Source of the DNA: Hymenopellis radicata
Taxonomy: Eukaryota; Basidiomycota; Agaricomycetes; Agaricales; Physalacriaceae
Direction of reading: 5' to 3'
DNA: 64,000 nucleotides
NCBI GenBank assembly: GCA_015501595.1
Contig: JADNRX010000099.1
Span: 1 to 64,000, forward strand
The position numbers and the translations under genes are program-made. This document shows positions 1-64,000 of the stretch, piece by piece. Position 1 is the first letter of the stretch. Each line of letters opens with the position of its first letter. The notes beneath the pieces were generated by a model that was given only the letters and a program-made list of their open reading frames with translations, did no database searches and had not been told where the DNA came from.

Positions 1-160
1 ATCTGCTAGCAGCATTCAGAAGGTCTTTCTCCGAATTAACACTGCTGCTGGTCTGTCTGTCGCCTACCTTTTCTGGAGCGCCTGTTGGAATCGGACTCCC
101 AGTCAGACTGTAAGTTGACGCTCATCGTGTTGATATCCTTCGGTTGATTCTTGTTCCTAG

Positions 161-687
161 ATCCGCAATTGAATCTTGTATGCCCAACTGCACTTGCCGA
201 TTTGTATGCTGGTCCGCTATATCTGCGAAGGCCAGATGTGGCCATCGAAGAGTTTCATGTTCGCTGTTGTGGGACCTACAATCCGCTTCTTCTTGGAATT
301 CTTCCGCGACCCAGGTGGAATGTTCGGAGTCCTGTTCGAATCCATAACCGCAGCGAATGCCATGTAGAATTGGCGTCGAATATGTTGGACTGGGTGGATA
401 GGATGCCGACGTCAGACTGGATCCAGATTCGTTATTGCGTTTTGGATAGCGTCGGTGAGGATGTTGCACTAACGTCCGATGCCATAACAGGCGCCGTTGG
501 GAAATGGGCGGATCGATCACAGAGCCTGGGATTCCCGACTTTCAAAGACTTCTTCACGATTGTTGAATTCCTTGATCGGACGCGTAGTGATGGATGTAAC
601 GGTCGCGAGTTGGAGTGGACCGTGCTCGTGAATATCGTTCGTTCTGAACTAGAGCGATTGCAGTCCCAATACGGTTATTTTTCGTAA
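161..687 (+). CDS. 3' part of an unidentified protein gene
   Basis: An open frame runs to a TAA at 685-687 and encodes roughly 175 residues. I do not recognise the family. A good intron (GTAAGT at 110, CTAG ending at 160) lies just upstream, so the gene probably continues to the left, but joining the upstream open frames across this intron does not give a clean phase, so the 5' exon structure is unresolved. The visible part has no signal peptide, membrane segment or known motif. It could be the terminal exon of a gene that begins outside the window, or a decaying gene. Confidence 0.35.
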
Positions 688-1371
688 AGTACCGATCGGG
701 GGTGTAAGGCTGCCGCCACTAAATGTAGAGAAACCATCGCTCTCATTGCCATCCAGCTTCCCATTTACTTACTGCTTCTGTATGATTCGTACTTGAGTAA
801 TGTAATCCTTATCCAAATGACTTGTCTCTTGCTGTTTAGAGATTCAACAGTGATTAATCGGTTGTTTCAATTTCGGGGACTGGTAGTTCAGCGCCACCAC
901 GAGTTTCGCAGGGCGTCTAGATCTTGCTCGCCATGAACATGTGAAGACAACAAGTAGTCTTATTCCAGAGGCGACTCAGGTGTTTTCCATCCCATTTCTT
1001 CGACCCCGTATGCCACACTCGGATTCCTTCGATCGAATTGTTCGCGAGTCGCGACTTTATCAGCCAAGTGTGTTTCTACTGTCGTTCTGTAGTACAACGT
1101 CGAGAAAGACTTCCTTGCTTCGTCGAGTCGAGTCGCCAGAAACGAAAGAGGAATGGCCGGCTACCAGGAACTCCATCCAGAGCAATAGTATCTGCTGCCT
1201 CTCGACAGCAATCAGGGAAGGTGAAGAACAGGACGTCAAGGCTTCTTGACTCGTAGACATAAATATAGGTTCTGATAATTCTGGCATAGCGTAAGAGAAC
1301 AATACATATGAGCGAGCATAGGTCATTGGTGTTTAGGGGCGGTTATCAGCACCGCACTTGCAAAGATCAAA
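688..1371. other. Non-coding stretch
   Basis: No convincing gene. The only structure seen is the inverted fragment of the neighbouring PIN gene at 1117-1240, listed separately. Confidence 0.5.
1117..1240 (+). repeat. Inverted, degenerate fragment of the PIN gene 3' end
   Basis: On the + strand this stretch reads VESPETKEEWPA followed by a degenerate tail. The minus-strand PIN gene reads VEPPETKVEWPA in its C-terminal tail (around 1520-1560). Nucleotides match well around the shared motif and again at the GGTGAAG that follows. It appears to be a small inverted duplicate of the PIN gene 3' region that is no longer coding. Confidence 0.5.
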
Positions 1372-2434
1372 TCACCTCAACAGACGGCCACAACATTGCC
1401 GGTGCGCCACTTCTCTTTTTGAACTCGGGGGACGAAGAGTGGGCCATTCATCCTTCTCATGCTTCACCATCCCGAATCGTTGAGCGGTAGCGGGTATCGC
1501 TGCTTTCGGTGGCGTCCCAGGCAAAGCAGGCCATTCGACTTTCGTTTCTGGTGGTTCGACTTTCACCTTCCCCTGTACATCTCCCCGCTGAATAACTGAA
1601 TCGCGTTTGCGACTGTGAGAGTCCTCTGAGTCCGGACCCATCGATAACCGTCGCGTAGGCGGGGACTCTTTCGAATCGGTACGAGAATCTGACTGGCTCC
1701 GAGTCGGAGCGGGATTACTGGAGGCAAGACGCTTCGCCCTTATGAGGTCTTCAAAATCGAATACATCGGCATCCAGTTCGTCGGAAGAGGAGCTAACGGA
1801 TGCATTGGGAGATGCACGTCCATATCGTTTTGGATAGGGTTTTGTCCCAGAAGCCGCAAGAACGAGAACAGGAATATCAGCGAGACGTGCCGAATCGAGA
1901 ACGAGAGTTCCGGCTGCTCTGTCGTCGGTGGTGGGTGCAGGGCATACAGCCAAGACGACTTTCCGTCGCGGAGCAGAGTTCATCTCTGAGCGCGCGCAGT
2001 AGAGTGTGTTTTTTATCCAGTTGGCGAGAGAGGATGGGGAATTGGGTGGAGTGGTATCGTTGTCTAGTTGAATGCGGAAGCGGGAGTTGTAGCCGACTTG
2101 GTCTTCGAGGAGACGAGATGCAGCGCGCGCGGGTTTCGAGGTGCGTTTGAGGACGTCGAGGGTTGTGAGGACTTGTGGTTTGTGTCAGTAAAAGTCGGTA
2201 GAGAAAAGGGTGAGAGGTACCTTGGAGAGGAATTACAACGGTTTCTTGACGGTCGGGTTTGGACCACCTTTCAACGTGGTGGAGGCCGTGGATGAGGAGG
2301 CTAGCGTCGACGACGATTATGTCCGCCTGTGAGGATGCCCTTCGGCTAGGTTTGCGCGGGGGCGACGGGGAGACGCCTTTCTCCAGCTGCTCGACTTGAT
2401 ATCTGAGAAATGCGGCGCCGAGTGCTTTGGACAT
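1372..2434 (-). CDS. PIN-domain protein, paralogue 1
   Basis: Two exons, 2434-2221 and 2171-1372, with a 49-nt intron (2172-2220, GTACC...CACAAG), encode 337 residues. The N-terminus MSKALGAAFLRYQVEQLEKG is followed by the first PIN strand ADIIVVDASLLIHGL, whose Asp is the expected metal ligand. The intron falls after VVIPLQ, before VLTTLDVLKRTSK, which aligns with the second PIN motif (usually ...ELDGLK) of SMG6/EST1-like PINc domains. A nuclease or nuclease-like role in RNA metabolism is inferred from the fold only. The last 150 residues are Ser/Pro-rich and charged. The same exon structure and N-terminus occur in the divergent neighbour at 3058, so the two are a duplicated pair. Confidence 0.82.
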
Positions 2435-3057
2435 GGCGAGCTTGTTTGATGGGATTTCCTGTTAGTGGCGTTGACACACCAATCATGATATGAATTAATC
2501 GGATTGAACATACCATGATTTGATGTAGTATCGACGCTGGGGAAGGAATTTATTGTCATTTCAGGCTCAATCGTGGCGGCTTTATGGGAGACCAGCGTGA
2601 ATCCAAGAACAATTGCATTGACCAGTACAATAAGCCTTCGTCCAAGGGCTCCTGCTTTTTGTTGATCAAAGTGAGTCCAAGAACAGAACAAAGTGCCGAG
2701 AACAACATGGTCTTGTGCCGAAAAGAAGCATCCAAGGCCAGAAACAAAGAGCGGCAAGTTGAAGTGACCGGGGCGGCATGACATCAAGAGGACGTCTGCT
2801 GAGTCATCATGAGTGCTGTACCTTGCACTGTGATTGTCATTGCACAGCTCTCCGCTGGCCTTGGCTCCTTTATTCCTTGAACATCAACCACCACCATTGC
2901 CTTCTGAACCGCTGTATATACGGCGACAACGACGAGCACGACGGCGACAACCACTGTAACAGCAACAGCTACCCGACCAGCAATGGTGCGCAATAGCTAC
3001 GGCACCTGGAATGCTCATGCTAACAGCCTACAGGCGGCACCGTCGAACAAAATCGCC
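2435..3057. other. Intergenic region between divergent PIN paralogues
   Basis: About 620 bp separates the two start codons and should hold both promoters. It includes a low-complexity patch (AAC/GAC/CAC triplets around 2920-2980). No gene is supported. Confidence 0.5.
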
Positions 3058-3928
3058 ATGTCCAAGGCGCTCGGCGCGGCATTCCTTAACCACCAGGTCG
3101 AGCAACTTGAAAAGAGCGTTGGCGGCAACGATGGAGGAAACTGGCGCGGCCGTGGAGGCGGCCCGCCCAAGCCTAATGCCCCGCGCCGCACGATGGAGCC
3201 GAAGAAGGAGAAACCTCAGGAGAAGCAGGAGAAGGAGGCTGACATCATCGTGGCCGACGCGAGTGTGCTAGTCCACGGCCTGGAGCATATCCGCAAATGG
3301 TGCCAGCGCGGCCGCGACGAGATTGTCATTGTCCCTCTCGAAGGTGTGTTTTGGCCCCCATCCATACGAATTGTCTAATTTCCCTATAGCCCTGAACACT
3401 TTGGACCTGCTCAAAAAGTCATCCAAGTCTGCTCGCGAGGCTTCGCGCATTCTCGAGAAACAAGTCGGCGCCAACCCGCGTATCCGCGTCCAACAAGACG
3501 ACGCTTTTGTACTCTGGGACAAGATCCACTTTACCGATGCCGAGGACGCCAGTCCGTCTCCAGAATGGGTTCGTCGCACCATCTGCAGTGCTCGCTGGGA
3601 GGTCGAACAAGGCGCTAAGCCCAAGATTGTTCTTGCCGTGTCGTCGGTTACTGGTCCTGCAGAACGTGCTAATGGAGCCCTGGTCGCATTGTGGGCTAAA
3701 CGTGCTGGCGTCGAGGTGCTAGAGCTTCCACCTACTCCTTGGACTGGCGGGCATGGCAGAAAGAGCTCCGACGAGGACCGCCGCGAGCCTCGCAAGGATG
3801 TCCACCCGCAGCAGAAGGCACCGCCTGTGCGCCGACGAGAGAGGGAGGAGCGCCAGCCTCTTGTCGAGCGTGTTCCGGCTCCCACCAAAGTCATCCGGGT
3901 CCTGGCCCGCGGCGAGAAACTTGATTAG
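3058..3928 (+). CDS. PIN-domain protein, paralogue 2
   Basis: Exons 3058-3343 and 3390-3928 with a 46-nt intron encode 274 residues. The start is set by MSKALGAAFLNHQVEQLEKS, shared with the divergent paralogue. A Gly/Arg/Lys-rich linker precedes the PIN core ADIIVADASVLVHGLEHI, then VIVPLE|ALNTLDLLKKSSK with the intron at the same place and phase as in paralogue 1. A later strand, PKIVLAVSS, fits the alpha/beta PIN fold. The C-terminus is Arg-rich (PPVRRREREERQ) and could bind RNA. The 1372-2434 copy has a longer, different tail, so the two have diverged mainly at the C-terminus. An RNA-processing function is inferred from the fold. Confidence 0.85.
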
Positions 3929-5492
3929 GAATACTAGGACGTACTTCGCATGGTGTGTTCGTTCCTTTCTTCCGCTTGACTTGGCTTAACAAGCGTTGCA
4001 GATAACTCGTCTTTACAGATATAGGCCCATTGCAGGCTCGCTCCGGCCCGGACGATCCACATAGGACGTTCAGCGAGGTAGGGGAGGGGAGTGGAATCGG
4101 GATGGGTGACTACTCGGACGACGTCTTGGATTTCGTGTTGGTTTAGACTTTTACGCCCACCCTTTCTCCCACATCCCTCGAACCCTTCCCTCTCGTCTTA
4201 CCTTTCCTACTGGGTGGCACAGTGCTGGCATCTCTGTTTTCGGAGTGCTGGTACGAGTTGCTCGGTTTACATATGATTCTTTAAACGTGTACTATTATCA
4301 TTACCTATGCATTTCCTTTTCCTCCTCTATTTTGTAAGGGCGCGATAATCTGAGGATGGTGCGTTTCAAGACTCACTATTTGTTTGCCTCACTCAATGTA
4401 ACAAAGTCGCTTATTGTAGCTGAACATGATATAATATTGGATCAATCCAGGACCGAGTAATGTGGTGGCGTGCGTCGCCCTTAGCATGGACGATTTTCGA
4501 AGTCTCAGTCGAGTCGTTCGGTTCCGAGTCAAGTCACAGAGATAAGGCGCGCGTGCACCAGAAAGGTGGCGGTGGCGGATGCCAATATCGGCCCAGGGAG
4601 CAAGCTTCATGACATGTGGGTGATGGGTGGTACTAACTATTCCCACGCTACTACTAGTGTGATGGTCGTGATAGGCGTAGGCCAGTGTGGCTGACTGGGT
4701 GGCGGCGTGCTTGGGTCAAGTCACAGAGATAGGGTGCGCGTGCACCAGAAATTCGGTGGCGAACGACCTGTGGCGTAGGGATGCCACATCAACCTTCATG
4801 ATATGTAAGTGGGTGATGGGTGGTACCAACCTTAACTAGTCCCACGCTAATGTTATGGTCGTGATAGATGTGTGGCGTACATGCGCGAGGATGACATTGG
4901 AAAGCTAGTTTAGAAGCAAGCATCGAAGAGTCCGGTAGTGGTCCATCCAAACGTAGAGAAGTCACGTTGTGGCGGAGACGCGATACTGCAGGTTGTGGAG
5001 AGGCCAGTGTGGTGGCGTGCTAGCGAAGCATTGCAGGCAGCAAGGTCGAAAGTTTTTCGCGGTCGCAAGGTTAATGGACGAAACGATGAGTGAAATGCGA
5101 GCTTAGGAAAGGACAGCTTGATGGTGGTATAATGATGGCTGATGGTTGATGCTGACAATGGTCGTTCCAGCACTGGATACTTTGATAAAATCGTAAAAGC
5201 CCTCCGAATTACCTGTGCAGGTCATGGAGAGACTCACCTTTCCCAAATCCCCGTCTCCTCCCAGTGCGGCCCAATTTGTCGTCTGCAGTTTGTGTAGACG
5301 ATTTGGGCGCATAGAAATGCGCGGCAGCCGCACATGTCGTAGTGAATAATTCTACGGCGTCCTTTAGTGTTCATTGTTGTAACTTGTAAGTCGATAAGCT
5401 ACAACTTCCTCATGCTGGCATGCAACAATCTGAGGCAACGCGTTGAATTTACTACCACCAGCACGGGTGGAAAGTTCGGCCTGGGTGCGTGG
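3929..5492. other. Long non-coding stretch
   Basis: About 1.5 kb with no gene that I can support. It contains the imperfect tandem duplication listed at 4526-4865. Confidence 0.5.
4526..4865 (+). repeat. Imperfect tandem duplication
   Basis: GTCAAGTCACAGAGAT followed by GCGCGTGCACCAGAAA occurs at 4526-4580 and again at 4712-4768. Both copies continue into a GGGTGATGGGTGGTAC stretch (near 4619 and 4811). Unit spacing is about 185 bp. No coding content. Confidence 0.65.
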
Positions 5493-5788
5493 AGGACTGC
5501 GGTCCACCATCGAAGAATGATTGCGGGGTCTTGATGAGCAGGCATGAACGACTATTCTAAGTAGCGTGAATTCGGATGGACTAGGATAAAGACTGGAGAA
5601 AAGACATTTTGAGATTTCGTTGCGGTCGACCTGTACGAGCGCGGCTAAACGCCTTCATGATTTCTTGAAGGAGAAATCAGGTAAAGGTACCAGACTCTCA
5701 TGCCATGATGGTATCAGTCTAAGTTGGACTGACTGGAACCCACCATCACTGTTTGATTGCCGCATAGCCGCGTCTGTCATCTTTTGGA

Positions 5789-6303
5789 TTGATGTTTCCT
5801 CCATGGATTTGTGCTATAGAAGAGATGGAACGCGATCAAGGTGCCTCATGGCCGACTGGAATGAAAGTCGAGTGCCGTTTGACAACAACTGCAAACAAAC
5901 GCGTCGAATTACTACTACCATCATCAAACCATCATGGAGCAGTTGTCAGTCTTAGCCTCTTTCCATTCTTAGCAGTCTTTTCAGTGCCTAACACATTCCG
6001 CGTTCTACGCGACCTCGGGAATTCCGTAAGTCGTCATGCAATATTTGTATCATAACATAATTGATTGTTCCACTCATAGATTCGTGTCGGCTACTACGAG
6101 TACTTTTGGATCCAAGCTGACAGCTGTGGGATGCGACTGACATTCAGAATCTGCCTCGTGTGAGTCTATAGTACTTTGTGCTTCCGATTCACTGTCGCTG
6201 AGACAGGCTCCCAAAAGAACTCGTCATCGCTTACGAACCGCATTTTCCAGGACGCTGGGCGAAGTTCGCTTACGGAGCCTATGTCATGGGCGGTGCCGGT
6301 CCA
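5789..6303 (+). pseudogene. Relic of an unidentified gene (copy 1)
   Basis: Spliced pieces NTFRVLRDLGNS, RVGYYEYFWIQADSCGM and ELVIAYEPHFPGRWAKFAYG are separated by GTAAGT...CATAG and GTGAGT...ACAG introns. The duplicated locus begins the same frame with MDPNTF at 47801, but here 46 nt are inserted between ATGGA and CCTAAC, removing that start. No downstream continuation is clear. I do not recognise the family. Confidence 0.45.
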
Positions 6304-6614
6304 TTCGGGATATCGGTATCCTCGTTTCATTTTCTACTTTTCCTCTCCAGCCTGAGCCTTCGCACCAGCACGATGTCGCTCTACAGCACCCCAGCACTCG
6401 TTGTAGGAACTAAAGCAAAGCTGGCATTTGGTAGTATCGTTCCTACGTGCCTTCTCCGCCAGCGCTCGATGCATATCAGATTTCAAGATCGCCATCAGTA
6501 TCAATCTCAGCATCAGCACGCAAGCTATGTGGGATTTGCCATCAGGATCTAGGGAGACTCGTCTTTTGATTTATTTTAGACGCTGGGGAGACGAGGTTTC
6601 CCACTTCACCCACC

Positions 6615-9205
6615 ATGCGACCATCTGCCTCCTCCTCGTCCACGCTCGAACTGGACCACCTGGATTATTCTTCGTCGTCGTATGTCCTTAAGCAAATTGC
6701 TCGTGCCATTTTGTATTCTCACCACAGTTCCCAGACGCGTGGAAAGTGGGAAGCTTTTGGAGGACGAGGAGAAGGAATGGAATACCAGCGACTTTTATGA
6801 TGATTGGCAGAACGAGAAGGATGAGACGAGGAGTGCGCAGGATGAACCATCTCCGCGGCGGCCATCGCTTCGTCTGATGGTCGTGCATTTCCTCCATGGG
6901 ATGTTGCTCTTGATAAGCATCTTCACGCTTCTCATTTCGTTTTGGCGCTGGGAGCATAAAGTCGAGGTTGACACCGACAATGTGCGTATCTCTCGTCGCA
7001 TATACTGTAGCACGCCCGCTGAACTGTGATTCAGGTCAGCCAAGTCACCAGTATAATATCCATTGTCGTGCAGGTGTTCTTCACCGCGTGTATATTGCTC
7101 CTGTGTCTGCTGTCTAGTGCCGTTGCCATTGATGCTGCTATTCGCCATCGTGAGGAGCCGCTCTGTATAACGTGCCTTTCAGTCTAATTCGCCTACTAGC
7201 TCGTTCGATTATCGACCTCGACTTTCGTCTCCAAGCGTGGTATGGGGGAATGGGTCCAGCTATAGCGAACGGTATCTTCCGGATGTATCGCTTCCGACAA
7301 GTTTCCAGGAGTGTACTCTTTGGCGTACCCTTATATTTCATCATTGGCGAGGTCCTGAAGGTAACATCGTCTAGTGTCCTTGGTACGTCCCTTCCCACAC
7401 CAGCAAGGCAACGCTGTTGCTGATATGGCTTCCATCATAGGTATCAACATTTATAACACGACGACGCCTGTTGCCGGTTCTGCTCAGAGTCATATCGTGT
7501 GGTTTGAATACCCGAACCTTAATCATACGGATCATGATATTTATAACTGTTCTGCGGTCGACGATATGAACACTGGGTTTTATAAGGTACAGGATTTGTG
7601 GAAGGTCGGGTGTTCTCGCTCTCAATGTTCTAATGTCTTTGACAAATGATACGTAGGTTTCGAAACAAATCCTCAGTCTGAACAACACGGGGAATGAAAC
7701 TACGCATCCCGGGTTGATTGGCAAGTAAGTCTTCCGAACCAGCGTAGCGTGTAGAAATCTAATCGTCCGTAGCACCATTTACGATATCCCAGATTCGTCT
7801 CGTCCTTTTGATGTTGGTTCGTAGCGCCCCTTCTCGAGCTCCATTACTACGAAACTAACAAATCTTAAAGTACATCTGAACGGCACAAGAATGAACGTGC
7901 ACTGCTCCCACGTTAAACCCGAGGATACCAGCTTTCAGCTCCAATACGGATTCGACGACATCTCAGGTCAATTTGCCGGATACTACGTTCGATGGACGGC
8001 AGACAATGCCGCGTACCCTTACGCCGAGATGCATAACAGGCCTCCATATGGAACGCCGAACTCCTCATATGTCAACATTTCTACCCTTGCGCCCATAACC
8101 TTCGACCGGGACATTACCCTGGGCGTACACATGTTGATGCAGAACTGGACCTACGACGAGTGGTGGCCAGACGACACAGGGTTCAAAGCTATTTCCAACC
8201 AAGTACTGTTCGTCTTGGCGGCACCTAACATCACTCTTCTTCTTCACGACTCGTCCGGGTCCGTCGCGTCCGTGAACCTCACCACCCTCGATTCCACCGA
8301 CGCTTGTTTGAACGTGTGCGGTGATAACAATCTGGATAAATACTCGGCAGAGTGTGTCGACTACATGCGCCAGCACACCGACTGCGTAGCCAATAGCGAA
8401 ACGTGGCATTTCCAAGCCGTTGGGTGCACCCTCCAGACGACACAGTCTACTCTGGCCGTCGCACAATCCGGATTGCTGGTGCCCGAAAGTTATTCGCGTA
8501 CCCAGCCTTCCAAGGTGCACGAGTGGGACGACTTCTTGCCTATCAATCCTCACGACGGATATGATTTCCTCGCGAACGAGTTTCTGGAGATGTTCGTACC
8601 CGCGCCGTGCTACGTAGACATGAGCAACAACACACAGTCTCAGGACCGGGACGTCATGTCCGCTGTCATCACCATGATTCTTCTAGACAATCAGGATCTC
8701 ACTTACTTCGAAAACACCCTGGCGAACATGACGGCCAGCTACCTGTGGAACGTCTGGCAGCAATGCGATTCCCCATTCAAATATGGGTGGTCGTATCCGC
8801 AATGTTCTCCGAGATCTGATGACTTCGCTGCATCGCTCGCGACCACCGCGGCATACGACCGTCTTGAGACGAAGGCAAGACTGCAGATAGTACAATGGAA
8901 GGCGGCGGTGACGGTCCTGTGTGGGCTTGTCTTATTCTTTTTGGCGTTTTATCTGCTTGGGACGGCCACCGATAGTCGGGTGGGTGTGCCGTTACGAGAG
9001 GCGAGGTTCATGGAAACGTCGCGGTTGTTAAAACATTCTTCCATACCCGAAGTGGTCAGCACGGCTGCTCCTGGGTTTGAAAACAAGTCGATAAGGTCGG
9101 TTTTCTGAGGGCATCATCTACTTCATTGAGGCGCTAACTGATCTTCTCAGGTATATCCGTAACGGTGCTGAAGAGAGGAAGGCGCGTCTGGATATATATA
9201 AGTAG
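6615..9205 (+). pseudogene. Multi-pass membrane glycoprotein gene, copy 1 (one frameshift)
   Basis: Eight exons (6615-6679, 6735-6981, 7035-7382, 7441-7586, 7657-7724, 7773-7816, 7871-9095, 9151-9205) describe a protein of about 730 residues. The N-terminus is Ser-rich and acidic (MRPSASSSSTLELDHLDYSS). Helices follow at HFLHGMLLLISIFTLLISFW and in IISIVVQ...LLLCLLSSAVAI. A large region rich in N-glycosylation sequons (NNT, NET, NGT, NSS, NIT, NLT, NMT) and paired Cys comes next, then a C-terminal helix (TVLCGLVLFFLAFYLLG) and a short tail ending RLDIYK. Compared with copy 2 it lacks one base near 7181 in exon 3 (CTTTCAG-TC versus CTTTCATGTC), which brings a stop. The family is not recognised; the layout suggests a surface or secretory-pathway protein. 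Confidence 0.7.
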
Positions 9206-9312
9206 GAGATGTGGGACCTCTATTCTAGAATCTAGACCTGGCATATTATATATGTAACTTGAAAGAATGACTCAAACAACGGGAGGAGTGGTGTGGTATA
9301 TGTGTCAAGTGT

Positions 9313-9540
9313 CTAGTCAAACTCCTCGAGGCGTCGTTTGCCTGGAAGAGTCGGCGGTCCTCTTTCTCCGATATCAGCATGTCGAGTACCGTTGCCATAG
9401 AAGTTGTCCAGGCTGAGTTGGAGTAAGTCCTGTGGCATTCACACGATGACGAGACTTACAAAAGGCGATTCAGACCAGATTCAGATGCTGCCATCTGGTC
9501 AGTGTTATGGCCAATACCTGCAATGAAATCGACTGTATCT
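9313..9540 (-). pseudogene. 3' fragment of an alpha/beta hydrolase gene
   Basis: This matches the last exon and part of the preceding exon of the hydrolase gene at 52506-53967 (LDNFYGNGTRHADIGERGPP... to the stop). The match stops abruptly at 9540, the duplication edge, so the rest of the gene, including its catalytic Ser, is absent here. Confidence 0.8.
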
Positions 9541-9694
9541 GTCTTGTCTTGTATTTTCTGTTCTTCGGAATCCATTTACTCTACTCATACATTAAATATT
9601 CAACATTGGCGTTGACACTGAATGTCAATCGGAAGACGAGTCAGACGCGTTTTGAGCAGCTGAAAGACGCGTGGAGCACGCCAAAGTTGTACTA

Positions 9695-9938
9695 CTGTAG
9701 CGTTTCGACCGCAAATTCACATAACGGGTCACGGAGGTCTTTGAAGTGAAGCTATATATACACCATAATGGGTCACGGACCACTTTGGCCAGGCACGAGC
9801 CTCCAAATAAGGAAATTTCAGGTCCCACCATAAGTGGAACTGTCCAAATAAGGCAATTTAAGGGTCTATGAAGCTGTTTGCTGTAACTTCAGACCATAAC
9901 GGGTCACAGGCTGTGAAGTTACGGTCGAAACGCTACAG
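9695..9938. mobile_element. 244-bp MITE with TA target duplication
   Basis: The left end CTGTAGCGTTTCGACCG and the matching inverted right end CGGTCGAAACGCTACAG are flanked by TA on both sides. There is no coding capacity. Four more elements here begin CTGTA with TA flanks. The TA duplication suggests mobilisation by a Tc1/mariner-Fot1 type transposase. Confidence 0.8.
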
Positions 9939-11774
9939 TAATTCCGTCGACGTATCGTGAACGACCTGTTAAAACTTGAGAGACAGCGTGTTAAGTATAC
10001 GTACAACAGACCACACCGCTGAGAAGCCTCAAAGTAACAGTCGGAATCCGGTAGTCGCTTTTGCTCGATGTGACTGGGGAGGGGATTAGGATTCAAGCCA
10101 GACTTTCCTTCTAACAACTCCACATTGAGCTTTAAGCTGTTCATTCGCGTCACACTGGCACACTTCCTAACATCATCCTAAAGCGCTAAGCCAGCAAGTG
10201 AGCGCCTCTATGTAATCTACGGTACGTGACGTTGCTACAACGTCAATCGGACAGCTCAGTCAACCCACCTTACACCCGCGGCACACGTGTTTCCGGAGTG
10301 AGGATACCAAGACTAGGCCTCCTTCACGAACGCAAACGAGTCGAGTAAGACTCATCCTAAATTGAACACTGAACTAGGCCCACATACCGCGGATGAGGAG
10401 TGAGCGAATGGCCGGCGCCACCCTCGAGGTCGGTGAGGATCCAGCAAGGCTTAATCCGGCCGTCAGCGCTGAATACTAGAAGACATTTAGCCTTGATTAC
10501 TGGAGGAAGAGAAGCAGAGGCGGCGGAGAAAAGTGGGTGATAGTAGTGGATGACGCGGGCATGACGGTGCTTGGGTACAGAGGGACCGGCTAGACTTGGG
10601 CATATAATAAATTTTGCGTGAGTGCCGGATGGGCTGGACCCTTGCGCTAGACGTGGTAGTAATGAGCTTGAATAATGGACTCACTGTACCGCGTTCTGCA
10701 CGAGGTCCTCGTTGCGAGAAGCTGGCACCGGAGGTAGTATTGAGCCACTTACCTGATCATTATGTTCGCGGCGGAGCCTCGTCTTCTTCTTCTTCTTCGG
10801 CACCTTCGGGGATGTTGAAATCATAGGCGACGTCAGTTCAAGGTTAGGTTGGAAGAGAGACGTATTTGGCTGGTCGCCACCTCTAAAATTGGGTGCGTCG
10901 TTGCGGGGGCGTTTGCGAGGACCTCAAGCGACATGATGAACGAGGAGCTGGTAGGCATTGTACTGCATGCCGTTCGACGTCCGTACAACTTCAATTCAGT
11001 CACTTGCATGATTATTATGTCGGCAACAGTTTCAAGTGTAGGCCTGTGATTCAATGCAGAGCCTCGGACGAGACGTGCTGATGTCATGGTGAGGTACGAA
11101 TGAAGTCTAGCGCGGCAGGGAAACGCCGAAACGTCCTACCTACCTCCATACGTAGAGGGTCGTTCATTCCACCGAGTCCAGGTTATGACAGACTTGAGTA
11201 CGACCGCCAACAGTGTGGACGCCGAGCGAAGGGTACATCTATTGTAGGCGTAAGAGTCTGGAAGGATCGCGCATGAAGTTCTGTAGCTTGCTGATCACGA
11301 GAAGCCCTTCTCTGCAGGAAGAACTTCCTAGTGGAGGTTAACCTAGTCAATCTCCTCAGCGACGGCGGCGTGATTCTATACTTATTTCTTGGCGAGTCCG
11401 TCCACGTGCATAGTGAGCGCTCGGTACTGCGGACGAGAGGGAAACAATCCGCAGAGGAAAGCGCGCCAGCCGGTCTCCTGACAAGGTCAGATAACAGTAT
11501 AGACTGGAGACCGACATGGGACCAGCTGTCGAAAAACAGCAACTAATTCCCAGCCCTCGTTGACGTTGCAAGGGAACTGCCGATGGCTGTGTACATTTAT
11601 TTGTCCGCTTCAAACAGGCTTCCCCCACCTCCCGCCTGGGTCTTTCCTCGATATCGCACCGCCTGGGCTCACGTTGCTAATCAGGGTCTCAAAGTCCGGC
11701 TTCCTCCGGTACATCCTCCTTTCGCGGTTTTTATCTGCAAGGGTCTGGTTCTGGCGTCTGCCGTAAACTGCTGG
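9939..11774. other. Long stretch without a supported gene
   Basis: About 1.8 kb with no open frame that shows splice structure, family motifs or credible composition. A short CTT microsatellite lies near 10783-10798. Confidence 0.5.
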
Positions 11775-11782
11775 TATAAAAG
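11775..11782 (+). promoter_or_regulatory. TATA box
   Basis: TATAAAAG lies 67 bp upstream of the ATG at 11849, a normal distance for a fungal RNA polymerase II TATA promoter. Initiation about 30 bp downstream would make ATG 11849 the first start codon and skip the out-of-frame ATG at 11793. Confidence 0.6.
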
Positions 11783-11848
11783 CGCGCGCATCATGGCCAC
11801 ACCCTGCATTCGATTCCCATCGCACTTATTCACCACACTACTACTACT

Positions 11849-12019
11849 ATGGGTGCCGACTGCCTTCACCATCATCATCATCATAACACGCGCGACGATG
11901 ATGCTGCCGCCTTGACCACGCCGGTGAACGCTACCAACAGCGGTCCCCAATGCTGCCATTGTGGCTGGCGCGGTGATCACGAGCCGGCTTGCCCATTCAG
12001 GCCGCCTGTTACAAAGTAG
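11849..12019 (+). CDS. Small His/Cys-rich protein, possible metal binder
   Basis: A 56-residue uninterrupted frame starts MGADCLHHHHHHNTRDDD and ends CCHCGWRGDHEPACPF plus a short tail. The start fits the TATA box at 11775. Six consecutive histidines, a further His and Cys, and a C-terminal CCxC...H...C cluster could bind Zn, Cu or Ni. There is no signal peptide or membrane segment, so it is probably cytosolic. It is shorter than most automatic gene-calling limits. The metal-binding role is inferred from composition only. The His run comes from a CAT/CAC repeat that is also open in another frame (Ile run), so a chance frame cannot be fully excluded. Confidence 0.6.
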   Translation: MGADCLHHHHHHNTRDDDAAALTTPVNATNSGPQCCHCGWRGDHEPACPFRPPVTK

Positions 12020-13003
12020 AATTCAACTGAGGTCGAGGTACGCTGTTTCTGTTTCCATCGGTGTTTCTGATTCTAAATTTCGTGTGTCTTCTAGCTTGCT
12101 CCCCCTCCTCGTTGATGATTCTACCCCACCACCACCACCACCGATACCCACGCTCCGTCGCTAATTTCGAATTTCTGATTTTCCCCGCTCATCGTATCTC
12201 ATCATTCTCGTTAATCGCTGTACACGGCCATTTGTATTGCTACTGTCTAGGAGGAAGGAAGGAAGGGAAAGAAGCATAACCGTCACCGTGTTGTACAACT
12301 AGCTAATAGTTCCTTTTGAAATGACGCTTTCTTCGTTCGGTGATGCGATGGTGATTGCAGGGACGGAGGAAATGCAAATAAATAAGCAGTTCTTATCATT
12401 CGGGTGCCTAGGTATCTTCCCCAGCTCCGTCATCGATGACCATCGGATAAAGATAATCGACGGTATCCTTGGACACACACATGGCGGGAGCGAGGAGGAC
12501 AATAGCTACACCTCCACGTTGCCGCTGGGTTATATTTTTAGGCTTCTGCTGTGCTATCAAGTTACCACTGCACTCGTGTTGCCCGCCTGCGCGATGTACA
12601 ACTGATTATCGGCCCGAGTGTTTTCGGAATTCGAACTCGATACGTGTTACATGAATCTGTACATCATATTTCGAGCAACGTTCTTGACCTGGGTTCGACT
12701 CGGCTCCGCGCAGGCTCAAGAGCAAGCTGGTTCGCAGCGCTAGTTTTGAAATAGCGTCTTGGCTCCTGAGAATCTTGCTCTTCGACTCGGATCAAGTTTG
12801 AAGTCGTGCGAGTACGAATGTGCAGAACGCACTTTAGCCCACGAATCGCGTTCCGTGAATGCGTAGCCGTGAACGATAGGTTGTCGTGAGTGCCCACCGC
12901 GTAGGGGTGGACACACCGATCATACCGAGGAACGAAAGGATGTATAGACTCAGTAATGTCAAGGATGAAAAACGCAAAAAGAACTGGAAAACCGCATCCG
13001 TCA
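12020..13003. other. Intergenic stretch
   Basis: No gene supported. The last 50 bp (AATGTCAAGGATGAAAAACGCAAAAA...) are the 3' flank and T-rich terminator of the minus-strand tRNA that follows, and are shared with the flank of the tRNA at 16817. Confidence 0.5.
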
Positions 13004-13104
13004 TGCATTAAGGGGGAATCGAACCCCCGGCGGGTCGAAGAAGCACGGAATCGACTATATTTTTTTGATGGCAACGACCCAGGTTGCCACTACCCCATTA
13101 ATGC
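13004..13104 (-). tRNA. tRNA-Gly(GCC), intron-containing
   Basis: The acceptor stem GCATTAA/TTAATGC pairs perfectly and the T arm is GGGGGTTCGATTCCCCC. The D arm has the conserved GG. The anticodon stem GGTCG/CGACC encloses the loop TTGCCAT with anticodon GCC and U33. An intron of about 29 nt follows position 37. One D-loop base differs from the other copies (GTGGCAACC). A Pol III T-run lies downstream on the minus strand. Confidence 0.9.
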
Positions 13105-13180
13105 GCACTTTCGGAACTGGCAGGTAGCTCAATCAGGTTCTTCACCGCCTCGAGGATTTTGCTACAGTACTGTGCACGTA

Positions 13181-13425
13181 CTGTACTAACGCGACCGTTA
13201 GTTCACATAAAGCGTCACAGGGCGCTGTGAACTGGGTTCCATAACGCTTAACGGCCGAAAAATTTGTCGGGATCCGCCCAAATGCGGAAATTTTCGTCGC
13301 GGCGGCTGTTGCCGCCGCCTCCCGCCACTCCCGATATGGACTATAGACCCTGAATGAACTAGTGGTCAGTTGGTTCACAACCATAACACATAACATGCCG
13401 TGAACTTACGGTCGTGTTAGTACAG
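13181..13425. mobile_element. 245-bp MITE with TA target duplication
   Basis: Ends CTGTACTAACGCGACCGT and ACGGTCGTGTTAGTACAG are inverted repeats of one another, flanked by TA at 13179-13180 and 13426-13427. Non-coding. Same class as the element at 9695. It lies 76 bp upstream of the minus-strand tRNA-Gly gene. Confidence 0.8.
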
Positions 13426-14079
13426 TATACCCCTTCGCTGGCCATCCTTCAATAACACAAAACCCCCTTATACACATCCTCCCTCACCCACCTCTTCGGA
13501 TCCGCCTTCTCAAACCGCGGCCTCTGCACGACACCAAGCGACACCCACGCTTCTTCCTCGCCTTTGAAAACTTGCCTCGCGGAAAGGGAATGACAACCCC
13601 CAGTTCGGTGGTGAAAGCATCGGGTATGACGGCAGCTTTGGCACACTCAAAAAGAGCTCCCTCCACGTCCCTCACGTTCTTCACTACGCCACACTCTGTC
13701 ATGTGGGGTTTTGCATAAGGAGCGTTCATGCGATGAAAGCAAGAGAAAAATGGTCGATCAGGGGTAAATTCAGATTCATAATGTGGGGCGAGAGTCGGAC
13801 CGGGAAACTCTTGTGGCATTCCGCATCTTCATTCGCGCCAACTCCTGTACAATCGCGAATCAATCTCTGTAGCGACATCAATTTATCTGCTGTCGTCACA
13901 CGCCTTCCCTGTAACGAGCTTCAAATCTCGCAACCTAGATTCGGCGCAGGTTATGAAAAGGAAGATGATAATCCGCGGTTAGGCTAAGGTAGCTGGCTGA
14001 CGAAGGACAGGAAGCGTTAGCGCACCAACGAGAACTGTCGTAGTTTTCACCGATGGGCCGTACACATCCTAGAGTTGTC
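13426..14079. other. Intergenic stretch
   Basis: No gene supported; short open frames on both strands lack splice signals or recognisable motifs. Confidence 0.45.
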
Positions 14080-14170
14080 GCATTAATGGGGTAGTGGTAA
14101 CCTGGGTCGTTGCCATCCATGAAAGAGTGCTTCTCTCGACCCGCCGGGGGTTCGATTCCCCCTTAATGCA
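14080..14170 (+). tRNA. tRNA-Gly(GCC), intron-containing
   Basis: Canonical cloverleaf: acceptor GCATTAA/TTAATGC, D arm GGGTAGTGGTAACCT, anticodon loop TTGCCA with a roughly 20-nt intron, anticodon stem GGTCG/CGACC, T arm GGGGGTTCGATTCCCCC and discriminator A. A T5 terminator lies at 14197-14201. A hAT-type MITE starts 76 nt beyond the 3' end. Confidence 0.93.
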
Positions 14171-14246
14171 TGTCACCCAGTGGTGGTCTCTATGTCTTTT
14201 TGTTCCTGGCTTGGCCGGCTTTATTCCTTTCCTACTGTGGCAACGA

Positions 14247-14568
14247 TAGGGTGGTGCAGTAAACCTCCGGGGGGTGTTAGTAACGGTATTGATACCGACC
14301 CCCCGGGAGGCCTTAGTTTTGAAACCGTTTCTAACGGTTTCGATACCAGCACGTGATTGTGACCACGTGATGTGGCGCAGCGGTGCGCCGCCCTCATCCC
14401 GCCACTCTCAGCTTCTCTGAAGGCCAGCGCGCCGTCACGTGAAGCGATCACGTGCCGGTATCGAAACCTACCTCCCAACCCCCGACAGTTTCAATACTGT
14501 ATCAATACCGTTAATAACCGCAGTAAACCTGAGGTGTATCAAAACCTAAGGTTTACTGCACCACCCTA
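14247..14568. mobile_element. hAT-type MITE, family A (322 bp)
   Basis: Inverted ends TAGGGTGGTGCAGTAAACC and GGTTTACTGCACCACCCTA are flanked by the exact 8-bp duplication GGCAACGA (14239-14246 and 14569-14576). An 8-bp duplication and a TAGGG terminus are hAT hallmarks. The interior holds CACGTGA palindromes and no gene. Related to the elements at 23029 and 35028. Confidence 0.92.
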
Positions 14569-14831
14569 GGCAACGATTTTCCTCTATCGTGCAGGATTCC
14601 TGTCATCTGCTTGATTGTATCTCTCCCCGTATCTTTTGCCTTGTTTCCAAAGTCTCTGATTGGCGGGGATTGAGAGCATGTTTTCTATTTCGTGGCGCGG
14701 GTTTTTCTAGTTTCCATATGAGATGTACTTTCGTTGATGCCTTCAATCTGGAGCGCGTCAAACAATTGAATAAATAAGTATGCACATATATATATATATA
14801 CCGGGGTCATGATGAGTGCGTCGTAAGTATG

Positions 14832-16527
14832 CTAAATCTTCAACTCCCTAAAGCCCCTGACATCGACCCTCCCAGCGCCATTGGTGGTCCACTCGCCCTC
14901 GCCGTCCATCTCCTCCTGCTTGACGCGCACGCTCACCTGGCTCGGATGCCTCCCCCCCGGTATACGTATGACGCCCGCACCCGTCCCTCTCGGGGGCGGA
15001 CTCTTGAGCTTGTACTGTTTCGGCAGACCGAGCTTCTTGCGCTGGCGTCGCGTCAACTTTGGCTGGGGCTCCGGCGAGGACGAGGAAGAGGATGAGGAAG
15101 AGGCGCGCCCGGGGGAGTCGGGGGAGAGGGACGGCGTCTCCTCTTCTTCCTCGCTCAACTCGCTCAGCTCGGCGTCGAGATCAAGACATGCCTCGCGCAG
15201 ACGTCGGCGTTTCCGCTCTTCGCCTTCTTCGCCCTCGACGAGGGTCCGTTTGGGGGAGCGCTCCCACCGCTCTTCGGGTACGGCGCGTGCAGCGGAGGAG
15301 GAACGCGGTGCGGGAGTAGCCCGTGAGGACGGCGTAGGTGATGGAGAAGATGGCGGGGTCGGTTTGGATGAAGACGGGATGGGTGTAAGAGGGGAGGATG
15401 AAGATGTAGATGAGGAGTACGGAGAAGATGATGAGGAGGAGGATGAGCTTGGGGCTAATGAGGAAGCCTGTGAGGATGGAGGGACGGACGATGGTGGGAC
15501 CGACGACTCGGGCTCTGGCAGCTTGAGCCTGATCTTTGTGATCCTCGGTTTCTTTGTCGACGCGGCTTTAACCTGCCGCTTTTTCGCATTCTTCGATACC
15601 CCTACAACACGCGTTAATAACAATCAGAACGACGAGAAAAGACATACCGTAATCAGGCGGCAAGTCCTCTCCAGGCGCAGGCCCAGGGGACTCGACAACA
15701 CAAGGCAGCCCCGCATGCGGCCCGCGCAGATTGCGGATGCTCGAAAAGTGCTCCCAGTCGTGGTACGCCACATACAGCGTCGGCCCGCTCTCCGCCTCCG
15801 TCTGTTCAAACAGCAACGGCCCGTCCTCTTCCTCCAGCTTCACTTTCACTTTCTCCTTCTCCTTCTTCTCCGCGCCCCTCCTTCTACTACTCCTCCTCGG
15901 CTCCGGATCCTCCTCTAAACCAGCCTCCTTCTCTTCCTCCTTGACGACAGGCTGGGGTGAGATGACATAGACGAGTCCCGGTTGTATGACCTTGACGTGC
16001 CGCTGCGTCAGATGCGCAAACGCCGATAGCTCCATGTGTCCGCCGTACGTCGCTGTGTCCTCTCCTCAGTCAAGGCTAATTTGAGACGACAAGACATACC
16101 ATTCTGCCTCATACCCCTCAAATACCCATCCATGCCGCCCTTGCCAAACTCGTCCACATCCACAAAGCCCTCATAGCGCTCCCGGTGCGCGTCGATCCAG
16201 TCGCAGATATCTTGCCGCACCTTTCCAACACAGAGTCTAACGGGGGGCGGGGCGCTAAACAGCACAACGGGCGCACCTTTCCATGCATCCCCTCGCTCCC
16301 GTAATACTGATCACTAAGCGCCCGGAACAGGCAATTCCCATCCCCCAGCGTCGGCGCCGCGTACAGCCCCAGCGACCGCAGCTGCGACGTCAGGAGCGGC
16401 GTCGAGGACAGCGGGTCCGTCACCAGCTAGCACAGCATCAGCGTACACATCTCCCACAATCCAGCGCCTAATAACGCACCTTGTTCCCGCTGCTCCGCGT
16501 AGACCTCTTTGGCCGCGTCTTTGCCAT
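14832..16527 (-). CDS. OTU-domain cysteine protease (deubiquitinase)
   Basis: Five exons (16527-16480, 16426-16277, 16220-16100, 16052-15648, 15601-14832) with introns of 46-56 nt encode 497 residues. The start MAKTRPKRSTRSSGNK is the only ATG in phase with the OTU exon. The OTU catalytic loop LGDGNCLFRALSDQYYG carries Asp and the nucleophile Cys. A central ATYGGHMELSAFAHL segment follows. The catalytic His lies in YHDWEHFSSIRNL near residue 225. Members remove ubiquitin from proteins. The last ~250 residues are a disordered Ser/Pro/Glu-rich tail with a basic stretch (KNAKKRQVKAASTKK). OTUD3-like fungal homologue is the best guess. It lies between two tRNA-Gly genes. Confidence 0.92.
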
Positions 16528-16816
16528 CGTCTGTATATGCCCCTATAAAGTCCTGCCGTAGTCCAAGCGCGATCCACCAGCCTGTCGTGCGAGATCTAAT
16601 CCGAATCGTCCTGATGGTCGTCCAAAGCCAACCACCACAATAGCCGCTACCCGGGGTCTCGGCATACAGACACGGGACCCCAGACACTGCCGCCTCCTGC
16701 GTCCGTTATTGTATGAAAAGTGCTAGACAGAATACACTGCCGCCCGTCAAAGTCGCGGACTGCAAGTGTCCAATGTCAAGGATGAAAAGCGCAAAAAAAA
16801 GACAACGGCTGCGGCA

Positions 16817-16907
16817 TGCATTAAGGGGGAATTGAACCCCCGGCGGGTTGAGACCAATGCTCCCAAGTCCATGGCAACGACCCAGGTTACCACTACCCCA
16901 TTAATGC
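16817..16907 (-). tRNA. tRNA-Gly(GCC), intron-containing, one stem mismatch
   Basis: Same structure as the other copies, with intact acceptor and T stems and anticodon GCC. The 3' half of the anticodon stem reads CAACC instead of CGACC, leaving a C-A mismatch, and the T loop is TTCAATT. A long T-run follows on the minus strand (AAAAAAAA on the plus strand near 16794). It may be slightly impaired. Confidence 0.82.
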
Positions 16908-17450
16908 ATGTCTCAGTGCAGGACCACTCAAATCTCAGTGTCTATTGTATACTCTAACCATCCAGGGGAGAATATTAACGTGCTGTTACTTTAGATGGTA
17001 TACTTACTCTCTACTGATTGCGAGTAAAGGAGATGCTACGTACACGAAACCCGAGCAATCGCAACAGATCGGAAGGTGAAACACGAGCAGGCGTACATGC
17101 CTTAATCTGGACAGGATCGCCCAAAGTGTTTGAACTGGGTCAATTGAGACAACCCGTATATGGAAGACACATAGAAGGCGAAACGACACCTCTCCAAATC
17201 AATAAATCACAGCAAACCTCCTCTCACCGCACCGATGCTGTATCCCGATCATCTCTGACCTGGCCCGTTCACCCGAGCAGGTTGCTCCTACCTGAACCTG
17301 CCCGATAACATTTGGAACAGCTGTAATCCGATCCCGACACCTAGGTGCCCCCGAGATGTAAAGGTACTTCGCCCCGAACTACTCAAACAAACGGCACACT
17401 TGTATTGACATGAAGAAGGGTGTAGATTCGTGTACCACGCAAGCATGTAT

Positions 17451-17506
17451 GCATTAATGGGGTAGTGGTAACCTGGGTCGTTGCCATTCCATCAGGACAG
17501 CGTGTT
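17451..17506 (+). tRNA. tRNA-Gly(GCC) 5' half, split by a retrotransposon
   Basis: GCATTAATGGGGTAGTGG through the anticodon loop TTGCCAT is identical to the intact copies. About 19 nt of intron follow and then the Ngaro-like element begins. The missing 3' half lies at 22927-22960 on the far side of the element. The gene was therefore interrupted inside its intron by a 5.4-kb insertion and cannot yield a normal tRNA. Confidence 0.9.
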
Positions 17507-17589
17507 CCAATCTGATGAACCTGTCGGGGGACACGGTAGCCAAAAAGCCGACCGCCACCGCGGCGGCCGCGAGTATGATTGATGTTCGT
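17507..17589 (-). repeat. Split direct repeat B2 (83 nt)
   Basis: Identical to 18033-18115: begins CCAATCTGATGAACCTG and ends GATTGATGTTCGT. It forms the 3' terminus of the element and abuts the tRNA-Gly intron. Confidence 0.95.
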
Positions 17590-17630
17590 CCGGTGGTACA
17601 AGTATGAGGATACAAATACAAACGGGCGGG

Positions 17631-18033
17631 CGACGAGAATACAATACTGGCGTGAAACAGTAAGAGACTGAGCCTAAGAGAAAAAATACAAGAACGCACC
17701 TGGCGGGGCACAGTAAGAGCTGAGGGATGCGAGACATCCTCGGCTGCATACCTAAGCTGCCCGCCAGGTATGGAAATCAACGATCGACCTAAGAGAAAGA
17801 TGTGGCGCTGAGAGCTGACCACGTCAAAGTCTCGCTGTAAGCGAGGATAACGTCCCGAAGGCAGAAGAGTCTCACCTGGTTCATTTTGCGACCCGGTGGG
17901 TAACGAACCATAAGTACAGCATTTTAGATCCGAAGGATCTGTAATGAGTACTGTTGGTGAGGATGCTGTGAGCATGGAAAGCGAAATGGCGTACCTCATA
18001 TTGGCCTTGAGTAATCAAAAGATTAATCTCGAC
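17631..18033 (-). repeat. Split direct repeat A2 (403 nt)
   Basis: Same length and sequence as 22520-22922: starts CGACGAGAATACAATACTGG and ends AGATTAATCTCGAC. It is joined directly to B1, giving the B1A2 junction expected of the circular form. Confidence 0.95.
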
Positions 18034-18115
18034 CAATCTGATGAACCTGTCGGGGGACACGGTAGCCAAAAAGCCGACCGCCACCGCGGCGGCCGCGAGT
18101 ATGATTGATGTTCGT
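18033..18115 (-). repeat. Split direct repeat B1 (83 nt)
   Basis: Internal copy of B2, lying just past the stop codon of the recombinase ORF. Confidence 0.95.
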
Positions 18116-18152
18116 AAAAATGGCTAATAAATGAGTCGGAAGATGATATCAA

Positions 18153-19142
18153 TCATTGTTGGGTTCGGTTGAAGAGTAGTGCCTGTAGGAGAACGGGGTT
18201 CTTCCTGATATAAATCTGGAAGGTGTTTGAAGCCCAGCGTCCCGCAGCCTGAATGAGGTGGGGGGCGCATCCGTCCTCGGCCATCGCTGTCGCTCCTCCA
18301 GCTCGCATCGATTGGCCAGCAAATTGTTCGTCTGGCTCAAGGCGTCGAAGACGCTTCATGAACCAAGTTCGCGTCGGGATCTCGTTCTTTGCCGTCACCC
18401 AAAGGAAAGGATTCAGGCGCGAAATCTTGTCACGCGAGACGATGTAGCGGCGAAAGACGGGAGCGGGATTGAAATCGCCACGACGGATGATCCGTATCTT
18501 GTTGCCCTCGAAGAACCGGTCTGCCTTGTGATATGGTAGGTCGAAGCCATACCCGTCATCGAACCACGTCACTGTGGACCGGCGCGAACACTTGCGCAGG
18601 TCACGGATCACGACGTTGTCCGGGAGCGACATTTCGCCAAGACGGAGTAAAGCCATGAAACCCGTTGTCAGCATCGCGGCGAAGAGCAAACTGTCGTGGG
18701 AAGCGTTCGGCGGAAGGTCATTGATGGTGGAAAGAATGTGCTGTCGGGCTAGAGGGAGTTTCCTCTGGATTGGAGTTCCGTACCTCTTCATGCAACCTGA
18801 CAAAGATCGCGCTACTAAGATTGATTTTCGGTTCGCGCTGACACCGGGGAAATATGGTTCGAGTTTATTGCAAATCCCGGTTAAGTAGGATGCGACGGAG
18901 CGTGGCTTGATGTTCGCGCACATGTAGACAACGTAGAATGATAGAGTGTCGGGTGTTGGTTCGACGGGGAAGTGATGCAGAGTGCAGAAGTTGAGATAAG
19001 AGTTCAAGTGGGAGTCGTAAGTCGCACTGGTGGAGATGTCGATGGCAAGTCCTAGTGCAATGGCTCTCTCATGGAGAAGCCGTTCGCGGGACCAAGGTTC
19101 CCTACGCGGTTGCCTCGGCGTCCGCAATTGGACGATCTTCAT
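18153..19142 (-). CDS. Tyrosine recombinase of the Ngaro-like element
   Basis: 329 residues. The C-terminal catalytic domain shows the first Arg in ALLRLGEMSLPD, the second Arg cluster SMRAGGATAMAEDG, the GRWAS motif, and the nucleophile Tyr in FQIYIRKNP. The N-terminal half resembles a SAM-like core-binding domain (YLTGICNKLEPYFPG). It would splice the circular cDNA into the chromosome. Its ATG overlaps the stop of the RT frame in ATGA (19142-19139), suggesting termination-reinitiation. All expected catalytic residues are present and there is no internal stop, so it may be active. Confidence 0.93.
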   Translation of the reverse strand: MKIVQLRTPRQPRREPWSRERLLHERAIALGLAIDISTSATYDSHLNSYLNFCTLHHFPVEPTPDTLSFYVVYMCANIKPRSVASYLTGICNKLEPYFPGVSANRKSILVARSLSGCMKRYGTPIQRKLPLARQHILSTINDLPPNASHDSLLFAAMLTTGFMALLRLGEMSLPDNVVIRDLRKCSRRSTVTWFDDGYGFDLPYHKADRFFEGNKIRIIRRGDFNPAPVFRRYIVSRDKISRLNPFLWVTAKNEIPTRTWFMKRLRRLEPDEQFAGQSMRAGGATAMAEDGCAPHLIQAAGRWASNTFQIYIRKNPVLLQALLFNRTQQ

Positions 19143-22100
19143 TTTTTCGTTGCCCCCAGCGTAAGTCGAGGGGGTTTAAATGTGTCGATGTATAAGTTCG
19201 GCACGAGAGACTGCGCGACGTCAAGGTAGTCGCGAGAGAGGGCGTCCGCTACAGTGTTCAGTTCGCCAGAGACGTGCACGACGCGTAGGTCAATATTTGA
19301 CCGAATACGAATATCGACCGCTGCTTTGAGGATAGGGTTGTAATCCGGTAGCGCGCGGAGGGTGTCAAAGATGTTGACTGTATTCGTGTTATCAGTAAAA
19401 ATAGTTAAGCGAGCTGGGCACTCAGGTGTGGCAAAGAAGGCGAGGTTCGACTGCTCGTACCAGACGAGCGCGCCGAGAACACAGAGCGCCTCCCAAAAGA
19501 AGATCTTGTCTCGCATCAAGTCACCCGCAACAGCGCACGTGAAACCGAGGTCCATCTCCGGTACCCAAAAACCCATGCCTGTCAGAGACGCGTCACAGAA
19601 GATCACCATGTTCGCCTCTGTGAAGGGATTCCAGTCAAGATTAGCGAAGAAGAACATGCCAGACGAAGCCTCAACATGCTCTTCAAACCATGCCAAATCT
19701 TGAACGATCGCCTTGTTAAGGTAAATTGGTGCATGCGAGCGTTCTTTTCCAGACATTTTGGCGTATATGTTCGATAACGCGGGCTTGAGTAGAGGATAGA
19801 CGTTCAGCGACCAGTTTATCCAACCGGTCAACTGCTCGAAGTCGTGGAGCGTCTGGCGTCGACGGGCAACGTGTGCGAATTGGTGTACGTGACGGATGAG
19901 GTCAGACTTTGAATCATCCGGAAGAGTCGCTGTCATAGCGTTCGGATCAACGAGGAAGCCGATGATGACGAGAACTTCTCCCCAAACTTGCTTCTTCGCT
20001 TTGTGGGGAATGCCGAGCCAATCCCACAGTCGAAGAAGTCGGACTTGATCCGTCGGATAGAATTGCTCGTACGGATCGTACCATGTCATGTCGTCGACTA
20101 AGCCTACGCTGTAGCAGTCGTCAACATAACAGCAAAGGAAGACCATGTTCAGAAGACATATCGCTATCCACACGACAAGACCCATCACCGACGCCCATGC
20201 TCTCGGAGAAGCGCGACTTCCGAAACAGGCACGCCAGTCCACGTAACGCAACCATGCGGTCTTGTCTGTCTTGCTTTCTCCCACCATGGACGTTACAACC
20301 TGCTTCAACTGCCACAACGGATGAACGGGTATCGTTCGAAACGCGCCCATCACGTCGGCCTTCCAGAGGAGTAATCTCTTGCCAGGATGCAAGCTGGAGA
20401 ACATCAAAAGTAACGGGATGAAAACGAGGAGAGAGTCCAAACGTGCGCCCTTCGTTTGAGACTTGTCCACCATGTTGTTTTGACAATATTCTCCCGCAGA
20501 TTGATTCGCGACGAGGCGGAGATCGTCTGAGTGAGGTTTGGGAACAGCAATATTGGGCGTGCTGTACATGCCTGGAAGTAGGTGTGGGCCGAACGCTGGT
20601 GAGTGTTGACCCTTGTCTACTTCTTCTATGCATTGCGCCGCAATAAACTGACTCTCCTCAGTTGACGGGATCTTTGCCCACGCGTTGTCCCACGTTTCTG
20701 GAAAATCGCTCGATGGATTCGTGTCGGCCCATGGCCATAACCCGATTTTCAACGTTCGAACGACGGAGGCGACGAACGCTCGATTCGGATGTATGGCTAG
20801 AGCGCTCGCGAAACGATCTATATTGATCGGAGTGGAAACGTGGAAAAGGTGAGGATTTTCATGGATAGTTTTCATAGCTACATGATGGTACTCTTTTTCA
20901 GGTGGGTGCAGAAGAGGTTCGTCTACTTCCGTGAACCACGCCGTTCGACTGCCTTGCGGGGCCGCGTTCCTCCATCCGAAACCCCTCAGGTAGCGTGGCA
21001 GGAAGGATCCGAAGCCACTCTCTTTTTCATCCTCCACACGACTCTCTTCAATGTCTTCTATTTCCTCATCTTCCCCTCCTCCACCTGCGAAATGACGCGC
21101 CGCGTGCCACAGGCTTGCCACGAAGGAAGAGCTAGTCGAGGACTCAGCTGCTTTTCGGTTTACACAAGGTGACGACATGCGGTCCTTCGCAGGAGCTGCA
21201 GACATGGCGTCTGGAACAAGCGCTACGGAAGCACTTCCCCTCGTTCCAGTTGTTGCAGATCTCTCGCTCTCGCTTCTTTGCCAATTTTGTTCTCGCAGAT
21301 TTTGCGCTCCCACCTGTGCCTCCAATATCATTGTACCGAACGCCGTCTCTGTCGAGGAAAGCTCGCTGGAGTTTTGTGATCTCGGGGGCGTTGTACTGAT
21401 TGAAGAGGATGGCTGGGTTCGACCCGATAACTTTGCGAGCGGCGATGTCGTACGCAATGACTCGGGCATGGGAATCTTCGACCTTGGACGTGAAGAGGTC
21501 GTCGATGTGCTCTCGCCAGGCTCGGAGTTCGTTCGTCCGGTAAGGGAAGATTGTCTCGACTGCCTTGACATACTTATCAAAGCATCTAAACCAGACGACT
21601 GACGAACTAACAGTCTTCTTCTCCGCGCTTCGTCCCAAGGCTTTGTGAAGTGCCGATTCGACCGTACTGACTGGAGTGGGGTCGAGGTCGAGTTTGGTGG
21701 AGAAGAAGAAAGCGTTGATCTCGTCGAAGTCGACGACTTGATCAAGGAGGATTTTCTTCCAGAGGGCTTCAGGGAAGACGGGGGCGAGTCCTGTGCGCAA
21801 AAGGTTGTGCAAGGTGTACTTGATGTCGCGTCTGTGATTTTCGACGGCGTCGCGGATTTTCTTGTGCTCAGCTGAGAGAACGACTTCTTGGACGACGGCG
21901 GCGGCGGCCCATCCGAAGAGATTGTCGTCTGGTACATCGCCATCGTTGGACTCGCGAGCGTGGTGGTGTTTGCGAGGAGGTTTGGACTTGGGTTTGTCAT
22001 CTCCTCCACTCTCATATTCTGAGAGCGAACTATTGGAATTGGGTGTCTCTGCCCGTTTGCGTTTAACTCCGGGTTTGACACTCTCTTCGTGGTCATCACC

Positions 22101-22471
22101 GTCCTCTTCCTCGTCGACGGTCTCTTCTCCTCCGGATACGTCGTCGTCATCTTTTCGCGACTTTCCCAACTCTTTCCCTCGTTGCTTGGCTCGCTCGAGA
22201 CGTCTAGCGTCGCTCTCGAGTTGCTCGAACCACGGCTTGAGCTCGTTACGTCCGCTGAAGTCGTACAGTCCGGCTTCGGAAACACCGCCGATGTAGGCAA
22301 CGACCGTGGTTTGAACGTCAACTTTGGACGCCCGTCCCTCACGGTATCGACTGACGATCTCTTCGAGGGTTTTCCGTACAGCTTCGCAATACTGCTCCTC
22401 CGTGAGTTCTGAGTCAGGGATGTCAGGGATAGAACAGTCTCCGGCTTTTCGCTTTTTGCTGCCTTCGGCAT
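19139..22471 (-). CDS. Reverse transcriptase / RNase H polyprotein
   Basis: The frame is open for 1110 codons. The reverse transcriptase has RLLLWKADVMGAFRTIPVH (first catalytic Asp) and the YVDD box in FLCCYVDDCYSVG. RNase H follows with VIFCDASLTGMGFW, LTIFTDNTNTVNI and VSGELNTVADALSRD. It copies the element RNA into cDNA. The first ~440 codons overlap the gag-like frame completely; they are Ser/Thr/Pro-rich with no known domain. The first ATG (22471) is 10 nt after the gag ATG (22481) in another frame, so leaky scanning could translate both. Alternatively translation starts later and the overlap is incidental. No protease domain was seen. Confidence 0.92.
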   Translation of the reverse strand: MPKAAKSEKPETVLSLTSLTQNSRRSSIAKLYGKPSKRSSVDTVRDGRPKLTFKPRSLPTSAVFPKPDCTTSADVTSSSRGSSNSRATLDVSSEPSNEGKSWESREKMTTTYPEEKRPSTRKRTVMTTKRVSNPELNANGQRHPIPIVRSQNMRVEEMTNPSPNLLANTTTLASPTMAMYQTTISSDGPPPPSSKKSFSQLSTRKSATPSKITDATSSTPCTTFCAQDSPPSSLKPSGRKSSLIKSSTSTRSTLSSSPPNSTSTPLQSVRSNRHFTKPWDEARRRRLLVRQSSGLDALISMSRQSRQSSLTGRTNSEPGESTSTTSSRPRSKIPMPESLRTTSPLAKLSGRTQPSSSISTTPPRSQNSSELSSTETAFGTMILEAQVGAQNLREQNWQRSESERSATTGTRGSASVALVPDAMSAAPAKDRMSSPCVNRKAAESSTSSSFVASLWHAARHFAGGGGEDEEIEDIEESRVEDEKESGFGSFLPRYLRGFGWRNAAPQGSRTAWFTEVDEPLLHPPEKEYHHVAMKTIHENPHLFHVSTPINIDRFASALAIHPNRAFVASVVRTLKIGLWPWADTNPSSDFPETWDNAWAKIPSTEESQFIAAQCIEEVDKGQHSPAFGPHLLPGMYSTPNIAVPKPHSDDLRLVANQSAGEYCQNNMVDKSQTKGARLDSLLVFIPLLLMFSSLHPGKRLLLWKADVMGAFRTIPVHPLWQLKQVVTSMVGESKTDKTAWLRYVDWRACFGSRASPRAWASVMGLVVWIAICLLNMVFLCCYVDDCYSVGLVDDMTWYDPYEQFYPTDQVRLLRLWDWLGIPHKAKKQVWGEVLVIIGFLVDPNAMTATLPDDSKSDLIRHVHQFAHVARRRQTLHDFEQLTGWINWSLNVYPLLKPALSNIYAKMSGKERSHAPIYLNKAIVQDLAWFEEHVEASSGMFFFANLDWNPFTEANMVIFCDASLTGMGFWVPEMDLGFTCAVAGDLMRDKIFFWEALCVLGALVWYEQSNLAFFATPECPARLTIFTDNTNTVNIFDTLRALPDYNPILKAAVDIRIRSNIDLRVVHVSGELNTVADALSRDYLDVAQSLVPNLYIDTFKPPRLTLGATKK

Positions 22472-22481
22472 GTCCGGGCAT
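21144..22481 (-). CDS. Gag-like protein with C-terminal Cys/His zinc motif
   Basis: 445 residues. An acidic/basic low-complexity region (EEEDGDDHEESVKPGVKRKR) lies near residues 110-180, followed by a helical middle. The C-terminus carries a CCCH/CCHC-like cluster: CNNWNEGKCFRSACSRRHVC then CSSCEGPHVVTLC. Such ORF1 products of DIRS/Ngaro elements are taken to be nucleocapsid-like RNA-binding proteins. It is the first ORF after the A1 repeat and overlaps the RT frame for about 1.3 kb. Confidence 0.88.
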   Translation of the reverse strand: MPGHAEGSKKRKAGDCSIPDIPDSELTEEQYCEAVRKTLEEIVSRYREGRASKVDVQTTVVAYIGGVSEAGLYDFSGRNELKPWFEQLESDARRLERAKQRGKELGKSRKDDDDVSGGEETVDEEEDGDDHEESVKPGVKRKRAETPNSNSSLSEYESGGDDKPKSKPPRKHHHARESNDGDVPDDNLFGWAAAAVVQEVVLSAEHKKIRDAVENHRRDIKYTLHNLLRTGLAPVFPEALWKKILLDQVVDFDEINAFFFSTKLDLDPTPVSTVESALHKALGRSAEKKTVSSSVVWFRCFDKYVKAVETIFPYRTNELRAWREHIDDLFTSKVEDSHARVIAYDIAARKVIGSNPAILFNQYNAPEITKLQRAFLDRDGVRYNDIGGTGGSAKSARTKLAKKREREICNNWNEGKCFRSACSRRHVCSSCEGPHVVTLCKPKSS

Positions 22482-22519
22482 AATCGTATGAGTCGTTAGA
22501 TGGAAATTTATTTCGCAAT

Positions 22520-22922
22520 CGACGAGAATACAATACTGGCGTGAAACAGTAAGAGACTGAGCCTAAGAGAAAAAATACAAGAACGCACCTGGCGGGGCAC
22601 AGTAAGAGCTGAGGGATGCGAGACATCCTCGGCTGCATACCTAAGCTGCCCGCCAGGTATGGAAATCAACGATCGACCTAAGAGAAAGATGTGGCGCTGA
22701 GAGCTGACCACGTCAAAGTCTCGCTGTAAGCGAGGATAACGTCCCGAAGGCAGAAGAGTCTCACCTGGTTCATTTTGCGACCCGGTGGGTAACGAACCAT
22801 AAGTACAGCATTTTAGATCCGAAGGATCTGTAATGAGTACTGTTGGTGAGGATGCTGTGAGCATGGAAAGCGAAATGGCGTACCTCATATTGGCCTTGAG
22901 TAATCAAAAGATTAATCTCGAC
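22520..22922 (-). repeat. Split direct repeat A1 (403 nt)
   Basis: Element 5' terminus. Same sequence as A2. It ends at CTCGAC, where the 3' half of the split tRNA-Gly gene begins four nt later. Confidence 0.95.
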
Positions 22923-22926
22923 TTAT

Positions 22927-22960
22927 CGACCCGCCGGGGGTTCGATTCCCCCTTAATGCA
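22927..22960 (+). tRNA. tRNA-Gly(GCC) 3' half, split by a retrotransposon
   Basis: CGACCCGCCGGGGGTTCG and the remaining T-arm and acceptor strand are identical to the intact copies and end in A73. It completes the 5' half at 17451. A T5 run lies at 23012-23016, and a hAT MITE starts 68 nt past the end. Confidence 0.9.
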
Positions 22961-23028
22961 TGCATTCTGTGTTCGGCAAGTTCGAGTTTTGATGATTGAT
23001 CTCGACACTCGTTTTTGCACGCTCAGCG

Positions 23029-23360
23029 TAGGGTGGCGCAGTAAACCTCCGGGGGGTGTTAGTAACGGTATTGATACCGACCCCCCGCGAGGCCCTGGTT
23101 TTGAAACCGTTAGTAACGGTTTCGATACCGGCACGTGTTTTGAACACGTGATGTGGCGCAGCGGCTCGCCGCCCTCATCCCGCCCTTGTCCCGCCACTCT
23201 CAGCTTCTCTAAGCGCCAGCACGCCGTCACGTGAAGTGATCACGTGCCGGTATCAAAACCTACCTCCCGACCCCCCACAGTTTCAATACCGTATCGATAC
23301 TGTTAGTAACCGCAGTAAACCCAAGGTGTATCAAAACCAAGGGTTTACTTCACCACCCTA
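23029..23360. mobile_element. hAT-type MITE, family A (332 bp)
   Basis: Ends TAGGGTGGCGCAGTAAACC and GGGTTTACTTCACCACCCTA. Flanking 8-mers are GCTCAGCG (23021-23028) and GCTCAGTG (23361-23368), a target duplication with one later change. The interior closely matches the element at 14247. Non-coding. Confidence 0.9.
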
Positions 23361-24405
23361 GCTCAGTGTCAGGCTACCTAAAGAACACCGACCTCTTCTC
23401 CCGCTTGAACCAATTCATCCCTCCTCCTCCTCGTCTGGTATCTCATTCCCATTCAACAACCCCGACATGCGCTTTACACCGCTTGCAGGATGGGAAAGGC
23501 AAAGTTGAACTTTGGAGGACGAGAGTAAGTAATACACCCCCAGATGCGCGAGGTTCTCCACCGCGTCAAGTGCAGGTCGTATCTCTCGAGGTACACGGAA
23601 AGCATCAAAGCGGGGAGTGGTGAAAGTCGACGTTGAAGTTTGGTAGAATAGTAGGACGCGCTTTCAGTCCAGATGGCAGTTCATTCAGCCTTGAGAGTCC
23701 TTTCTCGAGTAAACGAGAGCAGTAATGAAGCATTGTCGTGTCACGCAGTACCTACGCGCGAGTCATGGCATAAGAGCAACAGTGGGAAGGTAATTCAGAC
23801 AGCAAGCGTTGGCGGATGCCGTGGTGACTATCTAAAGCCCGACACTCGGATGGTCTATGAGACCAGCGATGAACAGTGCATTACGGTAGCAATCAAGGAG
23901 GAAGAACTAAGACGAGGTACCCACACTCGGTGGATATACAAATGCGGTGTCGCGCGAAGAACATACAAGCCACTCACCAGAAATCATCTGTAGCCCCTAG
24001 CGCGGACACCACACAGTATTCGTGAAATCCAAAATCCACCTCTGCTCATCCTTGAGTCCAAAAAAGTCCTTGACCCTCTTCACTACATCGTCCCATTCCC
24101 ATTGGCATAGCTATTCGTCAACGCCAAACACCCGTGTCGACGCGCATGTTATCCTCCAGGCGCAGGACCCACGGTTGCAGCTTCTTCTGCACCAGCGCGA
24201 CGATTTTACGGTCATTGAGAATAAGGATATCCTCTCCCGTCCTCGTAGGACGTAAGCCAGACATTCGGGATAGGCGCTGTTCTGTGTGACTGCTGCCACT
24301 GTAAGAATAATATTACTGTAAATGATACAATAGAGAACTGTCCATCGACGCTGTCAGCACGCGCCGGAATAAAAATGCAAATGTCGCTGTAGGCAAGCGT
24401 CCGTG
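23361..24405. other. Stretch without a supported complete gene
   Basis: A possible first exon (MGKAKLNFGGRE then GTAAGT) at 23491 has no recognisable continuation. On the minus strand around 24140-24260 a frame reads EDILILNDRKIVALVQKKLQ, which looks protein-like, but I could not attach it to a gene. Either may be a relic. Confidence 0.35.
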
Positions 24406-25267
24406 TCACACCCCACGCTGAGCGGCCAACATCATCTTCCCGACCTCATCCCCCACCGCCCTCGCACCTAAAAGGCTCACCTTCCGTCTCCCAATACCCT
24501 CCGGAAGCCGCTCCTCTACCAGGAACACCCTAAGCGCCTCCAGAGGAATTCCCTCTGTGCTTGCTCGCCGCTCAACATCAACGTCGAGTCCTTGGGAAGC
24601 AGGCGGCCTGTCCTTCCGTCCACCGTCATCGCTGTCAACATCGACCTTGAACAGCTCCCACAAAAGCCCACTCTCGCCCAAGGCAATCTGCTCGTGCAAG
24701 ACACTCAACTTGCACCTTTCTTGGCGGCGCACCCTTATCGCCGCGAGATCCGCTCGAGTGATATACGACTCGGAGTGCTTAGCCGCGGCGCGCTCGAAAT
24801 CCTTGAACATCGCCGGATCGGGCGCGTGGCTCGGCACGTTGGGGTGTATGAACGATGCAGTGTGCGCTACGCGTAGCAGGCCAAAGGAGGATGTGGACGC
24901 CAGGTCGATGGTCCATGATATCGGGAGCAGTGCGAGGAATGGAGATATGTGGGCGTAGGAGGGGATTTGCTCCTCCGACTTGGGAGATAGAGAAACCCGT
25001 CCGTACAGGACGTATCCTGGGATCATGAGGAGGAGCGCGAGCGGGAGAGAGAGGTTGTAGACTGAGATTATGGCGTCGAGGAGCAGGAGGAAGGGGATGG
25101 ATGTGCCCGTTCGGGAGCTATGCGTGTGGTCGCGTTAAGGACAGTAGGGGAGAAGAAGGTAAACTAAAAACCCACATGTAGCCATGGTTCGCGAGCGCGT
25201 TGAGCCCTGGGCAGGGCGCACGCGTACGCACGGGATCTGTGGCGGGATGTACGCGTTCATCGTGATA
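24406..25267 (-). CDS. Heme-thiolate peroxidase family protein (chloroperoxidase/peroxygenase-like), 5' end unresolved
   Basis: Two exons are clear: 25267-25176 and 25117-24406, joined by a 58-nt intron. The first carries the heme-thiolate signature PCPGLNALANHGYI, whose Cys ligates heme iron. The second continues SRTGTSIPFLLLLDAIISVY with a strongly hydrophobic stretch to IPGYVLYG, and ends in a family-like tail (ESYITRADLAAIRVRRQE, ALRVFLVEERLPEGIG). Family enzymes halogenate or oxygenate substrates with H2O2. The usual Glu-His-Asp motif after the hydrophobic region is replaced by VAHTAS, so the Mg site and acid catalyst appear altered. No good start or signal peptide was found upstream; an ATG at 25260 is out of frame, so a missing exon or frameshift is possible. 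Confidence 0.78.
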
Positions 25268-26633
25268 CTATGTGTTTTTTGTTTTTCGTTCGCCAGTTAA
25301 GGCGAGTGCGGATTATGTATAGTTCGTCGTCCAGACGAGAAAAAGGTGCAGTCAACGCGGCTAAAAAGAAAGGCGATGTCGAATCTAGCGATGGACGTAG
25401 CGAAAGAAAGTGAATAGCAGTGATGGTGGTCCAAGCCAAGCCGCCTTTTATTCGCCGGCGCGATCGAGCAAAAGGGCGGGCTAGAGTCTGATTGCCGGCG
25501 CTTCCCTCGGTTCCGTTCTGTCAATCATCGTTATACCTCCGAGGCTAGAACGACGACGATCTCGCCTGGAACATGGATACTGTCAGAGTCTCTGCGTCTT
25601 GCCTCTTATTTACTTCAAAAGCTTTCATCGAACGCATGTTGGGTCCGGTGCTATTGTCCACCTGCGAGTAGCGGTGTCCAAATTAATGAGAAACGGGACG
25701 GTAATTGACTCGTAGACATGATGAATGTTCATGTTCTTCTTTCCATGACTTCCGGCTTTATTAGCAACATTTCGGTTATTCGGGATGTGGCCCGCCGCCG
25801 CCCGCGTTCAGCGTCAGACGATTGCGTCGAACGTTTCTTGTCCTCTATCAGATTGGCACACAAATCATAAACGGTTGCTGTGACTTCGTGAAGTAACAAA
25901 ATGCTAAAACGTCATTCTATTCTAGTATACAGACTTGGCATAACACGAACCATCCCCAAAAAAAAATCAGCCGTTACGCGTGACGGTCGAATTGAACGAA
26001 ATGGTACAGTAGTTTCAATAGAACCGTTCAAACGAAACTTCTGTCTCGGTCTCCAAGTTCTTCATGAATGAAAAGTTGTTCGACCGCTAACAACGTCCAG
26101 TGGATATTCGCTAATGAAGACGGACAGATCGAAGGAACAGTGATCTAGGTTCTAAAAGGTATCTTTGCGCTGATTTGTTGAAATTATGTGGTCACACTTT
26201 GATAACGCGCCTAGTAGGCGCCAGCATCTCCTCGTGGAACTGTCAGGTAGCTTCCGCAGTGTTGTGAGATGCCGCAGTCTAGTTTGAGTTGCATCCGGCC
26301 CTCAGGTCGGCCAAGTTGAGTCGGCCTTCCTTCCGTCATGGCACATGTACACCAACACTTGGCACCTTCATGCTTATCCAGCGGCGGAAGTTCACATCCT
26401 CGTTCAGGGTAGCTGACTCTTGTACACCTCTATCCCGCATGACCTGCGGGAATCACCTCATCCTGGCTTCCTTCTGCGGTCCGGACACCCCCCAGCCCGC
26501 CCAGCTGACCAACTCGCAAGGTGTGAAGCTGCAAAAGCATCAGACACTTCGGGGCTTCCGAAGTTCCGAGTCCGAGGGGATATTTATCTCGCACTTGTTC
26601 GTTGGAAAGACTCTACGCCTCTTCCCCATCAAG
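25268..26633. other. Stretch without a supported gene
   Basis: No gene seen. At 25987-26016 the sequence CGGTCGAATTGAACGAAATGGTACAG followed by TA resembles the right end of a TA-flanked MITE, but no matching left end was found, so it may be a truncated copy. Confidence 0.4.
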
Positions 26634-27482
26634 ATGTGGATTATGCCGTTGAGAGGGAAGTACATGGTATGGGCGATAACCGGTATGTATAATTCTTCTT
26701 CTTCTATGTCTATCGAGTTCCTCACGTTCAACGCAGCATGCTGTTGTCAGGGCTTTCTCCTCCTCGGGTACGAGCAGGGCGTTATGAGCGGGATCGTATG
26801 TAGTCTCCTGCTCCCCGGCGGTATTGAATGAAACGTCTTGTAGATTAGTGGTGGTCAAGGTAGCACTTATTGGCCCATTATTATAGCATTAATGACCCCA
26901 TTAATCAAGTATTTGGCAGAGGAAAACCTGGCACTCTGCCAAAACACCAGTCGATTAATGGTGTATTAATGGCTACTTTGACACGGGGGTCAAGCTGAAG
27001 GCGAATAATGAAGCAAATAACGGTACTTGGAGCTGCTCTAATGGTACCCTAACCCTAAGTTGCCGTGCACGGCTCAACGCGGAGTCTGAATTTGGGCCAC
27101 GCGGAAGTTCAAGGCCATTCTCACATGTCACATTGCAATCTCCGGACAGCATCATGCCTAACGGCTCAAAGGGAGAGAAAATCTCAACTCCATGACTGAT
27201 TGTGGTCGGGAATGGGGGCAGGAGTAGAAGAGGCGGCACGAAGGCGAACGACACGGAAGCGTCGGAGTCTTAAATCTCGGCATGCTATTAACGAGGAGCT
27301 GTTACGCATCGAAGTAATAGGAATAATGGGCCCCCATGTCCATTATTCCGTTAAATCTCCTGAATGGCCAGTAGAGGTATGTAAAGAAAGGACTGAATAA
27401 TGCTACAATAATGGGTGAATAATGGCTACCTTGATCACCACTATTGGCGCCGACAACCAGTTTGGGCGCGACTTTGATAATA
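26634..27482 (+). pseudogene. Sugar transporter, N-terminal part, disrupted by a MITE
   Basis: Exons read MWIMPLRGKYMVWAIT, then ACCCQGFLLLGYEQGVMSGI, then after an inserted element IGADNQFGRDF...QGTIAT. This matches the start of MFS hexose transporters (GYDQGVMSGIIGAxNQFGRDF...LQGTI). The coding sequence is cut by the element at 26848-27441 exactly within the third exon. It ends abruptly at 27482, where a P450 relic follows. The expected next block (DIGC...) appears 3.8 kb away at 31283. Confidence 0.75.
26848..27441. mobile_element. 594-bp inverted-repeat element inside a transporter exon
   Basis: Ends GTGGTGGTCAAGGTAGC and GCTACCTTGATCACCAC are inverted repeats. The flanks can be read as a TA duplication or, since removal restores MSGI|IGADNQ exactly, as a 3-bp ATT duplication with the terminal A/T included. 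The superfamily (Tc1/mariner versus PIF/Harbinger) is therefore open. Non-coding. Confidence 0.75.
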
Positions 27483-27559
27483 CAAATGCGCCGGACCAGG
27501 GAACGATCGCGACGCCGTCTATTTCTTGTTGGGCTCTCCGCTGAGCATCCGCGGATGGC

Positions 27560-28158
27560 TGACCAGTGCGAGAACAAAGGACTCCAGAAAGATTGTAGGT
27601 GCCGGAATCACCCTCGACGAGAACCCCAGACAGAGGAAAAGAACAGATGGCGCTGCATCCTCCTCAATGCCCTCGCTTCCTTCTTCCAATGCGCAAGAAC
27701 CTCCGGCAGATACTTCAATATGGGAAACATATCGATTGGCGGGCGGGTTCCAGCGCATCCCAGGGCGCCACATATTTAAAGAACGATTTCGCATGTTCGA
27801 TGAGAGCGCTTCCAGACGATGACTGAGGAGACGACAAATTTCGCATATTGTCGGATGTGGTTGAGGAGTGTCTGGGAGTCAAGCTGGGAGTGGACAATAA
27901 GTCGTTAACGAGGAATGAAGGCGAGTTGACACTCACCTCTGGCTGTTTCAGTAAATCATACATGAGCTGTGTCGCCGCCGCTTGTTGGATGGGAATATGG
28001 CGCACAGCCGCTTGGCGAGTCGACAACGCACCATTACTCAGAATGAGAAAGACGCGTCTGGCGTCGTCAGATTCGTGTCCAGGATTCGTACGTTGACTGC
28101 CAGTTGACGCTGGTCCGAATCGCGAAGTAGCTTTGAAGTATTGGAGTGTATCAAGCAT
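27560..28158 (-). pseudogene. Cytochrome P450 fragment
   Basis: Pieces in different frames match the middle of fungal CYPs: the helix C-D region (RRVFLILSN...IPIQQAAATQLMYDLLKQPE), then LLNHIRQYAKFVVSSV after an intron, then HAKSFFKYVAPWDALEPARQ and DMFPILKYLPEVLAHWKKEA (family pattern VDxFPxLKYLP). Frame changes between blocks, an early stop and lack of the I-helix, ExxR and heme-Cys regions show that it is a dead fragment. It lies between the two parts of the broken sugar transporter. Confidence 0.72.
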
Positions 28159-29531
28159 GAGTACTGGGGATGAAATGTGACCACAAAAGTGGCGACCATA
28201 ATTGTCCTAAGTGGTCTTGGCGGTCCAAATAGGATCGTCTTCGGCAATCATCGTGGCGGCTGGTAACCGCTGGTTGAAAGAAGTGCGGACACGTGACGAC
28301 GTTGCTGCCGTGCTGTGACGTGTCACGTAACGCTTGTCTGCTTTTAGCTGCCTTTGCTGCCATCACTCGACCCATTTCACAACAGAGCCTCACCATAACA
28401 GTTCCGCGACATACCCCGACGTGTTCCAAATTGTGCCTCGAAGACTCTCGCGATGCGTTCTGGCTTGGTTCTGGCATCAGATGACACCTCGTGCTGCACG
28501 GCGTTAAAACCGTCTTGCATCTGCGGGTGTCGAGCGAGCATATGGCTTTCTCAGTGAGCGCGCGTAACGCTTCTCCTTTTGCTTCCACGCTTTAACTAAC
28601 TGGCGAATGGGTCGTGCTGGTTGAAACGTTCTTCGACACCTATATTTGCTCTGGAACTTGTGATCCCCACCTTTGATGCTATTGCGCCGTGAGCTACTAG
28701 GCACTATGTAATAGCTCCTCAGGTCGTGACGACGGGTATGGAGGTTACGTGCACCGCGCCTCTCGAAGACTTTCAGCGTCCTCCGAGATTTTTACCCGAG
28801 TCTCTCATGCTTACGACTACCTGTCGGTAGCTCTCACCTGACAACATTGCCTGTGCCCGTCGTTCCTCGATGGGACCCATGACGGTTTTCTACCTACCTA
28901 CCTACCTTGTCCATTGAACTCGGGCTCCGGCTTGTCGCTCTACAGGCCCTTGTCTCGATTATGTGGCAAATTTCACGTTACACATCAGGTCCGATTCGTT
29001 CTCGCAAGGCACGTCGTCCTCGCTTGCATCAAAAACAGTGGAAATTTGGCACTCTAAGAATAGGAGAAGTGTAAGGTACAGGGGAAGGCAAGGGATGACT
29101 GAATGAATGTAAGAGTCTTCCGTCAAACGTATGGACCCGCTCTCAGCTTGATTCTTCTCCCCGACTAGGTTGTGATCACCAAAACCGTAATTAGGTTCTG
29201 TCTCAAATCCTTGTTAGCATCCAGCTCTCAAATATATCGACGTCTTTATGCATCTAGTCTTCCAGAGTTCTTCTACCATTTTCCCATTCTAGCCTTCTCG
29301 TCGCATGGTCAGAATATTAGCCTCGAACCACCTTGACGCGCGCACTGACCTTTTGTGAAACCAGGAACGATATCCGAGCGAATCATCAAACCAATCTGCG
29401 CGTAACATTGCGGGATGGGCCGTTCTCGTGTCCAGATCATCAACGGTGATGGCTTTATGCTTTGGTACTCGTCTCCCCCGGGGTGTAAATCCGACGAACA
29501 AGATGTTGACTTGATGCGCAATGCTTCGCGG
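28159..29531. other. Intergenic stretch
   Basis: About 1.4 kb with no supported gene; a CTAC microsatellite lies near 28892-28907. The right end holds the glycopeptide promoter. Confidence 0.5.
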
Positions 29532-29539
29532 TATAAAAG
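29532..29539 (+). promoter_or_regulatory. TATA box
   Basis: TATAAAAG 52 bp upstream of the glycopeptide ATG at 29592. Confidence 0.65.
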
Positions 29540-29591
29540 CTAAACAACTCATGCATAATTCTCCACTGCATCTCATTTGCTCTATTCCTCG

Positions 29592-30452
29592 ATGTTCAAG
29601 CTCTCCTCTCTCCTCGCGCTCACTGTTGCCTCCGCCATCGCTCTCGTGGCGGGTGAATCCCACACCATCCACTTCGACAACAGGTGGGAATATCTTCGCG
29701 AACTGTCCTCATTGTTCCAAGTCTAAGCTTTGTTAGATGTGGCTATGGTACGCCGACGCTCATCAGTCAGTCTGGGGCCGTCCTGTCGACGGGTGGTGAC
29801 TACACCTCCAACGGACCCATCATTGGTGCTATCGCGTATGTTCTTCGGTTCTCTCTCTATATGGTGATGTCTCTTATGCCTGTTCTGTGTCCAGATACCT
29901 CCAGACTGGTATGTGCTGCAAGCAACCTTATTTTATCGCGTTCTGAACATCTCGGTTAGGCGGTTGCGGTTTCAACGGCGACAGCTGCACACTCGTCGAG
30001 ACCACGCTCATCAACCCGACCAGTGCTGGGGCCGGCTCGAGCACCGACATCTCGCTCATCGCACCGTAAGTCTGAAATTATTATGCCTGACACAGCTGTC
30101 TCAAACTTGGTGCTATGTTAGGCACGCCTTCTCAGTCACCTCCGGCTTCGGGTACGCTTCTCCACCAATATCTCAGAGGTGTTCTAAGGACTCATCTTTC
30201 ATAGGTACTACAACGGCTGCGATGGGACTGGTGCTGACTGTGCGCTCTCTTCTGTCGTACCTCTTGTCTTTACTGACCTGGAATCAAGGTGACAACGCCA
30301 ACTGCGCCACTGCCTTCCACACTTCCACCGACAATTGGGTCCAAGTTGCTTGTCAAACGAACGATGTTTGTTCTCTTGCTATTCTCGATGTGATCCTGTC
30401 AATTTACGAAATACCTTTCTAGGTTGACTTGGCCATCACGTTCTGCTTGTGA
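29592..30452 (+). CDS. Secreted thaumatin-like 'glycopeptide' small protein
   Basis: Eight exons (29592-29683, 29737-29835, 29895-29908, 29960-30065, 30122-30151, 30205-30239, 30289-30365, 30423-30452) encode 160 residues with all junctions in frame, including a 14-nt exon. A signal peptide (MFKLSSLLALTVASAIALVAG) is followed by ESHTIHFDNRCGYGTPTL, GGDYTSNGPIIGAIAYLQTG, GCGFNGDSCTLVETTLINPT, SAGAGSSTDISLIAP and a Cys-rich end finishing VDLAITFCL. This pattern matches the Agaricomycete family usually annotated 'glycopeptide', related to thaumatin-like folds. Its function is not established. A TATA box sits 52 bp upstream. It is intact although flanked by decayed genes. Confidence 0.88.
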
Positions 30453-31282
30453 AAGGAATCTTTCGAAAGAAGAAGACAAAGCGGAAGGAAATTCAAAAGT
30501 GGACCTGCGCCTCAGTGACTGTAATTGCTACGAAAACTTGTTACTCATAAGGAAATCAACTGGTCCATACCTTTGTCGCCAGTATTACTTTAAATTCTGG
30601 TCGGCGCGACTCACCAAACCGGTATAAGTAGTACTAAACTTAAGAGAGTACCGAATCGCAAGACCTCAGAAGTCGCTACGCGCGCCAAGACCGTAAGGTC
30701 TACATCAAGGTAGCGCTGAAAGGTGTTGTAACAAAGTCTACCAAGCGCTCGGACAGTACTCCGCAAATGAAGGAGTTGCGATGAGACGTAGATAGCCTCG
30801 ACCAGAATGCATGATGTAGAAGTGTGACACGCGCTCGCGTGCTGTCGTCACGACTGTCAAACCCTGACCATGACTACCACGTCGATCTATGCACCTGGCC
30901 AGACAAATCAGTTTCTCTGTGTATAAGAGAGAAGATGCCGAACACGCCGTCTCCTCGAATATCCGCCCCATGCATACATGACCACGGCGCAGCCGGACAC
31001 ACCATGGAAATTCGCGCATAACTTGAAGGACGTATTTCAATCACCTAGCCTTCCCGTTTCGAAGCACTAGTGTAGTTCTCCATGGCAGGTATGCGCACAC
31101 GTCATGCCTACCATTAACGCTTTGCAGTCAGCTATGTTCCATCCACGAACCCTGCACCCAGGATATAACGGACGCGCCATGGTCTGCCATTCAGTCTTAT
31201 TCCTCCTTCCCTGGGCCGACTCAGTTCTAGGTGGCTGTTACTCTCCGATTCCCGAGATCAAGGCTGGAATCAATCATTTAGG
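30453..31282. other. Intergenic stretch
   Basis: About 830 bp without a supported gene; the last bases (AATCATTTAG) form a 3' splice site for the following transporter relic. Confidence 0.5.
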
Positions 31283-32938
31283 ACATCGGATGCAGTCTCA
31301 TTGTTTTCTTCTGGGGTGAGCAAATCGGGCGAAAGAGGATGATTATGAGCGGTGCGATAACCATGTTAATCGGAACGGTACGCCCGCAAGCTCGTCAAGA
31401 CGTTTTCCTGACCGGCATCACAGGCTCCACCACGCAGGCTCAACTGTACGTAGGGCGCATCGTCACCAGTATCGTACGTCTGCTTCTTCTTCTTCCTTTT
31501 TATTCTACTTGCCCTGATGAAAGCCGCGCAGGGCAACGGCTTCAACTCCTCCTCCATCCCCGTATACCAATCCGAGACCTGCGGGGGCACATCCGGGGCA
31601 CGCTCGTCTGCCTGAACAGCACCGTGACCATCGTCGGCCTGGTCATCGCGTACTGGCTCGACTATGCGATGTCCTTTGTCGACGGCCCAGCGCAGTGGCG
31701 CCTGCCATCGGATTCCAGGCGGTGTTCGCGGCGTGCCTGCTCCTGCAGGGCATGGTCCTCCCGGATTCGCCGCGGTGGCTTATTGCGCATGGGCGCGGGG
31801 ATGAGGGCGCGCGGGTGATTGCGATGTTGGAGGGGAAGGAGAGTGTGGAGGACGAGGGGTTGTGAAGGTGAGGAAGGAGATTGAGATGTCGTTGGCGCAG
31901 GAGAGCGCTGGGGGTGAGTGTGGCGAGGTGTTCTAGGTCGGGATGCTGACGCGTGATAGGTCCGTTTAGGTATCGCGAGCTCCTTGAGGGCGGTCCCATT
32001 GGGAATTTCAGACGGATATGTCTGTGCATCGGCATCAACGTGATGCAGCAGTTTACTGGGTGTGTGTCTCTCTTCTTCTTACTTTGTCGGTTGAATATTC
32101 AAAAACCAACTTTTAGTTCGAATATGATAAACTACCTTGCACCAGTCGTCTATCAAAACACAATGGGGCTCTCGCGCAACCTGTCACTCATCCTCGGAGG
32201 TTGCACGTCCATAACATACATGTTTGCTTCATTCATCCCTCTCTGGGTAAGTTTTTGTCCAGGCTCGCTTGCCTACATTAACCATGCAGACCGTCGACCG
32301 CTTCGGACGGCGCCCCCTGCTCATGATATCTGCGACCGGCCTCTCCATCTGCTTCATCATCGCGTCCATCCTCCTCTCCACTGGCTCCAAGCCCGCAGCA
32401 TACAGCGCGACCGCGATGGTGTTCATATTCCAGATATTCCTCGGTATCGGATATCTGCCAATCGTCAGTCCGCGCTATTTCCATTCCTCATCATTACTGA
32501 CGTGGATAGCCGTGGCTCTACCCCGCGGAAATCAGCACGACACGTATCCGCGCGCGCGGCTCTGCCATCTCGAGCTTCTTCAACTGGATGTGCGTCTTTG
32601 CCGTCGTCGAGATGACCCCGCCGGCGATCTGGCAGAACATCAATTGGCGCGTGTTTATTATTTTTGCTGTGTTTAACGCGTGCTGGGTGCCGCTTGTCTA
32701 CTTTGTGCGTTCAAAGCGTCGAGTGCCCGGCCAGGTTCTACTACTAATGTTTACTTAGTTCTTTCCGGAAACGCGCGGTCTTGAGCTCGAAGCGATCGAC
32801 CATATCTTTGAGAAGGGAGGTATTACTGGTGGTGTTTGGGAGAGCAGGGGTCAGACTGTGGTTGGTAATCCTGTTGCAGAGGCTGTTGAGGCGGAGATGC
32901 GGGACTTTAAAGAGGATAAGGGGAAGGAAGATGTTTAG
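31283..32938 (+). pseudogene. Sugar transporter, middle and C-terminal part, frameshifted
   Basis: Reads DIGCSLIVFFWGEQIGRKRM, AQLYVGRIVTSI, GNGFNSSSIPVYQSETC, then after shifts RGTLVCLNSTVTIVGLVIAY, AQWRLP, QAVFAACLLLQGMVLPDSPR, and later FRRICLCIGINVMQQFTG, DRFGRRPLLM, PWLYPAEISTTRIRARGSAI, FFPETRGLELEAIDHIFEKG to a stop at 32936. These are the ordered motifs of MFS hexose transporters (GRR, PESPRW-like, QQxTG, PETKG). At least three one-base shifts occur (near 31580, 31708 and 31860), so no intact protein is possible. Exons 3' of 31950 are still clean. The N-terminal half is probably the fragment at 26634. Confidence 0.85.
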
Positions 32939-33159
32939 AATGTGTTCCTCGTGTACTAGAGCTCTTATCACCTGGTAGAATTATGCTTCAGTGCGCCATT
33001 TTCTCCTTCCTTGTTATTGTAACACACTGTTCATCGCTGTAGTATATCGCACTCGTCATTTACAGTTACATCGCACTTTGTTAAAATGGTAGTGCAAGAG
33101 AATCTTCGGAGCGGAGTTGGGCTGTACACAGAACCGAGAAGAGATTCTGCAGTTGGTTT

Positions 33160-34787
33160 CATCAGTAAAACACCGGGGTGTTCTCTGACGTCTCTGACGT
33201 CCCTACAGAGATCCCAGAGACTCCGGAGATGTCAACCCTGTCGGAGACACATGGTCTCTGACGGGTAGGGCACCGGTTCTCGTGGAGATCAGGTCCGTCT
33301 ATAAGAGCCCGATGCTACTCCCTGACGATGTCTCTGCACAGGTCTTGAGGTATCTCTGGGTATAACCTATACCTCCTCTAGAGCAATATTAGTACTGGCT
33401 TTCGGGCATTGTAGTAGGGGTTGAAAAAATCTCATTATAAGTACTAGGCGGTATGTACGTAGAATACTATACACATACGCGGTCAGCAGCTGCCCACCAT
33501 CCACCCGTTACCACAACCCTCTCTGCCATCCAGTCCCACTACTACAACATGAGGTCCTCATCAGGTTCCTCGTCTTCGTGCTTGTCGTTGGCGGGCGCTT
33601 GTCATGTTCGCTAGCCGTCATCATGACTGTTGTTTGGCGGTCATGGTTGTCGGCGTCGGTTGTTGCTGGCAGTCGTGGCAGTTGTCGCTGGCGATTGTTG
33701 TGGTTGTCGCTGCTGGTGGTCGGCTGCTGGCAGTCGTTACGATTGTTTTGACGGTCGTCACTCCATGTGTCATTGTCCATGTCCGCGCTGTGCTCATGTC
33801 CTCCTCGTAGTCCTCGCTGGGCTCGTGTCCTCGTCATGGTCCTCGCTGCGCTCGTGTCGTGGTCGTGGTCCATTGGTCTTCGTCCTTGTTACGGTTCCTC
33901 GTCCTTGTTACGGTCGGGTCCTCGTCCTGCTACGGTCGGGTCCGTCCTGCTACGGTCGGGTCCGTCCTGCTACGGTCTGGTCCTCGTCCTCGCTGGGGTC
34001 CTATTCCGTCTCGTCTCGGTATCGCTCGTAATTGTCGCAGTGGTGGCTTGTGGTCGTTGCGGTGGTGGCTCGTGGTTGATATAGTCGTCCCTCGTAGTTG
34101 TTGTGGTCGTCGCTGGCGGATGTCGAGGGTCATGTTCCTCGCTTGGGGTAGCCCTGTTCCTTGCTTGTGGTCGTGATGTATGCCATGTTCCTCGCCCACA
34201 GTCGTTGTATCTTCATCCGCGGTCATGGTGCCGGTCCTTGTGGTGGTCGCTGGCAGGGGGTCATTGGCCGTCATGGTCGTCATCAGCGGCGGGCGTTGCG
34301 ACACCTGCTTAGGCTCCTACTGGTGGCTGTTGACCGTGTGAGGCAGACAGGAAGGAAGGAACTTAGGAAGTCGGAAAGACCCTCGCGACGGAGTTTAAAA
34401 CCAGCGTACCTGGAACATGTGCTGCCACGCACCTTGCTCGCAACTTGAACTTGGTCGTTTCGAGTCTTTCGACCTCTTGCACTGAGCAGATTAGTATATA
34501 GTGCCCGCCGTCTCTACTTCGCATCGATTATGCATCTGCATATAGTTATATGCACCAGGTCAAAATTTTTTTGGAGTGCCAGTCATAAATGCTAGTACTA
34601 GTACTACGAGTATTATCAGTAATAAAATATTGTTAAAATGCCAGAGATTCAAGAGCGTGGTAGAGACACAAAAGACGGTGACGCGAGGGCAGAGAGGGCT
34701 GAGAGACCCGAACGCAGGGACATAGACATCAGAGATGCCCTGAGCAGAGATCCAGGCTCCGGAGATCACCCCGGTGTTTTACTGATG
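33160..34787. mobile_element. 1.63-kb inverted-repeat element with GT-rich interior
   Basis: A perfect 21-bp inverted repeat starts CATCAGTAAAACACCGGG at 33160-33180 and recurs inverted at 34767-34787. Just inside both ends are repeated TCTCTGA/ACGTC motifs, like the subterminal repeats of CACTA-type elements. The centre (33540-34320) is extremely G+T-rich on the plus strand and contains a minisatellite. No transposase is visible and no clear target duplication was found, so it is a non-autonomous element of uncertain superfamily. Confidence 0.6.
33881..33996 (+). repeat. Minisatellite, units of about 20 bp
   Basis: Tandem units of the form GTCCT-GCTACGGTCGGGTCC repeat about five times with small changes, inside the GT-rich core of the 33160 element. 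Confidence 0.75.
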
Positions 34788-35304
34788 TTGTGGATTTCTA
34801 CGAACAAAGTGTGGTTGTCCGCAGTTTTATTCTTCAAGAATGCCAATCAGTGCGGTGGTCAACGCTTGACTGGCATGATCAGTCTACGTAGGCTATGGAG
34901 CCTTCAATCAAAGGTTAGTCTGTGGCTTTGCGCCCGGAATTGGTAATCAGCAATAAAAAATGGTGGAGAAGACACTGTCCCGGTGAAATCAGAGAAACGG
35001 GTTTGGACCACCCCGATTCCCGAAAACTAGGGTGGTGCAGTAAACCCTAGGTTTTGATACACCTCGGGTTTACTGCGGTTACTAACGGTATTGATACGGT
35101 ATTGAAACCTTGGCCGAGGAATGGGTAGGTTTTGATACCGACACGTGATCATTTCACGTGACGGCGCGCTGAGCTGAGAGTGGCGGGACAAAGGCGGGAT
35201 GAGGCGGCGGAGCGGTGCGCCACATCACGTGGTAGAAGCACGTGCCGGTATCGAAACCGTTACTAACGGTTTCAAAACCAGGGCCTCCTTGGGGGGGTCA
35301 GTAT

Positions 35305-35958
35305 TAGGGTAGTGGAAACAACCTAGGTTAGAGTACCAAGAGGTTGTTTCCCAGTAAATTACCGGTTATTTACCGGTTTGTAACCTAAGTCTGTTGGAGG
35401 TAGGTTATTTACCTGCACATGACATACTGTACCATTCCGACCGTAGGTTCGCGGCGTGTGACGCGTTATGCCGCGAACTTACACGGAACAAGTTCGTTTT
35501 CAGGCACATGGCCCGATTTGGCAGTCCCGCTGCAGGCGGGCCCGAAAAATTGCCGTTTTGAGCGATTTGACCCTGAAATCTAGCCCCGTTATGCGTTATC
35601 CTAAGCCGTAAGTTAGGTTCGCACAGCCGCGTGACGCGTTATGCGAATATCCGGTCGGAACGGTACAGTATCCACGTGATGTGTGGCGCACGGAAAAAGG
35701 TAGTATGCACTATATTCAGAGGCAAGCAAAGTTACTATTGCCACTAAAATCTATCTGACCCTGATGGGACCAAGGAAAGTGTGACATCTGGAGGGGAAAG
35801 ACTGAAAACAGTTGACGGCTGCTGTCCTGCGGAGACATCACGTGAAAATATCACGTGCAGGTAAATAACCGTTTTTAACCGGTAAATAACCTGGACCTCT
35901 GGGAGGGTAGGTAAATAACGGTTATTTACCACCCCCCGAGGTTATTTCCACGACCCTA
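35305..35958. mobile_element. hAT-type MITE, family B (654 bp), nested in family A
   Basis: Ends TAGGGTAGTGGAAACAACC and GGTTATTTCCACGACCCTA with exact 8-bp duplication GTCAGTAT on both sides. Related to the element at 44080. It contains a further TA-flanked MITE (35427-35668). Confidence 0.93.
35427..35668. mobile_element. 242-bp TA-flanked MITE, third nesting level
   Basis: CTGTACCATTCCGACCG and CGGTCGGAACGGTACAG are inverted ends with TA on both sides. It is absent at this position in the other family B copy, so it inserted after family B. Confidence 0.88.
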
Positions 35959-36049
35959 GTCAGTATCAATACCGTTACTAACACCCCCCGGAGGTTTACT
36001 GCACCACCCTACCGAAAACCACAAAAAGAGATGCCGTCGTCCTATTGTA

Positions 36050-36140
36050 TGCATTAAGGGGGAATCGAACCCCCGGCGGGTCGAAGAGCACGCATTCTTT
36101 TATATGGCAACGACCCAGGTTACCACTACCCCATTAATGC
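36050..36140 (-). tRNA. tRNA-Gly(GCC), intron-containing
   Basis: All stems intact, anticodon GCC, intron about 20 nt. A T5 terminator on the minus strand corresponds to AAAAA at 36023-36027, only 11 bp from the hAT MITE end. Confidence 0.93.
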
Positions 36141-36477
36141 GCGTGTGCTGTAAGAGGTACAGATATTTTGGTCCTGGAATAAGAGAGTTCACCCAGTGGC
36201 AGGAGGTGAAGAAGAAACAGGGAGAGCGGATGTGTGGAAGAGGAACGGAGTGCGGCCCGAAGCGCCGATCGGTTGCTGTGCTGGTTGGGCTCTGTTGTCA
36301 ACGGACCACGACGAGCGACGCGATACCTTTACACTACGTTTGGCAGGGACTAGACGCTAGGACGACTAGGCTCTGCGATCGGATCGGGTACTAGGACGCA
36401 GATAGTGCGGACGGTGCGATAGAAGACGTACCATAGGGCCAGCGAGTTGACGGAAGCACACCGAGGACGGAAATAAC

Positions 36478-38137
36478 ATGTCGTGGCGGGACATACGTGC
36501 GTCTTATATCCATCTTTCGCGGGCCAAGGCTAATTAGGGTTGCAGTTGCGATATTCCACGTCTCGTTCCATCCCACCAAGGGCAACATTCTCGACTGGAG
36601 TGCTGTAGCGGATGGTGCGTCCCACTGCGGACCTACTTTTGCTACTGCTAATACCGCGGCTTGCAGAGGCCGTGTCACTGGAGAATGTAGAATTCAGCGC
36701 GCTACCTAGTGGACTACATCAGCGCGACGAGGATGTTATGTGCGGCTGCATTCCTCCTTCTCGTAGGCCAACTAACACGCATGGTATAGATATTTCACGT
36801 TACCGGCCGCGCACAGTGGATTGGCTGTATTCCGCCGACGAGCGACGAACGCACCGGGACACCGCGGCTCGCGACTGGGTGCTCTAGGTATCATCACACG
36901 GCGGCCGACACACGGATGGAAAAAGTTGGAGAAGCTGTATATGGAGATGCTGGGAGAAGAGGGCGGCGACAAGCAGCTGGGCGAGGCGGAGTGGGCTTTG
37001 GCGCAGCGGTGGTTTGACGAGCAGGGCGGAACGGTGGAAGAGGAAGAAGCAGAGCACCCAGCGCAGCATCTCCCACACGTCCTGCGCACAGTCGGCCCGG
37101 CGTTTGTCACGCTAGCGAAACATGTGGTGGGCGGACGGAGGGTCTTGGTGTATTCATCCATGTCCAAGGCCACTTCAACACCCTCTTCCTCTTCTTCTTC
37201 CCCACCGACTGCCACACCTATCCATGCCGCATGCACACTATGTCACCTCCTCGGCGCAGCATCCCCCGCCCCAGCGCACGTCCTCGGATGCGTCGGCCTA
37301 ATGGACTTTTCTCGGCTCGTCTCGCCCTCCTCGGCATCGTGGATCGCATGCACCACGGACGCTATATTCCTCGAAAAGCCGCAATGCTACGATATACTCT
37401 TTGACGTCTCTGAGCAGCGCATGTACACGCCCTCACTCATCCGTAGTGCGGGAGGGGAGGGCGGAGTGGAGGAGGAAGAAGAAGAAGGGGAGGAAAGACG
37501 GGCAGGAAAGTGGAAACTCTCAGGCGCGCGATGGGCATGGAGCGATGTGCGCGTGTTCAACTCTTTAGCAGTGCAGGAGGACCGGGACAAAGGCCCATGG
37601 GACGTCTGGCGGCTATACGAAGACGTATGCATGCTCTGCGCCTCACTCTGGGGCGGCGGAGTGCGCCTCGAGGGCGCCGAAGACGTCCCGCTCGTGCGGC
37701 AAGTCGGCGCCGGCATCGAAGGCCGGCCGTCTACCAGCTCAACGACGAGCTCGCGCGCGCCGCTCCTCGGCACGATGCCGATGAGTCTGGGCGGCATAAA
37801 CGACGGGGCGCAGCTGCTCGCGGCGTTGGAGGCGCTGTTTAGGTTTCATTTGGCGACGCTGGAGACGCTCATGCCGCCCCCGCCGATTACGGAGGACGTC
37901 GTCCTCACCGCGAAGGATCTCGCCGCGATGGAGCTTGGCCCGTTGAGTGCGATGGATGCGAGGTATGTGGAATGGTTGGGGAAGGAGTATGGGGGAGCGG
38001 GGAGGGTCGAGGAGCTGTTGGTTCCTGTCGACGAGAGTGCGAGTGAGAGGAGTAGAGGGAAGAGAGGGAGGGGTGTCAAGGTTGTTGTGAGGAGGGGGTG
38101 GAAGGATGTTCTAGGTGTTTTTCTGGGTTATTCCTAA
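36478..38137 (+). CDS. DENND11/LCHN-like protein (DENN-related, DUF4484)
   Basis: Four exons (36478-36496, 36546-36604, 36669-36739, 36790-38137) encode 498 residues in continuous frame. The start MSWRDILAIFHVSFHPTKGN fits the family N-terminus (...FDxxKGNxIEWS). It is followed by ENVEFSALPSGLHQRDEDVI, then YFTLPAAHSGLAVFRRR, and the middle-domain motif WIACTTDAIFLEKPQCYDIL. LCHN proteins are DENN-like and are thought to act as regulators of small GTPases in membrane traffic; this role is taken from the family. The middle contains an acidic run (EEEEEEGEE) and a Ser-rich loop, probable disordered inserts. The third intron acceptor was placed at 36668 rather than 36666 to keep the frame. Confidence 0.88.
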
Positions 38138-38218
38138 TCTTTACATGTTATTCTTATGCTTCTTTCGCTGTGATGGTGATGTTTTTGCACAGAACTTCCT
38201 CGCTATGAACCACGCTGC

Positions 38219-38309
38219 GCATTAATGGGGTAGTGGTAACCTGGGTCGTTGCCATATGGTTGCCGTGGTCTCTGTCGACCCGCCGGGGGTTCGATTCCCC
38301 CTTAATGCA
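38219..38309 (+). tRNA. tRNA-Gly(GCC), intron-containing
   Basis: Same cloverleaf as the other copies, with intact acceptor, anticodon and T stems and an intron of about 20 nt. A T5 run follows about 22 nt downstream. Confidence 0.93.
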
Positions 38310-38423
38310 ATCTAACATGTCAGCATGGCCTTTTTCTTTCCCTCCACAAGGACCTCAACAATTTTGCATATGCTGCTCTTACCACCTGCCCACCCGGAAT
38401 CAGCAACAATACTTTTTACTTCC

Positions 38424-38461
38424 TATGGCAACGACCCAGGTTACCACTACCCCATTAATGC
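38424..38461 (-). pseudogene. tRNA-Gly(GCC) 5' half only
   Basis: The minus strand reads the exact 5' half of the tRNA-Gly gene, from GCATTAATGGGG to the anticodon loop GTTGCCAT, then runs into unrelated sequence; no T arm or 3' acceptor strand follows. It faces the intact copy at 38219 in inverted orientation, 115 bp away. Confidence 0.85.
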
Positions 38462-38793
38462 ATACCACCGCTTCCGTGTATGCTATCCAGATTGCTCACT
38501 AATCACACCGAGCAAGTAGGAATATCCACCAGCACCTCCTCATACTCCAGATATGTCCTTATTTTCTTTCTGTGTCCCGGCGCTAGTATCATTTGTCGTC
38601 GCCCACCCTCACTACTTGTATGTGTACCACTAACTCTACGAGTCCAATCATACACGCGGTTGTTTCCTTAGGTGGGCTACCCCCGTCGGACAGGTTCTTC
38701 AGCTTGCAGACCACGTTCTCTCCTTTCCTCCTGCTATGACATTAGCTGCCCAAAAAGTTGTTCAATTCTACTAGCACCTCAAACACAAGTCCT

Positions 38794-40819
38794 CTAACCG
38801 TGAACCGGATACAACCGGCTTCGTATCCTCTCCTCAGTCGTCAGATCCACAAGCCACATGGACGATATCAAGATGGCGATGTACGTTCCGCCTCCATCTC
38901 CATCTCTATCTCTCTGAGTCTCTAGGAGGCGATCCCACATCTCGTCGGTGTATTCTATGACGGACGACTCCTCCATCGCCGCGCGGAATGCGTCGAGGGG
39001 TCGGACGGATATGCGCGGCCGGCTGGAGACGTCGCCCCATTCGGAGGCGTAGTCCAGTTCGATGACAAGTGGGCCCGTGCTGTCGTCTCTGATCAACTTG
39101 GGGAGCGATATAAGAAGGACGAGGCAACGTACGTGATTGTTTGCAAGTTGTCGACGACTTTGGTGTGTTCTCGGAGATCGTCTTCGACCATGGCGTAGAT
39201 CAGCGCCATGTCCAGCGGGGAGGGCGGGAGGTGTAGAGCGTGCGGTGGTGCTAGGTGGTGGTTGACTCAATCCCCAGATCGACGCTTGGAAGAGGGAAGG
39301 AACAACGTACACATCCGCGCCCGATCCAAGACGTGACATTGCGCCCTATGTCCATTGCCCCAATGTGTCTTTTGACACGGCCGCGAGCAGTACACGGTAA
39401 ACAGACACCCGCTACATCGCCTCGGTTTCGCAGATGTCGAAGCTTCCGTCGACGGGCACTGTTCGTCATAAGTAAACTAAAGCCGCCCAAACGAATGAAA
39501 CCTCACCTCAGGATTAACACAGACGCATTTGCTGACCCTATCACGAGCCTCGTTCTCCTTCACTTGCGTCTCCACCGCGGCCTTCAACTGCTCGTACTGC
39601 CTCTTGACCTCCGAGTCGCCCTCAGCACCCTCCACCACCATGGCACGCCTTACAGCCCTCCTACACGCCCTCAACACACTTCTATAAATCAAGAACCCCT
39701 CCAAGTGGCCTAGACACCCCGCAATCATCCTGCTCAAATGATACCGGTCCTCCCGCTCATCAAACAGCGCCTCGTCGCTCCCCACCACGCTATCCACGCG
39801 GAGCAGCGTATCCACTAACCGGCTCTCGAGCGCACGGACTACATAGCGCGGCGCCATGCGCGAAAAGACTGAAAGTTCCTGTATTAGGAGACACATGCAC
39901 GAGCCCACCCTTTGTGAGCGGTGGTATAACCCCTTGGCTGCATGCCGCGCAGCGAGGCATAGGACGTCCAGGACGCCTTCGAGAGCCAGCGCGCGGCGGA
40001 CGGCGGGTATGCAGCTGCGGCAGTAGAATATCGTGCTCAGCGACAGTCTCAAAGCCGATAACGACAGCGTCTTCTCCGCCCCGAGCGCAGAGGAGTCTGC
40101 GGACAACGCGCGGACCAGAGCGCGCGCGACGTCGGACGGCTGCGAGGAGAGGAGCGCGCGCATGGAGTGTGCGAGGTCGGGGTGGCCGGGGACGAGCTTG
40201 GCTTCGGCGATGAGCGCGGTGAGGACGGCGGTTTGGAAGGACTGGCGCGCGGCGGATGAGGCTGGGAGGCGGAGGAATGTGTGCATGGTGAGCGGGAGGA
40301 GGGCGTCTTCTTTGCGGAAGGCGTTCCGCAGGAGGGGGTCCCGGAGGAGGGAGGGGATGATGTGCCCGACTTCGCGGAGGAGGAGGTCGTTTGTGGGGGT
40401 GTGGGTGAAGAGCGCGATCCAGCTTGTTATCGTAGGACAGAGCGCTTCCAGGGTGCCATTTGGAAACACTGGTTGTTGTTGTTGGGATTTATCCAATCCG
40501 TGTGCAAGCATCTTCAGCGCGTATCGCGCGTTCATCGCCACTCCCCCATCCATATCTCCTCCGCCATCATTTACCTGCGCGAGATGCCGTGGAGAGAGAT
40601 GCGCGTATATAACCGGCAGAACGTCGTCCAGTCCGAGAAAGTGGTTGTACGAGAACACGAGATGGAGCGTGGATGTTGCGTTGGGATCGCCGTTCAGAGC
40701 CTGCGTCTACAAAGCGTGAGAACGGCAATGGAAGGAAGGAAGCGAAGAAGACAGACTTTTAAGAGGTTGAATCGGGCAGGGGATATGGGCGAGGGGGGAT
40801 GGCTTCGACTAGTAGACAT
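38794..40819 (-). CDS. MYND zinc-finger protein
   Basis: Exons 40819-40757, 40706-39507, 39458-39311, 39250-about 39129 and 39096-38794 encode about 610 residues. The N-terminus MSTSRSHPPSPISPARFN is followed by a long helical, armadillo-like region. The MYND finger spans an intron: KCVCVNPE|CPSTEAST, then CSGCLFTVYCSRPCQKTHW and HRAQC, supplying the conserved Cys/His ligands. MYND fingers bind proline-rich peptides. The C-terminal part (MALIYAMVEDDLREHTKVV, EWGDVSSRPRISVRPLDAF) is typical of Agaricomycete MYND proteins of unknown role. The last intron would be only 32 nt as placed, so that junction is uncertain; the rest is in frame. Confidence 0.85.
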
Positions 40820-40947
40820 CCTTACTTGAGCTAAAGCGGCGGTGACGTGCACCTACGGGATCAAATGACAACTGCAGCCATTGCCATCCTCTCTGATCTA
40901 TATATCCCCCTCACATCGCTCTAAGCCTCTTTGGGAACAGGAACCGC

Positions 40948-41653
40948 ACTGCCCAGGGTCCCGCGGCGTTTAGCCCAGAGTAAACATGAACGTAGCCACG
41001 GACGGAGATCTCAGGGTTCGCTGATAATTGATTTGGGTGGACATGCAAGTGAATTGAGTGTATCGCCACGGACTCACTAGGAAGCCGGAATGCCATTGTT
41101 CTCCGGCAACTTGAAGGATCCGCGAAGCTTGTTCATACTCGTCCGCGGTATCAGGTTTCGTATTCGTAGACGGCGGGAGCTCATCTAGGGAGAAGGCATG
41201 GAACCTGAGAAAAACACAGATATAGAGAATTTTGAATGGCAAAGAAAGAGGAATAGCGCACCAATTGTCATGAGGGCGACGCGTTTATATATGGAACAGC
41301 GTAGTTGATTCCCGTCGGTGCCACCACCACCACGCCCCCGGCTTCTAAAGCTGGTGATGTTCCTACAAGTAGATGTGTATCCAAAGCTTCTATGTTTAGA
41401 AAGAGAGTGGGTATCTCGCTCCGCGATGATACAACCGTACACACCGAGGTCAAGAAACGCAGAGGACTCGACTGCCGCAGGAGAACGAACTCGATGGAAA
41501 TAGGCTTACGGTAAATAAGTATTAGGCGAAGCGATTGTATAACCCAGTCGATTCATCTTTCGGCGCGGGAGGGCATCAACGAAGAAGTGGTAAGAATAGC
41601 ATATTCTGCTCGTCGTAGTCCTTGGCCAAGGCGCGGCACTCGGACCGACTGCC
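40948..41653 (+). repeat. Direct duplication, copy 1
   Basis: Shares blocks with 42055-42632: ACTGCCCAG(G)GTCCCGCGG, GTTTAGCCCAGAGTAA, GGAGATCTCAGGGT and TATGTTTAGAAAGAGAGT, then CTCGCTCCGCGATGATACAA. Similar minus-strand reading frames exist in both, but no protein family is recognised. Confidence 0.75.
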
Positions 41654-41733
41654 GTGGTGGCGCTATACTCGCATTGGAGATGCTAGAGCAAGAAGTAAAA
41701 TAAAAAGACCTCTACTATGACACAGGACCTACA

Positions 41734-41825
41734 TGCATTAAGGGGGAATCGAACCCCCGGCGGGTCGAGGAGAGGAGACTGCATGCCAACAGCAACGATG
41801 GCAACTACCGCTACCCCATTGATGC
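41734..41825 (-). pseudogene. Degenerate tRNA-Gly
   Basis: The 3' half is identical to intact tRNA-Gly(GCC). The 5' half is changed: acceptor GCATCAA, and the D/anticodon region reads GTAGCGGTAGTTGCCATCGTTGCTG. The anticodon stem no longer pairs well and the loop would read GCT. It is probably non-functional, although a T5 run is still present downstream. Confidence 0.75.
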
Positions 41826-42054
41826 ACTGTGGCGTCTTATACAGATGCTATCCAGACTGCTCACCCAACACTCGTTCGTTATCTATAAACACCTTGGCAT
41901 TATTGTGTCGTAACTTTAATAGCGAGTTACTAAGTGTGACGTACGTTAGGTTATACCAGAAAGACGCCCAACATAGAAGACATCACATCCTTCCACCCTC
42001 CTTCTCACAATACTAACCTTGACACCCCTCCTTCTCTGCTCAAACAACTTACAC

Positions 42055-42632
42055 ACTGCCCAGGTCCCGCGGCGTTTAGCCCAGAGTAACTTCATGAATG
42101 TATGTGGCCACGGGCGGAGATCTCAGGGTGCGCTGATTTGCCATTGTTCCCCGGCAACTTGAACAGGCGGTATGTTTCGTGTAGTGTGTAGGAGGAGCTC
42201 GTCTCTACTCTCGACGATGGACTAGTCAAGTCACCTGTCAGGTTTTGTCGTCCATCGTCGGAGACCGAGCCATGAACTTACGACGCAGATATATGTAACA
42301 CAATGGGTGCGTAGTTGATCCCCGACACTACCACCCCGCCCCCGGCGTCTCAAGGAACATGCTCCTCTAATGGCGAGTAGACGTTTCTATGTTTAGAAAG
42401 AGAGTTGGTATCTCGCTCCGCGATGATACAACCGTACACACCGAGGTCAAGATACGCAGAGGACAGCCCGAGGATAGCGAACTCGATGGAGACAGGCTTA
42501 CGGTAAGTAAGTTTGGGGCCAAGCGATTGTATAACCGAGTTAATTCGCCTTTCGGAGCGAGAGTAGACGTGGTCAAAGTAGCATATTCAAATCGGCTTGT
42601 TCGTCGTAAGCGTGGTACTCGAACCGGCTGCC
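42055..42632 (+). repeat. Direct duplication, copy 2
   Basis: See 40948-41653. Internal indels differ between the copies. The pair flanks the degenerate tRNA-Gly. Confidence 0.75.
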
Positions 42633-42811
42633 AGTGCTAAGAGGTGATAGATTTTGAGAACAAGATACGCATTAGAACATATGTCGGTAGCAGACCCGCT
42701 CGGTAGAAAGATAAATGCGACCAAAAACCCGGTGACAACATAACCTGATTAGATACAAATACAATTGCAGATCAAACATCATAAGCTCGTCAAACCGGTC
42801 TTCATACCTCG

Positions 42812-43705
42812 TTATTCCAAAACACCCCACACCCCAAGCCCCGCAAAAAACACACCCAATCCCAACACCAACCCCACATACACCCTAACCTGCGGGGCCC
42901 TCAAGTTCCCTATCAATGCCTGAACAGCAAAGCACCCTAGCGTCACGCCCAAGCTGTAGCCAAAGGTCATACGCGGGTACCACGTCGCGCTCAGGAGAAG
43001 CGTAGTTCCCAACGACAACAGCACCATCGTTACTCTCTGCAGCGCGAGGATGAACAGCGGGATATCGATAAACGCGACCCCAGCCAGCGCGGCTTCCATC
43101 TCCTCGCGTTTGTGGAGGGTGTTTAAGAGGGACAGGTTCGTGCTTATAACCGACGCTTCCTCATCCAAGTCATCTGCGTCTTCGTCGTCCAGAAGGTGAG
43201 GCGGCTGGGGCTCGTATAGCCGCATAGACCGGTACGCCCCGCGGATGCTCACAAAGGCTTCGACGAGCGCCCATGTCGTGCCGACGACCCACGTCCTGAC
43301 AAACACCGCTTCATCCCTCTTCGACGGCATCGGAAAGTCCGCGTGGTGCGCTAGGCGCAGGAGATAGGGCGCACTGAGAAGCAGCAGCGTGTGGAGCGCG
43401 GCGCGCAGCAGGGCGGTGACTCGCCACCATGGGGACCAGTCGTCGACGTGCTTCTGCAGGGTGTAGGAGAGCGCCCACAGCGCGAGAGGCGTGAGCACGT
43501 CGTCCGCCCGTATGACTCCTCCTGATGTAGGAGTGGCGAGAAGCCAGAGGGGTATAGTGCTGAGAGCGAACGCGGCGACGGTGGTGAGCAGGACGGAGAG
43601 GGTGTATAGGCGCACGTGTCGGACGTAGTCGAATTTTATGAGATCGTCGTCGTCAAAGTCCATGTCCTCTGGAAGGTGGGAGAGAATGGGCTCGTCGCCG
43701 TTCAT
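42812..43705 (-). CDS. Multi-pass membrane protein, unknown function
   Basis: Single exon of 297 residues beginning MNGDEPILSHLPEDMDFDDD. An in-frame upstream ATG-proximal extension to 43789 looks like leader sequence (basic, Ser/Gln-rich), so the later ATG with the acidic start was chosen. Hydrophobic segments lie near VLLTTVAAFALSTIPLWLLA, LTPLALWALSYTL, LHTLLLLSAPYLL, GVAFIDIPLFILALQRV, TMVLLSLGTTLLLSATW, YSLGVTLGCFAVQALIG and VGLVLGLGVFFAGLGVWGVL. An acidic cytosolic loop (DDEDADDLDEEAS) divides the two halves. Likely an integral membrane protein of the endomembrane system; no family recognised. Confidence 0.8.
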   Translation of the reverse strand: MNGDEPILSHLPEDMDFDDDDLIKFDYVRHVRLYTLSVLLTTVAAFALSTIPLWLLATPTSGGVIRADDVLTPLALWALSYTLQKHVDDWSPWWRVTALLRAALHTLLLLSAPYLLRLAHHADFPMPSKRDEAVFVRTWVVGTTWALVEAFVSIRGAYRSMRLYEPQPPHLLDDEDADDLDEEASVISTNLSLLNTLHKREEMEAALAGVAFIDIPLFILALQRVTMVLLSLGTTLLLSATWYPRMTFGYSLGVTLGCFAVQALIGNLRAPQVRVYVGLVLGLGVFFAGLGVWGVLE

Positions 43706-43928
43706 GATGGACGGACCCAAAATGCCTGAATGACGACATCGATCGGGTTGGCGATTTATTTGACGTCTTGATGGCGCGACGAATTGCAAGATCTTGTCCA
43801 GGCTCAGTCCAGGCTCGCTGTCTCTGAATCAGTTAGCTGAAGTGTGGCAGCCGTTCCTCATCTCAGAAGGAACAACAATGCAATGTATCTTTACAAGAGA
43901 GCAGACAGCGTAAAGGTTCAGGATGCAT

Positions 43929-44018
43929 GCATTAATGGGGTAGTGGTAACCTGGGTCGTTGCCATGAATGGTAGCTCGTCCTGTCGACCCGCCGGGGGTT
44001 CGATTCCCCCTTAATGCA
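43929..44018 (+). tRNA. tRNA-Gly(GCC), intron-containing
   Basis: Intact cloverleaf identical to other copies outside the intron. A T7 terminator lies at 44036-44042 and a hAT family B MITE starts 61 nt past the 3' end. Confidence 0.93.
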
Positions 44019-44079
44019 ATCGTTCCCGTTGTCTGTTTTTTTGGCCACTGGCGGTACATGTTTTTACGTGTATTCACGG

Positions 44080-44650
44080 TAGGGTCGTGGAAATAACCTC
44101 GGGGGTGGTAAATAACCGTTATTTACCTACCCTCCCGGAGGTCCAGGTTATTTACCGGTTAAAAACGGTTATTTACCTGCACGTGACACTTTCACGTGAC
44201 GTCTCCGCGGGAGCAAGTGCCATGCAGCAACCAAGGCAGCAACCGTCAAGTGTTTTCAGTCTTTCCCCTCCGGATGTCACACTGCCATGGTCTCATCAGA
44301 GTCAGATACATTTCAATGGCAATAGTAAATTTTCCTGCCTCTGAATATAGTGCATACTACTGTACTATTCCGACCGTAAGTTCGCAATTTTTTAAATTTT
44401 TCAACATCCTGAACCCCGATAAGCAATCGGAGGCGTTTGGCGGGGTCCGATAAGCAAATTGACCCCTCCGTGACGCGTTATGCGAATTAACGGTCAGAAT
44501 AGTACAGTAGTGCCACACATCACGTGGATATGTCACGTGCAGGTAAATAACCTACCTCCAACAGCCTTAGGTTACAAACCGGTAAATAACCGGTAATTTA
44601 CCGGGAAACAACCTCTTGGTACTGTAACCTAGGTTGTTTCCACTACCCTA
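44080..44650. mobile_element. hAT-type MITE, family B (571 bp)
   Basis: Ends TAGGGTCGTGGAAATAACC and GGTTGTTTCCACTACCCTA with exact 8-bp duplication ATTCACGG (44072-44079 and 44651-44658). Inverse orientation relative to the copy at 35305. Contains a TA-flanked MITE at 44360-44507. Confidence 0.93.
44360..44507. mobile_element. 148-bp TA-flanked MITE nested in family B
   Basis: CTGTACTATTCCGACCG and CGGTCAGAATAGTACAG ends with TA flanks. Its insertion point differs from that of the MITE inside the other family B copy, so the two are independent events. Confidence 0.85.
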
Positions 44651-44671
44651 ATTCACGGTGTCGGTCGCTCT

Positions 44672-45093
44672 TAGGGTGGGGAAGTAAACCTATGCCTCGG
44701 TTACTTACCAGTAAGATACCGGGCCCTCTGGGAGGCGGTTACGATACCGTTAGTTACCCAACACGTGACGTTTCACGTGAGAAGCGTGGCACAATTTCTC
44801 GCGGGCCTTCTGGGGCCTGATTTTTCGCTCCTCAGGGTAAATTTTGGTTCCAAATGGCACATATTTTAACTGTGTCTACTGTGCAGTGCCTTACCCACTA
44901 TTTGTAACCTACAGTACCCTCCCATCTCCACTTGCAACCTCCTCCCTCTACCGTCATTGATCATGTGATAAGTCACATGTTTGGTAAGTTACCTACCTCC
45001 TCGACCGTGAGGTAAGTTACCGGTATCAATACTGGTAACTTACCGCAGTAAACCCTACCGGTATCAAAACCTAGGGTTTACTTCACCACCCTA
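44672..45093. mobile_element. hAT-type MITE, family C (422 bp)
   Basis: Ends TAGGGTGGGGAAGTAAACC and GGTTTACTTCACCACCCTA with exact 8-bp duplication GTCGCTCT on both sides. It starts 21 bp past the end of the family B element. Non-coding. Confidence 0.92.
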
Positions 45094-45107
45094 GTCGCTC
45101 TCTGTTA

Positions 45108-45791
45108 CTGTACAGATTCGTTCAATTCGTCACAGTGTTGTCATTACATCATTACATGTATTACAGATTACACTGTAATTAACGATTACATTACACTGTA
45201 ATGAAAGTGAAAATTCCAGTTACACCGTAATTACATGTAGCCTTAGGTAGTCATGTGACTCATGGTTAAGCCTGGGAAGGGAGAAGAGGTGTACACATCT
45301 GCTAACCACTCCCAGACACCTTCTCTGACCATTTCTAAGCCTTTACTGTACTGTTAGAGGAGACAGGCCATGATATCTGTTCAAGTTTTCCTGCAGACCA
45401 ACCATAAATAGGCGCCACAGATAGGATCACATGACTATTACAGGTGTAATTAAGTGTGGTGTAATTAAGTGTAATTACAATTTACACTGTAATGAAAATT
45501 TGACCCCCTTATTAAGGGTGTAATGACAACACTGATTCGTCACCCCGGGTGACCTGTGACCGGGGTGACGAAATTTTGAATTCGTCGCGGCGCCGAAGGT
45601 GCCGTGACCGGGAAAAATTTTCATCAATTTCATTGATTTTCGGAGCAATTTGGCTGATTTTTTGGTCATTTTCGCTTCCCGAATTCGTCAGATCGCGCTG
45701 GGACCTGTGACCAGTGTGACAATTCGTCAATTTCGGGAGTATTTCGGGTCACCTGTGACCCGTGACTGACGAATTGAACGAATCTCTACAG
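45108..45791. mobile_element. 684-bp TA-flanked element with a nested hAT MITE
   Basis: Outer ends CTGTACAGATTCGTTCAATT and AATTGAACGAATCTCTACAG are inverted repeats flanked by TA. Removing the nested element and its duplication leaves about 274 bp. Non-coding. Confidence 0.85.
45133..45534. mobile_element. 402-bp hAT-type MITE (CAGTG ends), nested
   Basis: Ends CAGTGTTGTCATTACA and TGTAATGACAACACTG with exact 8-bp duplication ATTCGTCA at 45125-45132 and 45535-45542. Its interior is rich in TTACA/TGTAA motifs, probably transposase-binding subterminal repeats. Confidence 0.9.
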
Positions 45792-46047
45792 TACCTCTCT
45801 AGAGTGAGTGCAACTGATACTAAACAATGAATTCAGACATTCACATAATGCCAAGCCCTCCTCCTCCAGATCGTTGGCTCGAACGTGATCTTCAACGCAC
45901 CCTACAGTTCAGGCTTGCAGGGGACAGAAACTGCTGACTGCGATAGACTGAGGCGCACCAGAATTGACAGTTTGGTATTCAGTTTGCGTACCGGTCAGTG
46001 AGACGCGTAGTAGTCTAATTACATGCACTTCAACTTTTCATGCCGGA
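45792..46047. other. Short intergenic stretch
   Basis: Nothing recognised between the nested elements and the 3' end of the kinase-like gene. Confidence 0.4.
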
Positions 46048-47172
46048 TTACTTCAATTCGTCCGTATTCCACTGCAGATGACTAGCAACATTCTCTTCCT
46101 TCGTCCACAGCAGGAACTCCTCTTTAAACTCTCCCGAGTTCTCCTTGAACCAGTTGAGCACCGCATGGATCACTGCCTGCCCCTCGCTTTCCTTCGACAC
46201 CTTAGCTTGTCGATTGATGTTCTCCTTCGTCGCGACGCCGCTATGTCCAAAGTCGATGACCACCGCGCTGCAATCCGAGTCTGGGATGATAACATTCTTT
46301 GGTGAGACGTCGAGGTGATATACGCCACAGGCGTTGATGGCTTTATAGCTGTCTTCGATTGGGGTCAACTAAAGAGAAAGAAACTTGAGCTCAGAAGAGA
46401 CCACAACTCGGAAGAGGGCGTACCATATCCCGCAGATCCTCAAGAGATGCTCGCTTCCCAGCGGTGTCTGCCGCTTCATATTCATGGCTACACTGAGCAA
46501 GCGTCTTCCCTTTGATATGCTCCAAAATCAGGACGCGCGCCTCTTCCCCATTCGGCATTGTAACCTAGCAGTCCCGAATTAGTCTCTTTCAACTTCATAG
46601 TAAGTTTCCAAACAGCGCACCTTGACTTTCCCCAAATAGTACGGCACCACCGCACCCTGCACCTCCGCCAATCGCTGCGTATATATCAAATTCTCCGTAC
46701 TCGCGACCTGCCTCCCAAACGCCGAATACTTGAAGGAATGCTCCTCCTCCAGATCAGGTAGGGGGAGAATGGAGGACTGCAGAATCTTTAGAACTACTGT
46801 CTCCTCGGTCCCTTCGACACGCGCGACCCAGACCTGCGACCACTGCCACGCGTCGTCGGAGGATAGATCCATCGGTTGTAAGCCGCTGTCCAGTATGAAT
46901 CGGAATGAGCCACCGTGCAAAGCAAAGTTGGGATATGGGCGGCGTGTAGATGCGTGGGTCGGGGAGAATGGGGGTATAGTAGCGGTGAACGACCATCCGC
47001 GATGTAGAGGGCTCGCCTGCGCCGCCGCGCGCAGCGTGAGAAGCGTCTGTGCGTACCGCAGCACGGCCTGTGGATCGTCCACGTCGACTTCGGGGACGAA
47101 GCAGGGCATGCAGTCGTGGTATTCCTGTGGGATTTCGGATGCGCTGTCCAGGTCCCATGTTGGTGGCGTCAT
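46048..47172 (-). CDS. Protein kinase-like / aminoglycoside phosphotransferase-like protein
   Basis: Three exons (47172-46621, 46564-46424, 46368-46048) encode 337 residues, all junctions phase 0. An N-terminal region of about 110 residues has no known domain. A kinase-like N-lobe follows (QVWVARVEGTEETVVLKIL with the Lys), then VLILEHIKGKTL as hinge. The C-lobe shows the catalytic loop GVYHLDVSPKN and the DFG in VVIDFGHSGV. The HLDVSPKN form (HxD, Asn) is typical of fungal kinase-like families close to APH/choline kinase. All key residues are present, so it may phosphorylate a protein or small molecule; the substrate is unknown. Its 5' flank is cut by the duplication border at 47346. Confidence 0.86.
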
Positions 47173-47800
47173 GTTCGCTTTAGATGGGTGTGTAGCTTGC
47201 GGTAGGTGTATGGTGTCGTGTGGGCCGAGGCTGGAGGTATATGAGGCGACGAACAGCGATCTGGGGTTGGGAGCCGAGAACGACCGAGGCGGTCCGTCGG
47301 CGGACCTTGGGTGGACATGGGATTTCGGATTGCCGCTTGTCCAGAAGGACTGCGGTCCACCATCGAAGAATGATTGCGGGGTCTTGATGAGCAGGCATGA
47401 ACGACTATTCTAAGTAGCGTGAATTCGGATGGACTAGGATAAAGACTGGAGAAAAGACATTTTGAGATTTCGTCGCGGTCGACCTGTACGAGCGCGGCTA
47501 AACGCCTTCATGATTTCTTGAAAGAGAAATTTGGTAAAGGTCCCAGACTCTCATGCGATGGTATCAGTCTAAGTTGGACTGACTGGAACACACCATCACT
47601 GTTTAATTGCCGCATAGCCCAAGCATAGCCGCGTCTGTCATCTTTTGGATTGATGTTTCCTGCATTGATTTGTGCTATAGAAAGATGGAACACGATCAAG
47701 GAGCCTCATGGCCAAGGAATGAACGTTAATGAAAGTCGTGCAAGTCGTGAGCCGTGTCACAACAACCGCAAACAAACGCGTTGAATTACTACCACCATCA

Positions 47801-48059
47801 TGGATCCTAACACATTCCGCGTTCTACGCGACCTTGGGAATTCCGTAGGTCGTCATGCAATATTTTTATCATAACATGATTGATTGTTCCGTTCCACTCA
47901 TAGGTTCGTGTCGGCTACTACGAGTACTTTTGGTTCCAAGCTGACAGCTGTGGGATGCGACTGAGAATCTGCCTCGTGTGAGTCTATCGTACTTTGGGCT
48001 TCCGATTCACTGTGGTGTCCTCGCTTACGAACCGCATTTTTCAGGATGCCGGGCGCTTC
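47801..48059 (+). pseudogene. Relic of an unidentified gene (copy 2)
   Basis: Begins MDPNTFRVLRDLGNS, then after an intron VRVGYYEYFWFQADSCGMRL. The next exon has lost its 3' splice site and about 24 nt compared with copy 1, and is then interrupted by the 48060 insertion. Confidence 0.5.
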
Positions 48060-49468
48060 TAGTCTGTTGGTTAGACCCCGGCCTGTACAGCGCTACTCAT
48101 TATTACATAATCGACCCTTTTAAGAATACCCCCTGTCTCCTGCGCGCGGCACAGGAATTTATCGGTTATTCCTATTCGCATTGCTGACACTGACAGAGAG
48201 CACACAAGTAAAGAATAAGAATATCGGTCTATTTGACTTGTACTACGTACAACCAGTGCCTACACGCGCCTCTCAACAACCCTAATCGGAGTCGTATTAG
48301 ACATGGGCAGCGGGGAGTGCACAGAAGCCTGTGCTTCCGTCTGTGAACGCGGGAAATTGGGGAAAGAGAGAACAGGATTGGAGCCGGACCCATATATCGA
48401 CGCCCGCGGATGGGAGCGGAACAGCGACTAAACTTCAAAGGTTGGCACGGCAAAATAACGTAGGCGGTTGACGACTAACCACAATTGCCGCCTGAGAATA
48501 CACTCAGAGAGGCAGCGGAGAGGATGGACTTTTGGCCGAGATCTTCATCGATTCTACGGGGACGACGTAGTCAAAATTTTCCTGGTGATTACGCGCATCA
48601 TCCGCCAATGGTTGCTAACACATGTGAACTAGAGTAAGCGACAGCGCAAGTAGGAAGTGCATACCAAGTTGGTCAAGAAAAAGTGGTTGTTCAGAATACG
48701 GGTACTCCACTTGAGCGAGACATGATCTGGCTCTCGCGAGTCGCACGTCCAAATGTTCAGGATCGTCGTCCACAACCTCAAAAGGGTACACAGCTGGCTC
48801 GTACGAATTAGCCTTTACCAGGGCTGCAGCCCGTGTCTACTATGCTCTTGCCCGCGTATTCGGTCGCTATGGAAAGGTTAAGCGCGCCATGATGTCGAAA
48901 AATGACTCACAGCGAGTCTTATCGTTCAACCGTTGTAGTCAGGCTCTCCAAAAATCTGGTAGTAGCGCGCCGACACCTTTAGGCTTTTGCCAGTCCAACA
49001 CTGCGCACGCTCCAGAACTTTTGCATCCAGTTTTCCTGCCCCCACACGCCGTGCCCCGACGCGTGCCGTGCACCGGCACACAGAAGAGCGGCTGGACGGC
49101 CGCATCGTCGTCTGATATGATTCCATCCGGATCCAAGGTGTCTTTCTCGTCGGTGCTGAGGTTGTCGTCCTCGTTCAGAGCGGCGTCGCATAGCGTCTGA
49201 GGGTTGCAAATTCTTGAGGATGGCGCTTCCCTCGATGTTGCGGCTGAGAATGTCGAACGGCTCGCTATCAGCTCGCGACAATAATTTAAGCAAGAGAAGA
49301 ATGGTGGTCGAGGTTGGTGAAAAAGGCGTATTCGGCTGACCGGAGCGGAATATCCGATTACATAATAAGCAGTAGCGCTGTACAGGCCCCGATGTAACAA
49401 ACAGACTACATACACATTGACACCTCCCCCCCGTCATCGTGTATGTAGCGTCTGGCTTCGAGAGACTA
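48060..49468. mobile_element. 1.4-kb inverted-repeat insertion with 9-bp duplication
   Basis: It interrupts the duplicated region, and GGGCGCTTC is present at both borders (48051-48059 and 49469-49477). Long subterminal inverted repeats match: TAGTCTGTTGGTTAGACCCC with CCTGTACAGCGCTACT at the left (48060-48100), and their complement near 49364-49408. A further 60 bp with its own small hairpin lies between the right arm and the border. A 9-bp duplication would fit Mutator-like elements. No transposase is recognised. Confidence 0.65.
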
Positions 49469-49811
49469 GGGCGCTTCGCTCAAGGAGCCTATGTCATCGG
49501 TGCATATCGGTATCCTCGTTTCATTTTGGCACTCTACTTTTCCTCTCCAGCCTGAGCCTTCGCACCAGCACGATGTCGCTTTACAGCACCGCAGCACTCG
49601 TTGTCGGAACTAAAGCAAAGCTGGCATTTGGTAGTATCGTTCCTTCGTGCCTTGTCCCCCAGCGCTCGATGCATGTCAAATTTCGGGATCTCCATCAGTA
49701 TCAATCTCAGCATCAGCACGCAAGCTATGCGGGATGTGCCATCAGGAGGGACTCATCTTTTGATTTATCTTAGACGCTGGGAAGACGAGGTTTCCTTCCT
49801 TCCTTCCCACC

Positions 49812-52405
49812 ATGCGATCGTCTGCATCGTCCTCCTCCTTCACGCTCGAACTGGACCACCTGGATTATTCTTCTTCGTCGTATGTCGTTAAGCAAATTGT
49901 TTCGCGCCATTTTGTATCCTCACCACAGTTCTCAGACGCATGGAAAGTGGGAAGCTTTTGGGGGACGAGGAGAACGAATGGAATACCAGCGACCTTTATG
50001 AGGATCGCCAGAATGACAAGGATGAGACGAGGAGTGCGCAGGATGAACCGTCTCCGCGGCGGCCATCGCTTCGTCTGATGGTCGTGCATTTCCTCCATGG
50101 GATGTTGCTCTTGATAAGCATCTTCACGCTTCTCGTTTCGTTTTGGCGCTGGGAGCATAAAGTCGAGGTTGACACCAACAATGTGCGTATATCTCGTCGC
50201 ATATATTGTAGTACGCCCGCTGAACTGTGATCCAGGTCAGTCAAGTCACCAGTATAATATCCATTGTCGTGCAGGTGTTCTTCACGGCGTGTATATTGCT
50301 CCTGTATCTACTGTCTAGTGCCGTTGCCATTGATGCTGCTATTCGCCATCGTGAGCAGCCGTTCTGTATAACGTGCCTTTCATGTCTAATTCGCCTACTA
50401 GCTCGTTCTATTATCGACCTCGACTTTCGTCTCCAAGCGTGGTATGGGGGAATGGGTCCAGCTATAGCGAACGGTATCTTCCGGATGTATCGCTTCCGAC
50501 AAGTTTCCAGGAGTGTACTCTTTGGCGTACCCTTATATTTCATCATTGGCGAGGTCCTGAAGGTAACATCGTCTAGTGTCCTTGGTACGTCCCTTCCCAC
50601 ACCAGCAAGGCAACGCTGTTGCTGATATGGCTTCCATCATAGGTATCAACATTTATACCACGACGACACCTGTTGCCGGTTCTGCTCAGAGTCATATCGT
50701 GTGGTTTGAATACCCGAACCTTAATCATACGGATCATGATCTTTATGACTGTTCTGCGATCGACAATCTGAACACTGACTTTTATAAGGTACAGGATTTG
50801 TGGAAGGTCGGTGTTCTCGCTCTCAATGTTCTGATGTCTTTGACAAATAACACGTAGGTTTCGAAACAAATCCTCAGTCTAAACAACACGGGGAATGACA
50901 CCACACATCCCGGGTTGATTGGCAAGTAAGTCTTCCGAACTGGCGTAGCGCGGTGATATCTAATCGTCCACAGCACCATTTACGATATCCCAGACTCGTC
51001 TCCTCCTTTTGATGTAGGTTCGTAGCGCCCCTTCTCGAGCTCTATTACTACGAAACTGAAAAATCTTATAGCCATCTGAACGGCACAAGAATGAACGTGC
51101 ACTGCTCCCACGTTAAACCCGACGATACCACCTTTGAGCTCAGATACGATTCCGACGACATCTCAGATCAATTTGCCGGATACTACGTTCGATGGACGGC
51201 AGACAATCCCGCGTACCCTTACGCCGAGATGCATAACAGGCCTCCATATGGAACGCTGAACTCCTCATATGTCAACATCTCTACCCTTTCGCCCATAATC
51301 TTCGACTCGGAGTTTGACCAGGGCGTATACATACTGATGCAGAAGTGGACCTACGACGAGTGGTGGCCAGACGACACAGGGTTCAAAGCTATTTCCAACC
51401 AAGTACTGTTTGTCGTGGCGGCACCTGACATTACCCTTCTTCTTCACGACTCGTCCGGGTCCGTCGCGTCCGTGAACCTCACCACCCTCGATTCCACCGA
51501 CGCTTGTTTCAATGTGTGCGGTGATAACAATCTGGATAAAAACTCGGCAGATTGTGTCGACTACATGCGCCAGCACACCGACTGCGTCGCCAATAGCGAA
51601 ACGTGGCATTTCCAAGCCGTTGGGTGTACCCTCCAGACGGCACAGTCTACACTGGCCGTTACACAATCCGGATTGCTGGCGCCCGAAAGTTATTCGCGTA
51701 CCCAGCCTTCCAAGGCGCACGAGTGGGACGACTTCTCCCCTGTAAATCCCCACGATGGTTATGATTTCCTCGCAAACGAGTTTCTCGAGATGTTCGTACT
51801 CGCGCCGTGCTCCGTTGACTCGGGAAACAATACAGAGTACCAGGACCTGGGCGTCATGTCCGGTGTCATCATCAATATACTTCTGGACAATCAGGATCTC
51901 AATCACTTCGAAAACACGCTCGCGAACATGACGGCCAGCTACCTGTGGAACGTCTGGCAGCAATGCGATTCCCCATTCAAATATGGGTGGTCGTATCAGC
52001 AATGTTCTCCGAGATCTGATGACTTCGCTGCATCGCTCGCGACTACCGCGGCATACGACCGTCTTGAGACGAAGGCAAGACTACAAATAGTACAATGGAA
52101 GGCGGCGGTGACGGTCCTGTGTGGGCTCGTCTTATTCTTTTTGGCGTTTTATCTACTCGGGACGTCCACTGATAGTCGGGTGGGTGTGCCGTTACGAGAG
52201 GCGAGGTTCATGGAAACGTCGCGGTTGTTAAAAGACTCCTCCATACCCGAAGTTGTCAGCACGGCTGCTCCTGGGTTTGAAAACAAGTCGATAAGGTGGG
52301 TTTTCTGAGGGCATCATCTACTTCATTGAGGCGCTGACTGATCTTCTCAGATATATCCGTAACGGTGCTGAAGAGAGGAAGGCGTGTCTGGATATATATA
52401 AGTAG
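49812..52405 (+). pseudogene. Multi-pass membrane glycoprotein gene, copy 2 (frame problem at exon 6/7)
   Basis: Same eight-exon structure as copy 1 (49812-49879, 49936-50182, 50236-50584, 50643-50788, 50858-50925, 50974-51017, 51072-52296, 52351-52405). Exon 3 is intact here (LSCLIRLLARSIIDLDFRLQ). At the start of exon 7 one base is missing compared with copy 1 (TTATAGCCATC versus TTAAAGTACATC), which breaks the frame unless another acceptor is used. The 405-codon frame from ATG 51091 is open and keeps the sequons, Cys pairs and C-terminal helix. Copies differ by scattered substitutions. It may still make a shorter protein. Family not recognised. Confidence 0.68.
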
Positions 52406-52505
52406 GAGATGTGGGACCTCTATTCTAGACATGACATTTTATATATGTAACTTAAAAAATGACTCAAACATCAGCTGAGGGTGGTGTGGTATATGCGTCA
52501 AGTGT

Positions 52506-53967
52506 CTAGTCAAACTCCTCGAGGCGTCGTTTGCCTGGACGAGTCGGCGGTCCTCTCTCTCCGATATCAGCATGACGAGTACCGTTGCCATAGAAGTTGT
52601 CCAGGCTGAGTTGGAGTAAGTACTGCGGCATTCACACGATGACGAGACTTACAAAAGGCGATTCAGACCAGATTCAGATGCTGCCATCTGGCCAGTGTTA
52701 TGGCCAATACCCGCAATGAAATCGACTGTATCTCCGGAATCGGCAGGGAAAGCGTCCAAGAAGTTGTACATCCGCGCTCCACGATTGGCACTGTAAAGTG
52801 GGTCTGAGATAATTGCTCGTACAGACAGGAAATAACCAACCCTGTTGTATCAGGTGCGCATCCGTCTTTGTAGTCGCCAAAGTCGTTCAGTCCTCGCGCG
52901 TACGCGATATGTCTGGATCCGTAGCGAAGACGGACACCGAGAGATCCGAGAGTCCTGACAAATGTGCGCTCGTAATCCATGTTGTAGTTTTCGAGCCCGT
53001 GATGCCAATCATTGTAGGTTGGGCATGAATCAGTAGTTAACGGTCGTTGAGAGTTTAGCCTTTGGAGACCTGAGCGAGAGCCTTGGTAGGGACGCGACGT
53101 GACTTACCACACGAATGAACTCGGATTCGCAGTCCAATAAACGACAGGAACTTTGATGGCGAGTTGGTGAGGTTTCCGTAAGGGATCGATAGAAACATGC
53201 TTACCGTGAAGAAACAGGTCCTTCCCAACTGCAGCATACCGTTGAACCATCTGGGCCCCCATGCTGTGTCCGGCCACGACGATCTCCTTCATGTTGGGGT
53301 ATATGCTAATGTCGTTGAAGTACTGCAGGATCTGATCCAGCGCATCGTACGAAGAAACATTGTGGCCTTGAGGATAGATGCTGTTCGCGCCGATATACCA
53401 AGACACGTCTGCAGAAGCGTTAGTTTTGTTATGCGCCGAATGTTCTACAGGACGGACCATTCCAGGTAACAATGTCAGAACGCTCTATGTTGTTCTTCGT
53501 GCTTGTGAAGTAAGGCGCCATCAGAGCAACGGATTCTTGATTCACGTCGGGATTTAACTGGGTCGCCTTGTTCAAAGCTAAGGACGAGATCGATCAACAA
53601 CAGTCTCAAACTTCGCGAGGAATGCCACAAACCTTGATACATTGCGCTGAAATAACCTTGGGAGTTTCCGTTGGCTCCATGAATGTAAAGAACAGCCCGC
53701 TGTACCTATTGTCGATGAGCATTAGCGCCTATCTAGTGCCGATCACGGTGGAATGCTCACCTTGGTGGTATCCTGGCGTTTTTTGTTTGGGAACGAGAAG
53801 TAGTTTAGCATTGTAACGTTGCCGCCATTGTTGTTCTTGATATTGAAGTACGCAAGCTCAGCGCCAGTGACGGCTGGGAGTTCTGGTACTGCGACACGTC
53901 GACCGGCATATTGCTGTGCGAAGGCGAAGGAAGTAAAGATTGTGGTGTAAATGAGTGACAGAAACAT
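52506..53967 (-). CDS. Secreted alpha/beta hydrolase
   Basis: Eight exons (53967-53761, 53705-53633, 53577-53458, 53408-53205, 53150-53108, 53059-52841, 52790-52653, 52605-52506) with introns of 47-55 nt encode 367 residues with every junction in frame. A signal peptide MFLSLIYTTIFTSFAFA comes first. The oxyanion strand VLYIHGANGNSQGYF precedes the nucleophile elbow EIVVAGHSMGAQ (GxSxG). YGSRHIAYARGLND and FIAGIGHNTGQM, the latter probably holding the catalytic His, complete the core. It likely acts on an ester or related bond outside the cell; the substrate is unknown. Its last exons are duplicated at 9313-9540. Confidence 0.9.
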
Positions 53968-55320
53968 GTTAAGGAATGGGAGAATGGCGAACGAGAAATG
54001 TGAGATGAAGTTTTTATGTTCATGTGCGAGTCGAGTTCGCTGTCAAGTCGGATCTGTCCGAAGCGCCCACGGAAACAAGCTTTCCCGGTTTGATGCAAAT
54101 GACGAAAAACCTCTAGCGATTAGCACGGATCCTTGCGCTACAATCCTAACCTCCTTAAAGCTTCTAATGAGTGAAACTCCTTCGATTTTCTAAGCGTGAA
54201 AGGTTACGATATCGGGTCCTGGCTGTCATCCTAGTCACAACTGGAAACATGGACCTCTCGAGTTACACATGATCAGTAGAAGTAATAAGAATCTCAATCG
54301 TGCGGGCTGTTCTGAATTTGACGTACCGTATGACGGCCTCAACGGAATCGAACTTATACTTGAAACGACATCGGCTTCCAGCAAAACGCCTGTGCTTACG
54401 CTCTGTACCGGAGGAAGTAAACGTGATTGCGATAGAAAATGTTCAGTGCAAATAAGAGCGGAAACGGCATGCTTCGCTGCGTAAGAATATGTCTTGACTT
54501 TCCAATGACATCCTGAACATTGCGTAAGTGGTAAACCTTCCAACAGATGCGCCATGCGCTGACAAAAATCCGAGTACATAGACTCGGAACCGTACACCCA
54601 CCCGGCTCCGACTGCAGCTCGAAGTCTGCACGAAGGACGCGACCACTAGTAGGAGCGTGGGTTAACCTGTATTCCAACCTTAGTGGAGAGCCTAGTTGAA
54701 GCCGCGGTCGTCCTATGACCTCTGATGGGTTACGGTAAAACGGTGAGCGAGGGATTTTCGCTAGAAGCAAACTACACTTACCGCGAAATGTGCCCGTCTC
54801 CGACCGAGACCTTCAATCTTCATCGGCAAGTTGTCAAGAAGTGTAAGAAGGGAGTAGTGTTGCTTACACTTCCGACTGTGCCTGGATCCATCGAAATGCA
54901 GACGGGTATGCGTCCGAGGAGATGGACAGCAACCGATGTCTTTCGCGCAAAAATAATCCTGAGCTGTCAGATATCAGTGGCTAAAACTGCGTTGAACAAG
55001 AGATGACGACATCTTCGATTTCGGAAGACAAAGCGAGAGTACTGTGTGCGATGAGCGGAACACCGAGCAGAAACACCAAGACCAGAGTCAATGTCAATAT
55101 CATCATTGCTGATGAGAATGAACCGCACCGCCTCCGTTTTACATTGCAGCGGCATAGCACATGGCCTACAATTCAAACTGTAGCGACGCGCCCTTGTGGC
55201 GACTAGGTCGTTGCGTCTGGAAACCGCGTCGTCGTGATTGAGCTGGCTTCGCACAAGAAGATTCGGGCTAATTCACGTCCTGGATTCACCCACGAATAAC
55301 ATAGCACTATGGTGTAATCA
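53968..55320. other. Intergenic stretch
   Basis: About 1.35 kb; several short open frames on both strands but none with family motifs or consistent splicing. Confidence 0.45.
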
Positions 55321-55787
55321 CTACGTGGCGCCCGTTGAAAGCTGGCCAGCCCTCTTCATATGTTGTAGCTTTTCGGCCTGTTGTTTCTCAAACTCGGCTT
55401 GAAGCTGCTTCATGTTCGTCTCTTTGAATGCCTAGAAAACGACATGGTCGTCACCGTCTCGCGCAACACTACATGCTCACCTGTGTGAAATAGTATCCTG
55501 AGAGCGCACTAGTCACTGGAGATAAATGTCAATTTACGTGGAAACTTTAGCGGGAGGGAGAGTCTTTACCAACAGTCGATACGATGATCTGATACCGGCC
55601 AAGCTTCATGAACTTGGCTCCAATCACCCCCGAAGCGAGCCCCGAGGTAAGACCTGCGAACAGGCCCTCTTTCCAGGATTCCTAGCACAGCAGCCATTAG
55701 AGAAACAGATATCAGAGAGACAAGAACAGCGTTTACTGTCTCGGCCCGACCTATAGCCTCTGGCGGAGGCGAATTGTTTGAGCTCAT
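55321..55787 (-). CDS. Small GxxxG-rich membrane protein, unknown function
   Basis: Four exons (55787-55737, 55681-55570, 55515-55481, 55431-55321) with introns of 49-55 nt encode 102 residues in frame. The sequence is MSSNNSPPPEAIGRAET, then WKEGLFAGLTSGLASGVIG and a second hydrophobic stretch YQIIVSTVVTSALSGYYF, then a charged helix (ETNMKQLQAEFEKQQAEKLQ) likely to form a coiled coil. Two membrane segments with repeated small-residue (GxxxG) spacing suggest an oligomeric protein, perhaps of mitochondria or ER. The exon set is supported mainly by four matching splice pairs; family unknown. Confidence 0.75.
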
Positions 55788-56673
55788 GGTGGTCCCGAAA
55801 TGGAACTTTTTTTGTTTGGCTACGCTACCCCTACCTGGCAAACATTTACACAGCCACCGCATGCTTTCTTTCTTCCTCCAACTTTCATCATTGCCCGTTC
55901 AAACCTTCCACCCGCCGAGTTCGCAGGCGACTAACTAACTACACCTTATATTGTTATTTTTATCTGCGGCTTCCTGATTTACCGGGTGCGCCACATTTCC
56001 TTTTCGTGTATGATCGAGATCGAATTCTACTTCAGATGTACGAACTGTATGATGCTTGTACTGTGATACTTTTCTATCGGTGTGTTTTCACCTTCATACT
56101 GCTCGGATTCTTGGCTGATTATAAGAATTGCTGACTGCAGAACCAAGATGATCGATCTTATCGAGACCGTTTGTCGCGGCGCGTCGCAGACTAAGGTCTT
56201 GTGGTCTCTCCGAAAGGCATGGGGCATCTGCATTCCTCTGATGTTCCGTCCTGACTGGTCATTCAGATTACTCTACCGCTTTAGATATTCGCTGCTAGCG
56301 ATGCATCTTTTTTTAACACGCAGTGCACCTCTCCATACATGCGTAGGATTGGCGTGAAGTGCTTCTTCCGTGAAAACATGCTGTGAATGTTCGCCTCCCT
56401 TGCTGATACAACTGGATATACGTGTGTGCTATATATAACGAACCGGAGTCGTCTCCGCGGTCATGAATATGTGCTACCTGGAACATCAATAGCTGTTTAG
56501 TCTACACCGAGGATCCGGCCCGATCTGACAAGCTGACCTCGCACCCCAGTCGTGACATGATACCCAACCCCCAACTCCGATCCCCGTCTGCTTCAAAAGG
56601 CTCACTGAATGCTCGAGATTACCCCACTGCAGCCCCCGAAGCCCGAGTGGAGTGAGCTCAGAAGTCAATCACT
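55788..56673. other. Intergenic stretch
   Basis: About 890 bp without a supported gene; the right part should contain the hexose transporter promoter. Confidence 0.45.
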
Positions 56674-58759
56674 ATGGCCCTCTTTCATGTGTACGTACTT
56701 CGTGTGCTAAACATTCGCGTCTAGAAATTAATGTTGAATGGCTGACAGGCAAGGCGTGCCCATCGGTGTCGTCGCCATCATGTTGGCTACGGTAGCCTCT
56801 ATGGGTGGCTTCATTTTCGGTTATGACACCGGTCAAATCTCCGACATCTTGCTGATGGACGACTTCTTAACACGCTTTGGACAATGCACGGTTGAGGGCG
56901 ACGCTTCGACATGTCATTTCAGTAATGTTCGCTCTGGTCTCATCGTCGCTATGCTTTCTATTGGTACCCTCATTGGGGCTCTGATCGGTGCACCGTACGT
57001 CGTGGTTTTCGACGAATGATATCGGCTCTGCCTTACTTAGATCCCTAGGACAGCAGATTTCCTTGGTCGTCGATATGCGATGGTGGTGGAGTGCGGTGTC
57101 TTCATCATCGGTGTTGTTATCCAGATGGCCAGTATCAGCCAGTGGGCGCAGTTCGCAGTCGGACGGTTGATCAGTGGGCTTGGTGTAGGCGCCCTAAGTG
57201 CGGCAGTTCCAATGGTCAGTATGGTTTTCGAAAGTAAACCCAACTTCACTCATCACGCTTCTCAGTACCAAGCCGAAACCGCACCCAAGCAGATTCGAGG
57301 AACGCTGACCGCTACTTACCAACTCTTCATCACGTTTGGTATTCTTGTCGCATGTGCGTAGGTTCAACACTCTCGCGGTATCTACTAACCTTCGATGAAG
57401 ATTGCATATCTATTGGTTCTCGTGTCATTGACGGGCCCGGCTCATGGCGTGTCGTTGTCGGCATTGGCATCGTCTGGCCGTTCTTCTTGGCGATAGGTAT
57501 CCTGTTCATGCCCGAGTCTCCGCGTTGGCTGGCCACACAGGGTAGATTAGAGGAAGCCCGGCATAGTATCGCTATCACTCACGGCATTGGCTTTGACGAC
57601 GAGGCTAAGGATACCTTGGTCGAGCGGGAAGTTGAAGAAATACGGAGCAATGTCGAGTATGAGCAAACGTTCAGCGGCGGGTGGGTAGATTGCTTCAAGC
57701 CTGGGAACAAGATCCTCTACAGGACATTACTGGGTATTTTTTGCTTGCTCGCTCTATGCGATACGCCTTCCTGTATTGATACACTTTCAGGTATGGCGCT
57801 ACAAACGTTCCAACAGTTGACGGGCGCCAACTATTTCTTCTATTACGGAGCCACGATCTTCACTTCCGTCGGACTTAACGACTCTTACGTGACGCAGATC
57901 ATCCTTGGTGCAGTCAACTTCGTCTGCACTTTCGGAGGCATGTATGTTATGGAAAGGGTATGTACATTGTCCTTTCTGCGGCCGGTCAAAACTAATTTCC
58001 ATTTGTTCAGTTCGGCCGTAGACGTCCTCTCATCTGGGGCGGTCTCTGGCAATCCGCATGGCTTTTCGTCTTCGGCGCTGCAGGAACCGCCAAGGACCCA
58101 ACGAATAATAAAGGAATCGGACAGTGTCAGTACTCGCTTTCGTTCGGTCTTTGAGACGAACTCTAACGTTCTGTTTCAATACAGTAATGATTTTCTCAGC
58201 CTGCATGTTCATCTGGGGCTACGCCATGACGTGGGCGCCGGGTGTCTGGATTCTGATTGGAGAGACCTTCCCCACCCGCACCCGTGCGAAGCAAGGTGCT
58301 CTTGCTACAGCCGCGAATTGGCTGTGGAACTTCCTGCTGGCATTCTTCACACCCTTCATCGTGAGCTCTATCCACTTCCGATATGGCTTTATCTTCGCAT
58401 GTACGTGTCTTTCATTTACCGGCTGATGAGAGGCTGAGACCGAATGTATCTAGCGTGCAACTTACTTGGAAGCGTTATTGTCTACCTCTTCCTCTATGAA
58501 TCCTCGGATCTTACGTTGGAAGCAGTTGATATGGTACGACTGTCCTGCGCTCACATCGGTCGTAATCCTTACTTCTGCCTCTTCGTAGATGTACAACGAT
58601 CCGAAGTGCTTCCCATGGACTTCTGGCTCCTGGGCGCCTCCCGGTTACTCTAGCCGCTACGACCTTGTCGCCCAAAGCAAGGCTTCAGATGCCGGGAAAC
58701 CGCTTGCGACGCAGGAAAAGATTGAGAAGAGTGGAGAAGCATCACCACAGACGAGCTAG
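56674..58759 (+). CDS. MFS hexose transporter (HXT-like), 12 helices
   Basis: Ten exons (56674-56690, 56749-56994, 57049-57214, 57266-57353, 57401-57733, 57791-57957, 58011-58125, 58185-58400, 58454-58533, 58589-58759) encode 532 residues with no frame conflict. Helix 1 has [18 protein letters not shown]. The sugar-porter motifs are [68 protein letters not shown] and an LYESSDLTLEAVD-type end. The first 17-nt exon gives MALFHV. Such porters import glucose or related hexoses at the plasma membrane. The same exon sizes recur in the copy starting at 63446, so the two are local duplicates. Confidence 0.95.
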
Positions 58760-58859
58760 GCAATTTTTCTGTTTTCCAAACTTGATGATATAACGACTAT
58801 GTCCTTGCATTGTAGTGAGCGCAGAAATTTAGAGAAATAATAAATCGTGATTGGGTCGT

Positions 58860-59310
58860 CAAATACAAAATACCGCAAGATTTGGCTGGTCCATGACCGA
58901 CGATGAGGTGTTCTTGTCCTTGTCCTCCGCATTGAAGGGTATCCATCCTGACTTCATTATACAACTGCACTCTTCCATGACGCGTTTGACGGCATCGGAG
59001 GAAGGATGTCGACCCCGAAGCGACCAGAGATATATTATCAAGGAGTTGAGACTACAGGAGATATGACGAGTCCTCGACAAGAAACGCGACAGCGATACGG
59101 ACCACCTCAGATGCCTGACTATTACCAGTACAGTACCTACGTCAATGGCTCCGGAAGAGGTGGTGCGGGCCACGAAGGACATCCACATTTGTAGGCTCGA
59201 TATAGAACCAAGATTGTTGTTAGTAGACTTTCATCATGGCGTGTGACGAGAGCGTTGGGTATTTATCAACGAGGATGGGGAAATCGAAGTTATGACTGAG
59301 GCATGTATTT
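58860..59310 (+). pseudogene. Decayed copy of the 59619 gene
   Basis: Two blocks resemble the downstream gene: GGAGGAAGGNTG/CATCGACCCCGA(A)GCGACC, and near the end GACTTTCATCATGGCGTG followed by ACGAGGATGGGGAAATCGAA and a stop, against GACTTCCATCATGGCATC and ACGAGGATGGAGAGATCGAA there. Frameshifts and gaps separate them. Confidence 0.75.
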
Positions 59311-59618
59311 TCTAGTAAACACGAACGTTTTTATTGTTGTAGTCTTGTTTGTAGTCACGCGTCAAGAGCACCTGGGAAGAGAATAGAAGTTGTGATATCC
59401 GCCTTCGCCCAACAAGTGCTTGTGCCTCGAAGGACCCAATCATGATAAGGTAAGTAATCGTGCTTCTTATCTCGCCCCTTGGTGGGCCACAACGGGGGCA
59501 CGTGATTGTCTTTGTTCTTTGTTAAATGCGCCGACGGTTTGTCAGTGATTAACCTCTCTCTACAACTATCACCACCACACAACTTGTAACTCACTTCACC
59601 CTATATCCCCCCTACATA

Positions 59619-60277
59619 ATGTCCCTCCGAGACCAAGCACCGGGTGGCTTCCCCAGAGTCCTCCTCCCTCCCGCGGACGGTTTCTCCCCTGGGTTCCTTG
59701 TATGACGAGCTCCCTATAGTTCAGTCACGCGGCTAACAACTCGTTACAGTTTGGAGTAAAATACGCCCTGGATGCCGTGAAGACAATGCAATCGATTCCT
59801 CAATCATTGATCCCCCGCCACGGCTTCTCATATGCTCCACCAAAATTCAACTTTGGTTGGCCTATCGAGAGCCATCCGGAAATTTTTGAAGCGTTAGAAT
59901 CCACCCATCCCGAGCTCATTGTGAAAGCGATGGTCCACGACCCGATTGAACACCCTTCGGAGGAAGGCATCGACCCCGAGGCGACCATGGAGCGCGTTCA
60001 CCAGTACATGGTAGACGAGCTGCAGCTGTCCTCGGCCTGGAGGCCTCGCTTCGAACATAAGCACCCTACTAGTACTCTCAGCGGGTTAGATTGTTTCACA
60101 ATCACGAACACTTATGGGAACGGCGTGCACCAGCCACCAGAAGAAGTGGCGCAGGCGATGAAGGATATCTTTAAACTAGAAGGACAGCCCAGGTGGTTCT
60201 TAGACTTCCATCATGGCATCTGGCAGGAGCGCTGGATTTTTGCTAACGAGGATGGAGAGATCGAAGTTATGACTTAG
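59619..60277 (+). CDS. Conserved-looking protein of unknown function
   Basis: Exons 59619-59699 and 59750-60277 with a 50-nt intron encode 202 residues. The start MSLRDQAPGGFPRVLLPPAD is followed by FGVKYALDAVKTMQ, a Pro/His-rich middle and a compact C-terminus (GQPRWFLDFHHGIWQERWIF) ending DGEIEVMT. No signal peptide or membrane segment. Not recognised. A decayed paralogue lies directly upstream at 58860-59310, showing local tandem duplication. Confidence 0.75.
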
Positions 60278-60553
60278 GTATGTGCTTCGGCTACATTGCT
60301 ACTCTCTTACGATAATCAGTCTCCAGTTCCAAGATGCTGCGGACTACGAAACTGCGTTGCTGAATTTGTACTCTTGTAGATTGATTCTTTATGTACTCAT
60401 GAAATGAATGAATGTGTACTCTGCTTGATTTCATTGTACTTCGAGTTCTAAACAGGTAATAGACTATGTCTTCTCATAAAACTGAGACGTCTCTCGAAGA
60501 AGGTATCCAAATTCTCGTATAAATATCATAGATGCAACGTACTGGCTACCCAT

Positions 60554-62101
60554 CTATTCGTGTCGCAATGTCCAGTTCACCAATACACTGCTGCCCTTCC
60601 ACTTCCCCTTCATATCCAACAATCGCCAAACTCTCCATCCATCACACAGATTACCAACGCGCGCACAAAACACCGCCACCTTGTCGTCCCTCCCGAACTC
60701 GTCCTCCATAACCAACAAACGTAGGAACGCCAGCTCGTCCCACTCCACATCAAACTCGAACGTCTGATCCCACATCACCCCGACAACGCCGTTCGGGTAC
60801 TCTGTCGGCTTGACCGATTTCGTCTTCACCTTCTGATCCCCCGCAGAATGGAACAGCTGCACCCGAGCATAGAGATGCTTGCCTAGGTTCTCCCCAGGTA
60901 AATCCGACAGGCCCACAACGCGCAAGCTCATGCGCACCATCCTCTTTGGCTCGTCCAACGCCGGCTTGAGCACCCACCCGTCCGTGCCGACAAACATCGC
61001 CTCGTTGACCTGCATACCACGGTCGTATTCTTGCCAATTCACGCTTACGACGTGGCTACCGTTCCGCCAACACCGGATGATGTCCATATTGCTGCTCCTG
61101 ATGCGGGTGCCTTTCGGGAAGACGCGCCGGAGGTGATGGAGGCCGTGCGTCCAGAGGGACTGGAGCGGGTACGAGTGGATTTTGGCTTCGGAAATGTTGA
61201 TGAGGATGTGGCGAGGGTAAGTGGGCGGGGTGAATATGGAGGGCGTGGATATCCATGTCGGGTGATGCGGTTTGAGGGAGCGCGCGTAGAACCCGAGGGA
61301 CGCGAGGGATGGGGAAATCTTGGATGGTTGAACTTCAGGTGGCGTTTGGGAAGCTTCAGAGTCAGAGTCTGAGGAGGAGGATGAAAAGGAGGAATCTTCG
61401 TCGGGATTTGGTGGGGGTAATATTCGATCTAGAGGTGTATTAGCGGTTACATGGAAAGGGAGGCCGATACACACCATGCATAGGACGCGTCCCATCATAT
61501 CGGCGGGACAAACGCGTTCATCATCCACGTTTTCCAGCTGGTCGTTTACGAGTTTATCTCCAAACTCTTCCGTCATGATCCTAACCATGTCCTCCTGCCC
61601 TTTCAAATCAACATGGCACTCGACACTGATCATCACGGGCCAAGAATCGTTGTCCACCACTCCGTTAATTGCCCGACATACAGAGCGGAATGGTATGCTC
61701 TTCGATAGCGTGTAGCCGTGTGTCACGGTTGGCTCCTCTTCCTCACACGTCGCAGGACCATCAGCCGCTCTCTTCGCCGGCCACGCATCAATCTCCACAC
61801 AGCACCCATGACGCTGTAAGATATGCCGATATGATTCCGCAGTCGATTTCCCGACCAGCTGGCGGGAAAGCAGATATGTGTTATGGGACGAGGAGACGTA
61901 GTATTGGGTTAAGGGATAGTTGGGGTCCACCTCGTGCACTCGTATAGCAGGGCGCGCGCTCAGCTCATCGATGCCGCAGTCCACGATACCCAGGATGGGC
62001 GGGATCAATCGCAGAGGCTCGTCGGTGGGGGGATATAAATTGACTCTGGTGTCGATGCAAAACGTCCGGTCGATGTCTGCAAGGAGTTCGACATCGGACA
62101 T
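60554..62101 (-). CDS. Phosphoinositide-specific phospholipase C
   Basis: Single exon of 515 residues from MSDVELLADIDRTF; an in-frame ATG at 62197 would add 32 residues with no family likeness. The X domain shows YYVSSSHNTYLLSRQL (first catalytic His and Asn), CCVEIDAWPA (Ca2+-binding Glu/Asp) and VTHGYTLSKSIPF (second His). A Ser/Asp-rich X-Y linker precedes the Y domain (FPKGTRIRSSNMDIIRCWRN, GMQVNEAMFVGTDGWVLKP). A C2 domain follows (VGLSDLPGENLGKHLYARVQ). It hydrolyses PIP2 to IP3 and diacylglycerol. No PH domain or EF-hands are seen, so it is a short fungal form. A 46-nt intron-like stretch within the linker was rejected because splicing it breaks the frame. Confidence 0.94.
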   Translation of the reverse strand: MSDVELLADIDRTFCIDTRVNLYPPTDEPLRLIPPILGIVDCGIDELSARPAIRVHEVDPNYPLTQYYVSSSHNTYLLSRQLVGKSTAESYRHILQRHGCCVEIDAWPAKRAADGPATCEEEEPTVTHGYTLSKSIPFRSVCRAINGVVDNDSWPVMISVECHVDLKGQEDMVRIMTEEFGDKLVNDQLENVDDERVCPADMMGRVLCMVCIGLPFHVTANTPLDRILPPPNPDEDSSFSSSSSDSDSEASQTPPEVQPSKISPSLASLGFYARSLKPHHPTWISTPSIFTPPTYPRHILINISEAKIHSYPLQSLWTHGLHHLRRVFPKGTRIRSSNMDIIRCWRNGSHVVSVNWQEYDRGMQVNEAMFVGTDGWVLKPALDEPKRMVRMSLRVVGLSDLPGENLGKHLYARVQLFHSAGDQKVKTKSVKPTEYPNGVVGVMWDQTFEFDVEWDELAFLRLLVMEDEFGRDDKVAVFCARVGNLCDGWRVWRLLDMKGKWKGSSVLVNWTLRHE

Positions 62102-63445
62102 GGCTGTCCGTGAATGAGAGAAGGCGTCGGCTGTGCATGTGCGCCAACTCCTGATCTGCATCACTGACAAAGAATGACACCCCTGACACGCGCGCAAGTG
62201 AGCACTGAAGATGAGTTTACTTGAAAATCGATATGTACACGGTTCAAGCGCTCACCATCTCAAGTCAAGTCCCTAGGTTCAGAGCGAAGTTTCATTCGCT
62301 ACGGCTGGAAGAAGTGTCGCACACCCTAAAGTCGGCATGAGCTGATTAACAAAGGCATTGTCCTCATGATTGAGACCGACCTTGTGCGCAGTATGTAAAA
62401 AGTATACACAACACGGACGCCGTCAACAGTGTACACGCAATGTAGAATTCTGAGTCCACGTCGAGCCGTGGTCCTTGTGCCATCCAGAACAAGTCTCTAA
62501 CCGGTTTACTTCGACCAAGATTGACATGTGCTTCAAGGAAACAGTCTCCGGCGTTGGCATCGTCAAAGCACTTGTAGGTTTCTTGTGGTCATCACAGAAC
62601 TGGAGCGTCGACAGTCGAGGCCACATCCATCCTCCCCAGCCTCGACCAGCGGAACTCGGATATTCCGCTGAAGAATTCGAGTCGGGCCCAGCCGGGATGA
62701 CTGCGTCGTGCGCCAGATTGGGGTATCACCCCGTCGTCTGGAGTCTGGAGAATGGAAATTGGCCGGCGTTATGGGCTTATGGGCCAACCTTCATCCCGCG
62801 TTATGGCTGAAAGTATTGTCCTTCGAATTCAGCGATCACTGCTTGTAACAACTTGAAGGACCTCACCTTTGCGGTATAGAGTGTAGCGTCAACTATGAAG
62901 AGATGAAACGACTAGCATCAAACGAAGTATATACGAGCAGAGCGGAGGCTGGGATGTCTCGAACAACTCCCGTGGGGCGGGCGGCTCAAGGTTGAACGGC
63001 TCATGGTGATGGGGCGGAAGAAGGTCGTTTACGCGATCGAGGTTATGTAAGGCTTGCTTGTCTTCTGCACTCAACAACTCTTGACTAGTGCTTAGATCTT
63101 GGAGAGCGCGTTTTTCACTGACATATAGGTCACTCAACACCACGGCTCTGTAAGTCGTTTGAGAAAGCTGCCTCACTTGACCGTTCACGCGTTTCTTTCA
63201 GCCAATCGGCTTTAACCGGCTTCTAGGCCGGTAAATCCACTCTCCCTGCATTGCCATGACGCATCTTTTCTTCATTATACTGTGCGGCCCATTCTACCGG
63301 CTAGTGCAACCCAATGCCGGCTCTCGCTCATGACATCAGGCAATATTTTATTATAAGAACGCCCCAAATGCTTCCCGGCCAGCAATATCACTTACTCCAA
63401 CGCCCACAACAGTAACAAGACTTACACTCTCGTCCCTATAGTGCC
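62102..63445. other. Intergenic stretch
   Basis: About 1.3 kb. Open frames at 62475-62810 (+) and 62889-63188 (-) lack motifs or splice support. The right end contains the second transporter promoter. Confidence 0.45.
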
Positions 63446-64000
63446 ATGGCGCTCTTCTACATGTACGTATCGCTTTCCCTATTCTTCTCGTACATGTCTC
63501 TAACGTCGTATTTCTTCCTCCAGGCAAGGAGTGCCCATTGGCGCCGTCGCCATTATGCTGGCCATTATCGCCAGTATGGGTGGCTTCATATTCGGCTACG
63601 ATACTGGTCAGATATCCGATATTCTCCTCATGGCCGACTTCAAATTACGATTCGGTCAATGCGACGCGCCTGGCGTCGCGGACAGCTGCTCCTTCAGCAA
63701 TGTCCGGTCTGGCCTGATCGTCGGTCTCCTGTCCATCGGAACGCTCATAGGCGCGTTATGTGGTGCACCGTGAGCATCTTCCTCCGAAACCTTCCTATCC
63801 ACATGTATCTCATGCGGTTCTCCACAGCACCGCTGACTTCCTTGGTCGTCGGTATGCCATGATCGTGGAGTGCGGCGTGTTCATCGTTGGCGTCATCGTC
63901 CAGCTCACATCATTTTCGGCATGGGCCCAATTTGCCGTTGGCCGTTTAATCAGCGGTTTGGGAGTCGGCGCCCTCAGTGCAGCAGTCCCCATGGTGCGTT
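63446..64000 (+). CDS. MFS hexose transporter, second copy (runs off the window)
   Basis: Exons 63446-63462, 63524-63769 and 63828-63993 are the same sizes (17, 246, 166 nt) as the first three exons of the gene at 56674. Protein: [81 protein letters not shown]. The fourth exon lies beyond the window. A typical hexose/glucose porter N-terminus; intact as far as it can be seen. Confidence 0.93.

Follow-up and report, generated by a model that had tools for sequence, protein, structure and literature searches.

Short, probably hAT-like transposons mostly lie just past tRNA genes, with their left ends facing the gene, in the mushroom Hymenopellis radicata

Targeting of genes transcribed by RNA polymerase III (Pol III) arose several times in retrotransposons. 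As described in a review of these systems, the Dictyostelium non-LTR element TRE3 inserts 40-150 bp 3' of tRNA genes in the same transcription orientation, Skipper-2 inserts 8-23 bp 3' of tRNA genes in D. discoideum, and yeast Ty1 and Ty3 target Pol III genes via the Pol III machinery (PMC5911963). The review places downstream insertion of retrotransposons only in dictyostelid genomes and gives it as absent in S. cerevisiae (PMC5911963). Among DNA transposons, Dada elements are described as favouring tRNA, U6, U1 and 5S genes; they recognise sequences within genes, where they integrate at fixed sequences and leave duplications of 6-7 bp (PMC3706591, PMC8869645).

The fungal elements analysed here, which fall into families A and B, share with TRE3 and Skipper-2 an insertion window 3' of tRNA genes. 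However, the latter two are retrotransposons, whereas A and B elements are 240-984 bp long (39 of the 54 measured A copies span 319-343 bp), have inverted repeats and 8-bp target site duplications (TSDs), and show none of the hallmarks of retrotransposons (reverse transcriptase, LTR, poly(A)). Ty1 and Ty3 are LTR retrotransposons that insert upstream of genes, whereas A and B elements insert downstream. Unlike Dada, A and B elements stay clear of the gene itself, by 12-145 nt at 71 sites, and have variable 8-bp duplications and TAGGG ends. In their duplications and TAGGG-type termini they resemble Ac-like hAT transposons. As far as we found, targeting behind tRNA genes is known for some retrotransposons and is not reported for hAT-like DNA elements; a literature search, mostly of openly accessible papers, returned no report of Pol III targeting by hAT elements or MITEs.

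The window, a stretch of 64,000 nucleotides (contig C1395), belongs to the draft assembly of 75.5 Mb that we searched. It contains four pairs of a tRNA-Gly gene and a MITE, separated by 76, 68, 38 and 61 nt as a sequence-only reading of this DNA had stated. An intron-bearing tRNA-Gly(GCC) gene (14080-14170, plus strand; ARAGORN, and RF00005 at 48.5 bits) is followed at 76 nt by the left end of a family A element (14247-14568, plus strand) with an exact TSD, GGCAACGA, at 14239-14246 and 14569-14576. What had been read as a gene half (22925-22960, plus strand) is exon 2 of a tRNA-Gly gene split by a 5.4-kb element, exon 1 being at 17451-17487; the family A element 68 nt 3' of it (23029-23360, plus strand) has TSD copies GCTCAGCG and GCTCAGTG with one mismatch. 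On the minus strand, the tRNA-Gly gene at 36050-36140 (Gly GCC in ARAGORN's eukaryotic intron mode, Gln with the bacterial code) precedes a family A element (35028-36011) whose left end, 36011, lies 38 nt 3' of the gene; its exact TSD, GTTTTCGG, is the CCGAAAAC of the earlier reading on the opposite strand. The fourth pair consists of a tRNA-Gly gene with an intron (43929-44018, plus strand; ARAGORN) and, 61 nt 3' of it, a family B element (44080-44650, plus strand) with the exact TSD ATTCACGG. In each pair a run of at least four T separates the gene from the element, in line with the earlier placement of the MITEs beyond the Pol III T-run.

Two extra elements are present in the window, one nested and one serial. 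A family B element (35305-35958, minus strand; TSD ATACTGAC) sits inside the family A element of the third pair, with its left end, 35958, 91 nt 3' of the tRNA-Gly gene at 36050-36140. A family C element (TAGGGTGGGGAAGTAAACC...; 44672-45093, plus strand as judged from its tRNA-facing end) with the exact TSD GTCGCTCT lies 653 nt from the tRNA of the fourth pair, a distance that arithmetically becomes 74 nt after subtraction of the B element and its duplication. The terminal sequence TAGGGTGG occurs 8 times in the window versus 1.15 times expected. tRNA-Gly genes are locally clustered on this contig, and also on C696 and C462.

Distance and orientation of left ends across the genome

We analysed 109 distinct left ends (80 of family A and 29 of family B, including ends split apart by later insertions inside one array), drawn from 153 A (100 of them listed) and 44 B left ends with at most one mismatch. 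A tRNA gene precedes 87 of them, 76 within 178 nt (75 within 145 nt) and 11 farther away; the others lie behind U6 (2), U5 snRNA (1), a repeat (6) or no recognised target (13). For 71 of the 109 left ends, ARAGORN places a same-strand tRNA no more than 150 nt upstream. These 71 sites belong to 67 different tRNA genes that represent 16 isotypes, with a gap of 12-145 nt (median 62 nt, middle half 47-80 nt) and a run of at least four T between gene and insertion in 69 of them. The association with tRNA genes claimed for both families from the window is borne out genome-wide among the copies sampled, with elements of families C and D seen in addition; its restriction to tRNA-Gly was too narrow, as tRNA genes in general are involved. 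If we drop the seven left ends that overlap the window or a locus retrieved by way of tRNA-Gly, an ARAGORN tRNA is found within 150 nt of 65 of the remaining 102, which divide into 80 tRNA-linked ends, 2 behind U6, 1 behind U5, 6 behind the repeat and 13 with no target.

Counted from the side of the tRNA genes, 12 of 63 score-ranked tRNAs are followed on their own strand, at no more than 150 nt, by one of 144 listed left ends; chance would give 0.012, even with all 197 left ends included. This genome-wide comparison with random placement, which the sequence-only reading had proposed, speaks strongly against randomness for the sampled copies. Two further tRNAs of the 63 lie near an A terminus that may be either a left or a right end; such termini, on C444, C470, C188 and C515, were omitted from the 12 of 63 and from a count of 6 of 23, which become 14 and 7 with them. 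Over the 1.5 kb on their 5' side, the 63 tRNAs have no listed left end.

A and B elements turn their left end towards the tRNA gene, with one exception, the reversed element L012. No opposite-strand tRNA was found within 150 nt upstream of the left ends examined, and a tRNA follows within 1.4 kb after the left end at 2 of 87 loci. In the 11 far cases, where 405-815 nt separate the left end from the tRNA, the intervening DNA contains another TAGGG element with an 8-bp duplication, and the left end of this other element is 37-75 nt from the tRNA. Where a single element intervenes (10 cases), subtracting it arithmetically returns the earlier element to 56-131 nt. The gap does not shrink with the length of the tRNA gene (slope 0.45 ± 0.42, n=71); anchoring at the start site would give a slope of -1. 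The lower limit of the distance could in part stem from selection against loss of the terminator.

Superfamily and candidate sources

An 8-bp duplication with at most one mismatch was recovered for 62 elements (63 duplication rows less one composite pair, L064). All 62 duplications are different and 58 are exact. The script considered 8-bp duplications only, and the other left ends gave no match or had their right end outside the DNA examined. The terminal inverted repeats of hAT elements start with YAGGG, and those of the elements (TAGGGTGG, TAGGGTCG, TAGGGTAG) are of the TAGGG type, as are the TAGGGATG ends of hAT genes in the same genome. hAT duplications also have a weak preference for nTnnnnAn. 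After symmetrisation, the preferred T (position 2) and A (position 7) are each present in 45 of 124; without it, the p values of these two positions are 0.02 and 0.26, respectively, and position 4 deviates most. Duplications of 8 bp are described as usual for hAT (PMC12730594). Families A and B likely belong to this superfamily. The duplications and termini agree with the earlier "hAT-type" label; the assignment is only likely because it rests on these two features and our search found no transposase gene with these termini.

A PF05699 scan of the genome gave 70 matches, and no autonomous copy with A or B ends was seen in the 3' flanks of 20 of these 70 or at the left ends of five hAT copies that form one family. 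Four of the five, which are full-length, have, by eye, left ends of the type TAGTGA.. and no ARAGORN tRNA in the flanks examined (runs in bacterial mode and runs with introns allowed), and the fifth, on C1295, has the same left end by eye; these five are therefore not the partner. For a decayed PF05699 copy on C906, which ends in ..GGTAGGAGCCCTA, a search with part of its protein gave no more than one weak second match. KDZ domains are abundant in the genome (166 matches). Within that group, Kyakuja is described as having 7-bp duplications and CA..TG ends without inverted repeats, and Zisupton as having 8-bp duplications (PMC12730594). We rejected Kyakuja as a source, as its ends and other features do not fit the A and B elements; Zisupton is still a candidate.

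Guided integration and rival explanations

The most likely explanation, which we hold with considerable confidence on the pattern of insertions, is that families A and B are non-autonomous, hAT-like cut-and-paste transposons that are guided, during integration, to genes transcribed by Pol III. A transposase acting in trans would bind the element ends, and the complex would dock 3' of an active Pol III gene through B box-bound TFIIIC, through Pol III at the terminator or, by way of a loop, through TFIIIB. Insertion would then usually occur past the T-run terminator, about 10-145 nt beyond the gene, with the left end facing the gene and without a strong sequence requirement at the cut site. Newer insertions would fall between the gene and an older element, giving rise to serial arrays behind one tRNA.

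If tRNA-MITE units had instead been duplicated jointly, a few insertions would have been multiplied, and the local clusters of tRNA-Gly genes on C1395, C696 and C462 would be in keeping with that. However, the duplications abut the element directly and leave the tRNA outside, all 62 of them differ, and 67 distinct tRNA genes of 16 isotypes are involved, so that copying of whole units is contradicted in the sampled set, the insertions are independent as had been proposed for the four pairs, and joint duplication is very improbable. The elements could also insert anywhere and survive mainly at safe sites that are free of genes, the commonest being tRNA 3' flanks. The surroundings of tRNA genes are tolerant sites in other genomes, and selection, too, would yield insertions that start past the T-run. 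Yet such retention predicts neither the polarity, nor the one-sidedness of the listed ends, nor the window of 10-145 nt. Furthermore, in a limited comparison by coordinates only, none of 38 ends of a comparable TAGGG-ended hAT family with copies of about 650 bp, TAGGGATNNNNACCGTACCG, comes within 1 kb of any of 97 known tRNAs (the 63 score-ranked tRNAs plus 34 of the 41 rows of another tRNA listing), though a tRNA-Arg gene outside the 97 (L031) has one such end, C630:54863, 465 nt away on its 5' side. We regard retention as unlikely. About equally unlikely is a transposase that reads a motif of tRNA 3' flanks, such as the T-run, rather than the transcription machinery. The near-constant T-run between gene and element and the weak preference within the duplications would suit it, but the insertion points spread over more than 100 nt, the targets comprise many tRNAs as well as U6, and T-runs should be common elsewhere in any genome.

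Guided integration of the A and B elements would imply, given the fixed polarity, that the transposase-DNA complex is asymmetric and that the Pol III apparatus holds it in one orientation. Probably a lineage of cut-and-paste DNA transposons has acquired integration that is guided by this machinery, fixed in polarity and placed just past the terminators of Pol III genes. If so, targeting of the Ty and TRE kind would be open to other DDE transposases, and tethered cut-and-paste integration of fixed polarity could be studied in these elements as a simple system.

Insertions behind U6, U5 and a repeat

Elements lie behind 2 of 6 U6 loci. On C358 a family A left end follows U6 at 52 nt, and on C553 a family D element, the flanks of which show no matching duplication by reading, follows at 27 nt and is itself followed by an A element. 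A U5 snRNA on C335, a type of gene normally transcribed by Pol II, has one family B element 66 nt past its Rfam end. The repeat that precedes six left ends (loci L027, L029, L058, L081 and L082), one copy of which is at C1295:2656, has no Rfam match, and its RNA fold is not unusual (z 0.38). If integration is guided and fixed in polarity, the elements may mark Pol III-bound sites, including this unannotated repeat and possibly U5, and would be a natural record of where Pol III occupies the genome of a mushroom. Counting against guided targeting are the U5 and repeat sites, the reversed L012, the C553 family D element without a duplication and the 13 of 109 left ends without a recognised target (L012, L037, L044, L052, L053, L064 at 3559, L065, L074, L076, L080, L083, L087 and L098). 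For ten of these 13, an Rfam search with E up to 10 found neither a tRNA nor another Pol III RNA; this search is not sensitive, because it also missed the tRNA-Glu of L049 and L088, which BLAST shows. The other three (L083, L012 and L064) were covered in separate searches. An exact B-box motif is present upstream of L080 and L087, both of which we kept out of the tRNA-linked count.

Placement of the elements behind tRNA genes

An earlier, sequence-only reading had placed four hAT-type MITEs just 3' of tRNA-Gly genes in the window (tRNA-Gly end/MITE left end 14170/14247, 22960/23029, 36050/36011 and 44018/44080), and the window sequence bears out all four pairs as described. At 23029, the tRNA-Gly exon lies 67-68 nt upstream of the left end, i.e. 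the end facing the tRNA gene. The window has two more such elements, a nested one of family B (35305-35958) and one of family C (44672-45093) with the exact duplication GTCGCTCT.

We searched the genome (75.5 Mb in 1405 contigs; the window is G000:C1395:1-64000) for the family A termini, which gave 366 matches against 4 for the reversed-pattern control, and for the family A left end, which gave 153 against 0. For family B, 44 left ends were found when at most one mismatch was allowed. Flanks were examined for 109 distinct left ends (80 A and 29 B), and in 71 of them ARAGORN finds a same-strand tRNA gene at most 150 nt upstream, at a median distance of 62 nt (interquartile range 47-80, extremes 12 and 145). 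These sites are spread over 67 distinct tRNA genes of 16 isotypes, most frequently Thr (10), Ser (9), Gly (8) and Arg (8). BLAST or Rfam shows a tRNA upstream of four more left ends, at 67 nt (locus L049), 96 nt (L054), 178 nt (L088) and about 45 nt (L095).

A comparison with random placement, for which the earlier reading had called, was made from the tRNA side. For this, 63 of 2877 candidate tRNAs were scored with Rfam and ranked. Of these 63, 12 have a left end from the list of 144 A/B ends at no more than 150 nt on the 3' side and on the same strand, against a chance expectation of 0.012 even if all 197 left ends are counted. None of the 144 was found on the 5' side of the same 63 tRNAs up to 1.5 kb, and a tRNA follows the left end within 1.4 kb at only 2 of 87 loci. 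A listed left end accompanies six of 34 full-length tRNA-Gly matches (from 41 matches). For a control family, also hAT and TAGGG-ended, a comparison of coordinates shows none of 38 ends closer than 1 kb to any of 97 known tRNAs; one of its ends is 465 nt 5' of a tRNA-Arg (L031) outside the 97. Four hAT copies of full length, whose left ends read TAGTGA.., have no ARAGORN tRNA in the flanks examined. A non-autonomous family of about 650 bp carries TAGGGATG ends, which also occur on hAT genes at contigs C467 and C147. KDZ transposase domains are abundant genome-wide (166 matches).

Serial arrays, other targets and left ends without a recognised target

Eleven further tRNA-linked left ends are 405-815 nt distant from the tRNA. 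In every case a further TAGGG element bearing an 8-bp duplication occupies the gap, and its own left end is 37-75 nt from the tRNA; at L046, the left end at 2019 additionally comes after that of a B element. In the ten cases other than L046 only one element intervenes, and subtracting it together with one duplication restores distances of 56, 72, 108, 87, 98, 74, 79, 70, 67 and 131 nt. The gap-filling elements include members of family C (L041) and family D (L057, L078), and hence at least four families have the same habit.

Two of six U6 loci are also hit. On C358 an A left end is 52 nt behind U6, and on C553 a D element, for which a matching duplication was looked for and none found, is 27 nt behind U6 and is followed by an A element at 523 nt. 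The Rfam match of these U6 genes is extended to 161 nt (L025, C553) and 134 nt (L064, C358), which is consistent with an intron in U6 (GTGAGTAT ... CTAATCC, as read by eye). Family B also has a left end behind a U5 snRNA gene (L084:69-184, C335), at 66 nt from where the Rfam match stops. U5 is usually transcribed by Pol II.

Six left ends sit behind a repeat without an Rfam match (L058:1241-1480 = C1295:2656-2895), which has 27 matches in the genome search. In 6 of 23 compared copies, a listed A or B left end is at most 250 nt away on the same strand, and a seventh copy is near an A terminus, left or right. In five aligned copies, TCTTTTG is conserved upstream of the insertion. We suspect that this repeat is a putative unannotated Pol III-bound element; neither Rfam nor RNA folding lends support to that identity.

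The flanks examined contain no recognised target for 13 of the 109 left ends (L012, L037, L044, L052, L053, L064 at 3559, L065, L074, L076, L080, L083, L087 and L098). The A element of L012, which lies behind a B element and a tRNA-Thr, is itself inverted and is the only reversed element seen. The left end at L064:3559 is within the U6 array of C358, yet 2.1 kb further along; a B-box motif precedes the left ends of L080 and L087, though they are counted here; and L083 is directly beyond another A element, its 250-bp flank being too short for judging a target.

Geometry and possible mechanism

A run of at least four T separates tRNA and element at 69 of the 71 ARAGORN sites, and at the two sites lacking it the gene is only 12 and 17 nt away. 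Longer tRNA genes do not have shorter insertion distances (slope 0.45 ± 0.42, n = 71), which argues against measuring from the start site and speaks for the B box, the 3' end or the terminator as the reference point.

Joint duplication of tRNA and MITE would produce the same association, but it is contradicted by the 62 different duplications of 62 elements, whose base preferences are weak at most, and by the isotypes. It is thus excluded for the sampled set, and the insertions are independent, as the sequence-only reading had held. Retention alone, as another account of the tRNA association, leaves the polarity, the one-sidedness and the narrow window unaccounted for and does not explain it. 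In the targeting that we propose instead, the Pol III apparatus of active genes would hold the transposase-end complex on their 3' side, with TFIIIC, TFIIIB or terminating Pol III as candidate partners between which the sequence does not discriminate. The fixed polarity implies that such a complex distinguishes the left end from the right; the two ends of family B are unlike (TAGGGTCGTGG vs TAGGGTAGTGG).

The closest behaviour is that of Dictyostelium TRE3, which inserts 40-150 bp past tRNA genes and in their orientation (PMC5911963). Among DNA transposons, Dada comes nearest; it inserts within the RNA genes, at fixed sequences and with 6-7 bp duplications (PMC3706591, PMC8869645). Families A and B likely belong to hAT, as judged by 8-bp duplications and TAGGG ends rather than by a transposase; Zisupton likewise produces 8-bp duplications (PMC12730594). 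A full-text literature search, which returned mostly titles and the starts of abstracts, gave no report of Pol III-gene targeting by hAT elements or MITEs.

Other features of the window

One tRNA-Gly gene of the window (17451-22960) is split by a 5.4-kb element, which separates exon 1 (17451-17487) from exon 2 (from about 22925). Its direct repeats, 403 bp each and identical, are at 17631-18033 and 22520-22922. Two long ORFs of the element, on the minus strand, look recombinase- and RT-like by eye and have no Pfam match. By match coordinates, C696 has two further pairs of tRNA-Gly halves about 5.7 kb apart (165293/171041 and 181966/176199). Together with the split gene, these suggest that a DIRS-like element inserts repeatedly at the intron site of tRNA-Gly. 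Two solitary tRNA-Gly halves, one 5' and one 3', are also present on the minus strand (38425-38461 and 41734-41769), in non-collinear order. The phospholipase C gene of the window is 97% identical, over 94% of the query, to a protein of Hymenopellis radicata. Finally, the window contains a 3.3-kb direct duplication (6265-9540 and 49475-52733, 92.6% identical), each copy of which has a 405-aa ORF.
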